The notes beneath the pieces were generated by a model, which ran no database searches, was not told the origin of the DNA, and saw only the letters and a list, made by a program, of their open reading frames with translations. Made by a program: the position numbers and the translations under genes. From contig JAAOZP010000004.1 in the NCBI GenBank assembly GCA_011605725.1, positions 124,001-188,000 of the forward strand: a stretch of DNA of 64,000 nucleotides, read 5' to 3'. This document shows positions 1 to 64,000 of this stretch, one piece after another. Each line of letters begins with the position of its first letter. Within the stretch, counting starts at the first letter, position 1. This stretch comes from Nitrososphaerota archaeon (GTDB lineage Archaea > Thermoproteota > EX4484-205 > JAAOZP01).

Positions 1-1
1 T

Positions 2-673
2 GTAAATGCTCTACGCCTCGCGAAGCTTGGCGAAGCCAAGGCTGTTTTTCTTGGGGACTATGTTGACAGGGGGCCGCACCAAGACAGTGTTATAAACCTT
101 CTCTTACAGATGAAAAACGATAATCCTGACGAAATATTCCTTTTAAGGGGTAATCATGAAACACCCTCGATGAATTTTTCATACGGTTTTCTAAATCTTC
201 TCGTCAGAAAGTTTGGAAAAGACTATGGGAAGGTTTACGAAGCATATTTGAGAGTTTTCTCGGAAATGCCTCTCGCGGGGATAGTCAACGAAAGGGTGAT
301 GCTGGTTCACGGAGGACTTGCCAAGGGACTTGAAAGGATCGAGGAGCTTGAGAAAGCGGGTAAAGGAGGGTTTGAACCCGAGGACAAGAAGGTTTTTGAA
401 ACGCTCTGGAACGATCCTTCTGAAGACGTTGAAGATTTCTCTCCTAATCCTAGAGGACCAGGAATCCACTGTTTCGGCGGAAAAGCTCTTGAAAGATTTC
501 TGAAGAACAATAATCTTAGAATGATGGTGAGAAGCCATGAACCTGTCCTTCAGGGTTATCGCATTCTTTTCAACGGACTCTTAATAACAATCTTTTCCTG
601 CAGGTTCTACGGCGTTAAACCCACCGCGTTAGAATTGAATAAGGAAAAATACCTTTTTAAAAGCTTGGAATAG
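2..673 (+). CDS. PPP-family serine/threonine protein phosphatase (5' end outside window)
   Basis: This is a metal-dependent phosphoprotein phosphatase of the PP1/PP2A type. The open frame enters from the left edge without a start; the first methionine (base 110) is internal, because GDYVDRG (metal site) lies upstream of it at about bases 53-73. LRGNHE follows, then a VHGG segment and a C-terminal MVRSHEP histidine motif. About 223 residues are visible, and only the N-terminal metal-binding segment (GDxHG) is missing. The family dephosphorylates Ser/Thr residues in the cytoplasm; the target cannot be told. The frame closes with TAG and is followed by an AT-rich spacer before the next gene. Confidence 0.9.
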   Translation, partial: VNALRLAKLGEAKAVFLGDYVDRGPHQDSVINLLLQMKNDNPDEIFLLRGNHETPSMNFSYGFLNLLVRKFGKDYGKVYEAYLRVFSEMPLAGIVNERVMLVHGGLAKGLERIEELEKAGKGGFEPEDKKVFETLWNDPSEDVEDFSPNPRGPGIHCFGGKALERFLKNNNLRMMVRSHEPVLQGYRILFNGLLITIFSCRFYGVKPTALELNKEKYLFKSLE

Positions 674-781
674 AAGGCTGGACAACCCTAAGTAGAGACT
701 TTGAGAAGGTTTCAGGCATATGGTGCTAGGTGGAATACTGGAAGTTAAGCTTATAAATAAGGGTTGAGGCGACACTTCGAG

Positions 782-1117
782 ATGAGCTCTGAAATAACCA
801 TAGATGATTTCAAAAAGGTTAAGATGGTTGTTGGAACAATAGTCTCAGCCGAGAAGGTTAAGGGTTCTGAAAAGCTTCTGAAGCTTCAGGTAAGCTTAGG
901 AGGGAACATTGTGAAACAGTCGGTAGCAGGCCTGGGAACATTTTACACTCCGGAGCAGCTGGTGGGAAAACAATACGTTTTTGTGACTAATCTTAAGCCG
1001 GCAGTTATAATGGGCCAGGTTTCGGAAGTAATGGTTCTCGCTGCAGTCGAGAGCAAGAATAGGGTAGCACTGATATGCCCTGACAGCAAGATTTCAGACG
1101 GATCCCAAGTGACGTAG
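782..1117 (+). CDS. tRNA-binding domain protein (MetRS beta-subunit / Csaa-like)
   Basis: A free-standing OB-fold of about 111 residues from the EMAPII/tRNA_bind family. It resembles the C-terminal dimerisation domain of methionyl-tRNA synthetase, which archaea often encode separately. The hallmarks DFxKVxMxVGxI, VxGSEKLLKLQV and the LKPAVIMGxxSEVMVLA block are all present. I place the start at ATG 782 rather than the in-frame TTG at 764, because family members begin just before the DDFKK segment and an AT-rich box (TTATAAATAA) lies about 25 nt upstream. It probably binds the tRNA elbow non-specifically and assists MetRS. Confidence 0.85.
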   Translation: MSSEITIDDFKKVKMVVGTIVSAEKVKGSEKLLKLQVSLGGNIVKQSVAGLGTFYTPEQLVGKQYVFVTNLKPAVIMGQVSEVMVLAAVESKNRVALICPDSKISDGSQVT

Positions 1118-1118
1118 A

Positions 1119-2174
1119 CTAGGCTTTCAACACGCGGTAGCCAGCTGCTTTCCTAAGCCTGTTCTGTATAGCCATGCCTATGCCTTCTTCAGGAAAGCCT
1201 TCAGCAATTATAATGTCCGGGTTCATCCTGTCAAGGCTCCTCAGCGCCGAGTAGATTCTTCTCGCCACAAGGTCAAGCCTATTCCTTGGGGCCAGCACTT
1301 CCACTATGATTCCCCTAGGCAATCGTCTGGCAGTCTCCTCTGAAACCATGCATCCCACTTTTAAACCTGATTTAAGGTATTCCTCGACGGTTTCAATTAT
1401 TTTTTCAATCTTCCTCTCATAATCGTCTCCTTCCACAACAATCATATCCGCTCTTGGAGCATAATGCCTATACTTCATGCCGGGAGAAGCAGGAACTCCT
1501 TCGAGGACACCGGACAATATGGAAGGATGCACTTCAACATCGCCAAGGTATTTTCTTAGGATATCGAGAGGAATCGGGCCAGGCCTGAGTATGACACACC
1601 TGTCCTCAGACACTTGGATGACAGTCGATTCAACCCCTATGAATGTTTCGCCAGCGTCAATTATCATGTCTATCGAGCCGTTTAAATCCTCATACACGTC
1701 TCTAGCGTTAGTCGGACTAGGCCTGCCTGAAAGATTAGCGCTGGGAGCAGCTATTGGAGAACCCAAGTGTTCGATCAACCCTAACGCAACATTGTGAGCA
1801 GGCATTCTTACAGCAACCGTTTCAAGACCAGCTGACACGGCTGAGGGAACCTTCTGAGATTTAGGAACAACTATTGTCAACGGGCCTGGCCAGAGTTCCC
1901 TGATAAGTTTCTCAGCTTTCTTTGGGACGCTGGTTGAAACCTCGTTAAGCATCTCCATGCTCGAGATATGCACTATAACAGGGTTGTCTGGAGGCCTTTT
2001 CTTGGCGGCAAATATCTTTAGAACAGCATTCTGGTTGAAAGCGTCAGCCCCAAGCCCGTAGACTGTTTCCGTTGGGAAGGCTACGAGCCCGCCTGACTTA
2101 AGAACTGCAGCTGCCTCCTGAAGCACCTTTTTGGAGGGACGATGCTTATCCGTCTTAAGAATCCTTGTCAACAA
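1119..2174 (-). CDS. sua5: L-threonylcarbamoyladenylate synthase, long Sua5 form
   Basis: Makes threonylcarbamoyl-AMP from threonine, bicarbonate and ATP, the first step of the universal t6A modification of ANN-decoding tRNAs. The N-terminal YrdC domain (about residues 12-210) contains GGLVAFPTETVYGLG, the KxRP segment (KKRPPDNP) and the SANLSG active-site loop. A C-terminal Sua5 domain (about 235-351) marks the long archaeal/eukaryotic type. The start is TTG, with two consecutive TTG codons at 2174 and 2171 as candidates. It converges on the preceding tRNA-binding gene with a 1-nt gap. Confidence 0.93.
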   Translation of the reverse strand: MLTRILKTDKHRPSKKVLQEAAAVLKSGGLVAFPTETVYGLGADAFNQNAVLKIFAAKKRPPDNPVIVHISSMEMLNEVSTSVPKKAEKLIRELWPGPLTIVVPKSQKVPSAVSAGLETVAVRMPAHNVALGLIEHLGSPIAAPSANLSGRPSPTNARDVYEDLNGSIDMIIDAGETFIGVESTVIQVSEDRCVILRPGPIPLDILRKYLGDVEVHPSILSGVLEGVPASPGMKYRHYAPRADMIVVEGDDYERKIEKIIETVEEYLKSGLKVGCMVSEETARRLPRGIIVEVLAPRNRLDLVARRIYSALRSLDRMNPDIIIAEGFPEEGIGMAIQNRLRKAAGYRVLKA

Positions 2175-2292
2175 CCAGCACTATACGTATAGGTAAGCCG
2201 GTTAATAACGTTTTTCACTAAACTTTTCCTGAAAGCTCTTGAAGACGAGAACAGGAAGGAATAATAAGTGGTAAACAGGTATTTAGCTGTAA

Positions 2293-2838
2293 ATGCGTGT
2301 CGAGATTGTTAGCCTTACGGATGAAAACTTAGCTGAAGCCCCGGAACGGGGGGAGCATCCTTTCAGCTGCAAGTATTGTCTATACTGGGAGCTTGAAGAG
2401 TTTTCCGACTCTTCTAGGGAAAGCAGGGGAGACATGCTGGCTAGGAAGCTCAACTGGCTGAGAAGAGTTGGAAAAACGTTTGGCGAATGCGGAAAGATAG
2501 TTTATGTAGATGGAAAACCAGTGGGCTACGCGCAGTATGCTCCTCCCAGCATGCTTCCTCTCTCAGCCAAGTACCCATCTGGACCGCCCAGTGGGGACGC
2601 GGTGTTGATCTCATGCCTTTTCATCGCTCAGAAGGAATACAGGAGGCGTGGGCTCGGAAAACAGCTTTTGCAAACCATAATTGAAGATTTGAGAAAGAAG
2701 GGAGTCAAGGCTGTTGAAACCTTTGCTGGAAAGAATAATCCTAGCAACCCGTCTGGACCGGTGGAGTTTTACCTTAAAAACGGGTTTAAGATTCACAGGG
2801 ATGACTCGGAGTACCCATTGATGAGGCTCGAACTATAG
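2293..2838 (+). CDS. GNAT-family N-acetyltransferase
   Basis: A 181-residue single-domain acetyltransferase. The acetyl-CoA binding loop is visible as YRRRGLGKQLLQ (about residues 115-126), after a beta strand ending in LISCLFI. The C terminus has the FYLKNGFKIHRDD segment typical of the fold. The N terminus has a C-x2-C pair (CKYC) within the first 35 residues, which is unusual and also seen in some archaeal relatives. The substrate is unknown. It is transcribed alone, divergently from sua5, with an AT-rich promoter region between them. Confidence 0.8.
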   Translation: MRVEIVSLTDENLAEAPERGEHPFSCKYCLYWELEEFSDSSRESRGDMLARKLNWLRRVGKTFGECGKIVYVDGKPVGYAQYAPPSMLPLSAKYPSGPPSGDAVLISCLFIAQKEYRRRGLGKQLLQTIIEDLRKKGVKAVETFAGKNNPSNPSGPVEFYLKNGFKIHRDDSEYPLMRLEL

Positions 2839-2921
2839 TGTGAAAGGCGTTTCCCACGAGGATAATTAACCATTTTCAACTCCAGCATGTTGAGACTTTT
2901 CAGGGCAGGCAGGGTTTTTAG

Positions 2922-2933
2922 AGCGCGCGCGCT
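2922..2933. repeat. GC-alternating palindrome AGCGCGCGCGCT
   Basis: A 12-nt copy located about 60 nt before the sulfur-carrier start and followed by TTTAAAA. The GNAT gene ends 83 nt to its left; no remnant is evident on either side. Confidence 0.7.
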
Positions 2934-2992
2934 TTAAAAGGCTTATGTTTAAATTCAGCTTTAAAGCCAACAACGTAGCCGGCGTAAACCGA

Positions 2993-3199
2993 ATGAGGGT
3001 AAAAGTATTCGTACAGAGGCTTCGCGAAACAAGGGTTATAGACTTAAAGGAGGACAGTAGGATTGAAGACCTTCTTAAAATGCTGAGGATAAGTGCTTCT
3101 GAAGTGGTTCCGGTTAGGAACGGGGTTATAGTTACTGAGAAGGAGCTTCTGAAAGACGGAGACGAGGTTAGGCTTCTAAGTGTTGTATCAGGCGGTTGA
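2993..3199 (+). CDS. MoaD/ThiS-type ubiquitin-like sulfur carrier
   Basis: A small beta-grasp protein of about 68 residues ending in the diagnostic VSGG. The terminal Gly-Gly is adenylated by an E1-like enzyme and thiocarboxylated to carry sulfur. An in-frame ATG at 2945 would add 16 residues unlike the family, so I choose ATG 2993 (MRVKVFV). It ends 3 nt before the tRNA-thiolation gene, so the two are almost certainly co-transcribed and the carrier probably supplies sulfur to that enzyme, as TtuB does for TtuA. Confidence 0.88.
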   Translation: MRVKVFVQRLRETRVIDLKEDSRIEDLLKMLRISASEVVPVRNGVIVTEKELLKDGDEVRLLSVVSGG

Positions 3200-3202
3200 A
3201 GT

Positions 3203-4138
3203 ATGGTTTGTGAAGACTGTGAGAAAAAGGCTGTCTACATTTCTTTAAGCGGGAGAGGACTCTGCAGCAAACATTTTAAAAAGTATTTTGAGACGAAAGT
3301 AATACGGACAATTAAGAAGCATGGCTTAATCGAATACGGGGAAAGAGTCCTCGTAGCCTGCTCAGGAGGTAAGGATAGTACAGCCCTGCTAAGCCTCCTC
3401 TGGAGGCTTATGAGGAATAAGCGTGAAAACATCGCTGCGATAGCTATCGACGAGGGTATAAGCGGCTACAGGGATGTGAAGCTTAAAGGGCTGGTTGAAT
3501 TCTGCAGGGAGAACAATATACCTTTACATACTTACTCGTTTAAGGAGCAGTATGGCTTCACACTAGACGAGGCTGTTAAAATATCCAGGGAGAACAGGCT
3601 TAAAATAAAGCCTTGCTATATTTGCGGAGTCCTAAGAAGGAGCCTGATAAACACTTATGCGAGGAGGCTCGGCTTCTCTAAGGTTGCGACTGGCCACAAT
3701 CTGGACGATGAGGCTCAGACAATCCTCATGAACTATCTCAGGGGAAACCCGTCGCTCCTAGCTAGGCTCGGCCCAAAGACGGGTATTGTTGAAGACGAGG
3801 GCTTCGTCCAGAGGGTTAAACCATTCTACTTCTGCACGGAGAAAGAGGACACTATTTACGCGCTCCTAACCGGTATTGAAGTAGACTTTGTAGAATGCCC
3901 CTACCATGTTGAAAACTACAGGCTTGAGATAAGGGATTTTCTGAACAGGCTTGACTCAACCGTTCCCGGGGTTAAGCATGGCCTCGTAAACAATTTCCTC
4001 AAGATGCTTCCACTTTTAAAGAGGGAATACTCGTCCCGCAGCCTGGGGCACTGCAGAGTCTGCGGAAACCCTGCGGCGCGAGAAGTCTGTAGAGCATGCA
4101 TGATAGTGGAGAAAATAAAGCCATTTCTAAGGGGTTAG
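3203..4138 (+). CDS. TtuA/Ncs6-type tRNA 2-thiolation enzyme
   Basis: An ATP-dependent tRNA thiolase of the TtuA/Ctu1 family (311 residues). It shows an N-terminal Cys cluster (CEDC, then CSKH), the PP-loop SGGKDST at about residue 54, the catalytic CYIC (residues near 140) and a second cysteine after the ATGHNLDDEAQTILMN motif. A C-terminal zinc finger (CRVCGNPA and CRAC) closes the protein. These enzymes thiolate U54 or wobble U34 of tRNAs and often carry a labile Fe-S cluster. The upstream gene is the likely sulfur-carrier partner. U54 thiolation would suit a thermophile, but the target position cannot be read from sequence. Confidence 0.9.
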   Translation: MVCEDCEKKAVYISLSGRGLCSKHFKKYFETKVIRTIKKHGLIEYGERVLVACSGGKDSTALLSLLWRLMRNKRENIAAIAIDEGISGYRDVKLKGLVEFCRENNIPLHTYSFKEQYGFTLDEAVKISRENRLKIKPCYICGVLRRSLINTYARRLGFSKVATGHNLDDEAQTILMNYLRGNPSLLARLGPKTGIVEDEGFVQRVKPFYFCTEKEDTIYALLTGIEVDFVECPYHVENYRLEIRDFLNRLDSTVPGVKHGLVNNFLKMLPLLKREYSSRSLGHCRVCGNPAAREVCRACMIVEKIKPFLRG

Positions 4139-4142
4139 AACC

Positions 4143-4421
4143 ATGAATCATAGTGTAAACAGGTCGCCGTTCATCTTCCCGGAGACCAGGCTTAGGCTCG
4201 CCTCCCTACTAAGAATAAACGGTTTCCACGTGAGAATGCATGGGTACGAGTACCTAGTTTCCTACGGCAACGCGTTCCTATGCCTAATACTTCTCCAACC
4301 CTTTGAGGCCACTGTTTTAATCAGGGTTTTCAAATGGATAGAAGAGTCCAGTATGCTGGTTGAGAAAATAGTCGGACTTGTTAAGACCCTGGACAAGACG
4401 TCTAGAGTAATCACCTATTAG
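4143..4421 (+). CDS. small conserved-looking protein of unknown function
   Basis: A 92-residue protein that I do not recognise. It starts 4 nt after the TtuA-like gene, so it is probably the third gene of the sulfur-carrier/thiolase operon. It has no obvious signal peptide or cysteine motif. The middle part (FLCLILLQPFEATVLIRVF) is hydrophobic but short and mixed, more like a buried core than a membrane helix, and the C terminus is predicted helical. Confidence 0.6.
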   Translation: MNHSVNRSPFIFPETRLRLASLLRINGFHVRMHGYEYLVSYGNAFLCLILLQPFEATVLIRVFKWIEESSMLVEKIVGLVKTLDKTSRVITY

Positions 4422-4462
4422 ACTGGCAAGCTTTTTAAAACCCTTCAGACTCTAGGCCCCGT

Positions 4463-5896
4463 ATGCAGCGCTTAGAGAAGCCGATGCTTCTAGACACCAC
4501 GTTGAGAGAGGGTCTCCAGACTCCCGGAGTATACTTCACGCTTGAGGAGAGAGTCACGATAATGAGGGAGCTCGACAAGTCTGGTATAGATCTTATTGAA
4601 ATAGGGTCCCCCTATACTGGCGAGGGTGAGAGAAGAATCGTGTCTGAGCTGAGCCGGATTGAGACGAGAGCCCTTAAAGCAGCTCATTGTAGAGCTTTAG
4701 AATCGGATGTTGATACTGTTCCAGACGGTGTTGACTGGGTTGCTCTCTACCTATCCCCTGCCGACAGGCATCTGGAAGCGAAGTTTGAAAAAATAGTCGA
4801 CAAGAGAGGGTTCGTTCTTACACAGGTTCCGAAAGCCATCAAGTATGCGAAGAGCAAGGGTTACAGAGTAAGGTATACGGCTGAGGATGCTTTCAGAGCA
4901 GACCCAGTATTCCTCAAACAGGTTGTTGAGAAAGCTATTGAGGCGGGTGCTGACTCCATTAGTCTACCTGATACTTCAGGAGGAGCCTCGCCTACCGATG
5001 TTAGAAGGGTTTACGGAGAGATAAACAGGCTTATAAAGAATAGAAACAACCATAGCCTAATAGAGGCTCATTTTCACAACGACATGGGTATGGCTCTTGC
5101 GAACACCATAGAAGCCTGGATGAGCGGGGCGACGATACTCCACGGATCCATGAACTGGCTTGGAGAACGAGCAGGGATACCGGACACGCTCATCCTAGCT
5201 ACATGGATGAAAATCAGATACGGATATGAGTATGACTTGGCCAGCCTGATGAGACTTGCAGAATACGTGGAGAAAGTTTCGGGGATCAACATACCTCCGA
5301 ACAATCCTGTTTCTGGGAAAAACGTCTTCACGCATACTGCAGGCACCCATCAGAAAGCCGCTTTCAGAGACCCATTAACATACCAGCCTTTTGACGCGAG
5401 CATTGTGGGCAGGGAGAGCAGCTTCGCCCTTGGACCCATGGTTGGAAGCGAGGGTGTTAAGGCAGCCTTGAAGAAGAGGGGTGTTGAAATCGAGAAGCTT
5501 GAGGAGAGCGTGTTCGAAGAGATAAGGGATAGAGTTAAGTCAGCATATCTTCTGCACGGTAGAGGAGCCTCAGCCATGGAGAACATAATTATAGCTGAAG
5601 TGTTGAACAGAACTGGAGTAGCTAGAATAACTCTTCCGGAGAGCATTTCAGCGCAAATACTCATAGATGTTGAGAGCATGGGGGACAAGGATTTCGAGGA
5701 TTTCTGCAGGAAGCTGCTTGCGAGAGACAAAGGGGTTAGAGAGATAGTTGAAATATGGGGCTCATCCTTCGATTACATGGCCATGGTTGACAGGGTTTCA
5801 AGTCTGAAGGAGCTTGACAATATTGTTAACAGTTTTAGAAAGGCTAAGGGAGTTTTGAAAACAGAAACCCTGATAACAGGCAAGAAGATAGAATAA
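4463..5896 (+). CDS. homocitrate/isopropylmalate synthase family enzyme with C-terminal RAM domain
   Basis: A DRE-TIM metallolyase of 477 residues that condenses acetyl-CoA with a 2-oxo acid. It shows LLDTTLREGLQTPG (residues 9-22, catalytic Arg and metal Asp), EAHFHNDMG (His metal ligands) and HTAGTHQKA. The last ~95 residues do not look like the LeuA regulatory domain but like an Lrp/AsnC RAM ligand-binding domain (GSSFDYMAMVDRVSSLKEL, then the pattern KxxGVLKTET). RAM-fused homologues are associated with feedback-controlled homocitrate synthases. With the downstream aconitase-like subunits this favours aminoadipate-type lysine synthesis, though a leucine role is possible. Confidence 0.83.
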   Translation: MQRLEKPMLLDTTLREGLQTPGVYFTLEERVTIMRELDKSGIDLIEIGSPYTGEGERRIVSELSRIETRALKAAHCRALESDVDTVPDGVDWVALYLSPADRHLEAKFEKIVDKRGFVLTQVPKAIKYAKSKGYRVRYTAEDAFRADPVFLKQVVEKAIEAGADSISLPDTSGGASPTDVRRVYGEINRLIKNRNNHSLIEAHFHNDMGMALANTIEAWMSGATILHGSMNWLGERAGIPDTLILATWMKIRYGYEYDLASLMRLAEYVEKVSGINIPPNNPVSGKNVFTHTAGTHQKAAFRDPLTYQPFDASIVGRESSFALGPMVGSEGVKAALKKRGVEIEKLEESVFEEIRDRVKSAYLLHGRGASAMENIIIAEVLNRTGVARITLPESISAQILIDVESMGDKDFEDFCRKLLARDKGVREIVEIWGSSFDYMAMVDRVSSLKELDNIVNSFRKAKGVLKTETLITGKKIE

Positions 5897-5957
5897 TGCT
5901 TAAAACCAGAATCATCGATATTACTGCAAAGGTTTTAAGTAAGTATCTCCATAAGGT

Positions 5958-5969
5958 CTAGCGCGCTAG
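5958..5969. repeat. palindrome CTAGCGCGCTAG
   Basis: A perfect 12-nt palindrome with a shorter (GC)3 core, between the synthase and phosphodiesterase genes, before a T-run. Confidence 0.6.
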
Positions 5970-6015
5970 TTTTTTATGAAAAAGGTTAAATCAAGCATCC
6001 GTCTGGTTTTCCCTT

Positions 6016-6516
6016 ATGCTGATAGGTTTGATAAGCGATACGCATGATCACTTGACGATGATCGAGAGAGCAGTGGCTTTCTTCAACGATAAGAAGGTGA
6101 GCATCGTGCTTCACGCGGGGGATGTTATAAGCCCGTTCACCGCTAGGAAGTTTAAGGACTGCAGGTCGAGGCTCATACTTGTATATGGGAATAACGATGG
6201 CGATAGAGGTAATCTTCAAAGAGCTTTTTCTGAAATAGGTGCTCAGTTCTACTGGCCGGCCGCGATGCTAGAGTTGGATGGAAAGAAGATTCTTGTTCTC
6301 CATGGCGAAGACACGAGACTTATCGAGGATATAGCTAGTCGAGGAATGTTTGACCTCATCGTCTCCGGTCACACGCATGAGCCGCATGTGAGAAGCATTG
6401 GAAATACGCTCTGGGTTAATCCAGGTGAAGCATGCGGCTACTTAACGAACAGGCCGACAGTAGGGCTATACGATTCCATGAAGCATAGAGCAGAAATAAT
6501 AGAGTTAAAGGGTTAA
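6016..6516 (+). CDS. YfcE/MJ0936-type metallophosphoesterase
   Basis: A 166-residue calcineurin-like phosphodiesterase. The binuclear metal motifs are intact: LISDTHDH (residues 5-12), HAGDVI, YGNNDGD, LHGED and SGHTHEPH, and the enzyme ends with the WVNPGEA loop common in the archaeal MJ0936 group. Natural substrates are not established for this group; homologues hydrolyse bis-phosphodiesters in vitro. It has its own AT-rich upstream region, separated from the synthase gene by a spacer with a CTAGCGCGCTAG palindrome. Confidence 0.88.
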   Translation: MLIGLISDTHDHLTMIERAVAFFNDKKVSIVLHAGDVISPFTARKFKDCRSRLILVYGNNDGDRGNLQRAFSEIGAQFYWPAAMLELDGKKILVLHGEDTRLIEDIASRGMFDLIVSGHTHEPHVRSIGNTLWVNPGEACGYLTNRPTVGLYDSMKHRAEIIELKG

Positions 6517-6611
6517 AAATAAAATGCCGTTACAGCGTTTATAAAAATGTTCCACCATTAAGATTAGGGATGGAAGTGGCAGTCAATATTACAAACAGCC
6601 AGAATTCAGCT

Positions 6612-6620
6612 GCGCGCGCT
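6612..6620. repeat. GC element GCGCGCGCT
   Basis: A half-complete copy (5' A replaced by T) between the phosphodiesterase and homoaconitase-like genes. A 29-codon frame crosses it (MEVAVNITNSQNSA) with no recognisable product. Confidence 0.5.
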
Positions 6621-6700
6621 ATTCGTCACGAATACACGGTGGAATCAGGAAACCGTTAGGTTAAATTTTATATATGGAGCACTTATGGAAAGGCTGAGAA

Positions 6701-7963
6701 TTGGGTGAAACACTGATTCAGAAACTATTCAGAAACAAGCTTGGGAAAACGGTAAAGCCTGGGGAAATAGTAGTTGTAGACATCGATCTTGCTTATGCTC
6801 ATGACGGTACCGGCCCGCTCGCCATAGACGCTTTCCGTGAATTAGGCTCCAGCAAGGTGCTGGACCACTCCAGAATAAGGTTCGTCATAGACCATGCTTC
6901 ACCAAGTCCCAATGAGGGTGCTTCAAACCTACAACTTAAGCTCAGAGGCTTCGCAAGGGAGAATAGCATCAAAGTTTATGATGTTGGAGAAGGAATATGC
7001 CACCAAGTAATACCTGAGAACGAGGCTCTGAAACCGGGAATGATGATAGTGGGAGCGGATTCTCATACCGTCACGCTGGGAGCTTTCAGTCTTTTCGCGA
7101 CAGGAATAGGTTCGACAGACTTCGCTGAAGTAATGAGCTCGGGGAAACTGTGGTTCAAGATCCCGGAGGCCATGAAAGTCTCTTTAACCGGGAGATTGAG
7201 CCCGGGCGTTATGTCTAAAGACCTTATCCTGAGGATAATAGGAGACATGGGTGCTGACGGAGCCACCTACATGAGCGTTGAATTCCAAGGGGACGGGGTG
7301 AAAACGCTTTCAATGGCGAGCAGAATGACTGTTTGCAACATGGTTGTTGAAATGGGGGCTAAGAACGGCATCTTCCCGTTAGACGAGGTTACTGCAAGGC
7401 ATGTGGATACGAGCGGTTTAAGAGACAAGAGTATCTTCAAGCCTGATGAAAATGCTGAATACGCCATAAGCCTCAACTACAAGCTTGACGAGCTTGAGCC
7501 AGTAGTGGCGGCACCCCATAACGTTGACAATGTTAAACCAGTTAAGGAGCTTGAAGGACTAGAGGTCAACCAAGTCTTCATTGGCTCATGCACGAATGGT
7601 AGAGAAGAAGATTTTGAAATAGCTGCTAAAATACTTTCGAAGAAGGGTGTAAAGAAAGGAGTTAGATGCATAGCGATACCGGCCTCTAGGAAAGTGTTTC
7701 TAAACCTTCTCAAGAAAAGCATTATAGACAAGCTTGTTTCAGCAGGGTGCACAGTGACTCACAGCACGTGTGGACCATGCTTAGGAGTGCATTTCGGAAT
7801 ACTTGGCTCAGGGGAAGTTGCTGTCTCAACATCCAACAGGAATTTCAGGGGTAGAATGGGCAACCCTGAGTCAAGCATATACTTGGCGAGCCCAGCTACT
7901 GCAGCGGCTTCAGCCGTAGAAGGAGTCATAACAGACCCTAGAAAGCTTTTGGGAGGAGGGTGA
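6701..7963 (+). CDS. homoaconitase / isopropylmalate isomerase large subunit
   Basis: Large subunit (420 residues) of a two-subunit aconitase-type hydrolyase. VGADSHTVTLGA, FIGSCTNGREEDF and HSTCGPCLG carry the conserved residues; the Cys of SCTNG and the two Cys of CGPC bind the 4Fe-4S cluster. The start is TTG at 6701 (MGETLIQKLF). The small subunit follows 4 nt later. The sequence alone does not separate homoaconitase (lysine) from isopropylmalate isomerase (leucine); archaeal versions can act on both. The RAM-domain synthase upstream leans toward homocitrate. Confidence 0.9.
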   Translation: MGETLIQKLFRNKLGKTVKPGEIVVVDIDLAYAHDGTGPLAIDAFRELGSSKVLDHSRIRFVIDHASPSPNEGASNLQLKLRGFARENSIKVYDVGEGICHQVIPENEALKPGMMIVGADSHTVTLGAFSLFATGIGSTDFAEVMSSGKLWFKIPEAMKVSLTGRLSPGVMSKDLILRIIGDMGADGATYMSVEFQGDGVKTLSMASRMTVCNMVVEMGAKNGIFPLDEVTARHVDTSGLRDKSIFKPDENAEYAISLNYKLDELEPVVAAPHNVDNVKPVKELEGLEVNQVFIGSCTNGREEDFEIAAKILSKKGVKKGVRCIAIPASRKVFLNLLKKSIIDKLVSAGCTVTHSTCGPCLGVHFGILGSGEVAVSTSNRNFRGRMGNPESSIYLASPATAAASAVEGVITDPRKLLGGG

Positions 7964-7967
7964 GAGA

Positions 7968-8462
7968 ATGATCTTGAAAGGGAGGGTCTGGGTCCTCGGA
8001 GACCATATCAATACTGATGTGATAATACCTGCGAAATACAAGTTTAGGACCGGAGACTTCAAGGAGCTTGCGAAACATGTTTTCGAAGACCTTGACCCCA
8101 CGCTGGCTTCAAAAATATCTAAGGGGGACATCATTATAGCCGGCAGAAATTTTGGAATGGGTTCCAGTAGAGAGCATGCCCCGAGAGTAATTAAGGAGGC
8201 AGGGATATCAGCCATAGTAGCATGCTCCTTCGCCAGAATATTCTTCAGAAACGCGATAAATGTTGGGCTCCCCGTCGTAGAAGTTAAAGACATTAATAAA
8301 AATTTTAAACAGGGGGATATAGCCCTCATAGACTTCGAGAAAGGAGTTGTTAGGAACGAAACTACGGGCGTTGAGCTGAAATTCTCACCATACCCGGAAT
8401 TCATAATGAACATGATGAAGGCAGGAGGGCTTGCTGCATACAGGAAAAGCCTTAAAGCCTAA
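7968..8462 (+). CDS. homoaconitase / isopropylmalate isomerase small subunit
   Basis: Swivelling small subunit (164 residues) that partners the large subunit encoded immediately upstream. It contains GDHINTDVIIPAKY near the N terminus, the substrate-recognition region around residues 22-36, and NFGMGSSREHAPRVIK (about 60-75), which is the LeuD/AcnA signature. It begins with ATG, 4 nt after the large-subunit stop, which indicates translational coupling. Confidence 0.92.
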   Translation: MILKGRVWVLGDHINTDVIIPAKYKFRTGDFKELAKHVFEDLDPTLASKISKGDIIIAGRNFGMGSSREHAPRVIKEAGISAIVACSFARIFFRNAINVGLPVVEVKDINKNFKQGDIALIDFEKGVVRNETTGVELKFSPYPEFIMNMMKAGGLAAYRKSLKA

Positions 8463-8795
8463 ATATGCCTTAAAAACCTGCTTGAAAATCAGAGTCAATG
8501 CTCCTTGACCACTAGTCGAGGAAGCAAGAAATAAATACGATATTCCTAAGCTAAGTAATCATGGCAAATACGAATTCAAACGAGGTTTTAGCGCGCGCGC
8601 CATGTGGATCGTTTACTACTTATACTGGACAATAGTTCGCAGAAAAGCCTTCTTAAGGTATGGAGCAAGAAACGGGGGAGAAAAACGGGTTTAGGACGGA
8701 AAAATTTAGTATATATTTTTAGCTGAAATCTTATTTTAATTCACAATAACTAACCAATAGATTTACAAGCCCGAGTCGCATAGAAAGTTAGTGTC
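8463..8795. other. intergenic stretch with GC palindrome and short open tail
   Basis: This 333-base gap lies between two convergent genes. It contains an AGCGCGCGCGCC element at 8590-8601. From that element a plus-strand frame runs through ATG 8602 to TAG 8692-8694 (about 30 residues, beginning MWIVYYLYWTI, then a basic tail). It could be the C-terminal remnant of a membrane protein, but it is short. AT-rich runs near 8700-8760 (TATATTTTTAG) are unexplained; both neighbouring genes end here, so they would not be their promoters. Confidence 0.4.
8590..8601. repeat. GC-alternating element AGCGCGCGCGCC
   Basis: A copy that ends in CC rather than CT, preceded by TTTT, at the left edge of a possible open tail (8602-8694). 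Confidence 0.6.
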
Positions 8796-9836
8796 CTATT
8801 TCCTAAGTTTTTCCACAGACTTTCTGGCTATTTCCTCAGCCATCTGCTGCGTTGTGGCTGAGCCTCCGAGGTCGTATGTTACAATCCTGTTTTCAGCTAT
8901 GACCTCCTCGGTTGCTTCGAAAACCGCTTTGGAAAGGTCTTTCTCTCCAAGGTAGTCGAGCATCCATGCTCCTGCAAGGATCATTGCAGTTGGGTTAACC
9001 TTGTTCAACCCCTTGTACTTTGGCGCGCTCCCGTGCGCTGGCTCAAACATCGCGTAATCGTCTCCGAAGTTGGCTGAGTATACTAGCCCTATGTTCCCGA
9101 TTAGTGCTGAAGCCTCTTCGGTTAGAATATCCATGAAAAGGTTTGTGCCCAAGATAACGTTCTGGTTGAACCTCTGTGGGTTCTTAATCAATTGCTGGGC
9201 AAAATTGTCTACGAAATAGTTTTCAACTTCTATTCCAGGGTATTCTCCACCAATCCTCATTACTGCAGGAATGAAGATACCTCCGTCGGTAAGCTTCAGT
9301 ATGTTAGCCTTATTAATGACTATGACTTTCCTCCATCCCCTCGCCTTAGCCTGTTCGAAAGCGAATCTAGCAACCTTCTCTGAGGCAGTTCTAGATATTT
9401 TTCTTAAAGCTATCCCTATGTCGTCTGAAACCATGAACTCAATGCCCGCGTAGAGCCCTTCAGTGCCTTCCCTGACGAAAAGCATGTCTACTGGGCCGAG
9501 TGGCCCCTCTCGCCCCCTGAAGGTTTTAATCGGCCTCACGTTAGCGTAAAGGTTGAAGGCCTGCCTTATGGTGACTGCAACACTCTTAGGAGTATGCGGG
9601 TCCGGCAGTGTTGTAACCGGCGCCTTGTAGCAAGCATCGCTCTCCCTGAGGGCTTCCCATGTTTCCTCCGGGAAATAGGTTGGTCCACCGTGCTGCTGCC
9701 ACCATTCTGACCCAGCGTCCCTAACGAGGAACTCTAAGCGTTCCGTCGCCCCGATTGCGTTCATAACTTTCATAGCTGCCTCAGTCAGCTCTGGACCAGT
9801 GCCGTCGCCCCTGATCACGACAACCTTCTTAACCAA
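8796..9836 (-). CDS. isocitrate/isopropylmalate/homoisocitrate dehydrogenase family
   Basis: A beta-decarboxylating NAD(P)-dependent dehydrogenase of 346 residues. GDGTGPEL begins the Rossmann-like fold; [11 protein letters not shown] contains the substrate-binding region, [11 protein letters not shown] carries the catalytic lysine, and [13 protein letters not shown] plus DLGGSATT bind the nucleotide. It starts with TTG at 9836. Because the aconitase-type genes converge on it, it may catalyse the third step of the same 2-oxo-acid elongation pathway (homoisocitrate or isopropylmalate oxidation), but it may equally be the TCA-cycle isocitrate dehydrogenase. It is the last gene of the operon with dUTPase and pantothenate kinase. 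Confidence 0.85.
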
Positions 9837-9898
9837 GCGAGGATCCCATAGGTTTGAAAAACACCAGTATAAAAACTTATTATGTCTCCAGCCTAACT

Positions 9899-10417
9899 CT
9901 AGTATACTCCAGGCCTCTCAGACACGCTTATGTTTTCGAACATGAATCTCCCCCTGTAGAGCTGCGAAGAATCCTCCAGGCTTAACAGTATGAGTTGAGC
10001 AACCCTCGCCTCTTCCGCAATCCTAATGCCCTGTCTGTTGAACACAACCATCAGCCCCATACCTCTACCCCTGTAACCCGGATCCCAGACAGCAGTATAA
10101 ATGGTTGCACCATTCCTGAGAAGACTTGACCTTGGAAGGAGAAGACCCAAGTATCCTGCCGGAATATTTACGATCTCGTGATAAGTCACCCTATAGCTTC
10201 CCTGCGGCAGCTCGTAGAAACCACTGTTCGGAAGTATGTTAAGACCCTTTGGGAACCTTGGTTCAGCACTTATCTCGCCTGTTTCAACGAGAACCTCTAT
10301 TTTCTCCAGCGTAAGGTCAACGCCGGCTGGCTGAACCTGCTCCTCAACGCTTCTTAAACCCTCTACAACACCCATCTCAACCATTCTTCTACCGGATAAG
10401 GCTGGCATTAGGATCAT
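9899..10417 (-). CDS. dUTPase / dCTP deaminase family nucleotidohydrolase
   Basis: A trimeric dUTPase-fold protein of about 172 residues. It contains QPAGVDLTLEKIE (residues 27-39), the LLPRSSLLRNG motif (uridine/phosphate binding), and GYRGRGMGLMVVFN. It lacks the glycine-rich C-terminal arm of bacterial Dut and is closest in layout to archaeal Dcd/Dut enzymes, which convert dUTP (or dCTP) toward dUMP and keep uracil out of DNA. ATG 10417 or ATG 10408 could be the start. Its 5' end overlaps the 3' end of the kinase gene by 29 nt, so it is translationally coupled. Confidence 0.83.
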   Translation of the reverse strand: MILMPALSGRRMVEMGVVEGLRSVEEQVQPAGVDLTLEKIEVLVETGEISAEPRFPKGLNILPNSGFYELPQGSYRVTYHEIVNIPAGYLGLLLPRSSLLRNGATIYTAVWDPGYRGRGMGLMVVFNRQGIRIAEEARVAQLILLSLEDSSQLYRGRFMFENISVSERPGVY

Positions 10418-11246
10418 CCTCCGTTGAAACCCTGTAGCCTGCTCCTACGGCTACAGCATACTCAGGCAGCTTAGGCACTATGGGTTGGACTCCGAAGCTT
10501 GAAAGAGCCTTCTGAATACTTTTCAGGACGGGCGGCAGTTTCGCAACCCTCCCGACTAGGATAACTTTATCCTCGAGCTGAAGCTTAGAGGCAGCTAGAA
10601 ACGTGACTGAAGCCACTACTTCCCCAACCAGGTTAGCTATTCCAGCAGCCAGGTCCTCAGGGCTGGAAGTGTCTCCAACCCTTCCCAGGTTGGAGGCAGT
10701 CATCTCAGGAGAGAGTATACCTATCCCGTTGCCAACTATGTCTCCTACAGTCAGGTCGACTTTTCTAGAGTCTCCCTTCTCAGCCATCTCCACTAGAATG
10801 CTTACGCTCGAGATCCCCAGCATCTTCCTCGCCAGCCCAAGCAGAGTACCCCCGCCGACGCCGGTTCCGCCGACATGTCTTATCCTTTTCCCGTTTTCCC
10901 TAACCTCTATCAGGGCCGTGCCAGTACCCATGCTTACAACCAGGGCTTCATTCAACCCGGTTAAGACTATCCCACCCGTGCCCGCGGCGATGATCTCGTT
11001 AACCTTAACCACCTTCAGTCCGAGAATGCTGTCTGGAAGCTGACTGCTCCTGCCGCCAGCTATCGCTAACACTCCAACATCCTTCAGGGAGCAGCCCATC
11101 ATAACTATAAGCTTCCCGAGGAGCCCTATGGAGGTGGCGAGTGGATCTGAAGACGGCATTTCGCTAACGCCGAGAACCTCCTTGCCTTTCAAGGCAACGG
11201 CCTTCGTCGTCGAACCTCCGATATCTATTCCAACAGCGATCCTCAA
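10389..11246 (-). CDS. type II pantothenate kinase-like ASKHA kinase
   Basis: A 285-residue sugar-kinase/actin-fold protein. The N-terminal phosphate loop VGIDIGGSTTKAV, the central VSMGTGTALIEV and especially GGTGVGGGTLLGLARK match type II (CoaW/eukaryotic) pantothenate kinases, and LVGRVAKLPPVL forms the C-terminal adenosine loop. Such enzymes phosphorylate pantothenate at the start of CoA synthesis. Most archaea instead use pantoate kinase plus phosphopantothenate synthetase, so this gene is notable. The gene just upstream encodes an ECF-type S-component-like membrane protein, possibly the vitamin importer. A BadF-like glycosyl kinase is the main alternative. Confidence 0.72.
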   Translation of the reverse strand: MRIAVGIDIGGSTTKAVALKGKEVLGVSEMPSSDPLATSIGLLGKLIVMMGCSLKDVGVLAIAGGRSSQLPDSILGLKVVKVNEIIAAGTGGIVLTGLNEALVVSMGTGTALIEVRENGKRIRHVGGTGVGGGTLLGLARKMLGISSVSILVEMAEKGDSRKVDLTVGDIVGNGIGILSPEMTASNLGRVGDTSSPEDLAAGIANLVGEVVASVTFLAASKLQLEDKVILVGRVAKLPPVLKSIQKALSSFGVQPIVPKLPEYAVAVGAGYRVSTEDDPNASLIR

Positions 11247-11298
11247 CCTTATACTAACAGTGTGAAGACAGTTTTAACCTTTTACAGCAACCTGTTTA

Positions 11299-12090
11299 TC
11301 ATCTAGCAGGCTTAAGAAAAGGGTAGGCCTTGTACATCAAGTCTAGTACTGGAGGCACTACCAGTATGAATGGGATTTCTGTTCCGAAAACCCATAGGAA
11401 GAAATAGAAAGCTAGGGCAAGGTCCGCCCTGACTCCTGAAAGCGGGAGCCCGAAAAGCTGGCTGTAAAACCATATGCCTAAGCCTATCCAAGCAGCGCCC
11501 GTGAGGAGACCCAGTGTCCCGCCCACATAGTAATTCAGATAATCCTTTCTAATCCTGCTTGCGGCAAGACCCAGTGTGAGCACGATAATCCCGAGGATCA
11601 GAAGAAAAATTGAAACCCATCCCGTACCGTTTTCAACCATCTCCATCGAAACCATGTATTCAAAGTATAGAAGAGGACCGAAGGCCGCTATTGCAAGAAA
11701 CATTAAAGGTATAATTGTCTTTAAGCCGTTCCAGTTCGCTCTAGACCTGCCTATCCTACCTATAATGTAGAACCCGAGAAAGTTGGAGGGTACTCCAGCG
11801 ATAAGGCTTAGAAGGGGATTCGTCTGTCCAGTAGTGTAGAACACATACAGGTCGCTCAGAAAGATCCCTATTGCTGCACCCATTCCTCCTGTTAAAGGGC
11901 CGAAAAGCATTGAAAAGACTGCTGGCACGAATACCGATGGCCAGAACCTCACCACGCCTACAACAGGCGTAAAGACCCCTAGGAAGGTTGCGATTCCTAC
12001 CACCGTGTAGAGCGCGGCGCAAAGACCTGTCGCCACGACTCTTCTCGCCAAGGATGTTTGAACACCGTTTCGCGAGACCATTGTTTCCAC
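11299..12090 (-). CDS. ECF-transporter S-component-like membrane protein
   Basis: An integral membrane protein of 263 residues with about six to seven hydrophobic helices. The N-terminal half, with small-residue-rich helices, a GxxTGGMGAAIGIFLSDL segment and a loop followed by SLIAGVPSNFLGFYIIG, looks like a vitamin-binding ECF S component; the C-terminal ~100 residues form additional helices beyond the normal ~190-residue size. It lies 52 nt upstream of the pantothenate kinase-like gene on the same strand, which suggests pantothenate or a precursor as ligand (inference). No EcfT or EcfA genes are in the window. Confidence 0.6.
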   Translation of the reverse strand: METMVSRNGVQTSLARRVVATGLCAALYTVVGIATFLGVFTPVVGVVRFWPSVFVPAVFSMLFGPLTGGMGAAIGIFLSDLYVFYTTGQTNPLLSLIAGVPSNFLGFYIIGRIGRSRANWNGLKTIIPLMFLAIAAFGPLLYFEYMVSMEMVENGTGWVSIFLLILGIIVLTLGLAASRIRKDYLNYYVGGTLGLLTGAAWIGLGIWFYSQLFGLPLSGVRADLALAFYFFLWVFGTEIPFILVVPPVLDLMYKAYPFLKPAR

Positions 12091-12190
12091 GGTTTCATTA
12101 AGCCTTGTATAAATCTACCGTATTGATTTTATATATCATGCATAAAAATTCAAAAAGTATATATTTTCTCTTTTCAGTAAATACTTAACG

Positions 12191-13174
12191 TTGGTCTGGA
12201 AAAGAAGAGTCTTAAGAGCGGGGTCAGGCTCATTCCTCGTGACTCTTCCAAAAACCTGGGTTAGGCAGAGCAAGATAGATACTGGAACAATTATAACCAT
12301 GGTCAGTAACAAGGATGGTTCTCTCACGATAATACCTGAAGGAGGCGGTAGGCTTTTGGAGGAGGTTGTTAAAATAGACCTTTCCCGTCAGGGTTTGAAG
12401 CCGCAGCACGTCCTGCTCGGATGCTATCTACTCGGCTACAACACGATAATCATCAGGAGCGGGGAAGAGTTTTCAACAGCTGAAATATCAGAAGTACGTA
12501 AGATAGTTAGGAGACTCCCTGGAGCAGAAATATCGGAGGAGACTTCAAGCCAGATAGAGGTTAGAGTCCTACTCGATCCGGAGATGATTACTCCTGAGAA
12601 ACTCTTGAGGAGGCAGAGTGCTCTTGCTGCAAGCATGATGTCTGACTGTGTTAAAGCGCTGGTGAAGATGGATAGGGAACTTGCGGAAAGGGTTATTGAA
12701 AGAGATGAGGAGGTTGACAGGCAATACTTTATATTCGTCAGGGTGATCAGGTCTGCCCTCAGGAATCCTGAGCTTCCGGCTAAGATGGGGATGGACTTTC
12801 TGAATCTGATGGATCTCAGGATGCTTGTGAAATACGTTGAGGACTCTGCAGACCAATGTGTCCAAATATCCAGGGAGGTTGTGAAGATGCATGGCAAGGT
12901 TAAAAAAATAAGCTTAACCGGGTTGAGCAGCATAGGCGAAACACTGAGCGATATGCATACTAAAGCGATAGGGCTCTTCAACACGTTTAACGCCGGCGTT
13001 ATGAGCGAAATAATGGAGAAGCATGCGGAAGTCGAAGAGATGCTTTTAAGCCTTGAGGAGAAGCAGGATTACCGGCCATACGCCACCAGCCTAGTTAAAG
13101 TCTTCAACAGCCTTGTGAAAATACTTGAAAACATTAAGGATATTGTGGAGCTCGTGTCGATAAAAGCTTTTTAA
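12191..13174 (+). CDS. SpoVT/AbrB-PhoU phosphate-uptake regulator
   Basis: A 327-residue archaeal regulator. The first ~45 residues form a swapped-hairpin AbrB DNA-binding domain (RKVQ-like opening VWKRRVLRAGSGSFLVTLP, then IITMVSNKDGSLTIIP). The rest consists of PhoU-type helical repeats (about 110-320) with acidic helices such as ERVIERDEEVDRQYF. PhoU domains bind metal clusters and modulate phosphate-transport regulation. The start is TTG at 12191. The divergent promoter region with the ECF-like gene carries TATATAT boxes at 12130-12137 and 12159-12165. Confidence 0.85.
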   Translation: MVWKRRVLRAGSGSFLVTLPKTWVRQSKIDTGTIITMVSNKDGSLTIIPEGGGRLLEEVVKIDLSRQGLKPQHVLLGCYLLGYNTIIIRSGEEFSTAEISEVRKIVRRLPGAEISEETSSQIEVRVLLDPEMITPEKLLRRQSALAASMMSDCVKALVKMDRELAERVIERDEEVDRQYFIFVRVIRSALRNPELPAKMGMDFLNLMDLRMLVKYVEDSADQCVQISREVVKMHGKVKKISLTGLSSIGETLSDMHTKAIGLFNTFNAGVMSEIMEKHAEVEEMLLSLEEKQDYRPYATSLVKVFNSLVKILENIKDIVELVSIKAF

Positions 13175-15933
13175 ACATTAAGCTTTTCCAAAAGCCTTCT
13201 GTCCTGAACCTCATTGTTCAAGTGCAGCAGTAACTCTTCTTTCGAGTTAACCCCTACCAGCGATTTCACAGCAGCGTCTAAAAGGCTTGAAACAGGCTCG
13301 ACAACAATGCCTTTAGACTCTAAGAGCTCAATTATCTTAAGGTTCTTCATCGACTCGTAGTTGAACACGGGGACGAGAAGCTTCTTCGCAAACCTGTCCG
13401 CTAAAGCCGCATCTATCTTACCCATACCCCTGTGATCCAGTCCTCCGACAGGCCAAACCTCACCCTTAGCCGTTATTGCACCCGTCATTATGACTGTTGG
13501 ATCAACCTCAATACCTGTGAAGGCAGATATCATCGCTACACCTATAGCTAACCCGGCTGAGGGGCCGGAAACAGGAGGATAAGAGAGGCCGGGGCGGAGC
13601 TGAAGCTTCTCCATGCCCTTCGCTGGCGTGACTAGCTCCACGAAAACATCGTGATTCTTAAACCTCCATTCAGAGATGCTGTTTACATATATGAAGGCAT
13701 CCTCAGCACTAGCCTGAATGCTTTCACCATACTCACTTCCAACAACCTTCACAACCCCCTTCCCCTTCGGGTTAGTGACAACCTCTACGACGCTCACGAA
13801 CCCGCTCTGTTCGCCAGCAGCACCTATGGCGACAAGACCATAGGTTTTACCAATCTCAGGGCTTTCAACCCTTACGCTCTTATCAATCATTGTGCGAGCC
13901 TCGCTAACCGACTCCTCCTCTGAAAGGGTTTCCAGCGCTTCTTGAAAGTGAATAGGCCGGAGTGGGTAGTTTGAAGGTGAAACCAGCCTGAGGCTGTCTA
14001 TGAAGCTCCCGGAGGCCTGGTCTACCCCAAGTATCCTGGAAAGCCTCTCCAGATCCTTAGCGTATATTTTCCTTATTTCTTCAACTGGACGACCCTCGTC
14101 AACCGTTTTCACAAGCTGCCTCGCAGCATCCAGCTCCTTAACCCTAAGCCTGTTAGCCTCGTTAATCACGTCAGCAATCCTCCTCGGGCTTAAAGCCTTC
14201 TTCCTAAGTATCTCCAGCACATTGTCCACCGTAGCCTCAGGGCTAAGGACATCCAGATACTTTTTCAAATGGATTCTTATAATCTCCCTCCTCTCCTCAT
14301 CGTTTCTAGGATAGTTGAATTCGAATACGCGTGTAAACCTTTCCAGTAAAGCCCTGTCTAGAACGTCGAGCCTATTCGTGCTGGCTATAACCACAACGCC
14401 TGAAAGAGGTATGAAGCCATCCAGCTCCGTTAAAAGCTGGCTCGTAACCCTGTCTAAGACCGGGTCATGCGTTCCACGTCCAGGTGCAACAGAATCTATC
14501 TCGTCGAAGAAGACTATGGCTGGAGCATTCCTCCTCGCGTCCTCGAAAATATCCCTTATCGTTTTCTCAGGATCACCATACATCCCTTGGATTATTGAGG
14601 GCCCGTTGACAAGATAGAACCAGACATTGTTCTCCCCGGCTATGGCTCTTGCTAGAAGAGTTTTCCCGGTTCCCGGCGGACCGTGGAAAAGAAAGCCTTT
14701 CGGAGGAATATACCTGGCCTTGCTCGCTAACTCAGGGTTTAACGATAAAGAAATCTCTTTGATAATTTCCTCCCTAACGCCTTTAAGCCCTCCAACATCT
14801 TCATACCGCTCTTTCGGCCTAAGCTTAACCACGGATTTCTTAGCGGCTTCAGTCCTAGTGCTTACCGAGTAAGCCTTAACCTTTGAAGCAGCCTCCCTGA
14901 AATCGTTAAGCGTAACAAGCTCACCAGGGTTAATCTGGCTCCCCGGCTCACCCCCATGGAGAAGCCTATTGATAAGCTTCTTCTGAAACGGGGCAGCCCT
15001 GTTGCTAATAACCAGTTGGAAAGCGTTAACTATGTCTGCAGGGGTTATAGCCTGTGTTTCGAAAGACCTTAAACTATCCTCTATCACCGTGAGAATGTCT
15101 TGCGGCGGAAGCCTTACGCCGTGAACCTTACATTGTTTCTCAACTATTTTAAGAAGCATCTGTCTAGACATGTTTTCATCGAGATCTATTGTTCCAGCAA
15201 CCCCCCTTCTGCGAAGAGTATCCACCAGCGACTCATACTCGGTTGTTGAAACCATCACCACAGTACGGTAATCCTTTCTCTGAAGCTCGTCAAACTTTTC
15301 AAGGAGAACTGTTTGAACCCTCGTCTCCTCCATCCCCACCTCCGTTGTGGAGCTGAACTTTTTCGCGAAAGCTTGGAACTCATCTATCAAAACTATACTC
15401 GGATTGTAAAACACGTTGTTGAAGAACTCGCTGAGCCTCTGCGCACTCTGACCATACCACATGGAGTAAACCTGTTCAGGCTTAAGCTTTGCAAGGTTCA
15501 CGAGCAAACCATACTCCAAACCTTTTTCAAAACCCTCCCTTTGAACAACCTCCGCGAAGAAGGTTTTACCAGAGCCGCTTGAACCCTTTACAATGAACAG
15601 TTTAGGCGGCGGTGCTGCTTTGAAAGTCCTCCTTATCTCAGGGTCTCTTAAAACATGGTAGTGGATACTGACTAAGACTTTGAACAGCTCCTCATCCCTA
15701 CCCACCATATCCTCCTTGGAAACCCTTGGAAACATAGGGTTTTTCCTAATCTTTCTAGCTTTTTTCTCGACTATTTTCCTCCTCTTCTCCGGAGGGAGGC
15801 GGAGAAACCTCCACATCCTGTACCTCCAGGAGAAAAGGTTAAGAAGCGGGGAGAATAATAGTCTTAGAAGCGGCTTCTTATACCACCATTCTTCCTCGAA
15901 CTCCCTGTCTTCTTCGAACTCGCTTGAAAACAT
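13171..15933 (-). CDS. Lon-type protease with two tandem AAA+ modules
   Basis: A 920-residue ATP-dependent protease of unusual architecture. After a basic/hydrophobic N terminus, a first AAA+ module has Walker A GSSGSGKT (about 117-124) and Walker B VLIDEF (about 181-186). A second, CDC48/FtsH-like module has GPPGTGKT (418-425), FFDEIDS (476-482) and the ASTNRLDVLDRALLERF sensor/arginine-finger region. A C-terminal Lon (S16) domain has the catalytic Ser793 in GPSAG and Lys840. The loop before Lys840 (GGLDHRGMGK) is longer than usual. Canonical archaeal LonB has one AAA+ module with membrane helices inserted in it; I see no such helices here. The 3' end overlaps the PhoU gene by 4 nt. Confidence 0.88.
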   Translation of the reverse strand: MFSSEFEEDREFEEEWWYKKPLLRLLFSPLLNLFSWRYRMWRFLRLPPEKRRKIVEKKARKIRKNPMFPRVSKEDMVGRDEELFKVLVSIHYHVLRDPEIRRTFKAAPPPKLFIVKGSSGSGKTFFAEVVQREGFEKGLEYGLLVNLAKLKPEQVYSMWYGQSAQRLSEFFNNVFYNPSIVLIDEFQAFAKKFSSTTEVGMEETRVQTVLLEKFDELQRKDYRTVVMVSTTEYESLVDTLRRRGVAGTIDLDENMSRQMLLKIVEKQCKVHGVRLPPQDILTVIEDSLRSFETQAITPADIVNAFQLVISNRAAPFQKKLINRLLHGGEPGSQINPGELVTLNDFREAASKVKAYSVSTRTEAAKKSVVKLRPKERYEDVGGLKGVREEIIKEISLSLNPELASKARYIPPKGFLFHGPPGTGKTLLARAIAGENNVWFYLVNGPSIIQGMYGDPEKTIRDIFEDARRNAPAIVFFDEIDSVAPGRGTHDPVLDRVTSQLLTELDGFIPLSGVVVIASTNRLDVLDRALLERFTRVFEFNYPRNDEERREIIRIHLKKYLDVLSPEATVDNVLEILRKKALSPRRIADVINEANRLRVKELDAARQLVKTVDEGRPVEEIRKIYAKDLERLSRILGVDQASGSFIDSLRLVSPSNYPLRPIHFQEALETLSEEESVSEARTMIDKSVRVESPEIGKTYGLVAIGAAGEQSGFVSVVEVVTNPKGKGVVKVVGSEYGESIQASAEDAFIYVNSISEWRFKNHDVFVELVTPAKGMEKLQLRPGLSYPPVSGPSAGLAIGVAMISAFTGIEVDPTVIMTGAITAKGEVWPVGGLDHRGMGKIDAALADRFAKKLLVPVFNYESMKNLKIIELLESKGIVVEPVSSLLDAAVKSLVGVNSKEELLLHLNNEVQDRRLLEKLNV

Positions 15934-15961
15934 TCCTCTGGAGAAACATTACGGCACATAG

Positions 15962-15977
15962 GTATAAAGCTTTATAC
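15962..15977. promoter_or_regulatory. palindromic TATA element between divergent genes
   Basis: A perfect 16-nt palindrome, GTATAAAGCTTTATAC, sits between the divergent lon-like gene (start 15933) and the secreted-protein gene (start 16012). Each half carries a TATA-like box placed about 30-35 nt from its start codon, which suits largely leaderless archaeal transcripts. It may serve as both promoters at once, or as an operator covering them. Confidence 0.5.
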
Positions 15978-16011
15978 ATGGTTATTAAACTCCCATACAT
16001 GGAGAGAATAA

Positions 16012-16755
16012 ATGCAGCGTTTCCACACCACGAGAGGGTTAAGGAAGACTCCACTAACACTGCTAGTCTGGATACTACTCGCACACATATTAGTCTCAGT
16101 CCCGGGGAAAGGTGAAACAGCGGAATACGATTTCCCCAGGGTTAATATTCTTGAAGGAGACATATTCATAGTAACGTTTAGCCCTCCGGCGGAGAATATT
16201 CAAGTATACGTTAAAGGATCGGAGACGAAAGACTTTTCCCTCCTAGTGTTGACGAACAGTAGTCTCAACATACCTATTTTAACAGGACGCGCCTCGATTG
16301 TGCAGCTCATACCTCAGTCTCCAGTTACAAACCTCACGGTAACATTCAACTCAAACACTAGTCTGAAAATAATCTACGGCATCTTAACAGGAAACTACAC
16401 TTACTATAGGCAGGTTTCTTCAGAATACTATACTTTCTCAAACGGCATTCTCGTGATTCTCCAGCCGCAGATAACTATTCCTCGAGGCCCTTCGAAAATA
16501 ACTTTTATTCTAAACAGGTTTGGCGTCAAGAGTTCAAGCGGGTTTCCGATAGAACTGCCCCCATTGGCTACATTGATTCCTTTCATTGCGGTAGTAGCAA
16601 TACTTGCCTACTTGAATGCTTACGTCCTCGTAGACTCTTATTACTTATCTAAAAGAGAAGAGTTGGGCAGACTTAGGAAAATAGGCATAGTTCTTCTCAT
16701 AGTTTTGAGCGCGCTTATAATATACTGGTTGTTGAACAACTTCGTTAAATACTGA
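16012..16755 (+). CDS. exported or membrane-anchored protein of unknown function
   Basis: A 247-residue protein with an N-terminal signal-anchor (positively charged MQRFHTTRGLRK then TPLTLLVWILLAHILV) and two C-terminal hydrophobic segments (about 185-205 and 222-240) separated by a charged loop KREELGRLRKIG. The region between (about 35-180) is rich in beta-forming residues and Asn-x-Ser/Thr sites, which suggests an extracellular beta domain. I do not recognise the family. It converges with, and overlaps by 11 nt, the next membrane protein. Confidence 0.6.
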   Translation: MQRFHTTRGLRKTPLTLLVWILLAHILVSVPGKGETAEYDFPRVNILEGDIFIVTFSPPAENIQVYVKGSETKDFSLLVLTNSSLNIPILTGRASIVQLIPQSPVTNLTVTFNSNTSLKIIYGILTGNYTYYRQVSSEYYTFSNGILVILQPQITIPRGPSKITFILNRFGVKSSSGFPIELPPLATLIPFIAVVAILAYLNAYVLVDSYYLSKREELGRLRKIGIVLLIVLSALIIYWLLNNFVKY

Positions 16756-17488
16756 GGTAGACCTCCTCAGGGTAAATCTGACACTTCTCACAGTAATACT
16801 TGGACTCCTCAGGCCTCCAAACGAGTTTAGAGCCGCAGTTCGGACAGAGAGGCGGGGTTCCTAAAGGCGGGATCCTTCCCCTCCCGGTTTCTCCAGCTCC
16901 CGTCTCAACACGCTTAGCAGGAGCAGGGGGAGTCTTAAGAGAGAGAACCAAGTGGGTTAAAACCCCGGACAACACAGCTACTGCAATAATGTTGATTACT
17001 GTTCCGGCAATTATCACGAGTGAGAGGGTTGCTACAGCATCATCCACCGCGACGGATTTTAAAGACAGATCGTACAAGACTGGTTTTAAATCCATATGTA
17101 GAAAGTAGACGCCTAGGGCGGACACCACGGTGACGGAGAAAACTGATGCTTTAACAGCATCGGACACTGAGCGAGACAGAATACTGGCAACGATACTTAT
17201 GGTTACGATAATAGTTAAACAGACTGCAAGCCAAACGCTGGAGTTGAAAAACTGCGTGAAAACATTCACAAGACTCTTGCCTTGAGTCGCAATAGCCTCA
17301 ACGCCGAAGCCCGGGACAGACATTCCTAAAGCGTAAACCCAGGGACTATTGGCAAGACCAGACAGGCTTATGTTTTCACCACTATATTCAATACTGTTTG
17401 AAGGAAGCATGGTTAATATTGAGTCGATCAGCAGTATCGGCGAGAGCGCGAGTAGCGTTAACACTATTACCACCAGAGTTAACCTCAA
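16745..17488 (-). CDS. membrane protein with C-terminal zinc ribbon
   Basis: A 247-residue protein with about five transmembrane helices: an N-terminal one, a pair around residues 85-125 and two around 150-185. A cytosolic tail of ~60 residues ends in a zinc ribbon, CPNCGSKL followed 15 residues later by CEKC. The first helix may be a signal anchor with an extracellular loop of about 50 residues. TTG at 17488 is the likely start. The function is unknown. It could be grouped with the next two minus-strand genes, which lie just upstream. Confidence 0.6.
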   Translation of the reverse strand: MRLTLVVIVLTLLALSPILLIDSILTMLPSNSIEYSGENISLSGLANSPWVYALGMSVPGFGVEAIATQGKSLVNVFTQFFNSSVWLAVCLTIIVTISIVASILSRSVSDAVKASVFSVTVVSALGVYFLHMDLKPVLYDLSLKSVAVDDAVATLSLVIIAGTVINIIAVAVLSGVLTHLVLSLKTPPAPAKRVETGAGETGRGRIPPLGTPPLCPNCGSKLVWRPEESKYYCEKCQIYPEEVYLSI

Positions 17489-17517
17489 TCCTCTTTAACA
17501 CTGTTTTAAACCGCTAT

Positions 17518-17721
17518 TTAGACTTTTTCTCTTCGCCTGATGAAAGCAAGGATGAGGGAGAGTGCAGCATCAAGCACGAGAAACATGAAGGTTAGCCACA
17601 TAAGATCCCTTACTAAGCTGGTTTCAGCAACAGGTGAAAGATACAGGAGCATAATCACAGCGAAAAACGTTGAGAAAACCGCTAGAAACAAATAGGAAAG
17701 ATCAGGCCACATCAGCATCAA
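17518..17721 (-). CDS. small two-helix membrane protein
   Basis: A 67-residue protein with two predicted transmembrane helices (about 8-28 and 40-60) and a basic tail RRREKV, so the C terminus is probably cytosolic. Its ATG overlaps the stop of the preceding HTH-regulator gene (17718-17721, ATGA-type overlap), which indicates translational coupling. The function is unknown. Confidence 0.55.
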   Translation of the reverse strand: MMLMWPDLSYLFLAVFSTFFAVIMLLYLSPVAETSLVRDLMWLTFMFLVLDAALSLILAFIRRREKV

Positions 17722-18044
17722 CCAGTCAAGTAGCCTCCTTTACGAAGCTCTATGCAGAGGCTGCAAATATCGTCCTCAAGCTCATTCAGCGACAAGCCTT
17801 TTTCAAACAGCTTCCTAGCGATGATGCTCGCATACTCGTTAACCACAGTGTTGCTAAGATAACGCCTAATCTTAGCGCTGCCCTTTCTCCTACCCATGTA
17901 GTTGCTTACAGAGGGTTGAGTAACATTAAGCATTCTAGCAACCTGAACCTGATTCAAATTATACTTTTCCAAAAGCTGCCTTGATACAAGCATCCGGAGC
18001 GCGGGAACCACGTGTCTAACCATACACTCGCAATGTATCGTCAT
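17718..18044 (-). CDS. archaeal HTH transcriptional regulator (COG2522-like)
   Basis: A 108-residue predicted transcription factor. A helix-turn-helix runs from about residue 20 to 60 (YNLNQVQVARMLNVTQPSVS is the core) and the C terminus has a C-x2-C (CSLC) with a nearby acidic helix, as in a small family of archaeal one-domain regulators. Either ATG 18044 or the internal ATG at residue 8 could be the start. It is coupled to the small membrane protein downstream and may regulate this short operon. Confidence 0.72.
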   Translation of the reverse strand: MTIHCECMVRHVVPALRMLVSRQLLEKYNLNQVQVARMLNVTQPSVSNYMGRRKGSAKIRRYLSNTVVNEYASIIARKLFEKGLSLNELEDDICSLCIELRKGGYLTG

Positions 18045-18237
18045 AGCATGGTAGTATTGTCTATAACCCGTTTTTAAACATTACCGGAAACTTTTAGATA
18101 AACCGCCCATCTTTACTTCCATTAGTGAAGAGCGTTAGATGTTTTCCGAGCAAACTTGAAGACTTTCCCAACGTGACGAACAGTTTAAAAGCGACGGGAA
18201 AACTTTATTTAACTTAGCGAAGCATTAAAACCTGCGG

Positions 18238-18347
18238 GCCGGGGTGGTCGAATCCGGTTCACAACAGGAAGGCTGAAAGGCGGTGGGCTGCAGAAGAGCT
18301 CTGTCGAAACCCACAGTATGCGGGTTCAAATCCCGCCCCCGGCTCCA
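18238..18347 (+). tRNA. tRNA-Cys (GCA) with two intron-like insertions, CCA encoded
   Basis: The acceptor stem GCCGGGG (18238-18244) pairs perfectly with CCCCGGC (18337-18343), followed by discriminator T and encoded CCA. The T arm GCGGG-TTCAAAT-CCCGC lies at 18320-18336. The anticodon stem is GTGGG (18283-18287) with CCCAC (18310-18314), and loop C-T-GCA-G gives anticodon GCA. A 15-nt insertion (18294-18308) follows position 37, the canonical intron site; CAGA (18291-18294) can pair with TCTG (18300-18303). The D arm GTC/GGC encloses 29 nt, about 16-18 more than normal, with TCC (18253-18255) able to pair with GGA (18267-18269), consistent with a second intron. Exact D-loop borders are unresolved. 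Confidence 0.88.
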
Positions 18348-18437
18348 GCATTCCTACTACTGGTTTATAAGCACCGTGAATACTCATGCCTCAGAATATT
18401 TTTCAACCAGGATTAAAAAGAAGAAAGAGTATATAGG

Positions 18438-19763
18438 TTAAACAAGTATTTGCGAAGGCTCGTAGTCGACAAGCTTACCTTCAAGATACTCAGCATACCC
18501 TTGAAGATCCAGGAGTCCGTGGCCACTCATGTTGAAAAGTATAGTTCTGCTCTCACCCTTCCTCTTGCATTCCAAGGCAATTTCAATAGCTGCTTTAATC
18601 GCGTGATTCGTCTCAGGAGCAGGTACAAGCCCCTCGTTTTCAGCGAAAACCCGGCCGGCTTCGAAGACCTCTCTCTGATAATAGGCTACTGGCCTCACAT
18701 ACCCTTCGTGAACCAGTAGGCTTAGTATTGGAGCCTTCCCATGATACCTGAGGCCTCCGGCGTGTATCGGTGGTGTGAAAAACTTGTGTCCAACGGTGTA
18801 CATTTTAAGCATCGGGGTCATTTCAGCAGTGTCTCCAAAGTCATACATGTATTTTCCCTTAGTCGTCGATGGAACAGCCTTCGGCTCAACAGCAATAAAC
18901 TCGGCGTCAAGCTTTCCTCTTAGCCTTTCACGCATAAATGGGAAGGCTAGACCAGCGTAATTGGAGCCTCCACCTATGCAGCCTATGACGTAGTCCGGTT
19001 TCTCGTCTAGCATTTGAAGCTGCTTAATAGCCTCCTCGCCTACAATAGTCTGGTGTAGCAGCACATGGTTTAAAACGCTCCCCAAAGAGTATTTCATGCC
19101 TGTTTTCACAGCGGTTTCTATCGCCTCGCTTATTGCTATCCCGAGGGAACCCGGGTGGTTCGGATCCTGTTCAAGCATCTTCCTGCCGAAATCCGTCTGG
19201 TCGCTTGGGGAGGGATAGACCTCGGCTCCGAAAAGCTGCATAAGTATCTTCCTGTACGGCTTTGTAAGATAGCTGCTTCTAGTCATGAAGACTTTACACT
19301 TCATTTTGAAGAAGGCGCATCCGAGTGCTAGGGCTGAGCCCCATTGACCTGCACCTGTTTCAGTTGTCAAACCTTTCGTTCCCTCAACCATGTTGTAATA
19401 CGCTTGAGCTATAGCAGTGTTAGGCTTATGGCTTCCAACTACGTTCACATACTCACACTTATAATATATTTTTGCAGGAGTGTTAAGATATTTCTCTAGA
19501 CGCGTTGCTCTTCTAAGTGGCGTCGGCCTCCCGATCGCATAGTAGGCTTGGGCAACCTCCTCAGGTATCGGAATGCGTCTCTGATCTGAAAACTCCTGCC
19601 TGACAAGCTCCTTCGCAAACAACACTTCTAAAGCCTGGGGTGGCAGAGGCTCCTTGGTAGCGGGGTTTATCGGAGGGTCGAGAGGACGCGGAAGATCTGG
19701 AAGAATATTGTACCATTCTCGAGGCATTTCCTCAGGGTTCAGGTTTACAACCGGTGGCTTCAT
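18438..19763 (-). CDS. TrpB2-type tryptophan synthase beta subunit
   Basis: A PLP-dependent enzyme of 441 residues joining indole and serine to tryptophan. It has the long N-terminal extension (residues 1-70, [19 protein letters not shown]) that separates TrpB2 from TrpB1. [23 protein letters not shown] (Schiff-base lysine), [12 protein letters not shown] and [11 protein letters not shown] (phosphate loop) are intact. No trpA or other trp genes are nearby, consistent with TrpB2 acting alone on free indole or as a salvage enzyme. A TAGTATATATACTA box lies 31 nt upstream of the start. Confidence 0.92.
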
Positions 19764-19793
19764 TTTCGAATCGCCTAAGGCGCTTTAAGGCGG

Positions 19794-19807
19794 TAGTATA
19801 TATACTA
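19794..19807 (-). promoter_or_regulatory. palindromic TATA box for trpB2
   Basis: TAGTATATATACTA is a perfect palindrome centred about 37 nt before the trpB2 ATG. Its position fits a TATA box for a leaderless or very short-leader transcript. Being symmetrical, it could also bind a dimeric regulator. Confidence 0.45.
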
Positions 19808-19918
19808 TTTTGAGCAGATGTATGCTTGAGCGCATTTATGCATTTTTTTTCGGAAACAGGAAGCGTGAGAAGCATGCGTTACAATTTTTAAATACATGCT
19901 TCGTGCAAGAAGGACAGA

Positions 19919-20422
19919 ATGTGGAGCAAAGTGTATGAGAAGGTTAAGCGTCATCCCGCAAAAGTAAAGGTTGCTAGACTACTTGTTGAGAACGGGCTTA
20001 GGATAGCTGACGACGGCAGGATATACTGCGGGCCGATAAACATTCCGGATGCGAAGATAGCTAAAGCAGCTAACGCTGACAGGAGGATAGTCAGAAACAC
20101 TGTTGAGCTAATTATGAAGGACGAGAAGCTTAACAATATTTTCAGAGCACTCAAGCCAGCCGGCCCCAATCTGGTGGATGCTGCACCACACTTGGGTTTT
20201 GACGTTATCGAGATCTATGCTGACCCCAATAAGCCGGGGATAGTTGCAGGCGTGAGCACGATAATAGCTGAGCTTGGAATAAGCATTAGACAAGTGATCG
20301 CCGATGATCCTGAGCTTGTTCCAGAGCCTAAGCTCCAGATCGTTGTTAACGGCAGGATCCCTGGAGAAGTTATTGAAAAAATGAGAAGAATACGTGGAGT
20401 GAGAAGCGTCACGCTGAAATGA
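19919..20422 (+). CDS. ACT-domain regulator of amino-acid metabolism (COG2150-like)
   Basis: A 167-residue archaeal protein. The N-terminal ~85 residues look like a winged or simple HTH segment (VKVARLLVENGLRIADDGRIY, in part, then PDAKIAKAANADRRIV), and residues ~92-167 form an ACT domain (IEIYADPNKPGIVAGVSTI, in part). ACT domains bind amino acids, so this is probably an amino-acid-responsive regulator. It is divergent from trpB2, which makes the trp gene a possible target (inference). Confidence 0.8.
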   Translation: MWSKVYEKVKRHPAKVKVARLLVENGLRIADDGRIYCGPINIPDAKIAKAANADRRIVRNTVELIMKDEKLNNIFRALKPAGPNLVDAAPHLGFDVIEIYADPNKPGIVAGVSTIIAELGISIRQVIADDPELVPEPKLQIVVNGRIPGEVIEKMRRIRGVRSVTLK

Positions 20423-20428
20423 TACTTG

Positions 20429-21067
20429 CTATTTCCTCAGGAACTCTTCAACTTTCTCGACGAGTGTTCTAACGGTTTGCGAAACAATCGTCTCACCGGC
20501 TTCAAGACTGGCCTTCGAAGCATCCCCTTCCACGCCCATCGATGGGCCCGCGTACTTAATCCGATCCTCCTTAACCAGGCTTCTGTCTATGTAGAGGAGT
20601 TGAGAAGTGAGGTAGGCTCCGCCTGAGCCGGCTTTAGGCTCGCCCTCCAACGCTTGAACATCAGGATAATGCTCCCAGAGGTTAAGCTGAAGCAGCTCCA
20701 CGTTTTTAACAGGATGCTTGTTTAAAAGCTCCTTCAGAAGGGAATCGTTTGAAGCATCAGCGTTAAGCAGGACGATCTTCTTAAGACCCAGTTTTGAAAG
20801 CTCCTCCATAAGGTTCACTAAAAACATGGTTAAAACCTCGGGCTTCAAAGATATTAGGCCGCCTCCAACCCCGTATGGGGTTGCGTCTATTTGAAAAACA
20901 TAGGGATGGAGTGAACCTGCTATTTTCTCGCAGTAATAGTTTACGAGTATCGATGATGAACCTGCTGGAAGATGCGGACCCTGGTTTTTCACCGAGCCTA
21001 AAGGTATTAGACCCACCCTGGACTGTCCAAGCCTATACTTGGTTTCGTAATACGTTGACTCGAACAT
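20429..21067 (-). CDS. creatininase-fold protein lacking the usual metal ligands
   Basis: A 212-residue homologue of the creatininase/formamide hydrolase family. The fold markers remain: PLGSVKNQGPHLPAGSS (family normally GSxEQHGPHLPLxTD), YGVGGGL, LLNADASN (normally xNGHGGN), EPKAGSGGAYLTS (normally DxHAGxxETS) and GVEGDASKASLEAGE. The Glu, His and Asp positions that bind metal are replaced by Lys/Gln/Ser, Ala and Lys. It is shorter than active members (about 240-260). The gene has no frameshift or stop, so it may have been retained for a non-catalytic or altered role rather than decaying. Confidence 0.7.
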   Translation of the reverse strand: MFESTYYETKYRLGQSRVGLIPLGSVKNQGPHLPAGSSSILVNYYCEKIAGSLHPYVFQIDATPYGVGGGLISLKPEVLTMFLVNLMEELSKLGLKKIVLLNADASNDSLLKELLNKHPVKNVELLQLNLWEHYPDVQALEGEPKAGSGGAYLTSQLLYIDRSLVKEDRIKYAGPSMGVEGDASKASLEAGETIVSQTVRTLVEKVEEFLRK

Positions 21068-21162
21068 GTTTCATCAAGCAGAATGACATTATTTAAATGT
21101 TGTTAATTATCACAGTCGCCCAATATCTAAACGGATACGCTTAAAAACATTGTTCGAAAACA

Positions 21163-21813
21163 CTAATAGTTTAAAACATGCTTTAGAAAGTCAACCAGCT
21201 GTTTCTCAGACCTCATGCCAACCATTTCGTGAGAATCGTTTACAACAAGCTTTGGAACACCTGTAACATTATACTTTTCAGCAAGATGTGGAAACTCAGC
21301 CGCCTCAATCATCTCCCCGGTTACCAGGTCGTTTTCGAAAGCCAGCTGATGAGCGTAGAAAACCATTGCTGGACAGTAGGGGCATGTAGGTGTTACGAAA
21401 ACTTTAATGTTAAGCGGCGCGGAAACCCCTCTGATAAACTCTCTCGTAGAATCCTTAAGCATTGTCCTCTTATTGCTAACCATCAGAATATCCTTAACAT
21501 ATGTTTCAAACTCGTATCCCGATGGTATTCCGAAAAACCTTATCCCGTAATCCTTCTCAGGAGACCTTATGATAGTGGCTGGGAAAAGCTTAATACTGTA
21601 TCTCTCAATCTCCGTCAAACTGTTTTCAGAATAGTAATGTTTCACAACAATATCCGGGTTAATGCTTGAAACCTCCTGAGCTATCTGAAGAGTTTCCCTG
21701 CAATATTTACAGTCACCCTTATCCGTGAAAACCATTATGTCCACAGGGTCCTTAAACTCCCTGCTGAATATTCCGCGAAGCGTCTCCCTGCTCTTCTCGT
21801 CTAGAATAGTCAT
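21163..21813 (-). CDS. protein disulfide oxidoreductase with two thioredoxin folds
   Basis: A PDO/glutaredoxin-like protein of 216 residues, typical of thermophilic archaea that stabilise cytosolic proteins with disulfides. The N-terminal thioredoxin unit has CKYC (about residue 36) and the C-terminal unit CPYC (about 144), each with the cis-proline stretch (TGVPKLVV in the second unit). It is transcribed alone on the minus strand. Confidence 0.9.
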   Translation of the reverse strand: MTILDEKSRETLRGIFSREFKDPVDIMVFTDKGDCKYCRETLQIAQEVSSINPDIVVKHYYSENSLTEIERYSIKLFPATIIRSPEKDYGIRFFGIPSGYEFETYVKDILMVSNKRTMLKDSTREFIRGVSAPLNIKVFVTPTCPYCPAMVFYAHQLAFENDLVTGEMIEAAEFPHLAEKYNVTGVPKLVVNDSHEMVGMRSEKQLVDFLKHVLNY

Positions 21814-21849
21814 TTTAAAAAGGACTACACATTCTGCCTATATATCTTT

Positions 21850-22995
21850 TTATCGAACATTCTCGTCGAATCTGGCTGCAGTGTCCAGCTTCTCAGCCAG
21901 AGTCTTAAGGTTCCTCACCGCGTAAAGCTTATCCTTCTCACCCATCTTAGCCTTCAACAGAGCGTCCTCAAGCATTTCTATCACACGATCCATTCTTCTC
22001 CGGTTAACCGGGTAGGGGATACCGTCCTTACCTCCGAAGGAGAACGAGAACTTAACAGGGTCCCTCCAGCTCGGAGGCGCGTCGAAGACTATTTGCGCAA
22101 CCAGTGAAAGCGCTCTCAGAGTCCCGGGTCCAATCCCCCTGATGCTTAGAAGCTCCTCGTAGCTGCCTGGTTTAAGCTCGTAGGCTTCGCTGAGCGCTTT
22201 CCAGTTGACATTCCTCTCAAGCACAACCCTGTAGGCGGGAGGCTCAGAGACACCCGGGATCCATTTCAGAATCGTTTCTGAAGAAGCCTCCCCCACTGTT
22301 CTCAAGCATCTTCTAAGCCTTTGAGGAGGCTCTTTAACAATGTCGAGGGAGGCCTGCCTGTTCTCTCTGCTCTCCCTAGCAGTCAGGTTGAGAACGTGCT
22401 CATGCTTGGAGACACCTATTATTCCTGAGTGCGGCTCCTCTATGAGGCTTGTTAAACCCTGGCTAAGCCAATGATACCTCCTAGCCCATTTTAGCCTAGT
22501 GTTCATACCCTGCTGGACGACAGCCCAGTTACCCTCTTTGTCAAACATGAAGACGTGATGGTAAAGCTGGTACCCAGCCTGTATCATTGAATTGTCAACC
22601 TTAGCGCAAATTCTTGAAAGATAGGTAAGCCTATCAGGGTCAGCATCCACCTTTCTACTTTCAACTATGTTCCCTATCTCGCTAGGCGTCCTACGGGAAA
22701 CAGCCCCCTTACCCCCGCAGGCATAAACCCCTAGATCCCTGCTGGACAGGACGGTCTTCAGAACCCCGGCGGTGACGGTTGTGGAACCAGAACTGTCCCA
22801 ATCGTACCCAAGAATATTGGAGAAGCCTTGGAACCAGAGGGGGTCTGAAACACGTCTCAAAAGTTCAAGCGTGCCGAACTCCATCACGATAGCTTCAACA
22901 ACAGCGCCTCCTAGACGAATCATTCTTGAAACCAGCCACTGGGGAGCCCTGCCGCCGTGAAGGCGAAGATCGAAGAAGCCTCTCCTAGAGGACAC
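21850..22995 (-). CDS. DUF763 family protein
   Basis: A 381-residue member of the DUF763 family, widespread in archaea and thermophilic bacteria. It begins with the characteristic RRGFFDLRLHGGRAPQWL and FSNILGYDWDSSGSTT blocks. It carries a helix-hairpin-helix-like element near residue 290 (YEELLSIRGIGPGTLRALS), which points to nucleic-acid binding. The biochemical function is not established. It is divergent from the adenosine-kinase gene. Confidence 0.85.
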   Translation of the reverse strand: MSSRRGFFDLRLHGGRAPQWLVSRMIRLGGAVVEAIVMEFGTLELLRRVSDPLWFQGFSNILGYDWDSSGSTTVTAGVLKTVLSSRDLGVYACGGKGAVSRRTPSEIGNIVESRKVDADPDRLTYLSRICAKVDNSMIQAGYQLYHHVFMFDKEGNWAVVQQGMNTRLKWARRYHWLSQGLTSLIEEPHSGIIGVSKHEHVLNLTARESRENRQASLDIVKEPPQRLRRCLRTVGEASSETILKWIPGVSEPPAYRVVLERNVNWKALSEAYELKPGSYEELLSIRGIGPGTLRALSLVAQIVFDAPPSWRDPVKFSFSFGGKDGIPYPVNRRRMDRVIEMLEDALLKAKMGEKDKLYAVRNLKTLAEKLDTAARFDENVR

Positions 22996-23062
22996 TCCTA
23001 AAACAGTATTCTCCCCCTGCCTAAAAACTTTTTACCCACCTTAAAGGCTTTTTAAACAAGCC

Positions 23063-23554
23063 ATGTCAAGCATGAGGCTTGAACACGTTGAGATAAGACC
23101 CCCGGAGGGAGTGCAGCTAATAATAGGCCAGTCCCACTTTATCAAGAGTGTTGAAGACCTTTACGAGGCGATTGCCTCAAGCATGCCCAGAGTCGAGTTT
23201 GGAGTCGCATTCTGCGAGTCAAGCGGACCTGCTCTCGTAAGGTACGAGGGAAACAGCGAGGAGTTGGAGAAGCTGGCTGTCGACTATGCTCTCAAGATTT
23301 CAGCGGGCCATGTTTTCATAGTTGTTTTGAGAAACGCATACCCAGTTAACGTTTTAAACAGGATTAAAAACGTTGAGGAGGTTGCTACTGTTTTCTGCGC
23401 CACGGGAAACCCGGTTGACGTCGTCATAGCTGAAACACCGCTTGGAAGAGGCGTGCTCGGGGTGGTTGACGGTATTAAGACGAAGGGTGTTGAGAAAGAG
23501 GAGGATAAGAAGCATAGGCGAGAGTTCCTTAGGAGAATAGGCTATAAGAAGTGA
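23063..23554 (+). CDS. adenosine-specific kinase (COG1839-like)
   Basis: A 163-residue protein of the compact alpha/beta family (DUF355) described as adenosine-specific kinase from Pyrobaculum. The blocks GQSHFIKSVEDLYEAI, FGVAFCESSGPALVR, AGHVFIVVLRNAYPVNVLN and ETPLGRGVLGVVDG are characteristic. It would phosphorylate adenosine to AMP without resemblance to ribokinase-type kinases. A TTTTTAAA box lies about 15 nt upstream of the ATG. The next gene follows after 6 nt and is co-transcribed. Confidence 0.88.
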   Translation: MSSMRLEHVEIRPPEGVQLIIGQSHFIKSVEDLYEAIASSMPRVEFGVAFCESSGPALVRYEGNSEELEKLAVDYALKISAGHVFIVVLRNAYPVNVLNRIKNVEEVATVFCATGNPVDVVIAETPLGRGVLGVVDGIKTKGVEKEEDKKHRREFLRRIGYKK

Positions 23555-23560
23555 GGAATA

Positions 23561-24541
23561 ATGAAGTATGTTATAGGTATTGATGGTGGAGGAACTAAGA
23601 CTCAGGCGGCGCTTCTGAAGCTTAACGGGGAAATAGCTTCCCACGATGAAACAGGGCCCTCTAACTATCATAATGTTGGAGTGGAGCAGGCTAGAAGAAC
23701 ACTTGAAGAAGCCTGTGTGAAAGTGATTAGGAAAGCAGGTGTGGACGTGGGAAGCGTCGGGATCATCGTAGCATCACTCGCAGGGCTTGACTGCAGCCTA
23801 GATTTTAAAGCTATGCAGAACGCTTTAGAAGGGTTTCCCATAGGTAGCATAACACTCGTGCACGATTCTATGGCTGCGCTTTACGCTACCAACGCAGGCA
23901 GGGAGAGCGCAATAATAATAGCTGGAACAGGCTCTGCTACAGCCGGCATAAACAGCCGGGGAGAGTATGCTAGAGCTGGCGGATGGGGGTATATTCTTGG
24001 AGACGAGGGAAGCGGCTTCTACCTGGCTAAAAGGGGAATCGTAGCAGCACTCCTAGAATACGAGGAGAGAGGACCGAAGACCATGATAACAAGCCTCCTG
24101 CTGAAAAGGTTCAACGCTAAGACTCCTGACGAAATAATATGGCACGTGTACACGGGTGGGATGAACATTACGGAGTTCGCCAGACTGGCTCCACTCGTGA
24201 CCGAGGCCGCTATGAAAGGGGATGATGTTGCCATAAGCATTCTGCGGGATGCTGGGAGAGAGCTTGCGAACACTGTCAACGGGGTGATCAGGAGGCTTAA
24301 AATGGAGGGTGACGAGTTTCCAATAGGATTGATCGGCGGGGTCTTTAAAGCCGGCAGGCTTGTAACCGGGCCCCTGGAGGAGGCTGTGCACAAGGTTGCT
24401 CCGAAAGCCTACTTAACATATCCCAGGTTCCCGCCGGTAATAGGCTCATCCCTGATAGCGCTGGAGAAAGCAGGCGTGAAAATAAGCGACGAGATCCTTG
24501 CCAATACGCAGAGGACGTTGAGAGAGCAAGGCTTACAATAG
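23561..24541 (+). CDS. BadF/BcrA-type ASKHA kinase, probably N-acetylglucosamine kinase
   Basis: A 326-residue ATP-dependent sugar kinase. IGIDGGGTKTQAALL is the first phosphate loop, GPSNYHNVG follows, AGTGSATAGINSRGE with GGWGYILGDEGSGF forms the conserved GlcNAc-kinase core, and LIGGVFKAG is the adenosine loop. The closest known roles are phosphorylation of N-acetylglucosamine or glucosamine. It follows the adenosine-specific kinase gene by 6 nt. The TAG stop overlaps an AGCGCGCT palindrome. Confidence 0.85.
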   Translation: MKYVIGIDGGGTKTQAALLKLNGEIASHDETGPSNYHNVGVEQARRTLEEACVKVIRKAGVDVGSVGIIVASLAGLDCSLDFKAMQNALEGFPIGSITLVHDSMAALYATNAGRESAIIIAGTGSATAGINSRGEYARAGGWGYILGDEGSGFYLAKRGIVAALLEYEERGPKTMITSLLLKRFNAKTPDEIIWHVYTGGMNITEFARLAPLVTEAAMKGDDVAISILRDAGRELANTVNGVIRRLKMEGDEFPIGLIGGVFKAGRLVTGPLEEAVHKVAPKAYLTYPRFPPVIGSSLIALEKAGVKISDEILANTQRTLREQGLQ

Positions 24542-24547
24542 CGCGCT
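24540..24547. repeat. palindrome AGCGCGCT overlapping a stop codon
   Basis: The 8-nt copy overlaps the TAG stop of the GlcNAc-kinase-like gene and sits within TTACAATAGCGCGCTAATAAG. Confidence 0.5.
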
Positions 24548-24589
24548 AATAAGCTGCTGTTTCGAATTCCTGATACTAGAGTGCAGCTG

Positions 24590-25471
24590 TCACACTTCTT
24601 TAAGCTTAATCTTAGCCAGGCTGGTCAGAATGTCGAACAGCGCATCGCTTATCTCGCTTACCGTCTGACACTCGAGAATATACACGTCATAGGTCTTATA
24701 GTAGTCGAAGAGAGTCCTCGCCCTGTCTGAAAGGCTTGGAACAACGAGCAGCAGCTTCTTATCAGCCTTAACATCCATAGCTTTAAGAACTATTGAGAGG
24801 GCAGACTCGTCAACAGGCTTACTGCTCACAATAATGTCTATCACCGCGTCAACAGTCTCCGACTCCTCCCTGTAGGAGACCGCTAAAGTAAAAACGTGTT
24901 CAACGCCAGACTTGCCGATTATTCTAGCAGGATAGTCAACCCTCCAGCCTTTTGCCCTAAGAGCCTCAACGAGAGGCTTAAGATCCATAACCCATTTCTC
25001 AAGCAGGCTCCTCTTGTTCTCGTTAAGCCTGTAGGAATATATTTTCTTCGGCACCCCTTCACCCTCATGGAAAGCATGCTTCTCAGCAACACAGATAAGC
25101 CTCCTGCCCAGCAGACTGCTCACGAGGCTTTCAATCACCTTAGACCTTGCCTCGGCTGAAGCTGGCTGTCCACCAGAGATCTCTATGAGGAACCTTGTGT
25201 CGCCACACTCGGGGCAGGCCAACACAGTCATAGACTCCTCTCTAACCAGTATTTCCTCCTCAGCCAGGGATTCAAGAGTCTCTACAATATTCTTAGTGGA
25301 GGAACCCATTATTTTTTCAGCATCAGGGTATGTGAACTCCCCAGCCTGGTTCAGCTCAGGCTTAAGATCGGCGAGGGCACCATCAATAAAAGCCTTAAGC
25401 AACACTTGAACATCGCTCCTATTGAGGAGTGGTGAGAACCGTCCCTCCTCGCTGGACTTTTCTTCACTCAT
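24590..25471 (-). CDS. winged-helix/zinc protein with a C-terminal nuclease-like fold, unknown function
   Basis: A 293-residue protein I cannot name. Residues ~15-80 resemble a winged helix. A C-x2-C (CPEC, about 95) and a later Cys with two His (ICVAEKHAFH) could form a zinc site. The C-terminal ~120 residues (GKSGVEHVFTLAVSYRE, in part, VDAVIDIIVSS, LLLVVPSLSDRARTL) have the strand order and hydrophobic pattern of Mrr-like restriction-endonuclease folds, but a clear D-ExK set is not visible, so it may be an inactive domain. It is alone on its strand. Confidence 0.6.
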   Translation of the reverse strand: MSEEKSSEEGRFSPLLNRSDVQVLLKAFIDGALADLKPELNQAGEFTYPDAEKIMGSSTKNIVETLESLAEEEILVREESMTVLACPECGDTRFLIEISGGQPASAEARSKVIESLVSSLLGRRLICVAEKHAFHEGEGVPKKIYSYRLNENKRSLLEKWVMDLKPLVEALRAKGWRVDYPARIIGKSGVEHVFTLAVSYREESETVDAVIDIIVSSKPVDESALSIVLKAMDVKADKKLLLVVPSLSDRARTLFDYYKTYDVYILECQTVSEISDALFDILTSLAKIKLKEV

Positions 25472-25635
25472 GCCACGGTCTTCCTCTTCTTAAATACCTT
25501 TTTAAACAGGATAATTAAATTTTGCTATGAAGAAACATTTGGAAAAAGCCTTTTTAAGCTTGTTTTCGAGTTTAGCTCGGATTCGGCCGGAATTTGACTA
25601 AAAAGATATATTCTTAACATGCGGATGAAGCACGT

Positions 25636-26214
25636 ATGAGAGTAAAGGCTTCTAAGAAAGCCATAAGAGCATTAGGAGTGGCTGAAAGCTTCCGAAAGGA
25701 CTCGGCTAAGGCTCTACTAGCCGGAGTAGTCATGCGCAGCGACTTTATAATAGACGGTTTCGCCCTAAGCCGTACAACGATATCGGGTGATGACGCTACC
25801 GACTCAGTCATAGCTCTCTACAGTTCGCTGAACAGGAAGGACATTAACCTGATAATGATCGGGGGGACAGTCATAAGCATGTACAACATTGTTGACGTCA
25901 ACAGGGTTTTTGAGGAAACTGGGAGACCGGTTATAGCAGTAACCTACAGACCATCAGAGGGAATTGAAGACGCTATTAAGAAGCATTTCCCAAACAACTG
26001 GGAGAGAAAGCTTGAAGCCTACAGGAAGCTTGGCCCCAGGAGGGAGGTGACTTTGAAAAACGGCTTTAAAGTCTTCGTTAGAAACATTGGTATAGACGAT
26101 TATGATTCAAAACATGTTTTAAACAGGTTCACGTTCTTCGGGAGAATTCCTGAGCCGATTCGTGTTGCAAGGCTTCTGGCGAGAAGCCTTTTACCCTTGG
26201 AGACAAGACCTTAG
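25636..26214 (+). CDS. DUF99 family protein (endonuclease V-like fold)
   Basis: A 192-residue archaeal DUF99 protein. The N-terminal LGVAESF, AGVVMRSDFIIDGFALS, GDDATDSVIALYSSLNRKD (in part) and IMIGGTVISMYNIVD match the family. Proteins of this group share the RNase H/endonuclease V fold and have been proposed to act on damaged DNA. The gene has a short AT-rich upstream box and is followed by the L35Ae gene on the same strand. Confidence 0.85.
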   Translation: MRVKASKKAIRALGVAESFRKDSAKALLAGVVMRSDFIIDGFALSRTTISGDDATDSVIALYSSLNRKDINLIMIGGTVISMYNIVDVNRVFEETGRPVIAVTYRPSEGIEDAIKKHFPNNWERKLEAYRKLGPRREVTLKNGFKVFVRNIGIDDYDSKHVLNRFTFFGRIPEPIRVARLLARSLLPLETRP

Positions 26215-26285
26215 CATTCGCGTTGAAAAAGCTTTAAACACAGGTTTTCCAAGTCTCATAGCAGGGAGCAAAAAATATAAAACAG

Positions 26286-26633
26286 GTGTTTCTCAAAGCA
26301 ACCCTGATGATTGAAGCAGGGGCTCTCCGCGGAATAGTTGAGGGACCCAGGCTTGGAATGAAGAGCGTGAAGAAACACCAGTATCTAGCAAGGTTTGATG
26401 GGGTCACTGACAGGCGGGAGGCGGCTAGGCTCCTCTTAGGAAGAAAAGTAGTGTGTCAAGCTGGAAAAAGCAGGGTCTTCGGCAGGATTACTGGTCTACA
26501 CGGCAGAAGAGGGACGGTTAGAGTAAGGTTTAGAAAAGGGCTTCCTGAGCCTTCGAACGGTCTGCCCCTTATCCTAGTGGAGCCTAAACGCCGGCGTGAA
26601 ACCCAAGGATCCGGAGAGCCTGAAAAAAAGTAG
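26286..26633 (+). CDS. rpl35ae: large-subunit ribosomal protein L35Ae
   Basis: A 115-residue L35Ae (eL33) ribosomal protein of the archaeal/eukaryotic type. The diagnostic parts are GPRLGMKSVKKHQYLARFDG, LLGRKVV and the GRITGLHGRRGTVRVRFRKG segment. GTG 26286 is the ORF start; ATG 26307 (MIEAGALRG) is an equally likely start because the family begins near it. The basic C-terminal tail (RRRETQGSGEPEKK) is longer than usual. Presence of eL33 is patchy among archaea. Confidence 0.85.
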   Translation: MFLKATLMIEAGALRGIVEGPRLGMKSVKKHQYLARFDGVTDRREAARLLLGRKVVCQAGKSRVFGRITGLHGRRGTVRVRFRKGLPEPSNGLPLILVEPKRRRETQGSGEPEKK

Positions 26634-26682
26634 GGCTTCAAACGGGGCTGAATATTTTTCCAAGCATGCGGGAAACTTAGGC

Positions 26683-27351
26683 TTATGAAACTCTTCTTAA
26701 CGGGACTGTTAGGCTTAGCAAGCCGTTTACCGCGGAAACGTAGAACTCTGGGTCAACCTCTGAGACAAGGTCTCCTGCAACATCAATAACGTAAACCGTG
26801 TGAAGCCTGGAGTTCTTTATCTCCTCAAGACTGACTGGCGGATTCTTATAGTAAAGGTCGCAAAGGCTCTTTACCTCATGGATTTCCCCGCTCCCCCTAA
26901 ACCTCGGAGGCTTTGCGAGACACAGGGGTATTTGAAGAACGTAGTAGGGAGGGACCCCTAGGCCAAACTTGTCGACTAGAACACTGTACCTGGTTATTTT
27001 GCTGGCAACCCTAGCCCTGCAGTAGAGCTCAGGGTCTAAAGCGTTTTCAGGAGGCACGTATCCTGTTTCAACCTCAACAGCCAGAGTCCCGTCGCCCCTG
27101 GCAGCGTAAACATCGCAGACAAGCCCTCCTCCAAGGTCGTGTTCAACATCCACATCGTAGCCTTTCAGCATAAGGTGTTTAGCGCAGACAAGCTCCATCA
27201 CGGAATGGTTTATCTTGACAAGCCCCTTCCTGCTGAGCTCGACAAGCTTGTTCTTCAGGCTTTCAAGCCCATACTTAACATCCTGGTTTACGTTCCTCCC
27301 AATCCTGCTGATAAGGGTTTCAACGTCTTCTTCAAACTTGTTTCCAGGCAA
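26683..27351 (-). CDS. predicted PD-(D/E)XK nuclease-like protein
   Basis: A 222-residue protein with an N-terminal helical part and a restriction-endonuclease-like core. The core is suggested by MELVCAKHLMLKGYDVDVEHD (in part), then LVCDVYAARGDGTLAVEVETG, which gives the E...D...ExE arrangement of PD-(D/E)XK enzymes, with Glu in place of the usual catalytic Lys region. Archaeal homologues are annotated as hypothetical. It probably acts on nucleic acid, but this is inference from pattern. It is alone on the minus strand, facing the L35Ae gene. Confidence 0.55.
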   Translation of the reverse strand: MPGNKFEEDVETLISRIGRNVNQDVKYGLESLKNKLVELSRKGLVKINHSVMELVCAKHLMLKGYDVDVEHDLGGGLVCDVYAARGDGTLAVEVETGYVPPENALDPELYCRARVASKITRYSVLVDKFGLGVPPYYVLQIPLCLAKPPRFRGSGEIHEVKSLCDLYYKNPPVSLEEIKNSRLHTVYVIDVAGDLVSEVDPEFYVSAVNGLLSLTVPLRRVS

Positions 27352-27474
27352 CTTCTTTTAAACCTGTTTTCAACGGCTTTTAAAAATATTCAGCGCGAAA
27401 ATCAAGATTTTTAGAGCAGTAACTACAGAAGAACTTGCGAAACCCTTTTCAATTTTCGAGAAACCATATGTTTT

Positions 27475-27652
27475 AAGCCCGGCGCGGGAAGTAGGCTTGG
27501 GCGGGAAACGGCTGCAAAAGCCGGTTCCAGCAGCAGCCCCACCGGTTGCTGGGAGACAACATCAAACAGCAGCTTGGTGGAAGACTGCAGCTGGGAAAGG
27601 TGGAGCAGCCGTAGCTCGTTCAGGCTTAGACCCGGAGCCGGGCTTCTTTTTT
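27475..27652 (+). ncRNA. structured RNA candidate with closing stem, three hairpins and a U-run
   Basis: A GC-rich island in an AT-rich gap. AAGCCCGGC (27475-27483) pairs perfectly with GCCGGGCTT (27637-27645), followed by a CTTTTTT run at 27646-27652, and CGGG (27485-27488) can pair with CCCG (27631-27634). Inside: hairpin A (GGAA-a-CGGCT 27504-27513 with AGCCG-g-TTCC 27519-27528), hairpin B (CCACC and GTTGCTG at 27539-27551 with CAGCAGC and GGTGG at 27567-27580), and hairpin C (CTGC 27585-27588 with GCAG 27605-27608). I compared it by eye with RNase P, SRP and box C/D consensus motifs and found no convincing match. It is probably a real RNA gene of unassigned type. Confidence 0.6.
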
Positions 27653-27669
27653 ATGCGGGAACGTTTTAA

Positions 27670-27930
27670 AAAGGCGATATTCCCTTAGGCAGACTAATCA
27701 TCTCGTCGCGCGCTAGGAGGGTTAGCGAAAAACATAGCTTAGAAGTCGAGTTCAGAATAGATACTGAATCGGGTTTCTTCATAACCTTCGACTCAACCGG
27801 GATGGGCGACGAGCAGTTAATCAACAAGGTCATGAAAAGAATTGATGCAATCGCTGAGGCAAGAAGGATGTTTCTAAGCGAGTGGATGATGAACAGGTTC
27901 CTAAAGGGTAAAGGAATAGAGGTTAAGTAA
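27670..27930 (+). pseudogene. start-less C-terminal gene remnant crossing a GC palindrome
   Basis: An open frame of 86 codons ends at TAA 27928-27930 but has no ATG, GTG or TTG; a stop lies at 27667-27669. It crosses CGCGCGCT at 27707-27714. The residues after it have normal protein character: EVEFRIDTESGFFITF, then a basic amphipathic helix with DAIAEARRMFLSEWMMNRF. I read it as the C-terminal part of a gene whose 5' half was lost at the GC element, although an ATT start at 27679 cannot be excluded. The family is not recognised. Confidence 0.45.
27707..27714. repeat. GC element CGCGCGCT inside a start-less frame
   Basis: A copy with C replacing the first A, in the open frame 27670-27930. 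It marks where the frame's likely native sequence begins. Confidence 0.5.
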
Positions 27931-28006
27931 GAAGCGCGAAGCTCCGCTAAAAAACAAATCCTAGCCACAGGTTTCCGTCGGGAATACTGAGAGACCATGC
28001 GCTTTA

Positions 28007-28828
28007 TCAGAATGGAGAGATGCCTCTGGGCAGTTCCAACATTTCGCTATATTTGAAAACCGGACCGTCTAGACAGATGTGCTTCCTTCCGAAGTGGCAG
28101 TGTCCACATTTACCCACTCCACACTTCATTTTGCTCTCTAGAGAGGCGTAAATATTCTCCTTAGAGTATCCTAGTTCAACGAGTTTTTTCAAGACGAACC
28201 GTATCATCACCGGCGGACCGCATGTGCAGACTACCGTATCAGCCCTATTAAGCTTAGGCTTATCTAGGATTGTTGTCACAACGCCGACGTTACCTTTCCA
28301 GTCTCCCTCGCCCACGTCGACGGTTAGATGGAGGTCAACCCCACGCCTAATCCATTCTTCAAACTCGTCTCTATACATGAGGAGCGATGGAGACCTAGCT
28401 CCGTAGCAAACAGCGATCTCCCCATAATTATTCTTGTTTTCAAGAAGGTGGAGGATTAACGACCTAAGAGGCGCGAGCCCTATGCCTCCTCCTACCAATA
28501 GGATGCTCCTCCCCTCCATCTCTTTAACCGGCCAACCTCTCCCGTAGGGGCCCCTTACACCAATTTCCTCACCCTCCGAAGCCTCGTGTATAGCGCTTGT
28601 AACACTGCCCATCCTCCTGATGCTGAACTGTAAACGATCCTTGTCGAAAGGAGACGAGCATATGGAGAACGGGGCTTCGCCAACCCCGTAGACGGTGAGC
28701 ATTGCGAACTGGCCTGGCGCAAAGCTTTCGAAAAGGTTTGGGCTCAGCGTAAACGTTTTAGTATCGGGAGTCTCATCTTTAATCCTGATTATCCTAACAG
28801 GCTTAGGAGCATACGGGTTTAACCCCAT
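28007..28828 (-). CDS. flxA: FlxA-like NAD(P)H/FAD oxidoreductase subunit (sulfhydrogenase gamma / AsrB type)
   Basis: A ferredoxin-reductase-like subunit. The FAD domain (LSPNLFESFAPGQFAMLTVY, in part, then APFSICSSP) is followed by the NAD(P) domain (LLVGGGIGLAPLRSLI) and a C-terminal 2Fe-2S-type cysteine cluster (MKCGVGKCGHCHFG). Family members feed electrons from NAD(P)H into Fe-S partner subunits. I choose ATG 28828 over the upstream frame start because family proteins begin near NPYAPKPVRI; this start overlaps flxB by 10 nt. It is the last gene of the seven-gene hdr-flx operon. Confidence 0.85.
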   Translation of the reverse strand: MGLNPYAPKPVRIIRIKDETPDTKTFTLSPNLFESFAPGQFAMLTVYGVGEAPFSICSSPFDKDRLQFSIRRMGSVTSAIHEASEGEEIGVRGPYGRGWPVKEMEGRSILLVGGGIGLAPLRSLILHLLENKNNYGEIAVCYGARSPSLLMYRDEFEEWIRRGVDLHLTVDVGEGDWKGNVGVVTTILDKPKLNRADTVVCTCGPPVMIRFVLKKLVELGYSKENIYASLESKMKCGVGKCGHCHFGRKHICLDGPVFKYSEMLELPRGISPF

Positions 28829-29826
28829 CGTTTTAAAACCTCCCTTATGTCTACGCCGGCTGGGCAGAGAGAGACGCATCTACCGCACCCGACGCAGCCG
28901 TAAGCGTTGAAAGCCATCGGAATCCTGCTGAGCTTATGGCAGAACCTGTGGCAAAACCTGTCGACCTTACTCGGCCTAGGGTCTAGGCCGCTCGCCATTC
29001 TTGTGAAAACTGGTGAGGCGCAAGTGTCCCACCCTTTCGCCCTCACGTAAACATTCTTCTCCAGATGATCCTCAGTGTCGAAACAGTAGCAGACTGGGCA
29101 GGCGAAAGAGCAGAGGCTGCACTCCACGCATTTCTGAGCCTCATTCTGGAAAAACTTTTCGTCAAGCGTTTCCTCAAGCCTAACCAAGCGTTCCCTCGCT
29201 ATTTCAATCCTGCTGCTCATCTCCTTCGTCAACCTGCGAGACAGTTCCTCATACTTCTCCAAATGTTGAGCACCAGCTTCTTCAAAGAGGCTTGCGAAAC
29301 CGTCTATGAGAATTTGACCCCTCCCGCTTCTAACCTCCACCAGAAGCCCCCCTGTTATCCGCGTAAGAGTAATGTCTTCACCCGAGCCTCTTACGGGACC
29401 TGTTTCGAAAACATTGCAGAAACATTCCTCCCTAGGCTTGGCGCATGAGAGGCTTATAACGGTAATGCTTCTCCTCCTGGACTCGTAAAGAGGATCCGGG
29501 TTCGGAGGCTTTAGCAGAATATTATCCAATACGCTTAGGGCTGACGCGTCGCAAGGCCTAACACCCAAGAGAACAGCTTCTGAGCCCAATGCAGGCTCGT
29601 GCAGAACCCCTGTCTTAGGATCATGCTTGAAAACTATCTCACGCTGAGGGAGGAAGAAACGTTTTGGAGGAAGCCTAGTGTTAGAATAGTCTAGAAAGGC
29701 TTCTCCAGCATGCTTAATAGTTTTAAAGTCGAAGTAGCCGTTCGCCTCAACGGGTGCAATAACGTTTCTGCTTGAAACAAGCCCGTTCAAGAGACGTTTG
29801 AAGCCGTCTTCACTTAGAAACAGCAT
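28819..29826 (-). CDS. flxB: FlxB-like iron-sulfur subunit (sulfhydrogenase beta / AsrA type)
   Basis: A 335-residue Fe-S protein that in related complexes links the flavin subunit to the rest. The N-terminal two-thirds include GVRPCDASALSVLDN and cysteine pairs near residues 139-147. Two 4Fe-4S motifs follow, CVECSLCSFACPVCYC (about 240-255) and CVGCGRCVSLCPAGVD (about 310-325). ATG at 29826 is 5 nt after the flxC stop. Homology to sulfhydrogenase beta and anaerobic sulfite reductase A subunits is clear; the Flx assignment rests on operon order. Confidence 0.83.
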   Translation of the reverse strand: MLFLSEDGFKRLLNGLVSSRNVIAPVEANGYFDFKTIKHAGEAFLDYSNTRLPPKRFFLPQREIVFKHDPKTGVLHEPALGSEAVLLGVRPCDASALSVLDNILLKPPNPDPLYESRRRSITVISLSCAKPREECFCNVFETGPVRGSGEDITLTRITGGLLVEVRSGRGQILIDGFASLFEEAGAQHLEKYEELSRRLTKEMSSRIEIARERLVRLEETLDEKFFQNEAQKCVECSLCSFACPVCYCFDTEDHLEKNVYVRAKGWDTCASPVFTRMASGLDPRPSKVDRFCHRFCHKLSRIPMAFNAYGCVGCGRCVSLCPAGVDIREVLKRWG

Positions 29827-29831
29827 GCGGC

Positions 29832-30656
29832 TCAGTCTTCCACACCCTCCTTAAAGACGAGCGGCGGAGGAGCCTCTTTAACGCTCACACCTGGAACATA
29901 ACCATAGTTCTCCCTGAACCATTCGTTAAGCTCGTGGTAGAGCCTGGTTAACGGGATTTCAACTGGGCAGGCTGATTCGCAAGCACCGCATTCGACGCAA
30001 CGACCAGCCATGTGGAGAGCCCGGGTAAGATGGAAAGTGAAAAGCTCCTGTGGAACCCTAAGCCTGTGAACCAGATCCGGTTTAAACCCTTCTATGGAGC
30101 ACTCCGTACAGTAGCAAAGGGGACATGCTTTAATGCACGACATGCATTTCAAGCATTTTCTGAAAAGGCTCAGCCAGTCTAAAGCATCCTTCCCGTTAAC
30201 CGGGTTTTCAACAAGGTGAGCCTGCCCGTCTTGCTTCACAATATAGTCTGCAACCGGTGAAACCCGTGAAACGCATCTTCTACAGTAGTCCGCCAGCCTC
30301 CTATCGGCGCTGTTCGAGCCATACTTGTAAGGTTTTAAAACACCGGTGCACTCCACAGCTATCACTACGATACTTCCCTTATCAACCTGGTTCTCCTTAA
30401 TCAGCTCCACGATGGATCTTCCATCGCAACCCTTAGCAACAATCCCAATCCTCAACCCTCTGAGGCCCCTTAAGTATCTCGCAAGGTTAAACCAGCATTC
30501 AGCGTTCCACACGAGCTTCCCAGCCTCCTCCGGTTTTGAAACAAAGCATGGCCTAACGCTCCCCCCGTGATATTCGTAGCCTACTATAAGCTCAACCTCC
30601 TTCCTATCCAAAAGTCTCCTAGCTATGCTTCTCAGCTCCTCCTCAGCCCTGCTCAA
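29832..30656 (-). CDS. flxC: FlxC-like iron-sulfur subunit
   Basis: A 274-residue subunit with an FrhB/AsrA-like N-terminal domain (GIVAKGCDGRSIVELIKEN is typical) and two 4Fe-4S motifs, CLKCMSCIKACPLCYC (about residues 172-187) and CVECGACESACPVEIP (about 226-241). It lies between mvhD and flxB and overlaps the mvhD end by 14 nt. The N-terminal domain may contact the MvhD protein. Of the three Flx-like genes its identity depends most on context. Confidence 0.78.
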   Translation of the reverse strand: MSRAEEELRSIARRLLDRKEVELIVGYEYHGGSVRPCFVSKPEEAGKLVWNAECWFNLARYLRGLRGLRIGIVAKGCDGRSIVELIKENQVDKGSIVVIAVECTGVLKPYKYGSNSADRRLADYCRRCVSRVSPVADYIVKQDGQAHLVENPVNGKDALDWLSLFRKCLKCMSCIKACPLCYCTECSIEGFKPDLVHRLRVPQELFTFHLTRALHMAGRCVECGACESACPVEIPLTRLYHELNEWFRENYGYVPGVSVKEAPPPLVFKEGVED

Positions 30657-31065
30657 CCATTCTCCCCCCTATGTTTAATGGTCCGAGCCTCTCAACTTCC
30701 CCGAGTATTCTTGAAACCTCTGCGGAGAACAAGCCTCCCTCGTTAGACGAGATCCAGAGTATTCTCAGCCTATCTTCCTCAACCCCGACTGTTTTCAAAA
30801 GCCTACGGAGAAGACTTACCCTAGCCTCAGTAACCCTGCTTGGTGAAACTCTTCTAAGCTCACTAGGCTTGCATGCCGTGACCAAGACAGCGTCAGCACC
30901 CTTTTCGAAAGCCTTAACGATCAGGCTTAGGTTTATGATTGCGGAGCAAGGAACCCTGACTGTTAACACGTTATGAGGATACGTGAAGCCTTCGAAACCG
31001 GCTTGGTCGACACCGGAGCTGGAACACCAGCATGTAAACACTATTACTCTAGGCTTCCACGTCAA
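30643..31065 (-). CDS. mvhD: MvhD-type 2Fe-2S electron-transfer subunit (FlxD)
   Basis: A ~140-residue MvhD protein that passes electrons between the flavin/Fe-S module and HdrA. After WKPRVIVFTCWCSSSGVDQAG (in part) come VRVPCSAIINLSLIVKAFEKGAD (in part) and ADAVLVTACKPSEL, with several conserved cysteines. The open frame extends into hdrA, but I choose TTG 31065 (LTWKPRV), because the family starts there and it lies only 5 nt past the hdrA stop. It overlaps flxC by 14 nt. Confidence 0.85.
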   Translation of the reverse strand: MTWKPRVIVFTCWCSSSGVDQAGFEGFTYPHNVLTVRVPCSAIINLSLIVKAFEKGADAVLVTACKPSELRRVSPSRVTEARVSLLRRLLKTVGVEEDRLRILWISSNEGGLFSAEVSRILGEVERLGPLNIGGRMVEQG

Positions 31066-31069
31066 CCCC

Positions 31070-32962
31070 CTAGTCCTCCAGCATTGCGGAAACCATTGGG
31101 GCAAGCTGCTTCAGACCCCAGTTGCCGAGGATAATCGCTTCCTGAGGACACGCCGCCAAGCATGCTCCACACCCGTTGCAAACACTCTCGAGAACCCTGA
31201 CTTTATCTCCCTCTCTAACTATGGCACCGTACTCGCACGACGTTAAGCATCTTCCGCAGCCGGTACACTTCTCCAAGACCCTGGCGTAATCCGGAAGCCT
31301 AAGGCTGCCCCTCCTGAAGAGACCTGTAACAAGCGCAGCTGCACCACTCCCCTCCACAGCGCTTTCAACAATATCCTTTGGACCGTGACACGTGCCTGCG
31401 ACAAATATTCCCCTAACCCTTGTTTCAAGCGGCTTCATCTTAGCATGAGACTCCTCGATGAAACCGTTCTTGTCAACAGTGACGCCCAGTCTCTCAGCGA
31501 GTTCAAGCATTCTCCTGGAAGGCTTAAAGCCGAGTGCTAGGACAACCATGTCCACCTCCAGCTCACCCCTAACACCTGTTAAAGTATCCTCGTAGACTAT
31601 CAGAAGATTCCCGTTTCCAGCCCTCCTTATCTCAGACGGCCTCGACCTTATGAAGACAACACCATCCTCCAGACACCTCCTGTAGAGAAGATCCTCCCAG
31701 CCTTTCCCGAATGCTCTAAGCTCGTTGTAGAATATGAAGACCTTGGCCTCCTTGTCGTGCTCAAGGATCAGCCTAGCCTCCTTCATGCTTGCAGCGCAAC
31801 AGTAGTATGAGCATTCCTCTATCCCGGCTCCGGACTCCCTAGACCCGACGCACTGTATGAAAGCCACCTTTTTAACAGGCTTCCCATCCCTCTTAAGGAG
31901 GATTCCCCCGGTTGGGCCTGAGGCACATATTATTCTCTCAAACTCCATGTTCGTTATAACGTTCTCATACTCCCCGTAGTGATACTCGGGTTTAAGACGA
32001 GGGTTGAAAAGGTCTGAGCCGACTGCGACAACTATGGCTCCAACGTTCAGCTCAACACTCTTAGGCTTATCCTCAAGGTTTATCGCAGCCCTTGTGCAAG
32101 CCTTCATGCATAGCCCGCATTCAACACAGTAGTCCCTGTTTATCACGTATTTCAAGGGTACGGCTTGCGCGAACGGACAGTATATCGCTTTAACAGGCTT
32201 AAGGTCAGCGTCATACTTGTTAGGCTGGTAGACGGGACACACGTTAACACACTCCCCGCAGCCGTTACACTTATCCGGGTCAACATACGTAGGGTTAACC
32301 CTGACCCTAACCTTGAAGTCGCCAACCTTACCCTTTACCTCAACAACCTCAGCGTTAGGAATAATAGTGATATTCTTATTCCTGCCCGCTTCCGAGAGAA
32401 GCGGCCCCTCCACGCAGATCGAACAATCTAAAGTTGGAAACGTCTTATCCAGCTGAGCCATCACGCCACCTATGCTGGGCTCCTTCTCAACAATGTATAC
32501 ACGGTAGCCGGCGTCAGCAATGTCTAGAGCACACCTGACCCCTGCTATTCCTCCCCCTATGACGAGCGCCTCCTTAACAATCTTCAAACCCTCCGTGCTA
32601 ATAGGCTCAACGTGCAGAGCCTTCTGAACAGCCCCCTTCACAAGGCGGATTGCTTTCCAAGTTGCTTCCTCCCTGCTTCCACAAGCCCAGGCGCAATGCT
32701 CCCTTATGTTTACGAACTCCACGAGGCCCATGGAGCCTTTGAAAACAGCTTCAAGAAGCCTGTTTGAGCATGCTGCGACGACAATCCTACCGTCAGCCTC
32801 CAGGCTAAGACTTTCATAAACATTCTTCTCGCAGAGAGCATCTGAAACCAGAACCCTGCGCACCAGAGGATTATCTGAAAAAACGTTTCTAAGCTTTTCG
32901 AAATCCATTTTCTCCAGCAGGGTCGAGTAGCAGGTGCATAGCACGAGTGTCACACGTCTCAA
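31070..32962 (-). CDS. hdrA: heterodisulfide reductase-type flavoprotein HdrA
   Basis: A 630-residue HdrA, the FAD subunit that can bifurcate electrons. VIGGGIAGVRCALDIADAG begins the FAD domain (about 133), followed by GGVMAQLDKTFPTLDCSICVEGP (in part), two ferredoxin motifs (CNGCGECVNVCPVY and CVECGLCMKACTRA), CASGPTGGIL, and two further C-terminal clusters (CTGCGRCLTSCEYG and CNGCGACLAACPQE). The N-terminal ~120 residues carry extra cysteines (CACG region at about 90) as in longer HdrA forms. It overlaps hdrB by 4 nt. Confidence 0.93.
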   Translation of the reverse strand: MRRVTLVLCTCYSTLLEKMDFEKLRNVFSDNPLVRRVLVSDALCEKNVYESLSLEADGRIVVAACSNRLLEAVFKGSMGLVEFVNIREHCAWACGSREEATWKAIRLVKGAVQKALHVEPISTEGLKIVKEALVIGGGIAGVRCALDIADAGYRVYIVEKEPSIGGVMAQLDKTFPTLDCSICVEGPLLSEAGRNKNITIIPNAEVVEVKGKVGDFKVRVRVNPTYVDPDKCNGCGECVNVCPVYQPNKYDADLKPVKAIYCPFAQAVPLKYVINRDYCVECGLCMKACTRAAINLEDKPKSVELNVGAIVVAVGSDLFNPRLKPEYHYGEYENVITNMEFERIICASGPTGGILLKRDGKPVKKVAFIQCVGSRESGAGIEECSYYCCAASMKEARLILEHDKEAKVFIFYNELRAFGKGWEDLLYRRCLEDGVVFIRSRPSEIRRAGNGNLLIVYEDTLTGVRGELEVDMVVLALGFKPSRRMLELAERLGVTVDKNGFIEESHAKMKPLETRVRGIFVAGTCHGPKDIVESAVEGSGAAALVTGLFRRGSLRLPDYARVLEKCTGCGRCLTSCEYGAIVREGDKVRVLESVCNGCGACLAACPQEAIILGNWGLKQLAPMVSAMLED

Positions 32963-33708
32963 CGCTTAACCATCCTCCTACGCAGCGTTTCCGGGAACCC
33001 TATCTGAACAGGGTCTGAACCCAGCGAGAACGCTGAAAGCTGGGCGAGATGGAGAACAGGAATCCGGCTTACCGGGTTCAGTCGAAGCATGCAGTGCGAA
33101 CATGTTGCGACGATGCAGTCTGCCCCAGCCTCCTCCGCCGAACCCGCCTTCAACCTAGCCATTTCCCCACTAATCTTCTCGTCTGAAACAAACCCGCCGC
33201 AACAGTCGAGCTCACGCTCGTAAGACACGGGAAGAAACCCAAGCATTTCAAGAACACTCTTAACAATCTTAGGATCCTCAGGATTATCCAAGCTTCTTCC
33301 AGAGGATCTTAGAAAACGACAACTGTGCTGAACCGCACACCTTAAACCTGTGAAGCCAAGCCGCGGCTTCACCTCTCTAAGCCTCTCCAGCAGCAGTGCT
33401 TGAAAGGGCTTCACCTCAGGAGGCTTAACACTCTTTCTCTCAGCGAGAATCGTGAAAGCGTCGCTAAGACTTGCGAAACAATCGTCGCAAGCCGTTACAA
33501 CAGTACTGTTTAAAAGCCTCATGTTCCTCTCGTTAAGCCTGAGCCAAGCCTCCCTGCTCAGGGAGAAGAACCAGCATGGGGCGCAGCATGACGCCTCAGG
33601 CTGCTCGACGAATGAGACACCTATCCTGCTAAGAGTCTCCTTAACAGCCTTCTCAACCTCAGGGTGGACAGTCCTTATGACGCAGCCCAAGTACAGGGTT
33701 AGACTCAT
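32959..33708 (-). CDS. hdrB: heterodisulfide reductase-type subunit HdrB
   Basis: A 249-residue HdrB with two CCG domains that bind the non-cubane 4Fe-4S clusters where disulfides are reduced. EASCCAPCWFF lies about residue 39 and DCCGGFV about 168, with upstream cysteines C9 (LGCVIR) and CDDCF. Without methanogenesis genes nearby, the disulfide substrate need not be CoM-S-S-CoB; it could be a thiol carrier such as DsrC or a protein disulfide. It is coupled to hdrC and hdrA by 4-nt overlaps. Confidence 0.9.
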   Translation of the reverse strand: MSLTLYLGCVIRTVHPEVEKAVKETLSRIGVSFVEQPEASCCAPCWFFSLSREAWLRLNERNMRLLNSTVVTACDDCFASLSDAFTILAERKSVKPPEVKPFQALLLERLREVKPRLGFTGLRCAVQHSCRFLRSSGRSLDNPEDPKIVKSVLEMLGFLPVSYERELDCCGGFVSDEKISGEMARLKAGSAEEAGADCIVATCSHCMLRLNPVSRIPVLHLAQLSAFSLGSDPVQIGFPETLRRRMVKR

Positions 33709-34151
33709 TTGAAACCAGCCTCCGACAGGATTCTACGGATCTCTCTTAAACCCTCGCTGCTCACACCAGCCTCAGGCAGTCCCAAGAGCCTCCTCTTCTC
33801 AACAGACCCTGGTGTAAACGGGAAGGCTAAGCCCGTCTCCTTCACCTGCTCAACCATCTTAAGGATGCTTGCAGGAGCCTCACCATTATTCTCATACAGG
33901 ACTTCTCTAAGAGCCATAATTATGCTGAAAGGGTTAACACCCTGGGGGCATCTTTCAGAACACAGGGAGCAGGTTGAGCAGAGCCACGGATCCTGGTCTG
34001 GAATCCTGTTGAACCTGGCTATTGATCCAACAATCCTGCGAGGATTGAAACCGTCACGGATAAGGTTAACTGGACAGGTGGAGGTGCATGAGCCGCACTG
34101 AATACATTTAAGAGGATTCCCTGCTCCCTTACTTCTTAACGTTTCAATCAA
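33705..34151 (-). CDS. hdrC: heterodisulfide reductase-type subunit HdrC
   Basis: A 148-residue ferredoxin-like subunit, first gene of the operon. The two 4Fe-4S motifs are CIQCGSCTSTCPVN (about residues 18-31) and CSTCSLCSERCPQG (about 58-71), linking HdrA clusters with the HdrB active site. The upstream region carries an AT box (GTTTAAATATTTTG, 34188-34201) and a perfect inverted repeat at 34210-34225. Confidence 0.92.
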   Translation of the reverse strand: MIETLRSKGAGNPLKCIQCGSCTSTCPVNLIRDGFNPRRIVGSIARFNRIPDQDPWLCSTCSLCSERCPQGVNPFSIIMALREVLYENNGEAPASILKMVEQVKETGLAFPFTPGSVEKRRLLGLPEAGVSSEGLREIRRILSEAGFK

Positions 34152-34209
34152 TTCCTTTTTACCGTTTTCCTAGCGGGCTCAAACCTGTTTAAATATTTTG
34201 AGAAGCACC

Positions 34210-34225
34210 GCCGTTTCTAAACGGC
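34210..34225. promoter_or_regulatory. perfect inverted repeat upstream of the hdr-flx operon
   Basis: GCCGTTT-ct-AAACGGC is a perfect 7-bp inverted repeat lying about 60 nt upstream of the hdrC start, just beyond the presumed TATA element. The spacing suits a dimeric regulator binding next to the promoter. A short RNA hairpin from the opposite strand is the alternative. Confidence 0.4.
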
Positions 34226-34328
34226 AAATGCTTCAAGAGCATGCTCAGCCCCGAAAAACGGTTTAATACAGGACTTATATGGTTCGACATATGCCTGGGC
34301 CGCTGTCGCAATCAACAGCATCACCCGT

Positions 34329-34336
34329 AGCGCGCG
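34329..34336. repeat. GC element AGCGCGCG
   Basis: A copy 6 nt beyond the stop of the beta-propeller gene, with the hdr operon's upstream region on the other side. Confidence 0.45.
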
Positions 34337-34342
34337 AGAAAG

Positions 34343-35521
34343 CTAGTACTCCGCGACCAGCCATATTGTAGAACCCTTGCCCACGCTTATCCTAAGAGTG
34401 CCAAGAGGGTTGTCCAGGGTTCTCCAGCCATGCTTAACCACTCTGAAAGCCTCTTCCACGAAATTCCCCTCTAAATGCTCCTTAATGCTCACAGCCTGCT
34501 GAACTCTGACCGTCAGAGTTCTTCCAGACGGGCAGGACACTCCGAGGAACACTCTCCTCGCGCCCAGGAGATCGTATAAGGGAGGATTATTAACAGTCTT
34601 CTCGTCGAACACCAGCTTGTCGCACATCCTCCCGTAGGTTCTAGCGTCGAAAATATTGAAACCCGGTTCCCAGACCCAGATCTCATGCCTCCACTGCCTG
34701 CTGTAGTCTACAATTGGAAACGGAGGCGTGTGGGACATGAAGAGGCTGAGGAGAACCTTAGGCTTGCCGTCAGGGCCAGTCGTGAAGGAAGGGTGGCCGA
34801 AGTTGCTGTGGCCGTCGTTGAAAGACACAGGCAGGCTAGCGCTCAACCCCCTTACGTTTGGAGCAAGATAGTTCCCGGACATGGCTATCCGCGACCTCCA
34901 GTTCTGCTTGTCTGAGAAATACTCCACGAGAACACCGAACCTGTTGTTAACCCTGAAAGCATCTATAACGTCGTTAGAACCCTCCCAGCCGGAGAAAACC
35001 ATTTCTTCACAAAGCTCCAGAGCGTTCAAGTCGTCAAAATGCTTCACAAGCCGCCAGAGAACCCTGTCCCCCTTTGGGTAGAATATTGCCGCATTCGGGT
35101 TCTGCTCACTATAGTTTCCCATCAAGGTTAGTAGGCCTGCTCCAGAATCCTGCATTCCTTCCAGCAGCTTTCTCGAGCCGAGCTCCCTTAAACCCCTGTC
35201 GAAAAACCTGATTTGCAATGGCCCGCCTTCAGTCGTGAGAACGGTGAAACCGTCTCTCCAAGGATCGTAAATCGCGTTGACAGCATCCCTCGTAGGCGGT
35301 GACGAAAGTATCCTTCTGACTCTGTTAACAGTCATATCTTTCTCAACCTCAGCGAAAAAGACTTCTCTAGAGTTAGCGTTCCTCCAACCCGTGAAGAAGA
35401 GGACCCAGCTTCCCGTCTCAGGATCGTAAACCATCCTCGGTGTTCCAACCCCGCCAGCAATATCCGGAATGCTATCCCTGTACCTGGACGGAACTATCAA
35501 CGGGTAGACTCTTCCAGTCAT
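34343..35521 (-). CDS. beta-propeller protein resembling GH43/GH130-like glycosidases
   Basis: A 392-residue protein without signal peptide. Repeated segments of the type GTPRMVYDPETGSWVLFFTG, FTVLTTEGG, NPNAAIFYP and NFGHPSFTTGPDGKPKVLLS suggest a five-bladed beta-propeller as in glycoside hydrolase/phosphorylase clans F and J or GH130. I cannot place it in a named family or identify catalytic acids with confidence. It is followed 12 nt beyond its stop by an AGCGCGCG element and is divergent from anmK. Confidence 0.55.
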   Translation of the reverse strand: MTGRVYPLIVPSRYRDSIPDIAGGVGTPRMVYDPETGSWVLFFTGWRNANSREVFFAEVEKDMTVNRVRRILSSPPTRDAVNAIYDPWRDGFTVLTTEGGPLQIRFFDRGLRELGSRKLLEGMQDSGAGLLTLMGNYSEQNPNAAIFYPKGDRVLWRLVKHFDDLNALELCEEMVFSGWEGSNDVIDAFRVNNRFGVLVEYFSDKQNWRSRIAMSGNYLAPNVRGLSASLPVSFNDGHSNFGHPSFTTGPDGKPKVLLSLFMSHTPPFPIVDYSRQWRHEIWVWEPGFNIFDARTYGRMCDKLVFDEKTVNNPPLYDLLGARRVFLGVSCPSGRTLTVRVQQAVSIKEHLEGNFVEEAFRVVKHGWRTLDNPLGTLRISVGKGSTIWLVAEY

Positions 35522-35595
35522 GCAAACACATTGAGAAAAACGTTTGAGAACTTATAAACATAGCTTTTGCAAGATTTAAACAGCCACATCCTGAA

Positions 35596-35606
35596 AGGTT
35601 AATATA
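35596..35606 (+). promoter_or_regulatory. TATA box for anmK
   Basis: GGTTAATATATAG lies about 27-33 nt before the ATG of the anhydromuramic acid kinase gene and is the clearest TATA element on the plus strand in this part of the window. Confidence 0.5.
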
Positions 35607-35628
35607 TAGAGAGAGGTTTCCACACGTC

Positions 35629-36834
35629 ATGGAACCCGGCCCGCTGGCTAGGAGGCTTGTCGACAAGATTTTTTCAGAGGAGAGAACTGTAGCCGGGCTC
35701 ATGTCTGGGACGAGTGCTGACGGTGTTGACGTGGTTGCCGTAAGATTGAAGGGTCATGGTAAAGAAGTCAGACATAGGGTTCTCCATAAGGATACTGTAC
35801 CATATCCCGGTGAGCTTAGGAAGTACATACTGGATTCTGTTGAAAAGGGCTCTGTCCACGATGCATGCCTCCTAAACTATCTTGTGGCTGAAGCATTTTC
35901 AAACGCTTTGAAGGATTCTATAGAGTGCTCGAGTATCCGTCTCAGCGAGATTGACCTAATAGGGTCGCACGGGCAGACGGTGCACCATTTTCCGGAGTAC
36001 GTTTCCCTCGGAGGGTTTTCAAGTAGGTGTTCTCTCCAACTAGGGTCAGTTCAAGTCATAGCTGAGAGAACAGGCGTGACGACAGTAGGGAACTTCAGGG
36101 TAAGGGATATTGCAGCCGGGGGGCAGGGGGCTCCGATAATAGCCTACGTTGACTACTCTTTACTCTCAGACCCAAGGAAGGGGAGGCTCGTGCAGAACAT
36201 AGGAGGCATAGCCAACGTAACCGTGCTCCCCGCAGACTCTGGAGTCGGAAACGTATACGCTTTCGACACGGGCCCTGGAAACAGCCTGATAGACTTTGCA
36301 GTAGCGATGCTGTATCCAGGTTTAACCTATGATCCTGAGGGCGAAATCGCTTCCAAGGGTTCCTGCGACGAGGAGGTTTTGAAAGAACTCATGGCCCACG
36401 AATACGTTGCCAAGCCGCCTCCGAAAACCACTGGAAGAGAAGTTTTCAGCAGCTCTCTCGCCAAAAGGATTGTTGAGAAAGGGCTTGGTAAAGGCCTTTC
36501 TAAGGAGGATGTTGTCGCTACTTTGACGATGTTCACCGTTAAAAGCATTGTTAAAAACTATGATCTTTTCATACTACCGAGGGTTAGGGTTGAGGAGGTT
36601 ATCGTTGGGGGAGGAGGTGCTAGGAACAGGACTCTCATGAAGTATCTCGAAGAGGAATTGGAGGAAAGAGGCCTGAGGCTGCTTAGACACGAGGATGTGG
36701 GAATCGACTCAAAGATTAAGGAGGCCCTTGGCATGGCTGTGCTCGCACACGCCACTCTAAGTGGTGTCCCCAACAATATACCTGGAGCCACTGGGGCTGG
36801 GAGAAGCGTTGTAATGGGGGAGATCGCCCTATAG
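35629..36834 (+). CDS. anmK: anhydro-N-acetylmuramic acid kinase
   Basis: A 401-residue AnmK that phosphorylates and opens 1,6-anhydro-MurNAc to MurNAc-6-phosphate. LMSGTSADGVDVVAV (about 24-38) is the diagnostic phosphate loop, SHGQTVHHFP the catalytic region, GNFRVRDIAAGGQGAPI and NIGGIANVTVLP follow, and GGGGARNRTLM is the C-terminal loop. Archaea lack murein, so the substrate would come from bacterial wall debris or be a related anhydro-sugar. Its 3' end overlaps the convergent beta-lactamase-fold gene by 6 nt. Confidence 0.92.
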   Translation: MEPGPLARRLVDKIFSEERTVAGLMSGTSADGVDVVAVRLKGHGKEVRHRVLHKDTVPYPGELRKYILDSVEKGSVHDACLLNYLVAEAFSNALKDSIECSSIRLSEIDLIGSHGQTVHHFPEYVSLGGFSSRCSLQLGSVQVIAERTGVTTVGNFRVRDIAAGGQGAPIIAYVDYSLLSDPRKGRLVQNIGGIANVTVLPADSGVGNVYAFDTGPGNSLIDFAVAMLYPGLTYDPEGEIASKGSCDEEVLKELMAHEYVAKPPPKTTGREVFSSSLAKRIVEKGLGKGLSKEDVVATLTMFTVKSIVKNYDLFILPRVRVEEVIVGGGGARNRTLMKYLEEELEERGLRLLRHEDVGIDSKIKEALGMAVLAHATLSGVPNNIPGATGAGRSVVMGEIAL

Positions 36835-37911
36835 GGAGGACACTAATAGGTTGTGGAAAACAGGTCTAAACCTCATTATCTTATTGTTCTCCCTGCTTGG
36901 GTGGACCCTGTTGCTTAAAAGGACAGCTACAAGCTTTTGCTCAACATCTATGCATATCGAGGTCCCTGTGAAACCCGTGTGACCGAAAGCCCTCCCATCC
37001 GTCATCAGGTCTCCAAATGCCTGTGTAACCGTCTTCCTGTAGACTTGCCACCCAAGCCCGTAGCAGTAATCGTCACCAACCCATGGGCTGAGCATTGTCG
37101 CCGCAGTAGCCTTTTTAACTAGGCAGTCGCTTTTACCAAGGTAGGCTTGAAGCAGTTGGTTCCCCACCAGCCCGACCTCTTTCGAAACGGAGAATAGTCC
37201 AGCATGACCCGACAACCCGCCCAGTGCCCTAGCGTTCTCATCGTGGACAACCCCGGTCAGGGGGAGGCCGGTCGCAGGATCGGTTTCCGTCGAAGCAATC
37301 TCGTTCTCTGAGAATCCATGGCTCAGAGGATTGTAAACCGTCTTTCTCAAGCCCAGGGGTTTAGCGACGAGCTTCTCGAAAAGCCTGTCTATCCTTTCCC
37401 CAGCGACTCTCTCCAGTATCGCTGTGAGAACAATGTAGCCTATGTCGCTGTAGACGACATTCGACCCCGGTGGACAGTTGATGAATGATCTCGCAGCCTC
37501 CTCGAGAAGCTCCTCCCTACTGCTCTTGCCCAGCTTGTATAATGGGGCCCACGCAGGGAGGCCGGCGGAGTGAGAGAGCAGCATCCATATCTCTGTCCTG
37601 CTTTTAAGCTCATCATGCCCTGCATTAGTTGCAGAGTATTCCGGCAGAACTTCTGAAACCCTCTGCTTCAAGTGCAGAAGACCCTCCTCCATAAGCCTGG
37701 CGGTAACGATCGATGCAGCAAGAGGTTTAGTTAAGGAGGCAAGGTCATACAGCGTCTCTATAGAGGTGTTTCTTCTCGAAGGAACAGTCTCGGCATATCC
37801 GAAAGCCTCCTCGTAAACAAGCTTATCGTCCTTATAGACCGCTACTGAAGCTCCTGGGAAAACGTCATTAACAGCATTGGCGAGAGCTATCCTTAGGCTG
37901 TCGAAGCTCAT
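36829..37911 (-). CDS. serine beta-lactamase/class C-like hydrolase
   Basis: A 360-residue penicillin-binding-protein/beta-lactamase fold hydrolase without signal peptide. The SxxK motif is SLTK (about residue 59), YSDIGY provides the Tyr-x-Asn-like motif, and FGHTGFTGTSI the HTG motif. Proteins of this kind hydrolyse D-amino acid peptides, esters or beta-lactams. Convergence with anmK and the neighbouring oligopeptide ABC genes suggests use of murein-derived peptides (inference). Confidence 0.85.
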   Translation of the reverse strand: MSFDSLRIALANAVNDVFPGASVAVYKDDKLVYEEAFGYAETVPSRRNTSIETLYDLASLTKPLAASIVTARLMEEGLLHLKQRVSEVLPEYSATNAGHDELKSRTEIWMLLSHSAGLPAWAPLYKLGKSSREELLEEAARSFINCPPGSNVVYSDIGYIVLTAILERVAGERIDRLFEKLVAKPLGLRKTVYNPLSHGFSENEIASTETDPATGLPLTGVVHDENARALGGLSGHAGLFSVSKEVGLVGNQLLQAYLGKSDCLVKKATAATMLSPWVGDDYCYGLGWQVYRKTVTQAFGDLMTDGRAFGHTGFTGTSICIDVEQKLVAVLLSNRVHPSRENNKIMRFRPVFHNLLVSSL

Positions 37912-37970
37912 TGCTCTGAGAGTTTTTAATCGAACCCACTACCTTATATTATTTGTGGCAGAAGCGCATC

Positions 37971-37995
37971 TGTTTATCCCTAAACAAACAGGGAT
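37971..37995. terminator. weak hairpin after the OppF-like gene region
   Basis: TCCCT-aaacaaac-AGGGA forms a short stem in the gap between the beta-lactamase-fold gene start and the OppF-like gene end. It could be a terminator for the ABC operon, but the stem is only 5 bp and no clear U-run follows on that strand. Confidence 0.25.
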
Positions 37996-38048
37996 TCTAT
38001 TCCTGTTCGCGGAGAGAGCGCGTTAAACTTAAGGAGACACAGTGTTTC

Positions 38049-39056
38049 TCATTGAGGATTGAAGCATGCGACGAAACGGCGGTTCCGGAGTTCTGCTAGT
38101 GGAGGAGTTTTCTTGCTGCATTCTTCGGTCCTGAATGGGCAACGCGGATGAAATCGACAGCCTTTAGGAGGATCTATAGCGCTTGCTATTTCTCCTGTTG
38201 CTCCCAATCTTCTTTTAGGCCGGTCGCCAAAGCCGAAGCTTGCAGAAGCCGATAGTAGGAGCTGTGAATATGGATGAAACTGGTGACTCATGAAGTCTTC
38301 TATCGGAGCTATCTCCATTATTTTTCCAAGGTACATTACTATTATTCTATCGCAAGTATAATATGCTACGCGAAGGTCATGTGTCGTAAGCAAGTATGTT
38401 AAGCCGTATTGATTCTTTAGTTCCATCAAAAGATTAAGAATACCCGACCTAATGCTGAGGTCAAGCATTGAAACGGGCTCGTCTGCTATGAGGAACTGTG
38501 GCTTAACGGCTAATGCTCTGGCTATTGCAACTCTTTGCCTTTCACCCCCACTAAGTTCATGCGGGTATTTATCTATAGCATCTTCAGAAAGACCGACACT
38601 TCTCAGCAGATCGATACAGTATTCTCTTATCTTATTCTTGTCTTTAACAATACCTTGTACGCGCAGTGGGAATGCTATCGTTGAGAAAACAGTTAGGCGC
38701 GGGTTTAACGATCCGTAAGGATCTTGAAAGATCATCTGAACCATCCTTCTATAGTTTTTCAAATCCTTGCCACGAAGAGACATGATATCCCTCCCCTGGA
38801 AAAGGACCTTGCCCTCAGTCGGAGGTGTGAGCCTTGCGATAACCCTTCCAATCGTAGTTTTGCCGCTCCCGCTCTCCCCAACAAGGCCGAGTACTTCACC
38901 AGAATCTATGAAGAATGATACATCGTCCACTGCATAAACATATTTTCTCCTGATAAGACTACTTGTCTGGGCTGGGAAATACACTTTAAGATTTTTTATT
39001 TCAAATAAATGAGGGTTTTTGCTTAAAAAACTAGCATTGCTCGCTTTCTCCATCAT
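38049..39056 (-). CDS. oligopeptide ABC transporter ATPase (OppF/DppF type)
   Basis: A 335-residue ATPase with Walker A GESGSGKTT (about residue 60), Q-loop, signature LSGGERQRVAIARAL, Walker B LIADEPVS, and the C-terminal cysteine-rich Opp extension (CRFHPRCPFRTEEC). It energises uptake of peptides or oligosaccharides. It is translated after the OppD-like gene, with a 4-nt overlap. The partner permease downstream of the promoter is truncated (40018-40535) and no binding protein is present, so the transporter is likely orphaned. Confidence 0.92.
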   Translation of the reverse strand: MMEKASNASFLSKNPHLFEIKNLKVYFPAQTSSLIRRKYVYAVDDVSFFIDSGEVLGLVGESGSGKTTIGRVIARLTPPTEGKVLFQGRDIMSLRGKDLKNYRRMVQMIFQDPYGSLNPRLTVFSTIAFPLRVQGIVKDKNKIREYCIDLLRSVGLSEDAIDKYPHELSGGERQRVAIARALAVKPQFLIADEPVSMLDLSIRSGILNLLMELKNQYGLTYLLTTHDLRVAYYTCDRIIVMYLGKIMEIAPIEDFMSHQFHPYSQLLLSASASFGFGDRPKRRLGATGEIASAIDPPKGCRFHPRCPFRTEECSKKTPPLAELRNRRFVACFNPQ

Positions 39057-40012
39057 GAAACCACCTTATGGCAGGCAACATAGTGGCCTTGCCCCACTTC
39101 AATAAACTCTGGTTTTTTGCTAAAGCATCTTTCCATGGCGATTGGGCAACGTGGCCTGAATCTACATCCTTTGATTTCAGCAGCAAGGTCAGGGGGAGAC
39201 CCGGGTATTGACCAGAGTTTCTCTCCTCTACGCGTAAGGCTCATTAAAGACTTGACTAAACCATCCGTATAAGGGTGAAGCGGGTTTGAAAGGAGGCTCT
39301 TCGTATCAGCCATTTCCACAAGCATTCCAGAGTACATTACTGCAATCCTATTGCTGAATTCGGCAAGAGTTGAGAGATCGTGAGTAATAAATAGTACTGA
39401 GAGACCAAACCTCTTCTTCATATCCCAAAGCACCTCTAGAACCTGTCTTGCAACCACCACATCCAGTGCCGTTGTAGGCTCATCGGCAATCAAGAGAACA
39501 GGGTTTAGAGCAAGAGCCATAGCTATGATCGCTCTTTGACGCATACCGCCGCTATACTGGTGAGGATAATCGTTCGCCCTTGACTCATCTATACCTACAA
39601 GAGAAAGTAGTTGCTTAGCTCTTGATATTGCATCACGCTTAGACACACTTTCATGCACCATAATCGCCTCAGCTATCTGATCGCTGACCCTATGCACAGG
39701 GTTTAAGCAGTTCATTGCATTTTGAAAGATCATTGATACTTTCTTCCACCGATAAGCTCTCAAATCCTCTTCCTTAAGGTTCAAAACATCTATACCGTCA
39801 CAAACAATTCTTCCACCTATTATCTTCCCAGGTGGCTTAATCAATCTCAGAATCGCGTAGGCAGTTGTACTTTTCCCACAACCAGATTCCCCGGCAAGAC
39901 CAAAAACTTCTCCTCTATCAACGTGAAATGTAACACCGTCAACAGCCTTAACCTCGCCTTTTCGAGTGAAGAAGCTTACGTGCAAATCTTGGATAGAGAG
40001 CACCTGACTCAT
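39053..40012 (-). CDS. oligopeptide ABC transporter ATPase (OppD/DppD type)
   Basis: A 319-residue ATPase with Walker A GESGCGKSTT, signature YSGGMRQRAIIAMAL, Walker B LIADEPTTALD, and the OppD C-terminal CRFRPRCPIAMERC cluster. It is a partner of the OppF-like gene. It starts 5 nt after the remnant permease gene. Codon use looks like that of the neighbours, but the block from 38 to 43 kb is slightly more AT-rich, compatible with acquisition of a sugar/peptide-use island. Confidence 0.92.
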   Translation of the reverse strand: MSQVLSIQDLHVSFFTRKGEVKAVDGVTFHVDRGEVFGLAGESGCGKSTTAYAILRLIKPPGKIIGGRIVCDGIDVLNLKEEDLRAYRWKKVSMIFQNAMNCLNPVHRVSDQIAEAIMVHESVSKRDAISRAKQLLSLVGIDESRANDYPHQYSGGMRQRAIIAMALALNPVLLIADEPTTALDVVVARQVLEVLWDMKKRFGLSVLFITHDLSTLAEFSNRIAVMYSGMLVEMADTKSLLSNPLHPYTDGLVKSLMSLTRRGEKLWSIPGSPPDLAAEIKGCRFRPRCPIAMERCFSKKPEFIEVGQGHYVACHKVVS

Positions 40013-40017
40013 TTTTC

Positions 40018-40535
40018 TCAGTAGCTCCTGAGCCTCGGATTAGCGATAGTATTTATTGCAGAACCAAGCAAGTGTATCCCTAAACCGATCAGTGCAATGC
40101 ACAAGCCTGGTGCCGTGACCCAAGCCCAGCCCATGTTATACACAGCTCCCCCCATGTTTGCAAAGTATATTACAGTCCCCCAACTCATTTGGGAAGGGTC
40201 TCCTAGACCAAGAAAGCTGAGGGATGCCTCTGACATGATTCCTGAGATGATCGTCAATATCGCATTTGCCATCACAAGTGGCAGTATGTTAGGCAATATA
40301 ATAGAAAAGGTTATTCGAAGTTGACTGGCACCACTCATCCTTGCAGCATCAACATATGCTCTTTGCTTGACAGTTAAGGCTTCAGATCTAACTATTCTAG
40401 CCATTGCGGGCCAACCGAATGCCGAAAGAACTATAATAATGTTGAAAACACCCCGGCCTAACAATGCCGCAGTGAAGATCGTTAATGGAAGCTTCGGTAT
40501 TATTATGAGCACATCACAGAACCTCATGAGCGCGC
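40018..40535 (-). pseudogene. oligopeptide ABC permease (OppC/DppC type), 5' half missing
   Basis: The C-terminal ~170 residues of an OppC/DppC permease: LMRFCDVLIIIPKLPLTIF (in part), the EAA loop ARIVRSEALTVKQRAYVDAAR (in part), and SFLGLGDPSQMSWGTVIY. A full OppC has about 280-300 residues, so the signal segment and the first membrane helices are gone. The frame enters straight from the AGCGCGCGCGCGCT element at 40529-40542; the nominal ATG 40527 is an internal Met. No frameshift is seen in the rest. The oppB and binding-protein genes are absent, so it is not functional as part of this transporter. Confidence 0.88.
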
Positions 40536-40542
40536 GCGCGCT
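40529..40542. repeat. GC-alternating palindrome joining two truncated divergent genes
   Basis: AGCGCGCGCGCGCT is the longest copy of the element. The minus-strand permease frame and the plus-strand glycosyl-hydrolase-like frame both run outward from it with their 5' portions missing. This is the clearest case of the element sitting at a breakpoint. Confidence 0.8.
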
Positions 40543-40944
40543 ATTATTGCAAATGATTTTTCACCTAATCCGGATGATTATGAATCAGTGGTTAAGGCGC
40601 TGGGACAGGATTGGATCTCTTGGGTTAATGAGGGCCTACTAGACTTCGCTGAGCCTATGATATACTGGACCGAACCAAAGGATTTTGGAACGATTGTTAG
40701 AAATCTGATGAACAGGATAAGAGATAAGAGTTTTCCAATATATCCTGGTATCTTAGTGTCGAACGACTACGTTATTGAACCTAATAAGGTGATGGAGTAC
40801 GCCAAGAAGTCCATTGATGCTTCAGGTTCTGGAATTACACTGTTCCAGTATGCCAGCTGGTGTGCCTCTCATAGGAGGTCCTTAGGGCTACCTGAGATAA
40901 GGGACTATGATCAAGAACTTATCAGGTTAAGGGAATTACAATAA
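40543..40944 (+). pseudogene. C-terminal remnant of a GHL10-like (DUF187) glycosyl hydrolase
   Basis: About 134 residues of open frame, beginning within the GC element and reading IIANDFSPNPDDYESV, then GQDWISWVNEGLLDFAEPMIY, which is the conserved strand pattern of the glycosyl-hydrolase-like 10 / DUF187 TIM barrel, then FPIYPGI and a C-terminal helix. A GTG at 40588 is internal. Full proteins have 350 or more residues, so the first two-thirds are missing. No frameshift is seen in what remains. Confidence 0.75.
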
Positions 40945-41076
40945 CTGACATCATCCTTTAAGTCAAAACATCCATGAAATAACTTGCTATGCTTAACTAG
41001 TGGGGCAAGCCCGGTAAAATAGCAAGATTATCATCTGACAACTTAGCGTGCTTACAAGCTGTGCATCAATCTTCTT

Positions 41077-43089
41077 CTATCTGCACCTATACAATATAAG
41101 CGTCGAATCAGGATTCTTAGCCAAATGAACCTTAAGCCCCTCATCCATGAGTTCCTTACCGGTCAGGGTTCTCTTCTCCCCCGTGTCCAGATCAGTTATT
41201 TCATAATGAGCATCAGGCTGTAGTTCACGAAGCCTGAAGACAGCGTCAGTCAAAGGGCTTAAGCGACGTTTCAGCACTACTACCAGTCCCTCAGCTAAAT
41301 CAGGGCGATCAAGCTGGTACGCCATCCAAGCCTCTTCAGACTGAGTGTAAGGGGTTAGCGGATAATAGTCGCCATAATAAAACTTTCTAATACTTAAGTA
41401 CTGGTTGAGCTTCTTTCTCACCGAGTTGAAAACCGTTTCTCCCCCAGAGATACTTTCTTCAATTCCTAGAGTAAAAACCATGCTTGCGCACATTACACTA
41501 CGGAACGCGTAGTCGTCAGCCTTCGCCATGTTTAAACCTCCTGCTCCGAAAAGCGGTATCCAAAGGAGTAGACCGTAAACATGACACTGGTTTGCAACAG
41601 GCCCGTCTATGAAATCCGTAGACCAAAATGGCGTGCTTCGTCCAATCGTTTCCAAGTCGATTCGACGACCCCCGCTTGCACAATTATCTATAATAAGATT
41701 AGGATGCTTTTGAAGAAGATCGTCCCAGAAAGCGTAAAGCCCTTCCACGTATCTGATTTCAGTAATCCCCTGCCTGTCTTCAGAGTCCGCATTACGCCAG
41801 AACCTTAATGGAGCAATATTAGCGTCATGCCTGTAGCAATCAATATGGAATTCAGCAATCCGATTCGAGATGAAATCCGTGAGGAAGCGGCGCGCCTCAG
41901 GATTACCAAGGTTAAACAGCGCGTCTCCTTCAGCAATCTGGTTCCGACGGCTTTCGAAGAAAACCCATGCTGGATCATTCTTGTCAAAGTAGTGCGGCCA
42001 GCTGAAAACCGTGTCCACACTTTTAATCTTAAGCAGCCAGTTGCAATGCTCACGATACCAGGGCGTATCTTTGCAGACTCGTTCAGGCTCAAACCAGAGT
42101 GAAAGCTTACGCCCAGATTTATGAAGCGTGGCAGCGATTTCTTTAAAGCCCTCCGGATAAAGATCCTCCCTAACCTCCCAGTTTCCCACGTTTTTCCACC
42201 AAGGTTGGCCTCCAAACCACTCCGCATCGATCCAGTAATATTCAACTGGAAGATCGTGATTAATTATTTTCCCTATAGTATCTAAATGGGTTTTTGCAGG
42301 AGTCCCACCCCAGCTTGAGAAAAATACTGGTGCAACTAGTGGTTTACCGTCTACGGAAGGACGGTGGTGAGTGAGAATAAATCGCCGCAACATGTTTTGA
42401 CCACGCATCCAATCCTTGCTCCAGAATAGCAGTAGAATTCGTGGAGACCTGATTTCCTCACCCGGGTAAAGCCTTAGATTCGTAGTCTCCATGCCGGCCT
42501 GCAAACGCAACTCGTTTCCACTGCTACGTTTGAACAGTGCTGCCCACTCGCCAGTCCAGCCGATCGCAAGTATTACGCCTTCCTCCTCCATTTCAATATT
42601 GAAAAACGGTAGGAATTCGCTGGAGGACCGTCCGCCACCGGGTCGAAGCAAGAATTCTTCGTCAAGATTAAGGTCTTTCTGAATAGGCATAAAATCGTCA
42701 ATTGAGGCGAGAGCACCTTTAGCATAATGAAGAGTAAACCGGTTTCTCTGACAATGCATTACGACATCCAGTGCCTGAATGCTCTTGATAATCGGCGTAG
42801 TTTCCACAGAAGCATTCTTAAAGTATAAAACCCATTCTAATGCTGGAAAATCACGATACTCGATTAAGATACATCTTACCTGTAACCCTGTCTCACTATC
42901 GTTATGAAGCATCACGTGTTCAATGCGTTCACCGTCCAGCTGCCGCGTGGCATGCGCGAAATCCCAGTTCCTCAATAGATCTTTAGAAAACCTGCCACCA
43001 TACGTGAATGAGAACGGAGGATCTGTACCGGATATAAACCTGGTTAAAACCCGTTGCACAGCAGCCGTTTCAACAGGAGAAACATTCAT
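41077..43089 (-). CDS. GH36-family alpha-galactosidase
   Basis: A 670-residue clan-D alpha-galactosidase. The TIM barrel has WIDAEWFGGQPW, KLSLWFEPERV, DCYRHDANIAP (nucleophile Asp region), NCASGGRRIDLETI and FWSTDFIDGP (acid/base Asp region). The N-terminal beta supersandwich precedes it and a C-terminal beta domain follows. There is no signal peptide, so it probably cleaves imported galactosides. It lies next to the oligopeptide/oligosaccharide-type ABC ATPase genes and a GH3 gene on the same strand. Confidence 0.9.
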   Translation of the reverse strand: MNVSPVETAAVQRVLTRFISGTDPPFSFTYGGRFSKDLLRNWDFAHATRQLDGERIEHVMLHNDSETGLQVRCILIEYRDFPALEWVLYFKNASVETTPIIKSIQALDVVMHCQRNRFTLHYAKGALASIDDFMPIQKDLNLDEEFLLRPGGGRSSSEFLPFFNIEMEEEGVILAIGWTGEWAALFKRSSGNELRLQAGMETTNLRLYPGEEIRSPRILLLFWSKDWMRGQNMLRRFILTHHRPSVDGKPLVAPVFFSSWGGTPAKTHLDTIGKIINHDLPVEYYWIDAEWFGGQPWWKNVGNWEVREDLYPEGFKEIAATLHKSGRKLSLWFEPERVCKDTPWYREHCNWLLKIKSVDTVFSWPHYFDKNDPAWVFFESRRNQIAEGDALFNLGNPEARRFLTDFISNRIAEFHIDCYRHDANIAPLRFWRNADSEDRQGITEIRYVEGLYAFWDDLLQKHPNLIIDNCASGGRRIDLETIGRSTPFWSTDFIDGPVANQCHVYGLLLWIPLFGAGGLNMAKADDYAFRSVMCASMVFTLGIEESISGGETVFNSVRKKLNQYLSIRKFYYGDYYPLTPYTQSEEAWMAYQLDRPDLAEGLVVVLKRRLSPLTDAVFRLRELQPDAHYEITDLDTGEKRTLTGKELMDEGLKVHLAKNPDSTLILYRCR

Positions 43090-43239
43090 CCTTACCGCCT
43101 CAGCTTGCAGGAAAGCCCTAACCGGATTTAAGGTTTAACAAGTATCCGCAACCAGACTGCAGCTTGAATAGAAATACGCATCATGAGAAACGGCTGATAC
43201 TGAGGAAGCAAATCCAGCTTTTTGAAAAACCCTAGTTGT

Positions 43240-45390
43240 TTAACTAACGATTAGCCTGTTTACGAGCCTAATGTCCCTTGAGGAAGAACCCACCCTTACC
43301 TCATACTCTCCCTTCTCGACAACCCATTTCTCACCATCATAGCTTGCAAGCATGTCAAAATCCAGCTCAACCCTTATCCCTTCCTTCTCACCAGGGTTTA
43401 GAAGCCTCGTCTTATGAAACCCTTTAAGCTCTTGAAAGGGCTTGTCCACCCTGCCCTTCGGCGCCCTGACATAGACTTGGGCAACCTCTTTCCCCGGGAG
43501 GCTTCCAGTGTTCTCAACCTCGAAGGAAACAATCACCCTATTGTTAACCACCTCAACCATTAGACCCCTGTATTCGAAGCTGGTGTAGGAAAGACCGAAG
43601 CCGAACTCGTAGGCAGGCTCAACCCCGAAACTATCGTAATACCTGTAGCCAACGTATATCCCCTCGTCGTACACGACTCTCTGCGGGTTCTCCCTCGGCT
43701 TCCCTGGGAAGCTCCAGGATGGAACATCAGAATAATCCATGGGGAAGGTTGTTGGAAGCTTGCCAGACGGGTTTCTCTCGCCCGAAACAATGTCGGCAAC
43801 TATCCTCCCCGTCTCCTGGCCAGCCTGCCACGTTAACAGGATTCCGTCAACCATGTTCCTCCAGCTGGCGACCTCTATCGGGGATCCTATGTTCAACAGT
43901 GCTACAACCTTCTTACCATGCTGATGAAAAGCTTTAGAAACCCTCTCCACCAGGGTTCTCTCGTCATCGCTCAAATAGAAGTCTCCCTTCTCAGGCTTCC
44001 TATCGTAGCCCTCACCCGATATCCTGCTTATCACGATGATTGCGACATCATTTCTCTCCGCAAACCTGCTTATCTCCTCCTCACCTAGAAAATCCTGGGG
44101 AACCGGTTTAAAGACTTCCCCGAACATTGTTTTCTCAATCCTGTATTCAGCCCTACTCCTGATCTCAGCCAAGTATTTCGCATGGGTCTCCGCAAGCTCC
44201 TCGTCTATCCTCAGGCGTTTCTCCCTCATCCCGTCGAGAATAGATATTACGTACCTCGGATGAGTGTCACCGCTTCCAGTCCCGCCTTTAATGGTCTCTA
44301 TCTGGCCTGTTCCGAAGAGAGCTATTTTAGCATCCTTTCCCACGGGCAATGCTCCATCGTTCTTAAGAAGGACAACTCCCTCCACGCCTGCCTCATAGGC
44401 AACCCTGGCGTGAGCATCGAGATCAGGCTTGTTAGAATACTCGTATCCTTTGAAGGAAGGGGTGTTGACTAGAACCCTTAGAATGTTCTTCACATTCCTT
44501 ATGAGGGTTTCCTCATTAAGCCTCCCTTCTCTAACAGCATTAATTATCGCCTCCACCTCGTCCTTCCTGCTGGGGTCGACCTGATTCGCCTTCCCAGGCA
44601 TTATCATATCGTTGCCAGCCCTCATCATCTCCACAGGATCGTCCTTCGCAAACCAGTCTGTCATCACGAAGCCTTCAAACCCCCAGTCGCACCTCAGAAC
44701 CCTCGTCAGAAGCCACTCGTTCTGCGAACAGTGTTCCCCGTTCAGCTTATTGTACGCGCTCATAACTGTCCACGGCTTAGACTTCTTAACAGCTATCTCG
44801 AAACCCTTAAGATATATTTCTCTAAGCGCTCTTTCAGAAACAAGCGTGTCGATCAGGAAACGGTTTGTCTCCTGATTATTGGCTGCAAAATGCTTCAAGC
44901 AGGCGCCGACGCCTTGAGACTGAACACCCTTAACGAAGGCTGCAGCCATCTCCCCGGTGAGAAGAGGATCCTCAGAATAGTATTCGAAATTCCTTCCACA
45001 TAAAGGATTCCTGTGAATATTCATCGCAGGCGCGAGAAGAATATCCACGCCATACTCCCTAACCTCCTCGCCGACACATCTGCCAACAGCCTCCAGCAAC
45101 TCCCTGTTCCAAGTTGAAGCGAGCATTGTCTCAACGGGGAAAGCCGTAGAGTGATACGTTTTATCATCATTCTCCCTCCGAGGGTTTATTCTCAATCCGG
45201 CGGGCCCGTCTGCCAAGACGGCTGAAGGTATTCCAAGTCTTTCAACAGGATGGGTCTCGCCAGCAGCACCTGGAACTCTTGGAGGAGGGTTGCCGAACAT
45301 GCCGGGTATGCCTATTCCAACAACGATCCTAGCCTTCTCCTCAAGAGTCATCCTAGAAACAATATCTGGAACCTCTTTCAGAGTCACCAA
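43240..45390 (-). CDS. GH3-family beta-glucosidase with fibronectin III-like tail
   Basis: A 716-residue retaining glycosidase. It shows VLADGPAGLRI, GRNFEYYSEDP, KHFAANNQETNR (the Lys-His-Phe motif) and GFVMTDWFAKDDP with the nucleophile Asp, then the (alpha/beta)6 sandwich and a C-terminal fibronectin III-like domain (about 620-716). The KHFAANNQE form is that of beta-glucosidases/xylosidases, not of NagZ. No signal peptide is seen, so it is cytoplasmic. Confidence 0.93.
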   Translation of the reverse strand: MVTLKEVPDIVSRMTLEEKARIVVGIGIPGMFGNPPPRVPGAAGETHPVERLGIPSAVLADGPAGLRINPRRENDDKTYHSTAFPVETMLASTWNRELLEAVGRCVGEEVREYGVDILLAPAMNIHRNPLCGRNFEYYSEDPLLTGEMAAAFVKGVQSQGVGACLKHFAANNQETNRFLIDTLVSERALREIYLKGFEIAVKKSKPWTVMSAYNKLNGEHCSQNEWLLTRVLRCDWGFEGFVMTDWFAKDDPVEMMRAGNDMIMPGKANQVDPSRKDEVEAIINAVREGRLNEETLIRNVKNILRVLVNTPSFKGYEYSNKPDLDAHARVAYEAGVEGVVLLKNDGALPVGKDAKIALFGTGQIETIKGGTGSGDTHPRYVISILDGMREKRLRIDEELAETHAKYLAEIRSRAEYRIEKTMFGEVFKPVPQDFLGEEEISRFAERNDVAIIVISRISGEGYDRKPEKGDFYLSDDERTLVERVSKAFHQHGKKVVALLNIGSPIEVASWRNMVDGILLTWQAGQETGRIVADIVSGERNPSGKLPTTFPMDYSDVPSWSFPGKPRENPQRVVYDEGIYVGYRYYDSFGVEPAYEFGFGLSYTSFEYRGLMVEVVNNRVIVSFEVENTGSLPGKEVAQVYVRAPKGRVDKPFQELKGFHKTRLLNPGEKEGIRVELDFDMLASYDGEKWVVEKGEYEVRVGSSSRDIRLVNRLIVS

Positions 45391-45648
45391 TCCTAATCCA
45401 CTGGAATGAACAGTTTAAAGATTATTTAAGTTTTTCATTCGATACGAGATTAAAGCTAGCCTTAAAGAATTAAACCATGTTGACCCTGATTAGAATGATT
45501 GCTTCCCATACCTCTGAAAAACTTACACGAAACCCGTAAGCCGAATTTTTAGCATCAAGACGCGAAGTTTTAAGGAGAACGGCTTTTTAGATGCAGCTTA
45601 TACTTGAACCTCCTTTAAACAGTTTTTGAAAACGGAAACATTACGATA

Positions 45649-45966
45649 TTATTCTCTTCTCTCCACGATTATCTTACACTTTGTCGCTATAGCTGCAATA
45701 ACTCCTAGGGCAGCCATCCATGGTGCTAAGATGGCACCTATCACTCCTACAGTAGCAGGGATTTCGAGCAGTGTTTCATCCTTCTCGCTTTTCACAATTA
45801 TTCTTGTAACATTCCCTTCATGAATAATGTTTTTAATCGTTTTAACAAGATCATCTGAAGAAACCGCGTATTCCTCTCTTGAAACCTTTCCAACGGGGGA
45901 GCCGCATGCGGAGCAGAAAGCAGCGTCATCAGGCAGTTCCCTACCGCACTTCTGACAATGCTTCAA
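45649..45966 (-). CDS. zinc-ribbon plus DUF4342 small protein
   Basis: A 105-residue protein starting with a zinc ribbon (CQKCGRELPDDAAFCSAC, residues 4-21) followed by a DUF4342-type domain (VKTIKNIIHEGNVTRIIVK, then LLEIPATVGVIGAILAPWM) with one hydrophobic helix that may insert in or lie on the membrane. The function is unknown; DUF4342 proteins are often fused to small sensor or ribbon modules. The 258-nt gap to the GH3 gene has AT boxes and no further gene that I can see. Confidence 0.7.
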   Translation of the reverse strand: MKHCQKCGRELPDDAAFCSACGSPVGKVSREEYAVSSDDLVKTIKNIIHEGNVTRIIVKSEKDETLLEIPATVGVIGAILAPWMAALGVIAAIATKCKIIVERRE

Positions 45967-45991
45967 ACATCTTCCACCTCATAATAGGATT

Positions 45992-46297
45992 CTAAAGAAA
46001 GTTTTTAAACTTTTTTAAGGACGCTAAGCCACTATTCTTCTCATGGAGCCACCTTAACCCTCCGGGCCAGCCTTTACTCGACATCCCAAGGATAAAGCGA
46101 TAATACTCGTTTATTTTGCTCACAGCATAGCTATAATCCTTCCAACGCCACAAGAAGTAGTTTGATACAGCCGCTCGCCTGAATTGACCGACTGTCGTGT
46201 AAAAAGTGGATTCTCCCCTCTAATGACGTTCGATAAGACTGTGATTATCCCAAGTGGATGCGGGCTTACCCTCACGGTATTGGTAAACAACATTAGC
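45992..46297 (-). pseudogene. frameshifted gene remnant ending at a GC palindrome
   Basis: Reading leftward from the GC element, a first frame gives about 25 sensible residues (NTVRVSPHPLGIITVLSNVI), then a shift to another frame gives about 75 residues to TAG at 45992: GESTFYTTVGQFRRAAV, then NYFLWRWKDYSYAV, then WPGGLRWLHEKN. The composition is clearly protein-like, but there is no start and at least one frameshift, so it is a decayed 3' portion. The family is not recognised. Confidence 0.5.
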
Positions 46298-46304
46298 GCG
46301 CGCT
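46295..46304. repeat. GC-alternating palindrome AGCGCGCGCT between two remnants
   Basis: A perfect 10-nt core with a minus-strand remnant on its left and a plus-strand remnant on its right, both lacking 5' ends, the same arrangement as at 40529-40542. Confidence 0.75.
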
Positions 46305-46517
46305 TTAAGAATCAAGTGTTTCCAACAGTTCTATGTGCACGCGACGTTAACAGTGTATACCGCGTTCTTTGGCCCAAGAATACATGTACTTTGGGACTCA
46401 ATGTCTACACCAGAAGTACTCGTAGCTCTACCTGTTTTAATGCTTGCAACCCTGGTTCACAAGTACCTTATAAAGGAATTGAGCGCGCCGTATTCCAGTT
46501 CTTGGAAATCACGTTAG
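46305..46517 (+). pseudogene. short gene remnant, possibly a sugar ABC permease C terminus
   Basis: A frame reading out of the GC element gives about 70 residues to TAG 46515-46517: FQQFYVHATLTVYTAFF, then VLVALPVLMLATLVHKYLI. The last part resembles the final helix and RYLIKGL-type end of MalG-like sugar permeases, after which family members continue with a TFGAVK-type tail; here the sequence changes at AGCGCGCC (46482-46489). A GTG at 46335 is internal. The identification is weak. Confidence 0.4.
46482..46489. repeat. GC palindrome variant AGCGCGCC
   Basis: An imperfect copy where the permease-like tail changes character and where another frame (46487-46618) begins, so it looks like a second junction inside the same mosaic. 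Confidence 0.5.
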
Positions 46518-46618
46518 AGCCCCTGAACACCACAACCATCCTGCGACTCTTCAAGACTATTATTGTAGGTTCGTCAACGCCTCTTGAAGATTTGAGACCG
46601 GAGAACACAATACTATAG
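46487..46618 (+). pseudogene. short C-terminal gene remnant of unknown family
   Basis: A frame starting inside the AGCGCGCC element gives 43 residues (VFQFLEITLEPLNTTTILRL, then a hydrophobic strand and PLEDLRPENTIL) ending at TAG 46616-46618. It has no start codon of its own, but the amino-acid pattern looks like the end of a real protein. It is placed end to end with the remnant before it. Confidence 0.35.
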
Positions 46619-46837
46619 GGTTCGCAGCGGTATAGAGCGCATCACGCTACATGTCCACCAACCAGTCCAGGTTAGCAGCTGCTATTATCCTCCGGATAAC
46701 GAACATAATCTCGTCTTCATACTCCAACTCGCTTGTAGCACTGCTAACCTTCATCCTTTTTCAACCTGTTCCTGACTTAGCTCGGGTCTTTCAACGAATT
46801 GATTAACATAGCTAACCCACACCGGTTTTCCCTCGGC
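46619..46837. other. intergenic remnants on the minus strand
   Basis: On the minus strand a start-less frame gives KPVWVSYVNQFVERPELSQE and stops, and a 35-residue frame beginning ATG near 46751 (MKVSSATSELEYEDE, then LDWLVDM) follows in another frame. They look like one short damaged gene, but the identity is not clear. No promoter or RNA was recognised. Confidence 0.3.
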
Positions 46838-47290
46838 TTACTGCTTTCCCCTCCGGGACGAGAACACTGCCTCCGTGCCCAAATAGGAGTTTAAACCCTC
46901 TGAAGTCAACAGGATGAATACGATGCAGGTACTCAACACCCCGGTTAGCAGATTTACTAGATGAGGCATCATCCTTATGACAATGGTTTCGGAATCAATC
47001 TTTCCGGACGATATTTCAGAGAGAAACGGGATGAAACCGTAGAAAGTGGAAAATACCCCTAGGACTGCGAAAACCGTGAAAACAAGCAGGGAAACTGAGA
47101 ACGTTATTATTCCCCGCAGCCTGTAAAACATTATGATGAGAATAATGCAAAGGAATATGAGCAGCAAGTCACCAATCATCCACTTTTTAAAGAAATACGC
47201 TTTCAGAAGCCAAGAGACAAGCCAGGAAACCATTATTGCTGAAATGAATACGGCCACCAATCGGAGCTCCATGGGTTTCTGCTGGGACAA
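46838..47290 (-). CDS. four-helix membrane protein of unknown function
   Basis: A 150-residue protein with four predicted transmembrane helices (about 8-28, 35-52, 60-82 and 108-130) and charged loops; the C-terminal tail (SSRRGKQ) is basic. I do not recognise it. It lies between the mosaic of remnants and the UroD-like gene and is divergent from the latter. Confidence 0.5.
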   Translation of the reverse strand: MSQQKPMELRLVAVFISAIMVSWLVSWLLKAYFFKKWMIGDLLLIFLCIILIIMFYRLRGIITFSVSLLVFTVFAVLGVFSTFYGFIPFLSEISSGKIDSETIVIRMMPHLVNLLTGVLSTCIVFILLTSEGLNSYLGTEAVFSSRRGKQ

Positions 47291-47444
47291 CCCCCGTTTA
47301 ACAGTATGAACGTTTTAAATAAAAGGTTTTCTTTAATTCGAATAAAACACTTGAAGGAACATAGCATTTTTCACATTCCCCTAGTTTCAGCAATGCTTGG
47401 AGAAAAGGAAAGGTTAATTTTACCAACCATCTCGGATTAAAGCA

Positions 47445-48587
47445 ATGAGAAAAAGGGCGCTTGAAGCTATAAGCCTTAAGCGGGTGGAAGCGCTTCTTCT
47501 CTCCGGAGCCCCGACTAGCGATGAAAGACTCGTTGAAAAGCTGACCGGAGTTAAAATCCATGGGAAAGACCAGAAGGAGAGGATGAAAGCAGTATTTGAA
47601 GCTTTAGACGTTGACCTGTTCTACCAGCTTGGAGTTAATTTAAACGTTGTATGGAGCGATATGAAGCCCAGGTTGATTGAAGGTTTTTTCGAAGACTTAA
47701 GAGAAGACTTTCCATTCACCGATGCTTTCCACGTGGCTTATAAAAACCTTAGGCTTAGAAGAACGGAAACAGCCTCACAGCTCTGGGTTTTGGAAAGACC
47801 TTTTAAAAACTATGAGGAACTGCTAAGCTATCTTAAGAATTATGATCCTCGCGAGCATGAGCCGAGGTCGACGAGTGAAATAGCTGACGAGTATGAGATG
47901 GTGTTTCAAGAATACCAGGAGTTGCTCGGCGAAACAACTTTGTATGCTGGAGAATTTTACTTAACACTCTTCACGTATCTAGATATTCACATCGGTTTGC
48001 AAATGATAGCTAGGCTGAGCCGTCAAAACCCAGATGCTTTAGACGAGCTCGTCTCCAAGTATGCTCAAGTAGCTAGAAAACATGTTGAAGCCTGGTCTAG
48101 AACCGGGATAAAAGTTTTCGTTTCGCATGACGACGTGGCTTGGAGAAACGGCTTATTCTTCCCGGCAGAATGGTTCAGGAAGCATGTTGTAAAATGGTGG
48201 AAGCATATTTGGGAGCCTGTTAAAGATAAGGATATAAAACTGATCTTTGTTTCAGACGGGGATTATAGAGGCATAATGGAGGACCTGGTTGAAATAGGCG
48301 TCGACGGCTTTCACGTAGAATGGGACCCGAGGTTTTCACGGAGAGACGTTGAAAAGCTTATGGAGAAATACGGTTGTGAAAAGATATTCCTCCTCCACCC
48401 GAGTTACGAGGTATTGTCGCATGGAAGTGTTTCGGATGTGGAGGAGGAGGCGAGATGGTTCACCACCCTGGCTAGAAAATATCCTGCAATATTTTTTGCA
48501 GGAACCCCGCCCAGTAATCCTGTAAACGAGGAAGTCTTTCTTAGAGCATGGTTTTCTGAAAGACATACTCATTTTAAGCAAGTGTAA
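47445..48587 (+). CDS. uroporphyrinogen decarboxylase-like (methyltransferase family) protein
   Basis: A 380-residue TIM-barrel protein of the UroD/MtaA superfamily. The second half contains FVSHDDVAWRNGLFFPAEWF, IKLIFVSDGDYRGIMEDLVE (in part) and GVDGFHVEWDPR, typical of the many UroD-like proteins in sugar or methyl-group catabolism. The first ~100 residues are divergent. Members near corrinoid systems transfer methyl groups, yet no corrinoid protein is next to it here; a B12-reactivation-domain protein lies 4 kb downstream. It begins an apparent catabolic cluster with cupin, dehydrogenase and TIM-barrel genes. Confidence 0.75.
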   Translation: MRKRALEAISLKRVEALLLSGAPTSDERLVEKLTGVKIHGKDQKERMKAVFEALDVDLFYQLGVNLNVVWSDMKPRLIEGFFEDLREDFPFTDAFHVAYKNLRLRRTETASQLWVLERPFKNYEELLSYLKNYDPREHEPRSTSEIADEYEMVFQEYQELLGETTLYAGEFYLTLFTYLDIHIGLQMIARLSRQNPDALDELVSKYAQVARKHVEAWSRTGIKVFVSHDDVAWRNGLFFPAEWFRKHVVKWWKHIWEPVKDKDIKLIFVSDGDYRGIMEDLVEIGVDGFHVEWDPRFSRRDVEKLMEKYGCEKIFLLHPSYEVLSHGSVSDVEEEARWFTTLARKYPAIFFAGTPPSNPVNEEVFLRAWFSERHTHFKQV

Positions 48588-48698
48588 AGAGCATTGAAGA
48601 AAAGCCACTCTGATGCACGCTATTTTTAATCGATCGGAAGCAGGAAACAGTGAGAATTAAGCTTTTAAGCCTGAGCACGGATCATAATACTGATTAAA

Positions 48699-49040
48699 AT
48701 GTGGAGGGTTATAGATTCCGAAACCATTCCTTTCACGCCTTATCCTAAGGGGGTTTCAAGCATAAAGAGGATTGTTGAAAAGGAGAAGATTGGAACCCAG
48801 CGTATTAGTGGATTCGGCCTAATCCAAGTACCTCCAGGAGGCTCCTTCGGCCCTCATGAGCATCCTGAAAGAGAAGAAATATACTACGTCCTCTCCAGCT
48901 CTGGAACACTCATAGTTGGCGATAAGGAGATTCCCGTCAAGGAAGGGCTGACCCTTTACGTTTCAGGAGAAGAACCTCACGGAATAAGGAACCAAGGTGA
49001 TAAGCCGCTCCTCGTAGTCTTCGTAACCGTCTATAAGTAG
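48699..49040 (+). CDS. small cupin-domain protein
   Basis: A 113-residue single-domain cupin. The metal motif is recognisable as GPHEHPEREEIYYVLSSSG (G-x-H-x-H with downstream Glu), and the second motif GEEPHGIRNQGDKP supplies the last His. Such proteins serve as sugar or small-acid isomerases or binding proteins. Its stop is 26 nt before the dehydrogenase gene, so they are probably co-transcribed. Confidence 0.85.
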   Translation: MWRVIDSETIPFTPYPKGVSSIKRIVEKEKIGTQRISGFGLIQVPPGGSFGPHEHPEREEIYYVLSSSGTLIVGDKEIPVKEGLTLYVSGEEPHGIRNQGDKPLLVVFVTVYK

Positions 49041-49065
49041 TTAAACCCAGTAGAGGCTGAGCAGA

Positions 49066-50091
49066 ATGAAGGCACTAGTATACCGTGATTTCAACGATTT
49101 CAAGTGGGAGGAGGTGGAAACCCCTGTCATCGGTCCAGACGAGATCCTGGTGAGGGTGATGGCCTGCGGCCTCTGTTCCACAGACGTTTGGAAAGCAATG
49201 TATCATGAAGCTAAGCCAGGCATGGTGCTTGGACACGAGGTCTCTGGAGAATTGGTGGAAACCGGTTTAAACGTTGCAAACCTGAGAATTGGCGACAGGG
49301 TTGCGGTGTTCCACCGTGCTGAATGCGGAGCATGCTACTATTGTAAGCATGGTGATGAAACGCTTTGCAGCGAGTACCGTCGACAGTCGATTTTCCCAGG
49401 CGCCTTCGCAGAGTATATTCGTGTCACCCCGAGGCTTGTGCAAAAATCCGTTGTTAAAATCCCGGATGAGATGACGTATGAAGAGGCTACGATGATAGAG
49501 CCTACAGCCTGCTGCGTAAGGGCTGTTTCAAAATGCGGAATATCTGTGGACGATAGTGTTCTGATCATCGGCGACGGCCCCATGGCTATGCTTAACGCTC
49601 AAGTCTCAAAGTCAGCTGGGGCCCTTGTGATTCTAAGCGGCCACCATGATTCCCGTGTCGAACCAGCCTTAAGACTCGGGGCAGACTATGCGTTCAACTC
49701 TAAAAAAATCAGCATTAGAGAGAAAGTGTTAGAGTTAACAGGAGGACGCGGGGCTGATGTAGTTATCGTTGCAGTCTCATCCACAGACGCTGTTCAACAA
49801 TCCTTGAAACTGGTTCGAGAAGGAGGCAAGATATGCGTTTTCGGCGATTTCAGAGATGTTCCCCAGCCTAGTCTCAGCCTAGATCTTAAACCAGTTGTTC
49901 ACAACGGTGTGAAAATCCTGGGAAGCTGGGGCTGCTCAACCAAGGATTATCACGCTGCATTCAACCTGTTGAAGAACAGGAAGGTAAGAGTTAAAGAAAT
50001 GATAACACACAGGTTCCCGCTGGAAAGGTTCACGGAGGCTCTTAACGTGTTCCTGAGTAAGGACTGTTTAAAGATCGTTCTTCACCCTTAA
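49066..50091 (+). CDS. zinc-dependent medium-chain alcohol/polyol dehydrogenase
   Basis: A 341-residue MDR dehydrogenase. The catalytic zinc ligands are CGLCSTDVW and LGHEVSGEL; the structural zinc set is CGACYYCKHGDETLC, and GDGPMAMLNAQ is the nucleotide loop. It resembles sorbitol/threonine dehydrogenases. Given the cupin and isomerase-like neighbours it probably oxidises a sugar alcohol or sugar acid (inference). Confidence 0.9.
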   Translation: MKALVYRDFNDFKWEEVETPVIGPDEILVRVMACGLCSTDVWKAMYHEAKPGMVLGHEVSGELVETGLNVANLRIGDRVAVFHRAECGACYYCKHGDETLCSEYRRQSIFPGAFAEYIRVTPRLVQKSVVKIPDEMTYEEATMIEPTACCVRAVSKCGISVDDSVLIIGDGPMAMLNAQVSKSAGALVILSGHHDSRVEPALRLGADYAFNSKKISIREKVLELTGGRGADVVIVAVSSTDAVQQSLKLVREGGKICVFGDFRDVPQPSLSLDLKPVVHNGVKILGSWGCSTKDYHAAFNLLKNRKVRVKEMITHRFPLERFTEALNVFLSKDCLKIVLHP

Positions 50092-50186
50092 CATTGTCAA
50101 CAGTGAGGAGTGTTTTTGAAACACTTAATAATTACCTGCAGGATTTTTAAACGTTTTTAAATAGAATACGCGTAAACGGAGAATAA

Positions 50187-51596
50187 ATGGGAAAACATGG
50201 TTTCCCACATCGAGAGCTCTATGCTCCAGGACACTTCGGAAACTCGTATGAGGTTGCTGGTCGCTTCGAAATGAGTGATATTCTGGCTGAAGCAAAATGG
50301 TGGGGGTTCAACTGGTATGGCGACTGGTTTGACACCGTAAACCTGACTAAAGCATCCCGTCTTCCTCCAATCGTATCCCACTGCTGGCTGACCAAGGTGC
50401 TCTGGGAAAACAAGAAAGCCCACTTTGAAGAAGCGCGGAGACTAGGGTTTAAGCTTGACCTACTAGTCACTCCGAACCATGTTTATGCAGACCAGGTTTC
50501 CAATGAGATTCTAGCCAAGGATGTTTCAGACAAGCAGGCGGAGCTTCGCAAGATCCGGTTCTTCGGCCACCTGGTATGCCCATCGATTCCCAATGCTCGA
50601 AGAATCATCCTGGAAAACTATGACGAGTTGTTCAAAGATTTAGCTAAGAGCGGTATAAACCTTGATGCGGTTACATATGCTGCTTACGATTTCGGCGGCT
50701 GCGCATGCCGAAAATGCAACCCATGGATCGTGACTTTCGCGGAACTGTGTAGGGAGATACATGATGTTGCTGCTAAATATTTCCCGCGTGTTGAAATGAG
50801 GTTTTGCTGCTGGTGGTGGGATTCTAAGGATCATAATCTTTTCGCCGACTGGGTTGATAAACATATTCCGGGTGAGGTTAAAGGCATGGCTCTATGGATA
50901 AAATACGACGAGGATAAGCCGGCGAGCGTACCGCCCGGTAGGCTTCCAGAAGAATGCGGGGAAGCATACTTCATTCATGTTGGGTATTCAGATGACAGGG
51001 CTGACAACGATGTTTACGGACAGTGGGGACCTGTGGTTGCTCCAAACCGGATACCTAGGACGCTGGAGAATCTGAAAAAAGCCAGGGGCGAAGGCTTCAT
51101 GGCTTATTCCGAGGGCATATTTGACGATGTTAACAAGGCGATTCTAGGTGGTTTAAGCAGTGGAAAGTTTTCAACAGTGCGAGAGGTTCTTGAAGAGTAT
51201 GCGAGAAGATACTTCGAAGCAGAGGGCCGGACGGTGGAAGATTGGGCAGAATGGATCCTTCAATGGGGGAAACCTGGCTCAGTGAACCTGGGGAAGGCGC
51301 GGCGCGTTTTCAGCCGGCTGGCGTCTAAGGCTCCGGACACATGGAGACTGAACCACTTTGCATCCAAAATAAGGCTGTTCGAGTTGAATAGAAAGTTGAT
51401 GAAGAAGGGAACCTGGACCCCTAGGCGCCTAGCCATGGTTGAAGCATTCTTAAGAGAACGCGAGGCTTTACGAAGAAAGATCTACGGACTGGCTCCACTG
51501 TACGAGCCTGTTTTCACAACGATTGTTGGAGAGCCAAACTGGTATCGGGAGCTTAAGGCAGCTAACACTTTTCTCAATAGGGCTTCTAATTTTTGA
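50187..51596 (+). CDS. TIM-barrel protein resembling glycoside hydrolases, unknown specificity
   Basis: A 469-residue protein. The first ~330 residues have barrel-like repeats (AKWWGFNWYGDWFDT, RLGFKLDLLVTPNHVY, GINLDAVTYAAYDFGGCAC, MAYSEGIFDDVNKAI) as found in GH families with (beta/alpha)8 folds. A C-x-C-x2-C set (GCACRKCN) after the fourth strand is unusual and may bind metal. The last ~130 residues are helical. The family is not recognised. It has its own promoter-like box (TTTTTAAATAG) about 23 nt upstream. Confidence 0.6.
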   Translation: MGKHGFPHRELYAPGHFGNSYEVAGRFEMSDILAEAKWWGFNWYGDWFDTVNLTKASRLPPIVSHCWLTKVLWENKKAHFEEARRLGFKLDLLVTPNHVYADQVSNEILAKDVSDKQAELRKIRFFGHLVCPSIPNARRIILENYDELFKDLAKSGINLDAVTYAAYDFGGCACRKCNPWIVTFAELCREIHDVAAKYFPRVEMRFCCWWWDSKDHNLFADWVDKHIPGEVKGMALWIKYDEDKPASVPPGRLPEECGEAYFIHVGYSDDRADNDVYGQWGPVVAPNRIPRTLENLKKARGEGFMAYSEGIFDDVNKAILGGLSSGKFSTVREVLEEYARRYFEAEGRTVEDWAEWILQWGKPGSVNLGKARRVFSRLASKAPDTWRLNHFASKIRLFELNRKLMKKGTWTPRRLAMVEAFLREREALRRKIYGLAPLYEPVFTTIVGEPNWYRELKAANTFLNRASNF

Positions 51597-51715
51597 AGCG
51601 CAGAGGATAGAAAGAACTATCTGGGTTTGAGAAAATACGAGTTCCACCAGTTCTAGTATGAGAAAGAGTTTTCTCTTCTGAATGAGTTTTTAAACAAAAA
51701 ATGGGAAATCGTATT

Positions 51716-51723
51716 CGCGCGCT
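51716..51723. repeat. GC element CGCGCGCTAAAA
   Basis: A copy between the TIM-barrel gene and the YjbQ gene, followed by TAAAAGC as in several other copies. Confidence 0.45.
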
Positions 51724-51759
51724 AAAAGCATTAATAGTAGTTATTATGGCTTGGTCTCC

Positions 51760-52167
51760 ATGGTTCTTAGCGTAATAGAGGTGAGTTCAACATCTAGGCA
51801 ACAGTTTATCGACATTACTGACAGAGTTGAGGGAGTTGTTAATAAGAGTGGTGTTAAAAATGGCGTGTGCTTTCTCTACGTTCCGCACACAACCGCAGGC
51901 ATAACTATAAACGAGAATGCTGATCCGAGTGTAGTCACAGATATTATTGAGACTCTTGAACGCGTAATACCTTTAGACGGACGTTACAGACATTTAGAGG
52001 GGAATGCTCATGCTCACATAAAGTCCAGCATACTCGGACACTCGGCCTGCGTGTTGATTGAAGACGGTAGGCTCATGCTCGGGACATGGCAAGGCGTGTT
52101 CCTATGTGAATTCGATGGGCCGAGGAGGAGGAAAGTCTTAGTTAAAATAATCGAGGAAAAGGTTTGA
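51760..52167 (+). CDS. YjbQ/UPF0047 family protein
   Basis: A 135-residue homologue of UPF0047 (YjbQ). The conserved motifs are [21 protein letters not shown] (in part, HTTA), [16 protein letters not shown] (in part, NAHAH) and [18 protein letters not shown]. Some members have weak thiamine-phosphate synthase activity, but the true role is unclear. I choose ATG 51760 over the in-frame TTG 51751. A CGCGCGCT element lies about 40 nt upstream. Confidence 0.88.
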
Positions 52168-52194
52168 GTCTAGAACAGGCAGGGATTGTAGCAG

Positions 52195-52202
52195 TGCGCG
52201 CA
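52195..52202. repeat. palindrome TGCGCGCA
   Basis: A variant palindrome with T/A ends, just downstream of the YjbQ gene. Confidence 0.35.
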
Positions 52203-52263
52203 GTTAACGTTTCCATGAGTCTCGAAAGCATAAGGATTTGAGATAGCGAGAGAGAAACATAGT

Positions 52264-52395
52264 TCATCCCACTACCTTGACTCTTATCGCAAGCTTTCTG
52301 GTGAGTACTGGAGCGTCAGGATTGTAGAGCCGGAGAAACTCTAAAAGCTCGATTCTTCCTTTTCTAATCCGCGTTTCTAAACCTAATCGGAACAT
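52264..52395 (-). CDS. possible 43-residue basic protein
   Basis: A short frame beginning ATG 52395 and ending TGA 52264, overlapping the 3' end of the B12-reactivation-domain gene by 32 nt in another frame. The sequence is protein-like (LETRIRKGRIELLEFLRLYN, then APVLTRKLAIRVKVV). It could be a coupled small gene or the tail of a longer lost one. No family is recognised. Confidence 0.35.
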   Translation of the reverse strand: MFRLGLETRIRKGRIELLEFLRLYNPDAPVLTRKLAIRVKVVG

Positions 52396-53155
52396 ATTCG
52401 CCGGCGAAAGGCCTGCTTCTCCGTTCGCACCCTTCCCTCGGGCAATACTTGCAGGCGACGTACTCGTTTAACGTTGCAGCGAACACGCCGGAGACAGATT
52501 TCCTTGGAACCATCAGGCAGCTGGACGTTAGGCGGACACCTATGTTTTTCAGCGGGTTCAAGATGCTGAACAGCACTCTCTGCTGCTCGATTCCGAAAAG
52601 CCTGCCGGAGCCTGTGCCGGGCCCGAAGCCAGAAACCGGGACCCCCAGCCTGTTCTCGACGAGGCGTCTCAGCTGAACACTGGCCTTGCTCAAAGCGTAG
52701 TCTCCCACTTTTTCCAAGACGAATGCTTCAAAAACGTTTGACACCCCCAGCCTGGAGGCCTCCTCCTCGAGTCTAGACCCTATGGTGACCACGTAGAGTG
52801 CAACCTCCTGTCCCCGGGTCAGAACATCCCCGAGCACGATGCTTTTCAAAGTGTGACCACTCTCCAAGGTAACCTCGTCACCCTCTATGCTCACAACCCT
52901 GGTGAACGCGTATACTGCTCTGGGCTCTATAAGGCTACGGCACTTATCCACGAGCGATTCCATCCCTCCCACCCTGTCCCTAAGCCTTCCTACCAGTATG
53001 CCCCTTAGAACCTCCTCCGTCACGATTTCGACAGCAATAGGGTTAACGACCTCTATAGACAGAGGGTTGTTCCGCCGGCTGCGCATATCTCGCTCCGGAT
53101 CGGGTGCTAGATAAAGTTTTGCGGCACATGAAGCATTAGCCTCCCCATCTTCCAC
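52364..53155 (-). CDS. vitamin-B12-dependent methionine synthase activation-domain protein
   Basis: A 263-residue protein corresponding to the stand-alone reactivation (activation) domain of MetH. SGHTLKSIVLGDVL, LYVVTIGSRLEEE, GFGPGTGSGRLFGIEQQR and the C-terminal CKYCPREGCERR are in place. In anaerobes such proteins lie with corrinoid-dependent methyltransferases and help reactivate oxidised cobalt. It is 3.8 kb from the UroD-like gene; no corrinoid protein is seen in the window. Confidence 0.78.
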   Translation of the reverse strand: MEDGEANASCAAKLYLAPDPERDMRSRRNNPLSIEVVNPIAVEIVTEEVLRGILVGRLRDRVGGMESLVDKCRSLIEPRAVYAFTRVVSIEGDEVTLESGHTLKSIVLGDVLTRGQEVALYVVTIGSRLEEEASRLGVSNVFEAFVLEKVGDYALSKASVQLRRLVENRLGVPVSGFGPGTGSGRLFGIEQQRVLFSILNPLKNIGVRLTSSCLMVPRKSVSGVFAATLNEYVACKYCPREGCERRSRPFAGEYVPIRFRNAD

Positions 53156-53347
53156 ATACTGTTGACTGAGGCTTTCAAACGAGATCTCCTCAATTCTTAA
53201 AGAATGGTTTGGAACAGTTTACCTTAAGCCGCATCAAGCGCACTGTAGATGCGCATGCTAAACTTTTAAACAGCAGAGCACGCTCTCCCAGAAGAATAAC
53301 ACCTCTCAGAGCAATATTAAGCACAACCCGCTTAATAAACGGACGCT

Positions 53348-53357
53348 AGCGTGCGCT
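53348..53357. repeat. GC-palindrome variant AGCGTGCGCT at a remnant's 5' edge
   Basis: A near-palindromic copy of the element immediately before the first codon of the damaged radical-SAM fragment at 53359. Confidence 0.5.
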
Positions 53358-53358
53358 C

Positions 53359-53770
53359 ATGCCTCACGTTGAGATCGTCAACATAGTTATTCCGGGAGTT
53401 AACGATGACGAGGAGTGTTTAAGATGGTTGATCGAAAGGCATGTTGGGAAGCTTGGAACCTGATACGCCCCTTCACTTTACTCGTTACCATCATGAATAC
53501 AAGTTTAAACTTCTCCTAAAACCCGTGAAAACATTATAAAAAGCAAGAGAGCTAGCAGGGTCTATGGGAGTATTATTCTCCTGAATAGCGAATGTTCCGG
53601 GACACAAATATGAGAACACCTGGTGTCCTAGATGCGGAGAACTGTTAATAAAATGTTGGAGGTTCACTGTAGCAGGTAATAAGATGACTCTAGAGAGTAA
53701 ATGCCTGGATTTCGGCTTTAAGACGCCGGTAGACAAAATAAACGTTTACCAGGGTTATACTTATATATAA
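53359..53770 (+). pseudogene. radical SAM (AmmeMemoRadiSam system / PflA-like) C-terminal remnant
   Basis: The first frame reads PHVEIVNIVIPGVNDDEEC and stops at a TGA at about 53461; a shifted frame continues DTPLHFTRYHHEYKF, KARELAG, ANVPGHKYENTWCPRCGELLI and KCLDFGFKTPVD. This is the C-terminal third of the COG1180 proteins of the AMMECR1/Memo/radical-SAM system. There is at least one frameshift and two in-frame stops (a TAA after PVKTL and a TGA before IANVPG). The catalytic N-terminal CxxxCxxC part is absent. Confidence 0.85.
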
Positions 53771-53780
53771 CCTAGGTAAA
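53745..53780. promoter_or_regulatory. inverted repeat over the TATA box of the AbiE-type operon
   Basis: TTTACCAGGGTTATA (53745-53759) and TATAACCTAGGTAAA (53766-53780) form a 15-nt inverted repeat with 13 matching positions around a TATA-like core, ending at the ATG of the toxin gene. Its position over the promoter is what an autoregulatory operator for a toxin-antitoxin pair would show. Confidence 0.65.
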
Positions 53781-54430
53781 TGATACTCATGTCTCATAAA
53801 ATACCTCTCGCCAAAATATTAAAAGGCAAGCTTTTTCATGTCGCAGAGTTGCAGGATTTAATGATTATTGAGCTTTCTAAAAGCTTCGATTTCATTCTTC
53901 ATGGTGGTACCGCTGTATGGAGAATCTACGGTGGAAAAAGGTTTTCGTATGACGTAGATGTTTATCATAATAATCCGGATGAATTGGCTAGCCATTTTTC
54001 TTCAACAAGATTGTTCAAAGTGCTTAAGTCAAAAATTACACCTTCAAAAGTTCTTTATCTCAAGATAGGGAATGATGCGATCATTGAACTAGAGGCTTCT
54101 CCTACTCCCCGAAGTATTAAAGTTGTCGAAGCAAATTTTTGGCTTGTAGACGGGAGTAGCATGGTTGTGGTTACTCTCCCGCCTGAAAGCCTTTTGAGAG
54201 AGAAAGTGAACGCATTTGTAAACCGTAGGTCTGCTAAAGACCTGTACGACATATTCTATTTACTAGATTTATGTGACAAGAGTAAGATTGTTAAAGACGT
54301 AGAGAAAATAATTCCTCTCTTGAGAACTGAACCTAAGGATTTCGCAGGATTACCGGAGTTAATCCTAGTAGGTAAGTCTCCAAGTTTTGAGACGATTGTG
54401 AGGAAGGTGGAAACTTATGCCACGGGTTAA
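53780..54430 (+). CDS. AbiEii-type nucleotidyltransferase toxin
   Basis: A 216-residue minimal nucleotidyltransferase of the AbiEii/AbiGii toxin family. FILHGGTAVWRIYGGKRFSYDVD (in part) has the G-G-T and D-x-D motifs that bind nucleotide and metal, and PPESLLREKVNAFVNRRSAKDLYDIF (in part) carries the family's K...R-x-x-K-D-x-x-D block. In bacteria AbiEii blocks growth, probably by modifying RNA, and AbiEi represses and neutralises. ATG 53780 or 53789 may start it. It overlaps the antitoxin-like gene by 14 nt. Confidence 0.88.
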   Translation: MILMSHKIPLAKILKGKLFHVAELQDLMIIELSKSFDFILHGGTAVWRIYGGKRFSYDVDVYHNNPDELASHFSSTRLFKVLKSKITPSKVLYLKIGNDAIIELEASPTPRSIKVVEANFWLVDGSSMVVVTLPPESLLREKVNAFVNRRSAKDLYDIFYLLDLCDKSKIVKDVEKIIPLLRTEPKDFAGLPELILVGKSPSFETIVRKVETYATG

Positions 54431-55022
54431 GTATGATTCCTTTCTTAAAAAGCTTCAGACGACCAGCATGTTTACTTTTAAGACTGTTGAAAGCAAAGTT
54501 GGAAAAAGTTATGCAAAGGTATTGCTGCATAACTTAAAGAAAAAGGGGTTAGTGATAGAGTTGGTTAAAGGAGTGTATACTTTTAAAAAATCTCCGTACA
54601 TGTTTGCCAAAGCTATTCCCAAGTCCTATGTAGGCTTAGGAAGCGCTGCTTTTCTACATGGTCTTTGGGAACAAGTATCTAGGATCACAATTCTTTCTCC
54701 TTATGCTTCTCTGAAAGCCAGAGTAGGCGAGAGAGAAATCTCCGGCTTTAAAGTTGTTTTAAGGAAGATTTCTGAAAAAATGTTCTTCGGATACGAGCTC
54801 AAATACATGGAAGAAATAGGAGAATGGATAAGGGTTTCTGACCCTGAGAAAACGCTCATAGACCTTGTCTACTTCAACTACCCATTTAAAAAAGAGATAG
54901 TTCCTAAGCTCTTAGAGATTGTTGACAATGGGAAAGTCATGGAATACATGAGAGTGATGAAGCTGAGAAGGGTTAGAGGGTGGGTGAAAATTCTAAGAGA
55001 AATAAAGCCATACTTAAACTAG
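54417..55022 (+). CDS. AbiEi-type antitoxin/transcriptional repressor
   Basis: A 201-residue partner of the toxin gene. Residues ~8-60 form a winged-helix (MFTFKTVESKVGKSYAKVLLHNLKK, in part), followed by the AbiEi-type dimer/effector domain (SYVGLGSAAFLHGLW, then DPEKTLIDLVYFNYP). In the bacterial system the antitoxin binds an inverted repeat at the promoter, consistent with the operator at 53745-53780. The order here is toxin first, reversed from the usual AbiEi-AbiEii order. Confidence 0.82.
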   Translation: MPRVKYDSFLKKLQTTSMFTFKTVESKVGKSYAKVLLHNLKKKGLVIELVKGVYTFKKSPYMFAKAIPKSYVGLGSAAFLHGLWEQVSRITILSPYASLKARVGEREISGFKVVLRKISEKMFFGYELKYMEEIGEWIRVSDPEKTLIDLVYFNYPFKKEIVPKLLEIVDNGKVMEYMRVMKLRRVRGWVKILREIKPYLN

Positions 55023-55045
55023 TTTGAAAAACACGATAAATATTT

Positions 55046-55196
55046 TCATTCAGGCTCTTCGCTTAAAAAGGGATTCGTTCTTTTCTCCTTGCCGATGCTT
55101 GAAAAAGGTCCGTGACCAGCGTAACCGAAGTATCATCAGCCTATTCCTTATGTAGGGGACTATTTCTTCGAAAGATCCCCGAGAAGGTCGGTAGCG
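55046..55196 (-). pseudogene. metallo-beta-lactamase-fold hydrolase, C-terminal remnant
   Basis: Reading leftward from the GC element at 55193, one frame gives GSFEEIVPYIRNRLMIL and, after a shift, another gives GHGPFSSIGKEKRTNPFLSE and TGA at 55046. Both parts match the end of glyoxalase II-like MBL hydrolases (TDLPGGSYEEL, then YPGHGPxTTIGxEKxxNPF). At least two frameshifts are needed, and the metal-binding N-terminal HxHxDH part is missing. The break at the 5' edge is the GC palindrome. Confidence 0.75.
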
Positions 55197-55202
55197 CGCG
55201 CT
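55193..55202. repeat. GC-alternating palindrome AGCGCGCGCT at the MBL remnant edge
   Basis: A perfect 10-nt core. The MBL remnant begins at it on the left; to the right, 76 nt on, lies the AEC transporter gene. Confidence 0.7.
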
Positions 55203-55277
55203 GCTTTTAATCAACAAATCTTCAAGGACATCAGTTTTTATAAAGCCTTAATAGACTGCTTAAACGCTTGGAAAAAG

Positions 55278-56195
55278 TTGACAAGCCTGGTTGAAACAGT
55301 GCTAGAAATAGTCGTCTCCATTTCCCTAGGGATAGTTCTAAAGCGGCTCTATATTCTCAATGAGTCTATCGGCAGAAAATTGCTGTCACTATCCCTAAAC
55401 ATTCTCCTCCCCCTTATAGTGTTCCACTCCTTTGTGACCGTCAAAATATCTATGAATGAGGCTCTTCTGCCGGTGGTCGGGCTTCTCATAAACCTCTCGC
55501 TCTTAGCCATTGCATATTTAGTGCTGGAGAGTATTGAAATGAGTAATGCTCGAAAAGGAGCTTTCCTACTTGCATGCAGCACTCTGAACATCGGCATAAT
55601 TGGATTGCCTTTCATAAGCCTATTCTTTAATACGGAGGGTGTTGCAACCGCTTCTCTAATAGATATAGGTAACTCCATATACGTTTTCGCCATCGCCTTC
55701 CTAGTCGCCTCACGCTTCAATCCCTCGAAGAGCGAAAGATCTCTGAAAAGCAGCGTTAAAAACCTGTTAGCACAGCCATACATCTTATCTATAATAGCTG
55801 GATCGATTGCCAACCTATTAAGATTAGATTTGCCCCCGCAAGCCAACGAATTAATAACTTTTATATCATTGGTTAACGCTGTAATGATGCTTATTGCAGC
55901 AGGGGTTTTCACCAGGCTTCCAAGGAGAAGCCTTTTACGGGAAATATTCTTATCAATATTTGTAAAAATATTGATTGGAAGCCTAATAGGCTTCGCTTTT
56001 GCAATCTTGCTTCAACTTACTCCGCAAGCAACGGGAGTCATGATAATCGTTGCTTCTCTACCCCCTGCCTTCATGACTCTTGTACATGCTAGTGCTGAAA
56101 ATCTCGACTTAGAGTTTGCCAGCACATTGTTGGGCTCAATGCTCGCCATAGGCATTCCTGTAATAGTTTTCTATGGCTTATTCTTCTCACTCTAA
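55278..56195 (+). CDS. AEC-family (auxin efflux carrier-like) transporter
   Basis: A 305-residue membrane protein with about ten transmembrane helices in two similar halves. The pattern LLSLSLNILLPLIVF, FLLACSTLNIGIIGLPFIS (discontinuous helix with Asn/Gly), PPAFMTLVHA and the terminal helix resemble AEC permeases, which export or import organic acids. TTG 55278 is the likely start. Its TAA overlaps the first base of the AGCGCACGCT variant at 56195. Confidence 0.88.
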   Translation: MTSLVETVLEIVVSISLGIVLKRLYILNESIGRKLLSLSLNILLPLIVFHSFVTVKISMNEALLPVVGLLINLSLLAIAYLVLESIEMSNARKGAFLLACSTLNIGIIGLPFISLFFNTEGVATASLIDIGNSIYVFAIAFLVASRFNPSKSERSLKSSVKNLLAQPYILSIIAGSIANLLRLDLPPQANELITFISLVNAVMMLIAAGVFTRLPRRSLLREIFLSIFVKILIGSLIGFAFAILLQLTPQATGVMIIVASLPPAFMTLVHASAENLDLEFASTLLGSMLAIGIPVIVFYGLFFSL

Positions 56196-56204
56196 GCGCA
56201 CGCT
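56195..56204. repeat. GC-palindrome variant AGCGCACGCT at the AEC gene stop
   Basis: One base differs from the AGCGCGCGCT core. It overlaps the TAA of the AEC transporter gene; an open tail of unknown identity starts within it. Confidence 0.5.
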
Positions 56205-56604
56205 ATCTGCAACATTAGACACTATGAGGACAAGCCGGTTCAGCAGCAGTGGAAGGCCGAGTCAAAAACGTTCTTAAGGCTTTTTATAAATCTTGAAGGC
56301 AGGGTTCTTAACTGAAGCTGGAATTGGAATCCGCCCGATTCCTAACCATCATAAGTTTTAGCGCGAGCCAACATATAATTATTCACGCTTCTGAGTAAAA
56401 ATTTTCCGCATTTCCAAAATACTATATGGGTGCTTAAAAATACTTGATTAGCACGTGCTTTCGGCTGGGTGAGATAATAATCGTGTCTTTCAATCTTTCC
56501 TTTGGATTGACCTCAAGATGGATAAGCGCGCGCCGTCTTTCAGATTTCCTTGTTGAACCTTCTTTTGAAAGAGTTAAGTATCAGTACAGGTGTTAAGTAA
56601 TTGT
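56199..56604 (+). other. intergenic stretch with two short gene-tail remnants
   Basis: From the AGCGCACGCT element a start-less plus frame reads AICNIRHYEDKPVQQQWKAE then RLFINLEGRVLN and stops near 56319. From AGCGCGCGCC (56525-56534) another reads RRLSDFLVEPSFERVKYQYR and stops at 56596. Both look like C-terminal tails of real proteins of unknown identity. A further variant, AGCGCGAGC, lies at 56360. Between them the DNA is AT-rich with no other gene that I see. Confidence 0.35.
56525..56534. repeat. GC element AGCGCGCGCC before a short open tail
   Basis: A copy at the left edge of a 20-residue open tail that ends before the isomerase-like gene. Confidence 0.5.
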
Positions 56605-57888
56605 ATGGGGTGTAAAAAGCCATCTTTGAGAGTTCTTCCAGTCATAGTGTGTAGGGAGGAACAGGTTAGAGATATAGATTTTCAGAAAGGGATGGAGGAG
56701 CTGAGGAAGAATATTTCAACCGAGGTTCGAATTTTGAAGGAGTGTATTATCAACGGTGAAAAGGATCTTGTTAAGCTTGAAGAACGTGTTTCTGAAGCCG
56801 ATGTTATTCTCCTTCTTAAACCAGGATTAGGACTAGGAAGCTGTGTTGTCAAAATCGTTGAATCCAACCTTCCCGTGATTCTCTTCAACAAGGAGGGTTC
56901 GGTTTGGACTCCACTCGACGCTTTGGAATATGTTTATCCCAGAAACAATGTTTGGGTTGCTGCGGACTACGAGGACTTAGATTTTCGGCTGAAAATCTTA
57001 GAAGCAAGGAAAAACATAGGCAGTACGAAGCTGCTTGTTTTAAACGCGGATTATCCCCACTGGGAAAGATGGCTCATGCGCGTCCCCGGGGGATTAAACA
57101 CGATTAGGGAGAGGTTTGGAATAGAGGTTGAGTATGTTCGGAGCGAGGAAGTCGTGGAGAGGTGGCGTGGGGTCGAGGAGGAAAAAGTAAAGAAGGTTGC
57201 CGAGGAATGGATAGGGAATGCTGAGAAAATAATTGAGCCCTCGAGAAGCGATGTTGAGAAAGTTTCCAGACTGTATCTGGTGATGAAGGATCTTCTACGT
57301 GAAAAAGGTGCTCAAGGATTAACGATGGCTTACGGCGAAGATCCTTTACCTGTTCCCTGTTTCGCATACGTCAAGCTTAGGGATGAGGGTGTTCCAGCTG
57401 CGTGCGAGGCGGATATCATCTCGCTCATCACAATGGTTATTTTGCATTATGTTACGGGTAAACCCAGCTTCATGGGGAACTTAAGACATGTTGATCAGAA
57501 CAATAACACGCTCATGATTAGTCATTGCGTCGCGCCGACTAAGATGGCTGGCTATGATGAGCCAGCGCTTCCCTATGTTTTAAGAAGTCAGCACTGGGGT
57601 CCGCCGGCTGGCGTTTTAAGCGCCTTCGTCCCGATGAACACCAGCCAAGAAGTTACAGTCTGCCGCCTGGACGGTGAGTTGAAGAGTATGCTGATTACAA
57701 GAGGAGTTATTGAAGAATGCAGGGATCTAGAGGAGTATTGTCGCAACACGGTTCGCATAAAGGTCAGTAACGTTAAGAAGCTCATCCATAGCACATCGGG
57801 AAACCATCATGTCATGGTTTACGGCGATCATAGGGAAGAAATAAGGGAACTGAATAAATTGTTCGGAGTCGCTACAATTGAAGTATGA
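56605..57888 (+). CDS. L-fucose/L-arabinose isomerase-like protein
   Basis: A 428-residue protein (432 if GTG 56590 is used) of the fucose-isomerase-like fold. The N-terminal half is alpha/beta; the C-terminal half has CEADIISLITMVILHYVTGK, SFMGNLRHVDQNNNTLMISH and TSGNHHVMVYGDH with Glu, His and His at the family's metal-ligand positions. The exact sugar is unknown. I choose ATG 56605 because the region before it belongs to a remnant frame ending at 56596. Confidence 0.78.
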   Translation: MGCKKPSLRVLPVIVCREEQVRDIDFQKGMEELRKNISTEVRILKECIINGEKDLVKLEERVSEADVILLLKPGLGLGSCVVKIVESNLPVILFNKEGSVWTPLDALEYVYPRNNVWVAADYEDLDFRLKILEARKNIGSTKLLVLNADYPHWERWLMRVPGGLNTIRERFGIEVEYVRSEEVVERWRGVEEEKVKKVAEEWIGNAEKIIEPSRSDVEKVSRLYLVMKDLLREKGAQGLTMAYGEDPLPVPCFAYVKLRDEGVPAACEADIISLITMVILHYVTGKPSFMGNLRHVDQNNNTLMISHCVAPTKMAGYDEPALPYVLRSQHWGPPAGVLSAFVPMNTSQEVTVCRLDGELKSMLITRGVIEECRDLEEYCRNTVRIKVSNVKKLIHSTSGNHHVMVYGDHREEIRELNKLFGVATIEV

Positions 57889-58194
57889 AGTGATGTCGAA
57901 ACAGGTGTAAGGAGAAGGGTCTCGGCAATCTTTCAGCTGATAGAGACACGGCTCTCCATAGCTTCATGAAGCTTGGTTTCTGGTCTAAGCACCCTTGTTC
58001 CCTGCGAGAGAATATGGAAGAAGCAGTTAAGGGCGATTTGGTCAACGATGCTGAAACGGGGAAGAGGTTTAACAGGATGCGGAAACGATACTTAAAAGTT
58101 GAGAAGCAATGTTTTCCAACTTTAGGCATGACAAGTTTAGCGCGCGCTGACTCCAGATTTAAAAGCTTTAACTTTCCATCAGGAGTTTAGAAGC
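57889..58194. other. intergenic stretch with a GC palindrome
   Basis: This 306-nt gap contains AGCGCGCGCT at 58139-58148. A 74-codon frame from 57966 crosses it but has a biased, unconvincing composition; I cannot support a gene. The stretch up to 58138 could be a decayed gene. The last 45 nt contain the promoter region of the oxidoreductase gene (TTTAAAAGC). Confidence 0.35.
58139..58148. repeat. GC-alternating palindrome AGCGCGCGCT
   Basis: A perfect core preceded by TTT, 47 nt before the oxidoreductase ATG. Confidence 0.65.
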
Positions 58195-59319
58195 ATGAGT
58201 CCACTTGGGAAGGTGCATGTAGGAGTAGTAGGCGGAGGCTTCGGGTCTGTTTTCAAGTGGCATAGTCATCCGAATTGCATTGTGGAAGCAGTATGCGACC
58301 CTGTTCCTGAAAAACGTAAGCGTTTAATGCAGGTTTACAATTGTGAAAAGTCGTATGAGAATCTTGAGGAGCTTTTGCAGGACCGGAGGGTTGAAGCGGT
58401 CGCCCTCTTCACTCCCGCGCCCCTTCACGCTGAGCATGCTGTCGAGTGTTTGAAATCTGGGAAACACGTCTTATGCGCGGTTCCAGCCTGCATGACGCTG
58501 GAGGAGGCAAGTATGCTTCTCGAGACTGTTAGGGAGACAGGTTTGAACTACATGATGGCTGAGACTAGCTGGTATCATCAGGCAGTAATCTCGGCGAGAA
58601 AATGGTTTAAAGAGGGAAGGTTTGGCAGAATATTCTACACGGAGGCTGAATACTATCATCCAGGATTAGCGTCGCTATTCTTTGACAATAATGGCAATAA
58701 GACTTGGCGCTACGGGTTCCCCCCTATGCTTTACCCTACGCACTGCACTGCATACCTAGTTGGAGTTACTGGAGAGAAGATGGTTAGGGTTTCCTGCGTA
58801 GGATGGGGAGACGATTCTCCAATTCTCAAGAATAATGCTTACAACAATCCTTTCTGGAACGAGACCGCGTTTTTCATAACAGATAAGGGTAATGCCTTCA
58901 GGGTGGCCGTCTACTGGAACGCTCCCGTCGGCCCTTGTGAAAGAGGACAGTGGATTGGAGAGAAAATGAGTTTCTTCGAGCCTCACCCTAATGGCACTAA
59001 ACATATTGTCTGGAAGGCTGGAAGCAGCCCTTTAGACTTGCCGCAGATGGTAAGCTATGAACAGGCAGAATGGTGGAGGACAGATATTCTTCCAGAGTCT
59101 TTGCGTCATCCGAGTGGACACGATAATTCTCATAACTTCATAATTCATGAGTTCATTCAGTCCATTGTCGAGAAGCGTTCTCCAGCTGTCGGAGTCTACG
59201 AGGCTCTGGCCATGACTATTCCAGGCATAATTGCTCACCAATCGGCCTTAAGAGGAGGAGAACAGATGAGGATCCCAAGGCTTGAGCCTGGGAGCGCGCG
59301 CTTTCACGCCAGTTTCTAA
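58195..59319 (+). CDS. Gfo/Idh/MocA-family oxidoreductase
   Basis: A 374-residue NAD(P)-dependent sugar oxidoreductase. VGVVGGGFGSVFKWHSHP begins the Rossmann fold, FTPAPLHAEHAVECLKSGKHV follows, with the AVPAC segment in the place of the usual EKP motif (C replaces K), and the C-terminal alpha/beta domain has HDNSHNFIIHEFI. Loss of the catalytic lysine position suggests altered chemistry. The last six residues lie beyond an AGCGCGCGCT element (59293-59302), so the original C terminus may have been cut and extended. Confidence 0.82.
   Translation: MSPLGKVHVGVVGGGFGSVFKWHSHPNCIVEAVCDPVPEKRKRLMQVYNCEKSYENLEELLQDRRVEAVALFTPAPLHAEHAVECLKSGKHVLCAVPACMTLEEASMLLETVRETGLNYMMAETSWYHQAVISARKWFKEGRFGRIFYTEAEYYHPGLASLFFDNNGNKTWRYGFPPMLYPTHCTAYLVGVTGEKMVRVSCVGWGDDSPILKNNAYNNPFWNETAFFITDKGNAFRVAVYWNAPVGPCERGQWIGEKMSFFEPHPNGTKHIVWKAGSSPLDLPQMVSYEQAEWWRTDILPESLRHPSGHDNSHNFIIHEFIQSIVEKRSPAVGVYEALAMTIPGIIAHQSALRGGEQMRIPRLEPGSARFHASF
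59293..59302. repeat. GC-alternating palindrome AGCGCGCGCT inside the 3' end of an oxidoreductase gene
   Basis: A perfect 10-nt core within the last codons (PGSAR) of the oxidoreductase frame; one of few copies that lies in coding DNA. Confidence 0.6.
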
Positions 59320-59384
59320 ATCGCTTTCGATTAGAACAAATTTTAAATTCTCCAGGGTTCTAAATCTTCGAGTGCTAGGGTTCA

Positions 59385-59825
59385 ATGGTTGAAGTATTCA
59401 AAATGAGGCTTGAGGATACAGCCTAGTCAACTTTACATTAGTTTCGAAAAGCTTTGCCACGTGACGAAAAGGTTTAACCCTAGTGATTTGGGGTCGATTG
59501 AGCCCATACCTATCAAGAAGCTTTGGAACGATATCATATTTGTTGACGGTCATACTAGGGCTTTCCCCGCCTACGTATGCGGGGTCAAGTCCCTGTTTAC
59601 TGGGAGAATGAAGAGCCCGACTGGAAGCTTACGAGATATGCGTAGAATGGTGCGAGGAAAGCGGGGATCCACAGGATTTCCGACCTGGAAAACAGGGTTG
59701 TGTCTCAAAAGGATTATGAGACACTGTGGTATAAGCGTTGTGAAGATATGCAGCGAGACCTGGAGAAAAGGAGATTGCAGGGGCTCGGCGAAAAACAGGC
59801 TTCGCGTTTTAAACCAGCAGATTAA
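59385..59825 (+). pseudogene. ParB-like nuclease-domain protein, frameshifted
   Basis: Pieces in three frames together form a recognisable ParB-like (DUF/ParBc) protein: MVEVFKMRLED in the first frame; QPSQLYISFEKLCHVTKRFN, IEPIPIKKLWNDIIFVDGHT and RAFPAYVCGV in the second; WENEEPDWKLTRYA, then (after a TAG) GIHRISDLENRVVSQKDYET and LWYKRCEDMQRDLEKRRLQG in the third, ending TAA 59825. DGHTRAF is the conserved ParB motif. At least two frameshifts and one in-frame stop (TAG after RYA) show it is a pseudogene. Confidence 0.85.
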
Positions 59826-59991
59826 TTTCTCATGGAATAGGCGCGAGTAGGATCCTCCGGCCAGAGAACAAGGAGTGGAATCCGGATAGGCTTTTAGATC
59901 CTGTGTTTGAACCCAATCTTCCCCTTCTGTCTTTCTCGTCTGATGCTTTTAAGATTTCCACCGCTTAGGCTAGCCGAAGCTTCAAGCATGA
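59826..59991 (+). other. short gap with an open tail
   Basis: One plus-strand frame reads GIGASRILRPENKEWNPDRL then a further 25 residues to TAG near 59969, without a start; it may be the end of a lost gene. GGCGCGAG at 59841 is a degenerate GC element. Nothing else was recognised. Confidence 0.25.
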
Positions 59992-60777
59992 TCAGGGTAT
60001 TATGCAGAGGGGGCCTAGGGTTGATGCTAAAACGTTCTCCTGTGGAAACGGATGGCCCCGGTGTTGGCGGAACGCTTCCGCGTATTTTCTTCCGGCTTCG
60101 CTGCCTCTTTCTCTTGCCCATCGCCTCATCTGAAGAATATATTCGTCTATGCCGTGTTGTGCACGCAGCCATTCTCTCTGACTCTTGTGTTGGGCAAGCA
60201 TTCTCTCTTTAACCCTGATTGACGAGCCTATGTCAACGTAGAAATCAACGCGGACTCTTTCCCCAAACCTGTTTCTCCCGCCTATCGCGTCAGCGTAGAA
60301 CAGGAAAGGTATCCGCCTCGTAGGCTTCGCAGGATTAGCCTGGTTTGTCACATAGTTTGGTATGGGTGCATTGAAGCATGCGTCCCACATAAGGTCTGCG
60401 GTCAACTGATGGTCCATCATATAGTCCTCCGGAAAATGGGTTATGACAATATCCGGGTCAACCCTTCTTACGAGTTCAACAGTCTTGAAGCGAGTCTTGT
60501 TGTCGAAAACTAGGTGTAGGTCAGACTCACCTAGGCAAATGTAGGGTGCGTCAAGAATCCTCGCGGATTTCTCCGCCTCTCTAAACCTGATGCTGGCAAT
60601 CTCCTGGCTTCTAAGCGTCATCGAACCCATATTGCCAGTGCAAACCGTCGCGATGAAAATCCTAAAGCCCTTCTTATGGAGAAGAGCTAAAGTACCAGCC
60701 ATCAAGAACTCAACGTCATCAGGGTGTGCACCTACGGCTAACACCACGTTGTTTCTAAACCCGCTTCTCCTCTTCAA
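59992..60777 (-). CDS. PIG-L family N-deacetylase (LmbE-like)
   Basis: A 261-residue zinc-dependent deacetylase for N-acetylglucosaminyl or similar substrates. VLAVGAHPDDVEFLMAGTLA (residues 11-30) holds the AHPDD zinc motif, DIVITHFPEDYMMDHQLTADL (in part) the third His ligand. RKYAEAF near the C terminus is normal. Neighbouring sugar-oxidoreductase and isomerase-like genes suggest an amino-sugar or glycoside-catabolism role. Confidence 0.88.
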   Translation of the reverse strand: MKRRSGFRNNVVLAVGAHPDDVEFLMAGTLALLHKKGFRIFIATVCTGNMGSMTLRSQEIASIRFREAEKSARILDAPYICLGESDLHLVFDNKTRFKTVELVRRVDPDIVITHFPEDYMMDHQLTADLMWDACFNAPIPNYVTNQANPAKPTRRIPFLFYADAIGGRNRFGERVRVDFYVDIGSSIRVKERMLAQHKSQREWLRAQHGIDEYILQMRRWARERGSEAGRKYAEAFRQHRGHPFPQENVLASTLGPLCIIP

Positions 60778-60915
60778 CCTTGATTGACCATCATTATTCT
60801 TGAAACTTATAAGGTTGAATTCGAGACCTTTTTGTTGACGCTACTGACTGCACGCAAGTGAAAACACATATAAGATTAGAAGGTTAATCGTCAACAGGCT
60901 GGTGATGGAGGAAAC

Positions 60916-62286
60916 TTGGGCAGCAGGCTCAGCCAAAGGGAAATAGGGTTAATAGCTTCAGAGATTGTTGATGAAACCCGGCCCAAGATAAATCTTGGAC
61001 TTAGAATAACTAGGAACGAGTATGAGAAAAGGTGGAGTATCCTCCAAGACAGGATGAGCATGAAAGGCTACGGTCTTGCATACGCGTGTGGCAGCGAGCT
61101 TGACAGGTCTGACATCGCTTGGCTTGCAGGCGTTTTCGACCCCATAATAGAGCGCTATGGAATACTGATCCCCCTGCAAGGCAGGCCTATCGTGCTGGCC
61201 GGCCCCGAGGGGGGCCACGTGATAGAGGAGGCTGTTGAAGAGTCGGGTGCAGACATTGTTTTCCTAAAAGAGTTCCAGATATCTGACGAGGACTATAGGC
61301 ACGCCCGGTTCACGTCTTTCCAAGAAGTATTGAGACGCATAGGGGTTTCAGAGGACAGTCGTGTGGCAATCCTGTCAAGCCCGCAAGCCATACCCTATGA
61401 GCAGGTTATGCTGCTCCACAAGACCTTCAGCCCAAGCAGAGTGTTTTTCGACGAGGAGCTTCTGCAGCGCATAAAATACGAGAAGTCTGAAAGGGAGCTG
61501 GCTATATGTGAGATGGCTAACCTCATTGCTGACGCTGCCTTCAGAGCTATGCTGGCTGTTTCAAGACCCGGGATGAGAGAGCTTGAGGTTGCAGGTGTTG
61601 GGGAATACGTTATGAGGGAACTGGGCGCAGGCAGAACTGGTTTCCCAACTATAGTTACGTCTGGCGAAAGAAACTATACTGTAATAGGTCCGGCGACGAA
61701 CAGGGTGATTCAGAAGGGAGACATGGTTTCCATGGGTGTCAGTCCAACCTTTAACGGTTACCATGGAGTTGTAAGGAGGACTTTCAGGGTTGGCGAACCG
61801 ATGACCCGGGGTCAGAGGGAGTTTCACGAGGCCGTTGAAGGACTATACAGCATTGTGATGGAAGCGGTTCAGACAGCGGCAAGAGAAGAATTGCCATCTA
61901 ACTATATTGACAAGCAGGGGAAGCAGTATCTTGAAAGCCTGAGGCTTAGGGGTTTTAACGGGGTTTCAACCCCGATTGAACCATACACGTTCATCCATAA
62001 CACGGGTTGCTCAGAGTGTCAAGAAGGATACGGGGCTGTAACGCCTTATACCACGCAGCCACTGGGCAACCAGGTTACGCTGATGATCGACGTTGCTCTG
62101 CTCGGCTTCAGGCAGAGGGGGAAACCACTTTTCGAAACCATTTACGACGTTATTGAGGACGCGTTCTGGAAGAAGGGCAGGGAAGTCGGGGTTTACAATA
62201 GGATGCCGTTAAACGTGGAGCCTCTGGTTGGAAACACAGAGCCCCTGGGCTCCAGTCTGAACCCTTACCATAAGAGTTTCACCTGA
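60916..62286 (+). CDS. M24 (creatinase/aminopeptidase P) family protein without metal ligands
   Basis: A 456-residue pita-bread-fold protein. The N-terminal creatinase domain spans about 1-190 and the C-terminal domain 200-440 with FPTIVTSGERN. The five metal ligands of active members are replaced: GDMVSMGVS for GDxxxxDxG, GYHGVVRRTF for GYxxDxTRTF, no HGxGxxxHE motif (TGCSECQEGYG instead), and no C-terminal Glu pair at the expected places. Creatinase-like enzymes also work without metal, so a hydrolase of a small amidino or amide compound is possible. It starts with TTG 60916 behind a GGTGATGGAGG ribosome-binding-like sequence. Confidence 0.75.
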   Translation: MGSRLSQREIGLIASEIVDETRPKINLGLRITRNEYEKRWSILQDRMSMKGYGLAYACGSELDRSDIAWLAGVFDPIIERYGILIPLQGRPIVLAGPEGGHVIEEAVEESGADIVFLKEFQISDEDYRHARFTSFQEVLRRIGVSEDSRVAILSSPQAIPYEQVMLLHKTFSPSRVFFDEELLQRIKYEKSERELAICEMANLIADAAFRAMLAVSRPGMRELEVAGVGEYVMRELGAGRTGFPTIVTSGERNYTVIGPATNRVIQKGDMVSMGVSPTFNGYHGVVRRTFRVGEPMTRGQREFHEAVEGLYSIVMEAVQTAAREELPSNYIDKQGKQYLESLRLRGFNGVSTPIEPYTFIHNTGCSECQEGYGAVTPYTTQPLGNQVTLMIDVALLGFRQRGKPLFETIYDVIEDAFWKKGREVGVYNRMPLNVEPLVGNTEPLGSSLNPYHKSFT

Positions 62287-62325
62287 CGACTGTGTTCCAA
62301 TAGTTTGAAGCGGGTCTCAACCGGT

Positions 62326-62763
62326 TTAGAGCTTTCTCTTTTTTGCAACAATATGGAGGTGACCCCCGTAGCCCACTATGGATGGCTCCTCGCAAAGCAT
62401 CAACTCCAGCTCCAGGAGTTTCTCAGCCTTCTCCTCATTCTGGAGAAGCATCTCTGTTTCAGGCCTGGAGACGTAGACCACGGTCTTGCCGACTATCTTA
62501 ATGACTTCTAAACCGTTCTTCTCAAAAAGGCTTTTAAGGTCGGATGGTGAAAAAGCCCAACAGTAGAAACCCCACGCTTCAGCGAAAAACCTTCTCTCCT
62601 TAAGGACTTTGAAGGCCTCCTCCGGCCCCTTACGGACAAGCATACTCCTTACAATGTTGAAGAGGCTGTCGACCCCGGCAGCAATGAAGCATCCGGGTTT
62701 AAGAACCCTAGCCAGTTCCCCGACTGCCTTATCAGGATTACTGCAGTAAGATATTGGGTCTCC
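62326..62763 (-). pseudogene. SAM-dependent methyltransferase, 5'-truncated
   Basis: A methyltransferase C-terminal half. The frame enters with GDPISYCSNPDKAVGELARV, LKPGCFIAAGVDSLFNIV and continues from the nominal ATG 62643 (MLVRKGPEEAF) to SPSDLKSLFEKNGLEVIK and the end at 62326. The SAM-binding N-terminal motifs (VLDVGCGxG) are missing. The break lies near CCTAGG (62763-62768) where another truncated gene starts on the other strand. A shorter version could still be translated from 62643. Confidence 0.7.
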
Positions 62764-62886
62764 CTAGGCGAGGGTAAAGCGCTACTGATCTTCGGCCCGC
62801 ATTATGCAAGCCTTGGAAGCATAGAGTACTTCTTGAAGAGAAGAATCGATGTTGAGGAAATGATGAGCAGGTTCCCACTTGCATGA
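62764..62886 (+). pseudogene. short gene-tail remnant of unknown family
   Basis: A start-less frame reads GEGKALLIFGPHYASLGSIE then YFLKRRIDVEEMMSRFPLA and ends at TGA 62884-62886. It abuts the truncated methyltransferase in the opposite orientation at a CCTAGG hexamer. It is probably the C terminus of a lost plus-strand gene. Confidence 0.45.
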
Positions 62887-63049
62887 TTTTGCCATAGTCA
62901 AAACTGGTAGGAAAGTTTAGATTTGACAAACTATTGCGCTGCTATTGTCAATTAATTAGGCATTATACATCCGTCTAGGACAGTTTTTATCCTAAGCCGC
63001 TCTCGCTTCATCGATAAAGATATCTAGTTTTCAGCTTTAGATAAGACTT

Positions 63050-63059
63050 CTCGCGCGAG
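63050..63059. repeat. palindrome CTCGCGCGAG
   Basis: A related CG-alternating palindrome, 59 nt before the 63118 gene, in register shift from the usual core. Confidence 0.4.
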
Positions 63060-63117
63060 CGCCGCTGATAAACCTGTTGCGTTTTTAAGCAGGCAAGTTC
63101 TCTACATCCTGAGCCTA

Positions 63118-63528
63118 ATGGCTGTCGAGAAGCTTTCACTAAGATTGGCGAGGACGATCTTCTATCTTAAAGGGTTTGTCTGGCTCCTCAAGAGGAGAAG
63201 AGCATACTCGATGCAAGACGTCTTAAACCTCTTCTACATGGATTTTCTAAAAATAGATGATAAGCATATCGAAGTCGTAAAGCTCGATGAGAACGAGCTC
63301 ATAACTAGGTGTAGCAATCCATGCCCTATTTTAGAGCTTGCTAAGCGTCTCAATCTAGACACTAAGTATGTGTGTAAAGAGGTTTCTGAACCAGTCTGCA
63401 AATTCGTATTGAACAAGCTTAATCCAAGACTGGTGTTTGAGAGAAACTATGAACACATAAGACCACATGTTGAGAGCTGCGAGGAACATATATATTGGAG
63501 ACGGGGTGAGAAACAAAGCGCACGCTAA
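63118..63528 (+). CDS. cysteine-containing protein of unknown function, 3' end formed by a GC element
   Basis: A 136-residue protein. The first half is helical/basic; the second half has RCSNPCPILELAKRLNLDTK with cysteines, YVCKEVSEPVCKFVLNKLNP and FERNYEHIRPHVESCEEHIY, a pattern seen in archaeal and bacterial hypothetical proteins with several conserved Cys that may bind metal. The last residues (SAR) and the TAA stop lie in AGCGCACGCTAA (63517-63528), so the native C terminus may be missing by a few residues. There is no frameshift. Confidence 0.6.
   Translation: MAVEKLSLRLARTIFYLKGFVWLLKRRRAYSMQDVLNLFYMDFLKIDDKHIEVVKLDENELITRCSNPCPILELAKRLNLDTKYVCKEVSEPVCKFVLNKLNPRLVFERNYEHIRPHVESCEEHIYWRRGEKQSAR
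63517..63526. repeat. GC-palindrome variant AGCGCACGCT forming the end of a gene
   Basis: One base off the core. It supplies the last codons (Ser-Ala-Arg) and, with the following AA, the TAA stop of the 63118 gene. Confidence 0.5.
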
Positions 63529-63575
63529 ACAAAGAATCATTGAGAAAGCACTAGGCTAAGTCAGAACTGATCCGG

Positions 63576-63585
63576 AGCGCGCGCT
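63576..63585. repeat. GC-alternating palindrome AGCGCGCGCT
   Basis: A perfect core followed by AAACTAG, 50 nt to the right of the previous variant, in the gap between the 63118 gene and vapB. Confidence 0.65.
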
Positions 63586-63719
63586 AAACTAGTTGCATGG
63601 ATTCTTGAGCATGTCGGCAGATCTGAGTTTCGAAGTTTTAAAGCATCAAGTTTAGTTAAAGCGAATTCGAGTATTTTTAAAAAAGTAGAATCGATTTTTA
63701 CATTTTCTTAAGAGAAAAG

Positions 63720-63747
63720 TTTTTATAGTCTTTATAGTCTTTATATT
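63720..63747 (+). repeat. three tandem TTTATAGTC-like repeats before vapB
   Basis: The sequence TTTTATAGTC TTTATAGTC TTTATATTG, just upstream of the GTG start of the antitoxin gene, contains a 9-nt unit twice and a close third copy. The position suits operator half-sites for VapB autorepression, with the TATA box within the last copy. Confidence 0.55.
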
Positions 63748-63751
63748 GATT

Positions 63752-64000
63752 GTGAGTACTATATCCGTTACTGAGGATGTTAAAGAAGCCCTTCTAAAGA
63801 TAGCTGCGGAACTACAAATAAAGCTAGGTAGGAGAGTCGATCTGAATGATGCGATAAGATACTTGCTTAGAACTCGTGTTAAACATCCAGTTCTTCTAGA
63901 TAACGCTTGTCGGCCTATTCCAGGCTTCGAGGATGCTTATAAGGAATTGAGAAAGGAAAGGATGAGAGATGAAGAGAGAACTCGAAGGAAGCTTGGTCTT
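63752..64000 (+). CDS. VapB-like antitoxin (3' end outside window)
   Basis: At least 83 residues starting with GTG 63752 (MSTISVTEDVKEALLKIAAE). The ribbon-helix-helix/AbrB-like opening VTEDVKEALLKIAAELQIKL and the following helix RVDLNDAIRYLLRTRV match VapB antitoxins of archaeal VapBC pairs; the charged tail (RKERMRDEERTRRKL) probably contacts a PIN-domain toxin, which would follow beyond the edge. Three direct TTTATAGTC-like repeats lie at about 63720-63747, over its promoter. Confidence 0.75.
   Translation, partial: MSTISVTEDVKEALLKIAAELQIKLGRRVDLNDAIRYLLRTRVKHPVLLDNACRPIPGFEDAYKELRKERMRDEERTRRKLGL

Follow-up and report, generated by a model that had tools for sequence, protein, structure and literature searches.

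A(GC)nT palindromes in a genus of hot-spring archaea as very probable scars of end joining

It is not settled how Ku-less archaea mend chromosome breaks. In V(D)J joining, the N additions made by TdT vary in sequence, and the P nucleotides are palindromic and repeat the coding end. By our comparison, the closest described mechanism is the PriSL end joining of Saccharolobus islandicus, a Ku-less form of break repair that involves terminal transfer to 3' ends and annealing on 2–4 GC pairs, and that yields mostly 1–2 bp indels (PMC12019639). Interstitial telomeric repeats have been recognised by comparing empty orthologous loci (PMC7215372, PMC8537989), as were the seams described below, and the cyanobacterial palindrome HIP1 (GCGATCGC) has been linked to DNA methyltransferases (PMC4390886).

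Here we analyze a 64,000-nt window (G000:C4:124001-188000) of an archaeal draft genome of 2.23 Mb, designated G000, in which short palindromes of the form A(GC)nT are scattered along the DNA. These palindromes are very probably scars of end joining, and the A(GC)nT seam, as we call it, resembles the signature of a not yet characterised route by which chromosome breaks are rejoined, of which the seams give a natural record. The genus consists of hot-spring archaea (Brockarchaeota), and the sister genomes include the Candidatus Brockarchaeota MAGs DRTY-6.bins.80 and GD2_1, plus SKW236 and S1_Bin_MAXBIN. The analysis covers about 490 kb of G000 and some 0.8 Mb of its relatives, all of which are draft MAGs.

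Abundance, form and distribution of the A(GC)nT motif

The first-pass annotation of the window had described the motif as far above chance, and the counts bear this out. Across the whole G000 draft genome, AGCGCGCGCT is present in 88 exact copies, compared to 2 copies of the reversed control. In 455 kb of this genome, A(GC)4T was seen 48 times against a second-order Markov expectation of 0.21, with corresponding values of 25 versus 5.2 for A(GC)3T, 6 versus 0.01 for A(GC)5T and 2 versus 0 for A(GC)6T. The enrichment is limited to the A(GC)nT form, where n is mostly 4 and otherwise 3, 5 or 6; the alternating forms T(CG)nA, T(GC)nA and A(CG)nT occur in the same 455 kb at counts near expectation. 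Within the window, 15 matches with at most one mismatch were found, whereas shuffled sequences averaged 1.2 and gave at most 5, with none reaching 15. The sites in the window, none of which is assigned a strand, are as follows:

2922-2933: A(GC)5T seam; no relative mapped at this site
8590-8600: A(GC)n run without the closing T, a one-sided form
40529-40542: A(GC)6T seam adjoining the start of an ABC-permease ORF (40018-40527, minus strand), the match of which starts at profile position 21
46295-46304: A(GC)4T seam; the segment around it (46016-46827) has a different length and content in every relative
53348-53357: decayed seam AGCGTGCGCT; right-side homology to G007 and G002 starts 3–7 bp off
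55193-55202: A(GC)4T seam; the left and right flanks match two different G007 contigs
56195-56204: decayed seam AGCGCACGCT; left-side homology to G007 stops 2 bp away
56525-56534: A(GC)4C, a one-sided form; right-side homology to G003 starts 26 bp away
58139-58148: A(GC)4T seam replacing 891 bp of G003, including an ORF of about 225 codons
59293-59302: A(GC)4T seam replacing 65–123 bp, a loss that took the stop codon of a GFO/IDH-type gene (58195-59319)
63517-63526: decayed seam AGCGCACGCT, the left edge of a 49-bp scrap
63527-63575: the 49-bp scrap, with a seam on each side
63576-63585: A(GC)4T seam, the right edge of the scrap

All five exact cores that the first pass had reported (46295, 55193, 58139, 59293 and 63576) are present, as are its two longer versions, at 2922 and 40529. 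The cores of its variants are present as well, but the one at 46482 (AGCGCGCCG) is a weaker match to the motif. The region from 8.6 to 24.5 kb, described as free of the motif, is indeed empty, but the gap is longer, with no copy of n≥4 or with one mismatch between 8.6 and 40.5 kb of the window. Most window sites have homology on one flank only. An AbiEii/AbiEi-like toxin-antitoxin pair (53780-55022) lies between the seams at 53348 and 55193, and the stretch at 18234-18344 appears tRNA-like by eye, with a GGTTCAAATCCCGCCCCCGGC end and perhaps an intron, yet no tRNA was reported by ARAGORN anywhere in the window.

The base just outside the core is T on the left and A on the right in 58% of cases, compared to a background of 29% (P=2e-10), and no flanking conservation was found beyond that single outer base. 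The TTT...AAA flanks that had been proposed are thus reduced to the T just before and the A just after the core. The exact n≥4 sites of G000 mostly fall outside ORFs (45/58). Copies with one mismatch in the core mostly carry C-to-T or G-to-A changes at CpG, the pattern that deamination should leave in ageing scars. The possibility that all n=3 copies are scars was rejected: some of these sit in place in three species (L116:6024 / L134:2312 / L135:7036; L136:395 / L137:1292 / L138:2079) and look like chance coding matches. Separately, a second palindrome of 8 bp, TGTCGACA, was counted 20 times in 455 kb of G000 versus 2.1 expected (for example, at position 35658 of the window and in five copies in L023); it is rarer in the sister genomes and shows no obvious tie to the seams.

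Within the genus, exact copies number 88 in G000, 32 in G004, 18 in G003, 6 in G006 and 3 in G005, with none in G001, G002 or G007, and most other genomes of the order and the phylum contain 0–1. Scanning 398 genomes of the phylum for TAGCGCGCGCT likewise places the motif mainly in this genus. Two distant genomes exceeded the control for TAGCGCGCGCT, G300 (8 versus 0) and G395 (7 versus 0), with 39–46% GC around the sites (L153-L165); these genomes may show the same phenomenon at a low level, and this weak enrichment hints that the seams may not be confined to the genus. Family f28 also exceeds the control, and its inspected sites are mostly in GC-rich sequence. In G000, the copies are clustered, for example, at C1 24–31 kb, C4 48–68 kb and C4 170–206 kb, and these clusters are mosaics, the segments of which match different places in the relatives.

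DNA missing or captured at the seams

The sister genomes are about 75–90% identical, with G003 and G005 forming a closer pair (95–98%). In the first locus set, 1 of 123 G000 sites was located inside an alignment to a relative, compared to 14.3 +/- 3.3 for controls matched by locus and coding status. Of the exact n≥4 sites, 56 have homology on at least one flank; a deletion was observed at 8 of these, versus 9 of 607 controls consisting of random and displaced positions (Fisher P=2e-5), whereas only 2 were contiguous in a relative, versus 192 of the 607 controls (Fisher P=8e-7). A further 34 of 90 exact sites have no homologous flank in the DNA read. At sites whose two flanks could be mapped to a single relative, the motif sits exactly where DNA is missing, with 37–2452 bp lost, and such losses occurred independently in G000, G003, G004, G006 and the G003/G005 ancestor. 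In addition to the two in the window, the following were resolved:

L115:4001: replaces 37 bp of G005
L122:4267: replaces 162 bp of G004
L151:2390: replaces 839 bp of G004
L144:2845: replaces 1652 bp of G006
L129:4001: replaces 1718 bp of G004
L126:6704: replaces 1724 bp of G004
L072:3108: replaces 783–824 bp
L081:11093: replaces 950 bp
L091:2307: replaces 2452 bp
L057:14425: replaces 227 bp

At L129, L126, L151 and L122, homology reaches within 0–2 bp of the motif on both sides. The orthologous loci that lack the motif hold the missing DNA, often a complete gene, and some breakpoints interrupt genes of which a relative has the unbroken version; at the resolved sites, the motif was not found at the ancestral ends of the deleted segments. 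The suggestion of the first-pass annotation that the motif is a breakpoint mark is therefore upheld: the motif lies exactly at the join, its frequency is far above expectation, and conserved copies beside unbroken sequence occur almost exclusively between the members of the G003/G005 pair. Of about 7 resolved left ends, 4 have lost sequence that starts with A or AG, which is not enough to claim microhomology.

One locus reveals the direction of change. In G004, L147:5053-7751 contains two intact ORFs of 314 and 575 codons, the first of which encodes a GH5 cellulase. In the coordinates of this locus, positions 5530-6368 are missing from G000, 4872-6589 from G006 and 6042-7765 from G003. Each of the three species has its own deletion, overlapping those of the others and closed by AGCGCGCGCT, so that the change is loss in three lineages rather than gain in one. 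The exact copies that are contiguous in a relative are common, in changed form, to the sister pair G003/G005, as expected of inherited scars: the two genomes share copies that have since been altered, including one scar that differs by one GC unit.

Seams also flank short captured segments. Seam-to-seam distances of 40–200 bp were observed 31 times, compared to 9.6 for random placement, about a threefold excess, and several of the segments between seams are copies of DNA from elsewhere. For example, the 63-bp stretch L023:5764-5826, which runs from seam to seam, shares 95% identity with the seamless L023:3019-3081, and L019:15894-16007 matches L015:1818-1933 at 78%. Matches at other places were also found for parts of L005:10192-10261, L005:15697-15752 and L020:4645-4852. 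In G003/G005, 704 bp bounded by a seam at either end match the unseamed G000 segment L016:18174-18876.

Many diverged short copies of one stretch, some abutting a seam, are spread across the seam-rich regions. Judged from its translation, this stretch resembles the C-terminus of phosphoenolpyruvate synthase, and the end of this one gene seems to have supplied scraps preferentially. The phosphoenolpyruvate synthase-like copies are located at:

L013:18103-18464; L015:9735-9973 and 10829-11034; L014:19700-19829
L016:7582-7662, 8147-8246, 13862-13960 and 16780-16910
the G003/G004 loci L089, L088, L087 and L059

A proposed mechanism of joining and its alternatives

The flanks of the resolved seams were apart in the ancestor, the filler is absent from the ancestral ends, and fragments were occasionally captured. 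Joins of once-separate sequences with DNA loss and occasional scraps have the anatomy of end joining with filler, and the deletion joins support the option of an end-joining product with templated GC addition that was listed in the first-pass annotation. The observations as a whole are probably best explained by Ku-less end joining via self-complementary A(GC)m tails. The symmetry and composition of A(GC)nT suggest a tail of A followed by GCGC on each 3' end, and we are inclined to favor such a two-tail mechanism, with putative tails on both 3' ends. The process would start from a chromosome break, from two resected ends, or from one end and a stray fragment, and each 3' end would gain a short tail, A first and then GCGC. 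Being self-complementary in any even register, any two A(GC)m tails could anneal, and fill-in and ligation would put A(GC)nT where DNA had been lost, the length and register of the tails determining n, which ranges from 3 to 6 and is mostly 4. A stray fragment caught between two ends would persist as a scrap flanked by two seams. The forms without the closing T (window position 8590, L016:867 and L016:4850) fit a tail on one end only, and later slippage may account for part of the range of n, as in the one-unit difference between G003 and G005.

The tails would be added by PriSL, through terminal transfer and annealing on 2–4 GC pairs, or by another terminal transferase. The PriSL version would require only a preference for A and then GC, and the replicative primase PriSL is a possible, if rather doubtful, candidate for the enzyme. 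Against it, primase is expected in the seamless G007 too, and the lack of seams in G007 and most other archaea calls for a species-specific factor or an enzyme variant. The near-fixed sequence of the seams is unusual for untemplated addition and counts against the tail model, and the one-sided homology of most window sites is a further point against this explanation. In keeping with a Ku-less pathway, Ku (PF02735) was detected in none of 10 genomes of the genus and order, although the profile did find it in the control, Bacillus subtilis. The reverse transcriptase profile RVT_1 (PF00078), which matched three control genomes, and the PolX thumb domain (PF14791) each had no match in 12 genomes, those searched with RVT_1 being of the genus and order. 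With these profiles absent, Ku, reverse transcriptase and the PolX thumb domain were rejected as the joining enzyme. It is plausible, without our considering it probable, that some Brockarchaeota own a dedicated Ku-independent and RT-independent form of end joining with fixed, self-complementary A(GC)m caps through which any two ends could pair, and which stitches in stray fragments and has reshaped whole genome regions.

Among the alternatives, an unknown transposable element with AGCGC/GCGCT ends, causing adjacent deletions and leaving fused ends upon excision, would account for a palindromic scar of near-fixed sequence that recurs in several species. We consider it unlikely, given that sharing stops after one flanking base, leaving no remnant of a longer inverted repeat, that the resolved sites include neither a contiguous empty site in a relative nor an insertion without loss, that n varies from 3 to 6, and that scraps were captured with a seam on each side; a parent element with matching terminal repeats did not turn up in the DNA read. 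The near-constant sequence could also come from fixed tails copied from an RNA template, as when telomerase heals breaks and leaves interstitial telomeric repeats, and mammals provide the precedent of telomeric repeats at breaks with deletions and scraps (PMC7215372). The lack of an RVT_1 match in 12 genomes, drafts that may miss genes, makes this version quite improbable. A site-specific recombinase or cassette core joining segments at a 10-bp palindrome would suit the symmetrical core and the division of mosaic clusters into segments by seams, but the motif is missing from the ancestral ends of the segments that were deleted, on which ground gene cassettes and recombinases were rejected, and the breaks inside genes, the irregular spacing and the variable n likewise make this reading very unlikely.

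The regulatory palindrome listed in the first pass fares no better than the recombinase core site listed beside it, the ancestral sites being free of the motif. A regulatory or structural palindrome (a Z-DNA former or a methylation or binding site) or a fragile site would be palindromic, alternating in G and C and mostly outside ORFs, as the motif is, but the motif is not kept in place among species, is missing from the sequence before deletion and has no enriched counterpart among the other alternating forms, which renders this origin highly improbable. Every genome compared is a draft MAG, and an assembly or library artefact therefore has to be considered; however, seams are present in independent MAGs from several projects, copies inherited with later changes are common to G003 and G005, CpG decay is evident, and the flanks run on into genes, so that an artefact is hardly credible.

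Comparison with known joining systems

One genome alone offers a record of about a hundred apparent joins, all labelled by the same seam; the seam recurs in several species, and the ancestral states are at hand. The seams make the chemistry of the joint testable, in particular, which enzyme adds A and then GC repeats, and they make deletions countable and datable from sequence alone. If the primase is responsible, the Saccharolobus model extends to genome-reshaping events.

Among the known systems, HIP1 (PMC4390886) is likewise a short GC-rich palindrome strongly over-represented in a genome, but the present motif marks deletions and is missing from ancestral sites; a HIP1-like iterated palindrome was rejected on the contrast in contiguity (2/56 exact sites versus 192/607 controls). 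V(D)J joining also leaves short additions, the N and P nucleotides, at its joins, whereas the seam is near-constant and unrelated to its flanks, and no PolX thumb domain was found. Bacterial and Methanocella-type Ku/LigD NHEJ shares the joining of ends with small additions and losses, but Ku is absent from the 10 genomes of the genus and order. Mammalian interstitial telomeric repeats (PMC7215372, PMC8537989) come closer in their near-fixed sequence at repaired breaks, accompanied by deletions, scraps and rearrangements; unlike the seams, they are made by telomerase and are not palindromic, and this genus lacks an RVT_1 match. The products reported for Saccharolobus PriSL (PMC12019639) do not contain an A(GC)nT seam, and large deletions are not the rule among them. 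Nevertheless, Prim-Pol-promoted MMEJ in Saccharolobus (PMC12019639) is, like the joining described here, archaeal and Ku-less, and the further parallel in terminal transfer, annealing and fill-in is one that we propose.

Follow-up and report, generated by a model that had tools for sequence, protein, structure and literature searches.

What kind of event leaves two divergent genes without their 5' parts, both cut at the same 14-nt GC palindrome? The question is raised by a locus in the draft genome of a Nitrososphaerota archaeon (2.23 Mb in 20 contigs; assembly GCA_011605725.1, here G000), which we analysed within a stretch of 64,000 nt (the window; positions 124,001 to 188,000 of contig JAAOZP010000004.1). 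The other genomes of the genus are denoted G001 to G007, and with relatives at ~75-97% DNA identity base-level comparison is possible. We read the palindrome, AGCGCGCGCGCGCT, as the scar of an end joining that would have deleted the segment running from mid-oppC to the middle of a GHL10-like gene by a Ku-independent GC tailing route, and we give this reading a probability of about three in four. The repair of double-strand breaks in archaea without Ku is a long-standing question, and primase-promoted end joining was proposed only in 2025, in one organism.

The truncated locus and its history in related genomes

The locus comprises the following features (window coordinates):
37912-43260, no strand: block missing in G004 and present only as relics in G003, by comparison with relatives
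38049-39056, minus strand: oligopeptide-type ABC ATPase, intact; ~100 bp of its 3' end is a relic in G003
39053-40012, minus strand: oligopeptide-type ABC ATPase, intact (ABC_tran and oligo_HPY models)
40018-40527, minus strand: OppC-type permease, 3' part, with the 5' third lost at the scar (Opp4C and BPD_transp_1 models)
40529-40542, no strand: AGCGCGCGCGCGCT, exact 14-mer; probable join scar, the long form A(GC)6T of a genome-wide A(GC)4T motif
40543-40944, plus strand: GHL10-like glycoside hydrolase, 3' part, with the 5' two thirds lost at the scar

As the preliminary description had claimed, the oppC and GHL10-like genes lose their 5' parts exactly at 40529-40542, and the two ABC ATPase genes to the left of oppC are full length (319 and 335 aa). 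The minus-strand oppC frame starts right at the motif. In a profile search it matched positions 21-183 of the 184 in BPD_transp_1; its homology to NCBIfam Opp4C reaches the motif edge and covers only model positions 113-277 of 278, so about 112 N-terminal OppC residues are missing. On the other side, no stop interrupts the plus-strand frame between the motif and 40944. This frame has a weak match to Pfam GHL10, below the Pfam cut-off (positions 228-291 of 311, E 0.0054), and is 32% identical (E 1.9e-8) to a paralogue, a 339-aa frame on G000:C3, starting from about residue 230 of the latter. The open frames on both sides are consistent with a recent event. No oppB or binding-protein gene was found between or beside the ATPase genes among the ORFs listed for window positions 34000-47000; judging from the usual make-up of such operons, the loss of both at this locus is plausible. 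When N-terminal homologues of OppC were compared with 739 kb of the 2.23-Mb genome, only weak matches were obtained, and the missing 5' parts may have been moved elsewhere by translocation.

Relatives were searched for the orthologous block, a step the preliminary description had proposed. In G004, the flanks of the block (window 37911 and 43261) are 177 bp apart, with no block sequence in between. G003 retains both outer edges in the same order: ~100 bp from the ATPase gene's 3' end directly abuts the final 130 bp of GHL10, and the GH3 gene follows. The order from ATPase to GHL10 is therefore older than the split between G000 and G003, and since the block is ancestral, the event in the window would most simply be an internal deletion. 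The join in G003 has no GC motif, and the scar is also missing at other indels; some deletions thus bypass the scar-making route. The GHL10-like relic of G003 (G003:C142:16714-16842), which adjoins the ATPase relic, has two in-frame stops; here the block decayed independently, and no GC scar is present.

The GC motif and rearrangement joins

The exact 14-mer is present in 2 copies in the 2.23-Mb genome; with up to 2 mismatches, 4 copies were observed in the window compared to 0.08 expected by chance. The decamer AGCGCGCGCT, or A(GC)4T, occurs 88 times in the genome, mostly in intergenic DNA, versus 2 times for the reversed control, and 27 copies were seen in 348 kb where a third-order model predicts 0.26. 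Runs of n = 3, 4, 5 and 6 in 348 kb number 12, 27, 9 and 2, respectively, with the peak at n = 4. On contig C4, 36 of the 46 GC runs of at least 8 nt lie outside called ORFs, as judged by crude ORF calling. Two bases are conserved on each side of the run, giving TA(GC)4TA, with no signal further out, and therefore the copies are not surrounded by a larger repeated element, which rules out a shared mobile element around each of them. Microsatellite expansion was also rejected: n peaks at 4 without a microsatellite-like decay, the phase is GC and not CG, and the flanks are fixed.

Other copies in the window, and one orthologous site without a scar, are:
2922-2933: A(GC)5T copy, intergenic
8590-8600: A(GC)5 copy with C as the right flank, intergenic
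45453-45563: orthologous intergenic stretch at which G003 and G005 share a scarred deletion of ~0.2 kb; no scar in G000
46295-46304: A(GC)4T copy, in sequence without alignment to relatives
55193-55202: A(GC)4T copy, intergenic
58139-58148: A(GC)4T copy, intergenic
59293-59302: A(GC)4T copy, at an ORF end
63576-63585: A(GC)4T copy, intergenic

Within the genus, G000 with its 88 copies of AGCGCGCGCT is followed by G004 (32), G003 (18), G006 (6) and G005 (3), and G001, G002 and G007 have 0 each. G005 carries a T-flanked form of the motif. Its scars favour TTGCGCGCGCAA over TAGCGCGCGCTA, as observed at G005:C3:15001-15792, and the base before the tail therefore differs between close species. Run lengths in G003 and G005 are biased to n = 4 by the search pattern used, and GC runs that appeared as shared sites and proved to be ordinary coding sequence were left out of the scar counts. 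What is apparently the longest scar in the sequence compared is a 16-nt (GC)8 run that breaks a GHL10-like gene, together with a frame change, at G000:C14:20939-20956. Scars seem to be concentrated in islands such as G000:C4:188001-208000 (L054), where GC palindromes occur about once per kb and both PIN-type toxin genes and broken genes are present. This island also contains non-coding repeats of ~100-190 bp (L054:13862-13960 and 16780-16974), with copies at C4:38301, 69836, 70884, 211232 and 212156 and in other genus genomes.

Like the one at oppC, the other exact 14-mer (G000:C4:34291) stands at a chimera. There, a frame that opens with the first 103 residues of a PIN-domain protein (profile positions 2-87 of 120) crosses the motif uninterrupted and ends as the C-terminal part of an Ig-domain surface protein. 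We ruled out a reciprocal exchange between these 14-mers, both on C4, as neither copy carries the halves missing at the other.

Comparison with relatives allowed joins to be followed base by base. Relative to G004, G003 and G005 have in common a deletion of ~0.2 kb, with local substitutions, between the GH3 gene and its neighbour, a region of which G000 still has part of the middle. At the join both G003 and G005 have TAGCGCGCGC, and nothing similar is found in G004. On G005:C3, ~118 bp of a gene has given way to an unrelated segment of ~775 bp that is bounded on either side by TTGCGCGCGCAA, and on G004:C42 ~90 bp stands in place of ~0.9 kb, with one motif per end. In a further class, just 3-4 bp are replaced, as seen within close pairs: CGTT-CAG-AAGC versus CGTT-GCGCGCGC-AAGC, and TTTCT-GGAA-AAGAA versus TTTCT-AGCGCGCGCT-AAGAA. 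The GH2 gene on C4 ends exactly at a motif where the G004 frame continues, a gene on C1 of G000 is cut at a scar by comparison with G005, and a relic of a radA paralogue on G000:C12 starts at a motif.

Over all sequences compared, 9 alignments end at motif edges, compared to a mean of 0.56 and a maximum of 3 in 200 shifts for the shift null; a GC-rich bias of small indels in general was not seen. For each join examined base by base (the G003/G005 deletion, G005:C3, G004:C42, the 3-4 bp swaps, the GH2 gene and the C1 gene), no motif is present at the breakpoints in the uninterrupted relative, indicating that the motif was made during joining in these cases. Sequence comparison thus shows that the scars occur where rearranged DNA was joined, and that the parental sequences examined lack them. 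We conclude that A-GCGCGCGC-T is a short de novo tag at DNA rejoining sites in this archaeon and its closest relatives. The preliminary description had placed a deletion, or a joining of two ends, exactly at the palindrome; this holds, whereas its view of the palindrome as a pre-existing element does not.

Origin of the scar

Could the join be artificial, with unrelated contigs fused at a GC palindrome during amplification or assembly? The genome is a draft, GC hairpins are hard to sequence, and the two exact 14-mers coincide with chimeric ORFs or a double truncation, all of which would suit a chimera. However, the scarred deletion with its local substitutions is present in the separate assemblies of G003 and G005, motif joins occur in at least four assemblies, and the 3-4 bp replacements are not assembly joins. 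In addition, the motif spans 8-14 nt, and assemblers normally use overlaps longer than this. Because joins in several related genomes bear a motif of the same type, and two separately assembled species have one scarred deletion in common, a chimera is decidedly unlikely and the join at 40529-40542 is most likely real.

If the join is real, the motif might still be a target rather than a product. Site-specific recombination at A(GC)4T, with segments swapped between pre-existing copies as at integron attC or phage att sites, would account for a palindrome that is of defined length, dispersed, and clustered in islands at a spacing of ~1 kb. We consider this quite improbable, since the breakpoints of unrearranged relatives offer no parental target site, joining entails loss or replacement of base pairs, unlike conservative recombination, and the flank preference is just two bases and depends on the species. 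The decamer may also be read as GCGC doubled between A and T (AGCGC-GCGCT), with n peaking at 4, as if a transposon with a 4-bp duplication had left its target behind upon excision. Nevertheless, the empty sites of the relatives do not contain AGCGCT, bases are replaced and not duplicated, filler is bracketed by two scars in both G005 and G004, and the joined deletions differ in length, making an excision footprint very improbable. Finally, strong over-representation and intergenic placement would be compatible with a selected regulatory or architectural motif (a protein-binding site, a terminator or a HIP1-like element) that is at the junction by chance. This, too, we judge very unlikely given that alignments break at the motif above chance, that it interrupts genes, and that its position is not conserved among species, save for the shared scar and coding-phase runs.

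We therefore favour the end joining by GC tailing proposed above for AGCGCGCGCGCGCT, and we infer tail addition, annealing and the type of enzyme as follows. Some double-strand breaks in the genus would be repaired by a Ku-independent route; no Ku was found in the eight genus genomes, with a positive control. To the 3' ends, preferably T-A (T-T in G005), a short tail of alternating G and C would be added without a template. As a tail of this kind is complementary to itself, any two tailed ends could pair; the self-complementarity of (GC)4 would fit annealing via short GC microhomology. Filling and ligation would then leave TA(GC)nTA, usually with n = 4, and the constant 8 nt may represent the shortest overlap stable enough to hold two ends. 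The outcome would depend on which ends are joined: the two sides of one break would yield a replacement of 3-4 bp, joining across a break that was resected or double would give a deletion, as at the window locus, and unrelated fragments would give a filler with a scar at each end. The likeliest enzyme would be an archaeal primase-type polymerase, either the replicative PriS or a PriS-like protein encoded with a second radA. A reverse transcriptase as the tail maker was ruled out, as RVT_1 had no match in the genus.

We found no description of this scar in the open-access literature searched. With a recognisable scar, end-joining events of the past could be counted in natural genomes, so that part of a genome's repair history could be read from its sequence, and effects on gene content such as chimeric genes, island remodelling and filler capture would be revealed. 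Annotators should note that a chimeric ORF at a GC palindrome may, in these genomes, be genuine.

Known systems and a candidate enzyme

The closest parallel is Prim-Pol-promoted microhomology-mediated end joining (pp-MMEJ) by PriSL of Saccharolobus islandicus, a Ku-less repair of double-strand breaks by terminal transfer and annealing through 2-4 GC pairs (PMC12019639). Both are archaeal, operate without Ku and give small indels, and the joins described here carry indels and added nucleotides, a trait of pp-MMEJ; template-independent terminal transfer, established there, would apply here as well. In pp-MMEJ, however, most indels are of 1-2 bp with C insertions, whereas the same fixed 8-nt (GC)4 palindrome, flanked by T-A, is found repeatedly in the genomes studied here, accompanied by large deletions, filler capture and a co-occurring radA-linked PriS-like gene. 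PriS-like enzymes have terminal transferase activity (PMC3973330). The literature surveyed describes no archaeal primase that transfers strictly alternating GC.

End joining by Ku and LigD, as in bacteria and Methanocella paludicola, resembles our case in the nucleotides added at joins and in the use of an AEP superfamily polymerase at broken ends, for which we have a candidate, and differs in its Ku. Polymerase theta end joining and TdT N-additions are similar in their short insertions, filler DNA and annealing of short 3' tails. Polymerase theta, though, usually copies its inserts from sequence nearby and TdT adds nucleotides at random, whereas the insert here is a single, fixed palindrome of alternating G and C.

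Of the 8 genus genomes, 7 have PriS-type genes. Besides the replicative PriS, a search for the primase small subunit revealed another, PriS-like protein; in G004 it has 258 aa and is encoded at G004:C30:6902-7678. Its gene overlaps the end of an additional radA, and this second radA is 51-54% identical to the ordinary RadA of the genus. This two-gene module is located at G000:C7:378074-379757, G003:C132, G004:C30 and G006:C89, and is absent from G001, G002, G005 and G007. In 53 other relatives the PriS-like protein is absent, with at most distant PriS-type matches, and a viral source was rejected, as IMG/VR holds no relative. Three of the four members score above the cut-off for PF01896. The catalytic motifs VIDVDN, FSGARGFHIHV and SVDP align with Pyrococcus PriS, and the catalytic DxD, SGxRGxH-type and third Asp regions are thus shared with archaeal replicative and plasmid PriS (Pyrococcus 1g71/1v33; PolpTN2, PMC3973330). 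Unlike these, the candidate overlaps a second radA gene, is 258 aa long and falls far below the PriS equivalog cut-offs. Structure prediction for the four sequences was poor (mean pLDDT 39).

The four genomes that hold the module are the four with the most AGCGCGCGCT, by a post hoc count over eight related, partly incomplete genomes. G005 has T/A-flanked scars without the module, and the replicative PriS may therefore suffice. That the PriS-like/radA module makes the scars is thus only a lead. Our broader suggestion is tentative, and we hold it well short of even odds: the RadA paralogue and the PriS-like protein might carry out Ku-less joining via self-complementary GC tails, stamping many joins with TA(GC)4TA and letting the cell delete, shuffle and capture segments. 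A recognisable scar would point to a specific enzyme pair for purification and testing. Degraded copies of the module are present in G000, G003 and G004, and in G000 a Y-family polymerase gene lies directly upstream of the module.

What the first reader, a model, noticed from the sequence alone, without database searches (positions are those of the whole stretch)
45992..46837. A mosaic of gene fragments joined at GC elements
Within about 850 nt I see at least four start-less fragments of protein-like frames: one on the minus strand from 46297, plus-strand ones at 46305-46517 and 46487-46618, and a minus-strand one at about 46620-46850. Junctions between them are AGCGCGCGCT (46295) and AGCGCGCC (46482). 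Tails of unrelated genes placed head to tail resemble cassette junk or repeated deletion at the same type of site.
Basis: inference. Interest (0 to 1): 0.7.

Follow-up and report, generated by a model that had tools for sequence, protein, structure and literature searches.

The report
GC palindromes joining broken gene pieces
In a genus of Thermoproteota archaea, a short fixed palindrome (TAGCGCGCGCTA) recurs at many places where DNA was cut, deleted or stuck back together with stray pieces of genes; it looks like the fingerprint of an unusual DNA-end-joining process, and the reported spot is one such joint.

Summary
The mosaic is real, though smaller than described. Two of the four fragments have homologues in relatives. 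A BNR/sialidase-like remnant lies on the minus strand (46493-46610), and a membrane-protein tail lies on the plus strand (~46399-46482). Both end within 0-4 bp of GC element 46483-46488. In relative G003 the same two sequences lie ~2.2 kb apart with no GC element at either place, so here the palindrome marks a deletion joint. The other two frames show no homology and no coding signal above shuffles.

The GC element matters more than this site. AGCGCGCGCT occurs 88 times in this genome (reversed control 2), 32 and 18 times in two congeners, and barely in other genera. In sampled noncoding DNA it is 41 observed against 0.06 expected. None of 49 noncoding elements is spanned by alignment to relatives (13 expected). 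Seven ectopic copies of short internal gene pieces sit between two GC elements; the sources lack them.

Best explanation: end joining that leaves a self-complementary GC linker and can capture copied fragments. A candidate, untested here, is primase-mediated joining (pp-MMEJ). Ku and RVT_1 reverse transcriptase were not found. The scar status is well supported; the enzyme is inferred.

The parts
45649..45966 (-). Left flanking intact gene: zinc ribbon + DUF4342, conserved in all congeners examined at this locus
   Evidence: Pfam PF14242 E=1.8e-26; homology to G003 continues to 46015 and stops
46016..46295 (.). Piece of unknown origin between the DUF4342 gene and GC1
   Evidence: No homologue in 60 relatives; coding score not above shuffles
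46295..46304 (.). GC element 1, AGCGCGCGCT (perfect palindrome)
   Evidence: Sequence; element enriched genome-wide
46304..46482 (+). Fragment whose right half (~46399-46482) is the tail of a membrane protein (VLVALPVLMLATLVHKYLIKELS). Resembles the C-terminus of a MalG-type sugar permease from memory only; not confirmed
   Evidence: 82% DNA identity to G003 (L017:7904-7833) and 75% to G005 (L185:2622-2705), both ending exactly at 46482; tblastn 3.6e-5; no Pfam, PDB or NCBIfam hit to a permease
46483..46488 (.). GC element 2, GCGCGC: deletion joint between the membrane-protein tail and the sialidase fragment
   Evidence: Homology ends at 46482 on the left and begins at 46493 on the right; in G003 the two sides lie ~2.2 kb apart without a GC element
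46493..46610 (-). Remnant of a BNR/sialidase-like protein (EPT..FRGS region)
   Evidence: 84% identical to G003 L003:1501-1618, E=5.6e-30; intact relatives hit BNR_2 PF13088
46611..46826 (.).
   Evidence: No homologue; no Pfam hit; coding score not above shuffles
46838..47290 (-). Right flanking intact gene: ~150 aa membrane protein, conserved in congeners
   Evidence: Synteny with G003 and with SKW236 (= G006)
58140..58147 (.). Second deletion joint in the window: GCGCGCGC where G003 has ~890 bp with a phosphotransferase-like ORF
   Evidence: G003 homology ends at 58139 and resumes at 58161
40530..40541 (.). (GC)6 element directly beside an apparently 5'-truncated ABC permease ORF (40018-40527, minus strand)
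   Evidence: Sequence and ORF list; truncation inferred, not tested against an intact relative
2923..2932 (.). GC element, intergenic; one of further noncoding runs at 5961, 6612, 8591, 24541, 27708, 34330, 51717, 52196, 55194, 56526 and 63577

Best explanation
The region is a graveyard of genes between two conserved genes. The GC elements in it are scars of DNA end joining. In this genus broken ends, and short pieces copied from other genes, are stitched together through a stereotyped self-complementary linker. The usual product is TAGCGCGCGCTA, with (GC)3-6 variants and one-sided forms. SHOWN: the element is specific to the genus, avoids genes, is never spanned by homology in the tested G000 sample, sits exactly at some deletion joints where neither parental site has it, and brackets ectopic copies of internal gene pieces whose sources lack it. 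INFERRED: 3' ends receive a short tail such as TAGCGCGC; two tails, or one tail and a GC-containing site elsewhere, anneal; synthesis copies or bridges; ligation leaves the palindrome. The enzyme is not identified. Archaeal replicative primase PriSL is the best-known candidate: it performs terminal transfer, anneals strands at 2-4 GC pairs, and repairs breaks without Ku in Saccharolobus (PMC12019639).
For: Window joint 46483: homology to G003/G005 stops at 46482 and G003 homology resumes at 46493; in G003 the two sides are ~2.2 kb apart without a GC element, and G005 shares the G003 arrangement on the permease side. Window joint 58140: ~890 bp with an ORF in G003 replaced by GCGCGCGC. L033:4188 truncates a GH2-like gene that is intact in G004. 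Genome-wide: 88 exact sites against 2 reversed controls; 154 noncoding and 46 genic runs although 82% of the sample is coding; AGCGCGCGCT 41 against 0.06 expected while AGCGCT is not enriched. 0 of 49 elements spanned by homology to relatives, 13.1 expected. Seven double-flanked gene-fragment copies; clearest is G000:C16:236-632, GC - 169-bp piece 98% identical to C1 - GC - ~200-bp piece 86% identical to another C1 gene, reversed - GC. Self-alignment ends exactly at elements 5 against 0.37 expected; within 3 bp 13 against 2.5. Form: (GC)4 mostly A..T on both sides (47/73), (GC)3 mostly one-sided (42/71). Ku not found in six genomes, RVT_1 not found. pp-MMEJ biochemistry: PMC12019639.
Against: The enzyme and the tailing step were not tested; PriS/PriL were not even searched for here. 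In S. islandicus primase-dependent indels are mostly 1-2 bp, unlike a fixed 6-12 bp linker. Homology to relatives ends within 3 bp of only 5 of 49 elements (about 1.3 expected); most inter-element pieces have no identified source. Some deletions carry no GC element: the collapsed 136-bp version of this locus in G004 and an internal flavodoxin-like gene deletion near window 57930. Replication in G004 is weak: 2 of 30 elements spanned against 5.5 expected, 0 abutting ends against 0.36, one marginal double-flanked copy.
Confidence: 0.6

Rival explanations
1. The palindrome is the target or core site of a recombinase or transposon (integron-like, MITE-like, or duplicated on insertion). Fragments were inserted at it, or deletions arose by recombination between two copies.
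For: Perfect palindrome of near-fixed length; clustering of elements (33 gaps under 200 bp against 11.6 expected); fragments bracketed by two elements.
Against: No conserved sequence beyond the 12 bp. G003 has no element at either parental site of joint 46483 or around the segment missing at 58140. Source genes of the seven copies have no element at the fragment ends. Flanking elements of one fragment often differ in length (e.g. (GC)4 and (GC)3), unlike a target-site duplication.
Confidence: 0.2
2. The palindrome is a functional intergenic signal (protein-binding site, terminator, nucleoid or restriction-modification site) that by chance also lies near joints.
For: Mostly intergenic, often tens to hundreds of bases from gene ends.
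Against: Positions are not conserved: 0 of 49 spanned by homology to congeners. Three congeners have zero copies (G001, G002, G007; two of these are incomplete), and G005 has only 3. Elements bracket fragment copies exactly.
Confidence: 0.1
3. Ordinary decay of pseudogenes, with chance open frames and chance GC palindromes.
For: Two of the four reported frames have no homologue and no coding signal; the locus is decayed in several congeners.
Against: GC runs far exceed chance; exact coincidence with homology ends at 46483 and 58140 (two-sided 2 observed against 0.06 expected); double-flanked copies.
Confidence: 0.05
4. Artefact of metagenome assembly or amplification, with chimeric reads joined through a linker sequence.
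For: A palindromic linker between unrelated pieces is what chimeric libraries can produce; the genome is a draft in 20 contigs.
Against: Six of the seven captured copies have diverged 7-28% from their sources, so they are old. The two sides of joint 46483 come from one ancestral locus. Elements also occur in separately assembled congeners G003, G004 and G006 (= SKW236). Variants with one changed base are common, as expected of ageing scars.
Confidence: 0.05

Closest known systems
Primase-polymerase-promoted microhomology-mediated end joining (pp-MMEJ) of Saccharolobus islandicus (PMC12019639)
   Same: A thermophilic Thermoproteota repair route that works without Ku; terminal transfer, annealing at as few as 2-4 GC pairs, extension onto another strand; could yield GC-rich joints and copied inserts
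   Different: Known products are mostly 1-2 bp indels with C insertions; no stereotyped palindromic linker and no captured gene fragments are described in the parts read. Primase was not tested here
Templated insertions and filler DNA of eukaryotic polymerase-theta end joining and plant NHEJ (from general knowledge)
   Same: Copies of short pieces from elsewhere in the genome placed at deletion joints
   Different: No constant palindromic linker; different enzymes
N-additions by terminal transferase in V(D)J joining (from general knowledge)
   Same: Non-templated GC-rich nucleotides at joints
   Different: Random sequence and length, not a fixed self-complementary TAGCGCGC half
REP/BIME intergenic palindromes (PMC12306157, PMC2817692)
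   Same: High-copy intergenic palindromes
   Different: From general knowledge REPs are longer stem-loops; this element is a 12-bp perfect palindrome without a loop, has no conserved flanks, and marks joints
Integron gene cassettes (from general knowledge)
   Same: Gene pieces separated by short palindromic sites
   Different: Pieces are internal gene fragments of ~50-210 bp copied from intact genes, in either orientation, not whole-gene cassettes with attC sites

Membership tests
Classical bacterial/archaeal NHEJ | Ku protein | tested here: not met
   PF02735 absent from G000, G002, G003, G004, G005, G007; positive control rings in Bacillus subtilis. G000 is ~93% complete
pp-MMEJ (PriSL) | Joining without Ku | tested here: met
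   Ku not found
pp-MMEJ (PriSL) | GC microhomology or terminal-transfer nucleotides at joints | tested here: inconclusive
   GC-only linkers at joints; a few source-gene breakpoints also carry GC or AGCGC next to the fragment, not tested statistically
pp-MMEJ (PriSL) | Dependence on PriS/PriL | not testable with these tools
   Needs genetics or biochemistry; presence of the genes was not searched
Reverse-transcriptase-driven insertion (retron, group II intron, RT-Cas1) | RVT_1 reverse transcriptase | tested here: not met
   PF00078 absent in six genomes; control rings in three genomes
Transposon/MITE | Conserved terminal repeats plus internal sequence beyond the 12 bp | tested here: not met
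   Base composition of the 12 positions on each side is flat except the adjacent TA
Integron | Whole-gene cassettes | tested here: not met
   Double-flanked units are 58-212 bp gene fragments
Integron | Integron integrase | not tested
   No search left for it
CRISPR array | Regular array of identical repeats with unit-length spacers | tested here: not met
   Spacing runs from a few bases to kilobases and repeats vary from (GC)3 to (GC)6
BNR/sialidase-like protein (parent of fragment 46493-46610) | Match to the BNR_2 profile | tested here: met
   Intact homologues L021 and L022 score above the Pfam cut-off; the window fragment itself is too short to hit
MalG-type ABC permease (parent of the plus-strand tail) | Match to a permease family | tested here: not met
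   No permease-family hit in Pfam, NCBIfam or PDB sequences; not filed as a permease

The most novel reading that the evidence does not exclude
These archaea possess a dedicated DNA-end tailing activity that adds a defined self-complementary sequence (TAGCGCGC) to broken ends, telomerase-like or terminal-transferase-like. Any two ends, and pieces copied from elsewhere, can then be annealed and joined at high temperature, steadily building junkyards of gene fragments: an end-joining mode with a universal sticky linker.
Probability: 0.3. Interest if true: 0.9.

Novelty: new variant of a known kind. Interest (0 to 1): 0.74.

Why it matters
How archaea without Ku repair double-strand breaks is an open question (stated as unclear in PMC12019639). 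A constant linker left at joints would make past end-joining events countable by a simple pattern search across genomes, date them by divergence, show what was lost or captured, and point to lineages where the responsible enzyme can be found by comparing species with many, few and no copies. It would also explain how gene-fragment mosaics form in these compact genomes.

Tried and rejected
Rfam found no structured RNA at the locus and ARAGORN found no tRNA in the window. Local repeats in 45.4-47.4 kb are short chance pairs. A lipase reading of the EPT..FRGS fragment was my first guess; intact homologues gave BNR_2 instead. An ABC permease identity for the plus-strand tail could not be confirmed (the query was a hand-made hybrid of the G003 and G005 remnants). 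A target-site-duplication model was judged less likely because paired elements differ in length. Exonuclease trimming of a 12-mer against one-tail and two-tail joining could not be separated: odd run lengths are rarer but present. One genome-contig scan with the neighbouring protein found nothing; a second gave SKW236, which corresponds to G006. My first reading of single-sided homology ends as proof was cut back after one search showed only modest enrichment.

Full report
WHAT WAS CHECKED. The window lies in contig C4 of a 2.23-Mb archaeal draft genome (G000, 20 contigs). One congener, G006, corresponds to the public MAG 'Crenarchaeota archaeon isolate SKW236': contig C196 and JAOAJQ010000070.1 are both 6,676 bp and give the same alignment coordinates. 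NCBI now files that organism name under Thermoproteota. The reported frames and GC palindromes are present.

THE LOCUS. Homology to congener G003 covers both flanking genes, a zinc-ribbon/DUF4342 gene with homology ending at 46015 and a membrane-protein gene with homology starting at 46827. Between them only one DNA block is strongly conserved, 46493-46610, 84% identical. Read on the minus strand it gives KSSRGVDEPTIIVLKSRRMVVVFRGSN. Intact 325-404 aa proteins in congeners align to it (tblastn E about 1e-4), and the two tested belong to Pfam BNR_2, the sialidase-like repeat family. The G003 copy is itself a longer pseudogene with stops and frameshifts. A second block, 46399-46482 on the plus strand (VLVALPVLMLATLVHKYLIKELS), is homologous to remnants next to the DUF4342 gene in G003 and G005. 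It resembles the tail of a sugar-transporter permease, but no family search confirmed that. The remaining pieces, 46016-46295 and 46611-46826, have no homologue and no coding signal above shuffles, so two of the four reported frames may be chance.

THE JOINT. The plus-strand block ends at 46482 in both G003 and G005 alignments, GCGCGC occupies 46483-46488, and the sialidase block starts at 46493. In G003 these two blocks are ~2.2 kb apart (L017:5655 and L017:7833), with further genes between, and neither place carries GCGCGC. G005 shares the G003 arrangement on the permease side, so G000 is the derived state. The same locus is 136 bp long and without a GC element in G004, and a few hundred bp long with one GC element in SKW236/G006.

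THE ELEMENT. GCGCGC runs are far over-represented in the window (34 against 8.2). AGCGCGCGCT occurs 88 times in G000 against 2 for the reversed control, 32 in G004, 18 in G003, 6 in G006, 3 in G005 and none in three further congeners (two of them incomplete assemblies), while other genera are near their control. In a first 450-kb sample noncoding AGCGCGCGCT is 41 against 0.06 expected, while AGCGCT is not enriched. In a 649-kb sample 154 runs lie outside and 46 inside predicted genes, although 82% of the sequence is called coding. The consensus is TAGCGCGCGCTA, with nothing conserved beyond. (GC)4 forms usually have A and T on both sides (47 of 73); (GC)3 forms usually on one side only (42 of 71). 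Copies with one changed base are common, as expected if old copies decay.

ELEMENTS MARK JOINTS. In three 20-kb stretches none of 49 noncoding elements is spanned by an alignment to a congener, against 13.1 expected from random noncoding positions (P about 2e-7 if independent). Two are bracketed by homology on both sides within 10 bp, against 0.06 expected: 46483, and 58140-58147, where G003 has ~890 bp carrying a phosphotransferase-like ORF. A GH2-like gene intact in G004 is cut exactly at L033:4188. An MFS-type transporter pseudogene appears to have an internal deletion at L028:15982 (family assigned by eye). The single-sided test is weaker: 5 of 49 within 3 bp against about 1.3 expected.

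ELEMENTS BRACKET COPIES OF GENE PIECES. Self-comparison of the 649-kb sample finds seven short ectopic copies lying between two GC elements. Five sources lie in predicted genes and a sixth in an open frame that the gene caller missed; no source has a GC element at the fragment ends. The clearest is G000:C16:236-632: GC element, a 169-bp piece 98% identical to part of a small open frame on C1, GC element, a ~200-bp piece 86% identical to part of another C1 gene in reverse, GC element. Alignment ends coincide exactly with elements 5 times against 0.37 expected, and within 3 bp 13 times against 2.5. Sources remain in place, so these are copies.

MECHANISM. The facts asking for explanation are a constant self-complementary sequence at joints, its absence from parental sites, deletions and copied inserts alike, and confinement to one genus. 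Tailing of 3' ends with a sequence such as TAGCGCGC, followed by annealing through the GC core, accounts for the palindrome, for length changes in GC steps, and for one-sided forms. Annealing of a tailed end to a GC-containing site elsewhere, with extension, would give copied inserts; a few source breakpoints do carry GC or AGCGC next to the fragment, but this was not tested statistically. Ku and RVT_1 were not found in six genomes. Saccharolobus primase PriSL performs terminal transfer, promotes annealing through 2-4 GC pairs, extends across strands and mediates Ku-independent break repair, named pp-MMEJ (PMC12019639). It is the natural candidate, but its known products are mostly 1-2 bp indels, and no enzyme was tested here. 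The scar interpretation is therefore well supported, the tail-and-anneal route moderately, and the primase only by analogy.

WHAT SPEAKS AGAINST. Most inter-element pieces have no identified source. Some deletions carry no element. The G004 replicate is weak (2 of 30 elements spanned against 5.5 expected and no abutting ends; one marginal double-flanked copy). A recombinase-site model is not excluded. An assembly artefact is unlikely because six of the seven copies have diverged 7-28% from their sources and four separate assemblies carry the element.

VERDICT. The general phenomenon, a genus-specific palindromic linker at rearrangement joints and around captured gene fragments, did not match anything I found in the literature searched.

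Noticed in passing
window 56389-56451: 63-bp stretch 83% identical to G000:C1 (L028:13105-13168), an ectopic copy 75 bp from a GC element at 56526.
   Followed up: partly
window 40018-40944: A (GC)6 element at 40530 sits directly beside a DppC-like permease ORF that looks 5'-truncated; a further short frame (40588-40944) that looks like part of a glycosidase lies beyond it (assignments by eye).
   Followed up: no
window 38146-43246: A block with ABC-transporter genes and an alpha-galactosidase-like gene is missing at this place in G003 apart from ~130 bp (40817-40946), and SKW236/G006 also has a compact GH3-serine hydrolase junction.
   Followed up: partly
L003:2257-2448 and L185:4051-4242: A 63-aa cysteine-rich protein (MAQNQDDLKCEICGKGG...) is nearly identical in G003 and G005 while its neighbours are decayed; no Pfam family.
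   Followed up: no
L033:13862-13960, 14427-14537, 16780-16968, 7581-7662: Short stretches that recur several times in G000, G002, G003 and G004; in G004:C23 and G003:C39 two of them lie next to each other, so they may be pieces of one mobile element.
   Followed up: no
window 35629-36834: An anhydro-N-acetylmuramic acid kinase (AnmK, Pfam E=3e-93) in an archaeon, next to a serine-hydrolase-like gene; AnmK is otherwise known from bacterial cell-wall recycling (the latter from general knowledge).
   Followed up: no
L037:15469-15488 and L221:18513-18528: Two GC elements in direct tandem sharing a TA (GCGCGCGCGCTAGCGCGCTA), as if the linker had been added twice.
   Followed up: no
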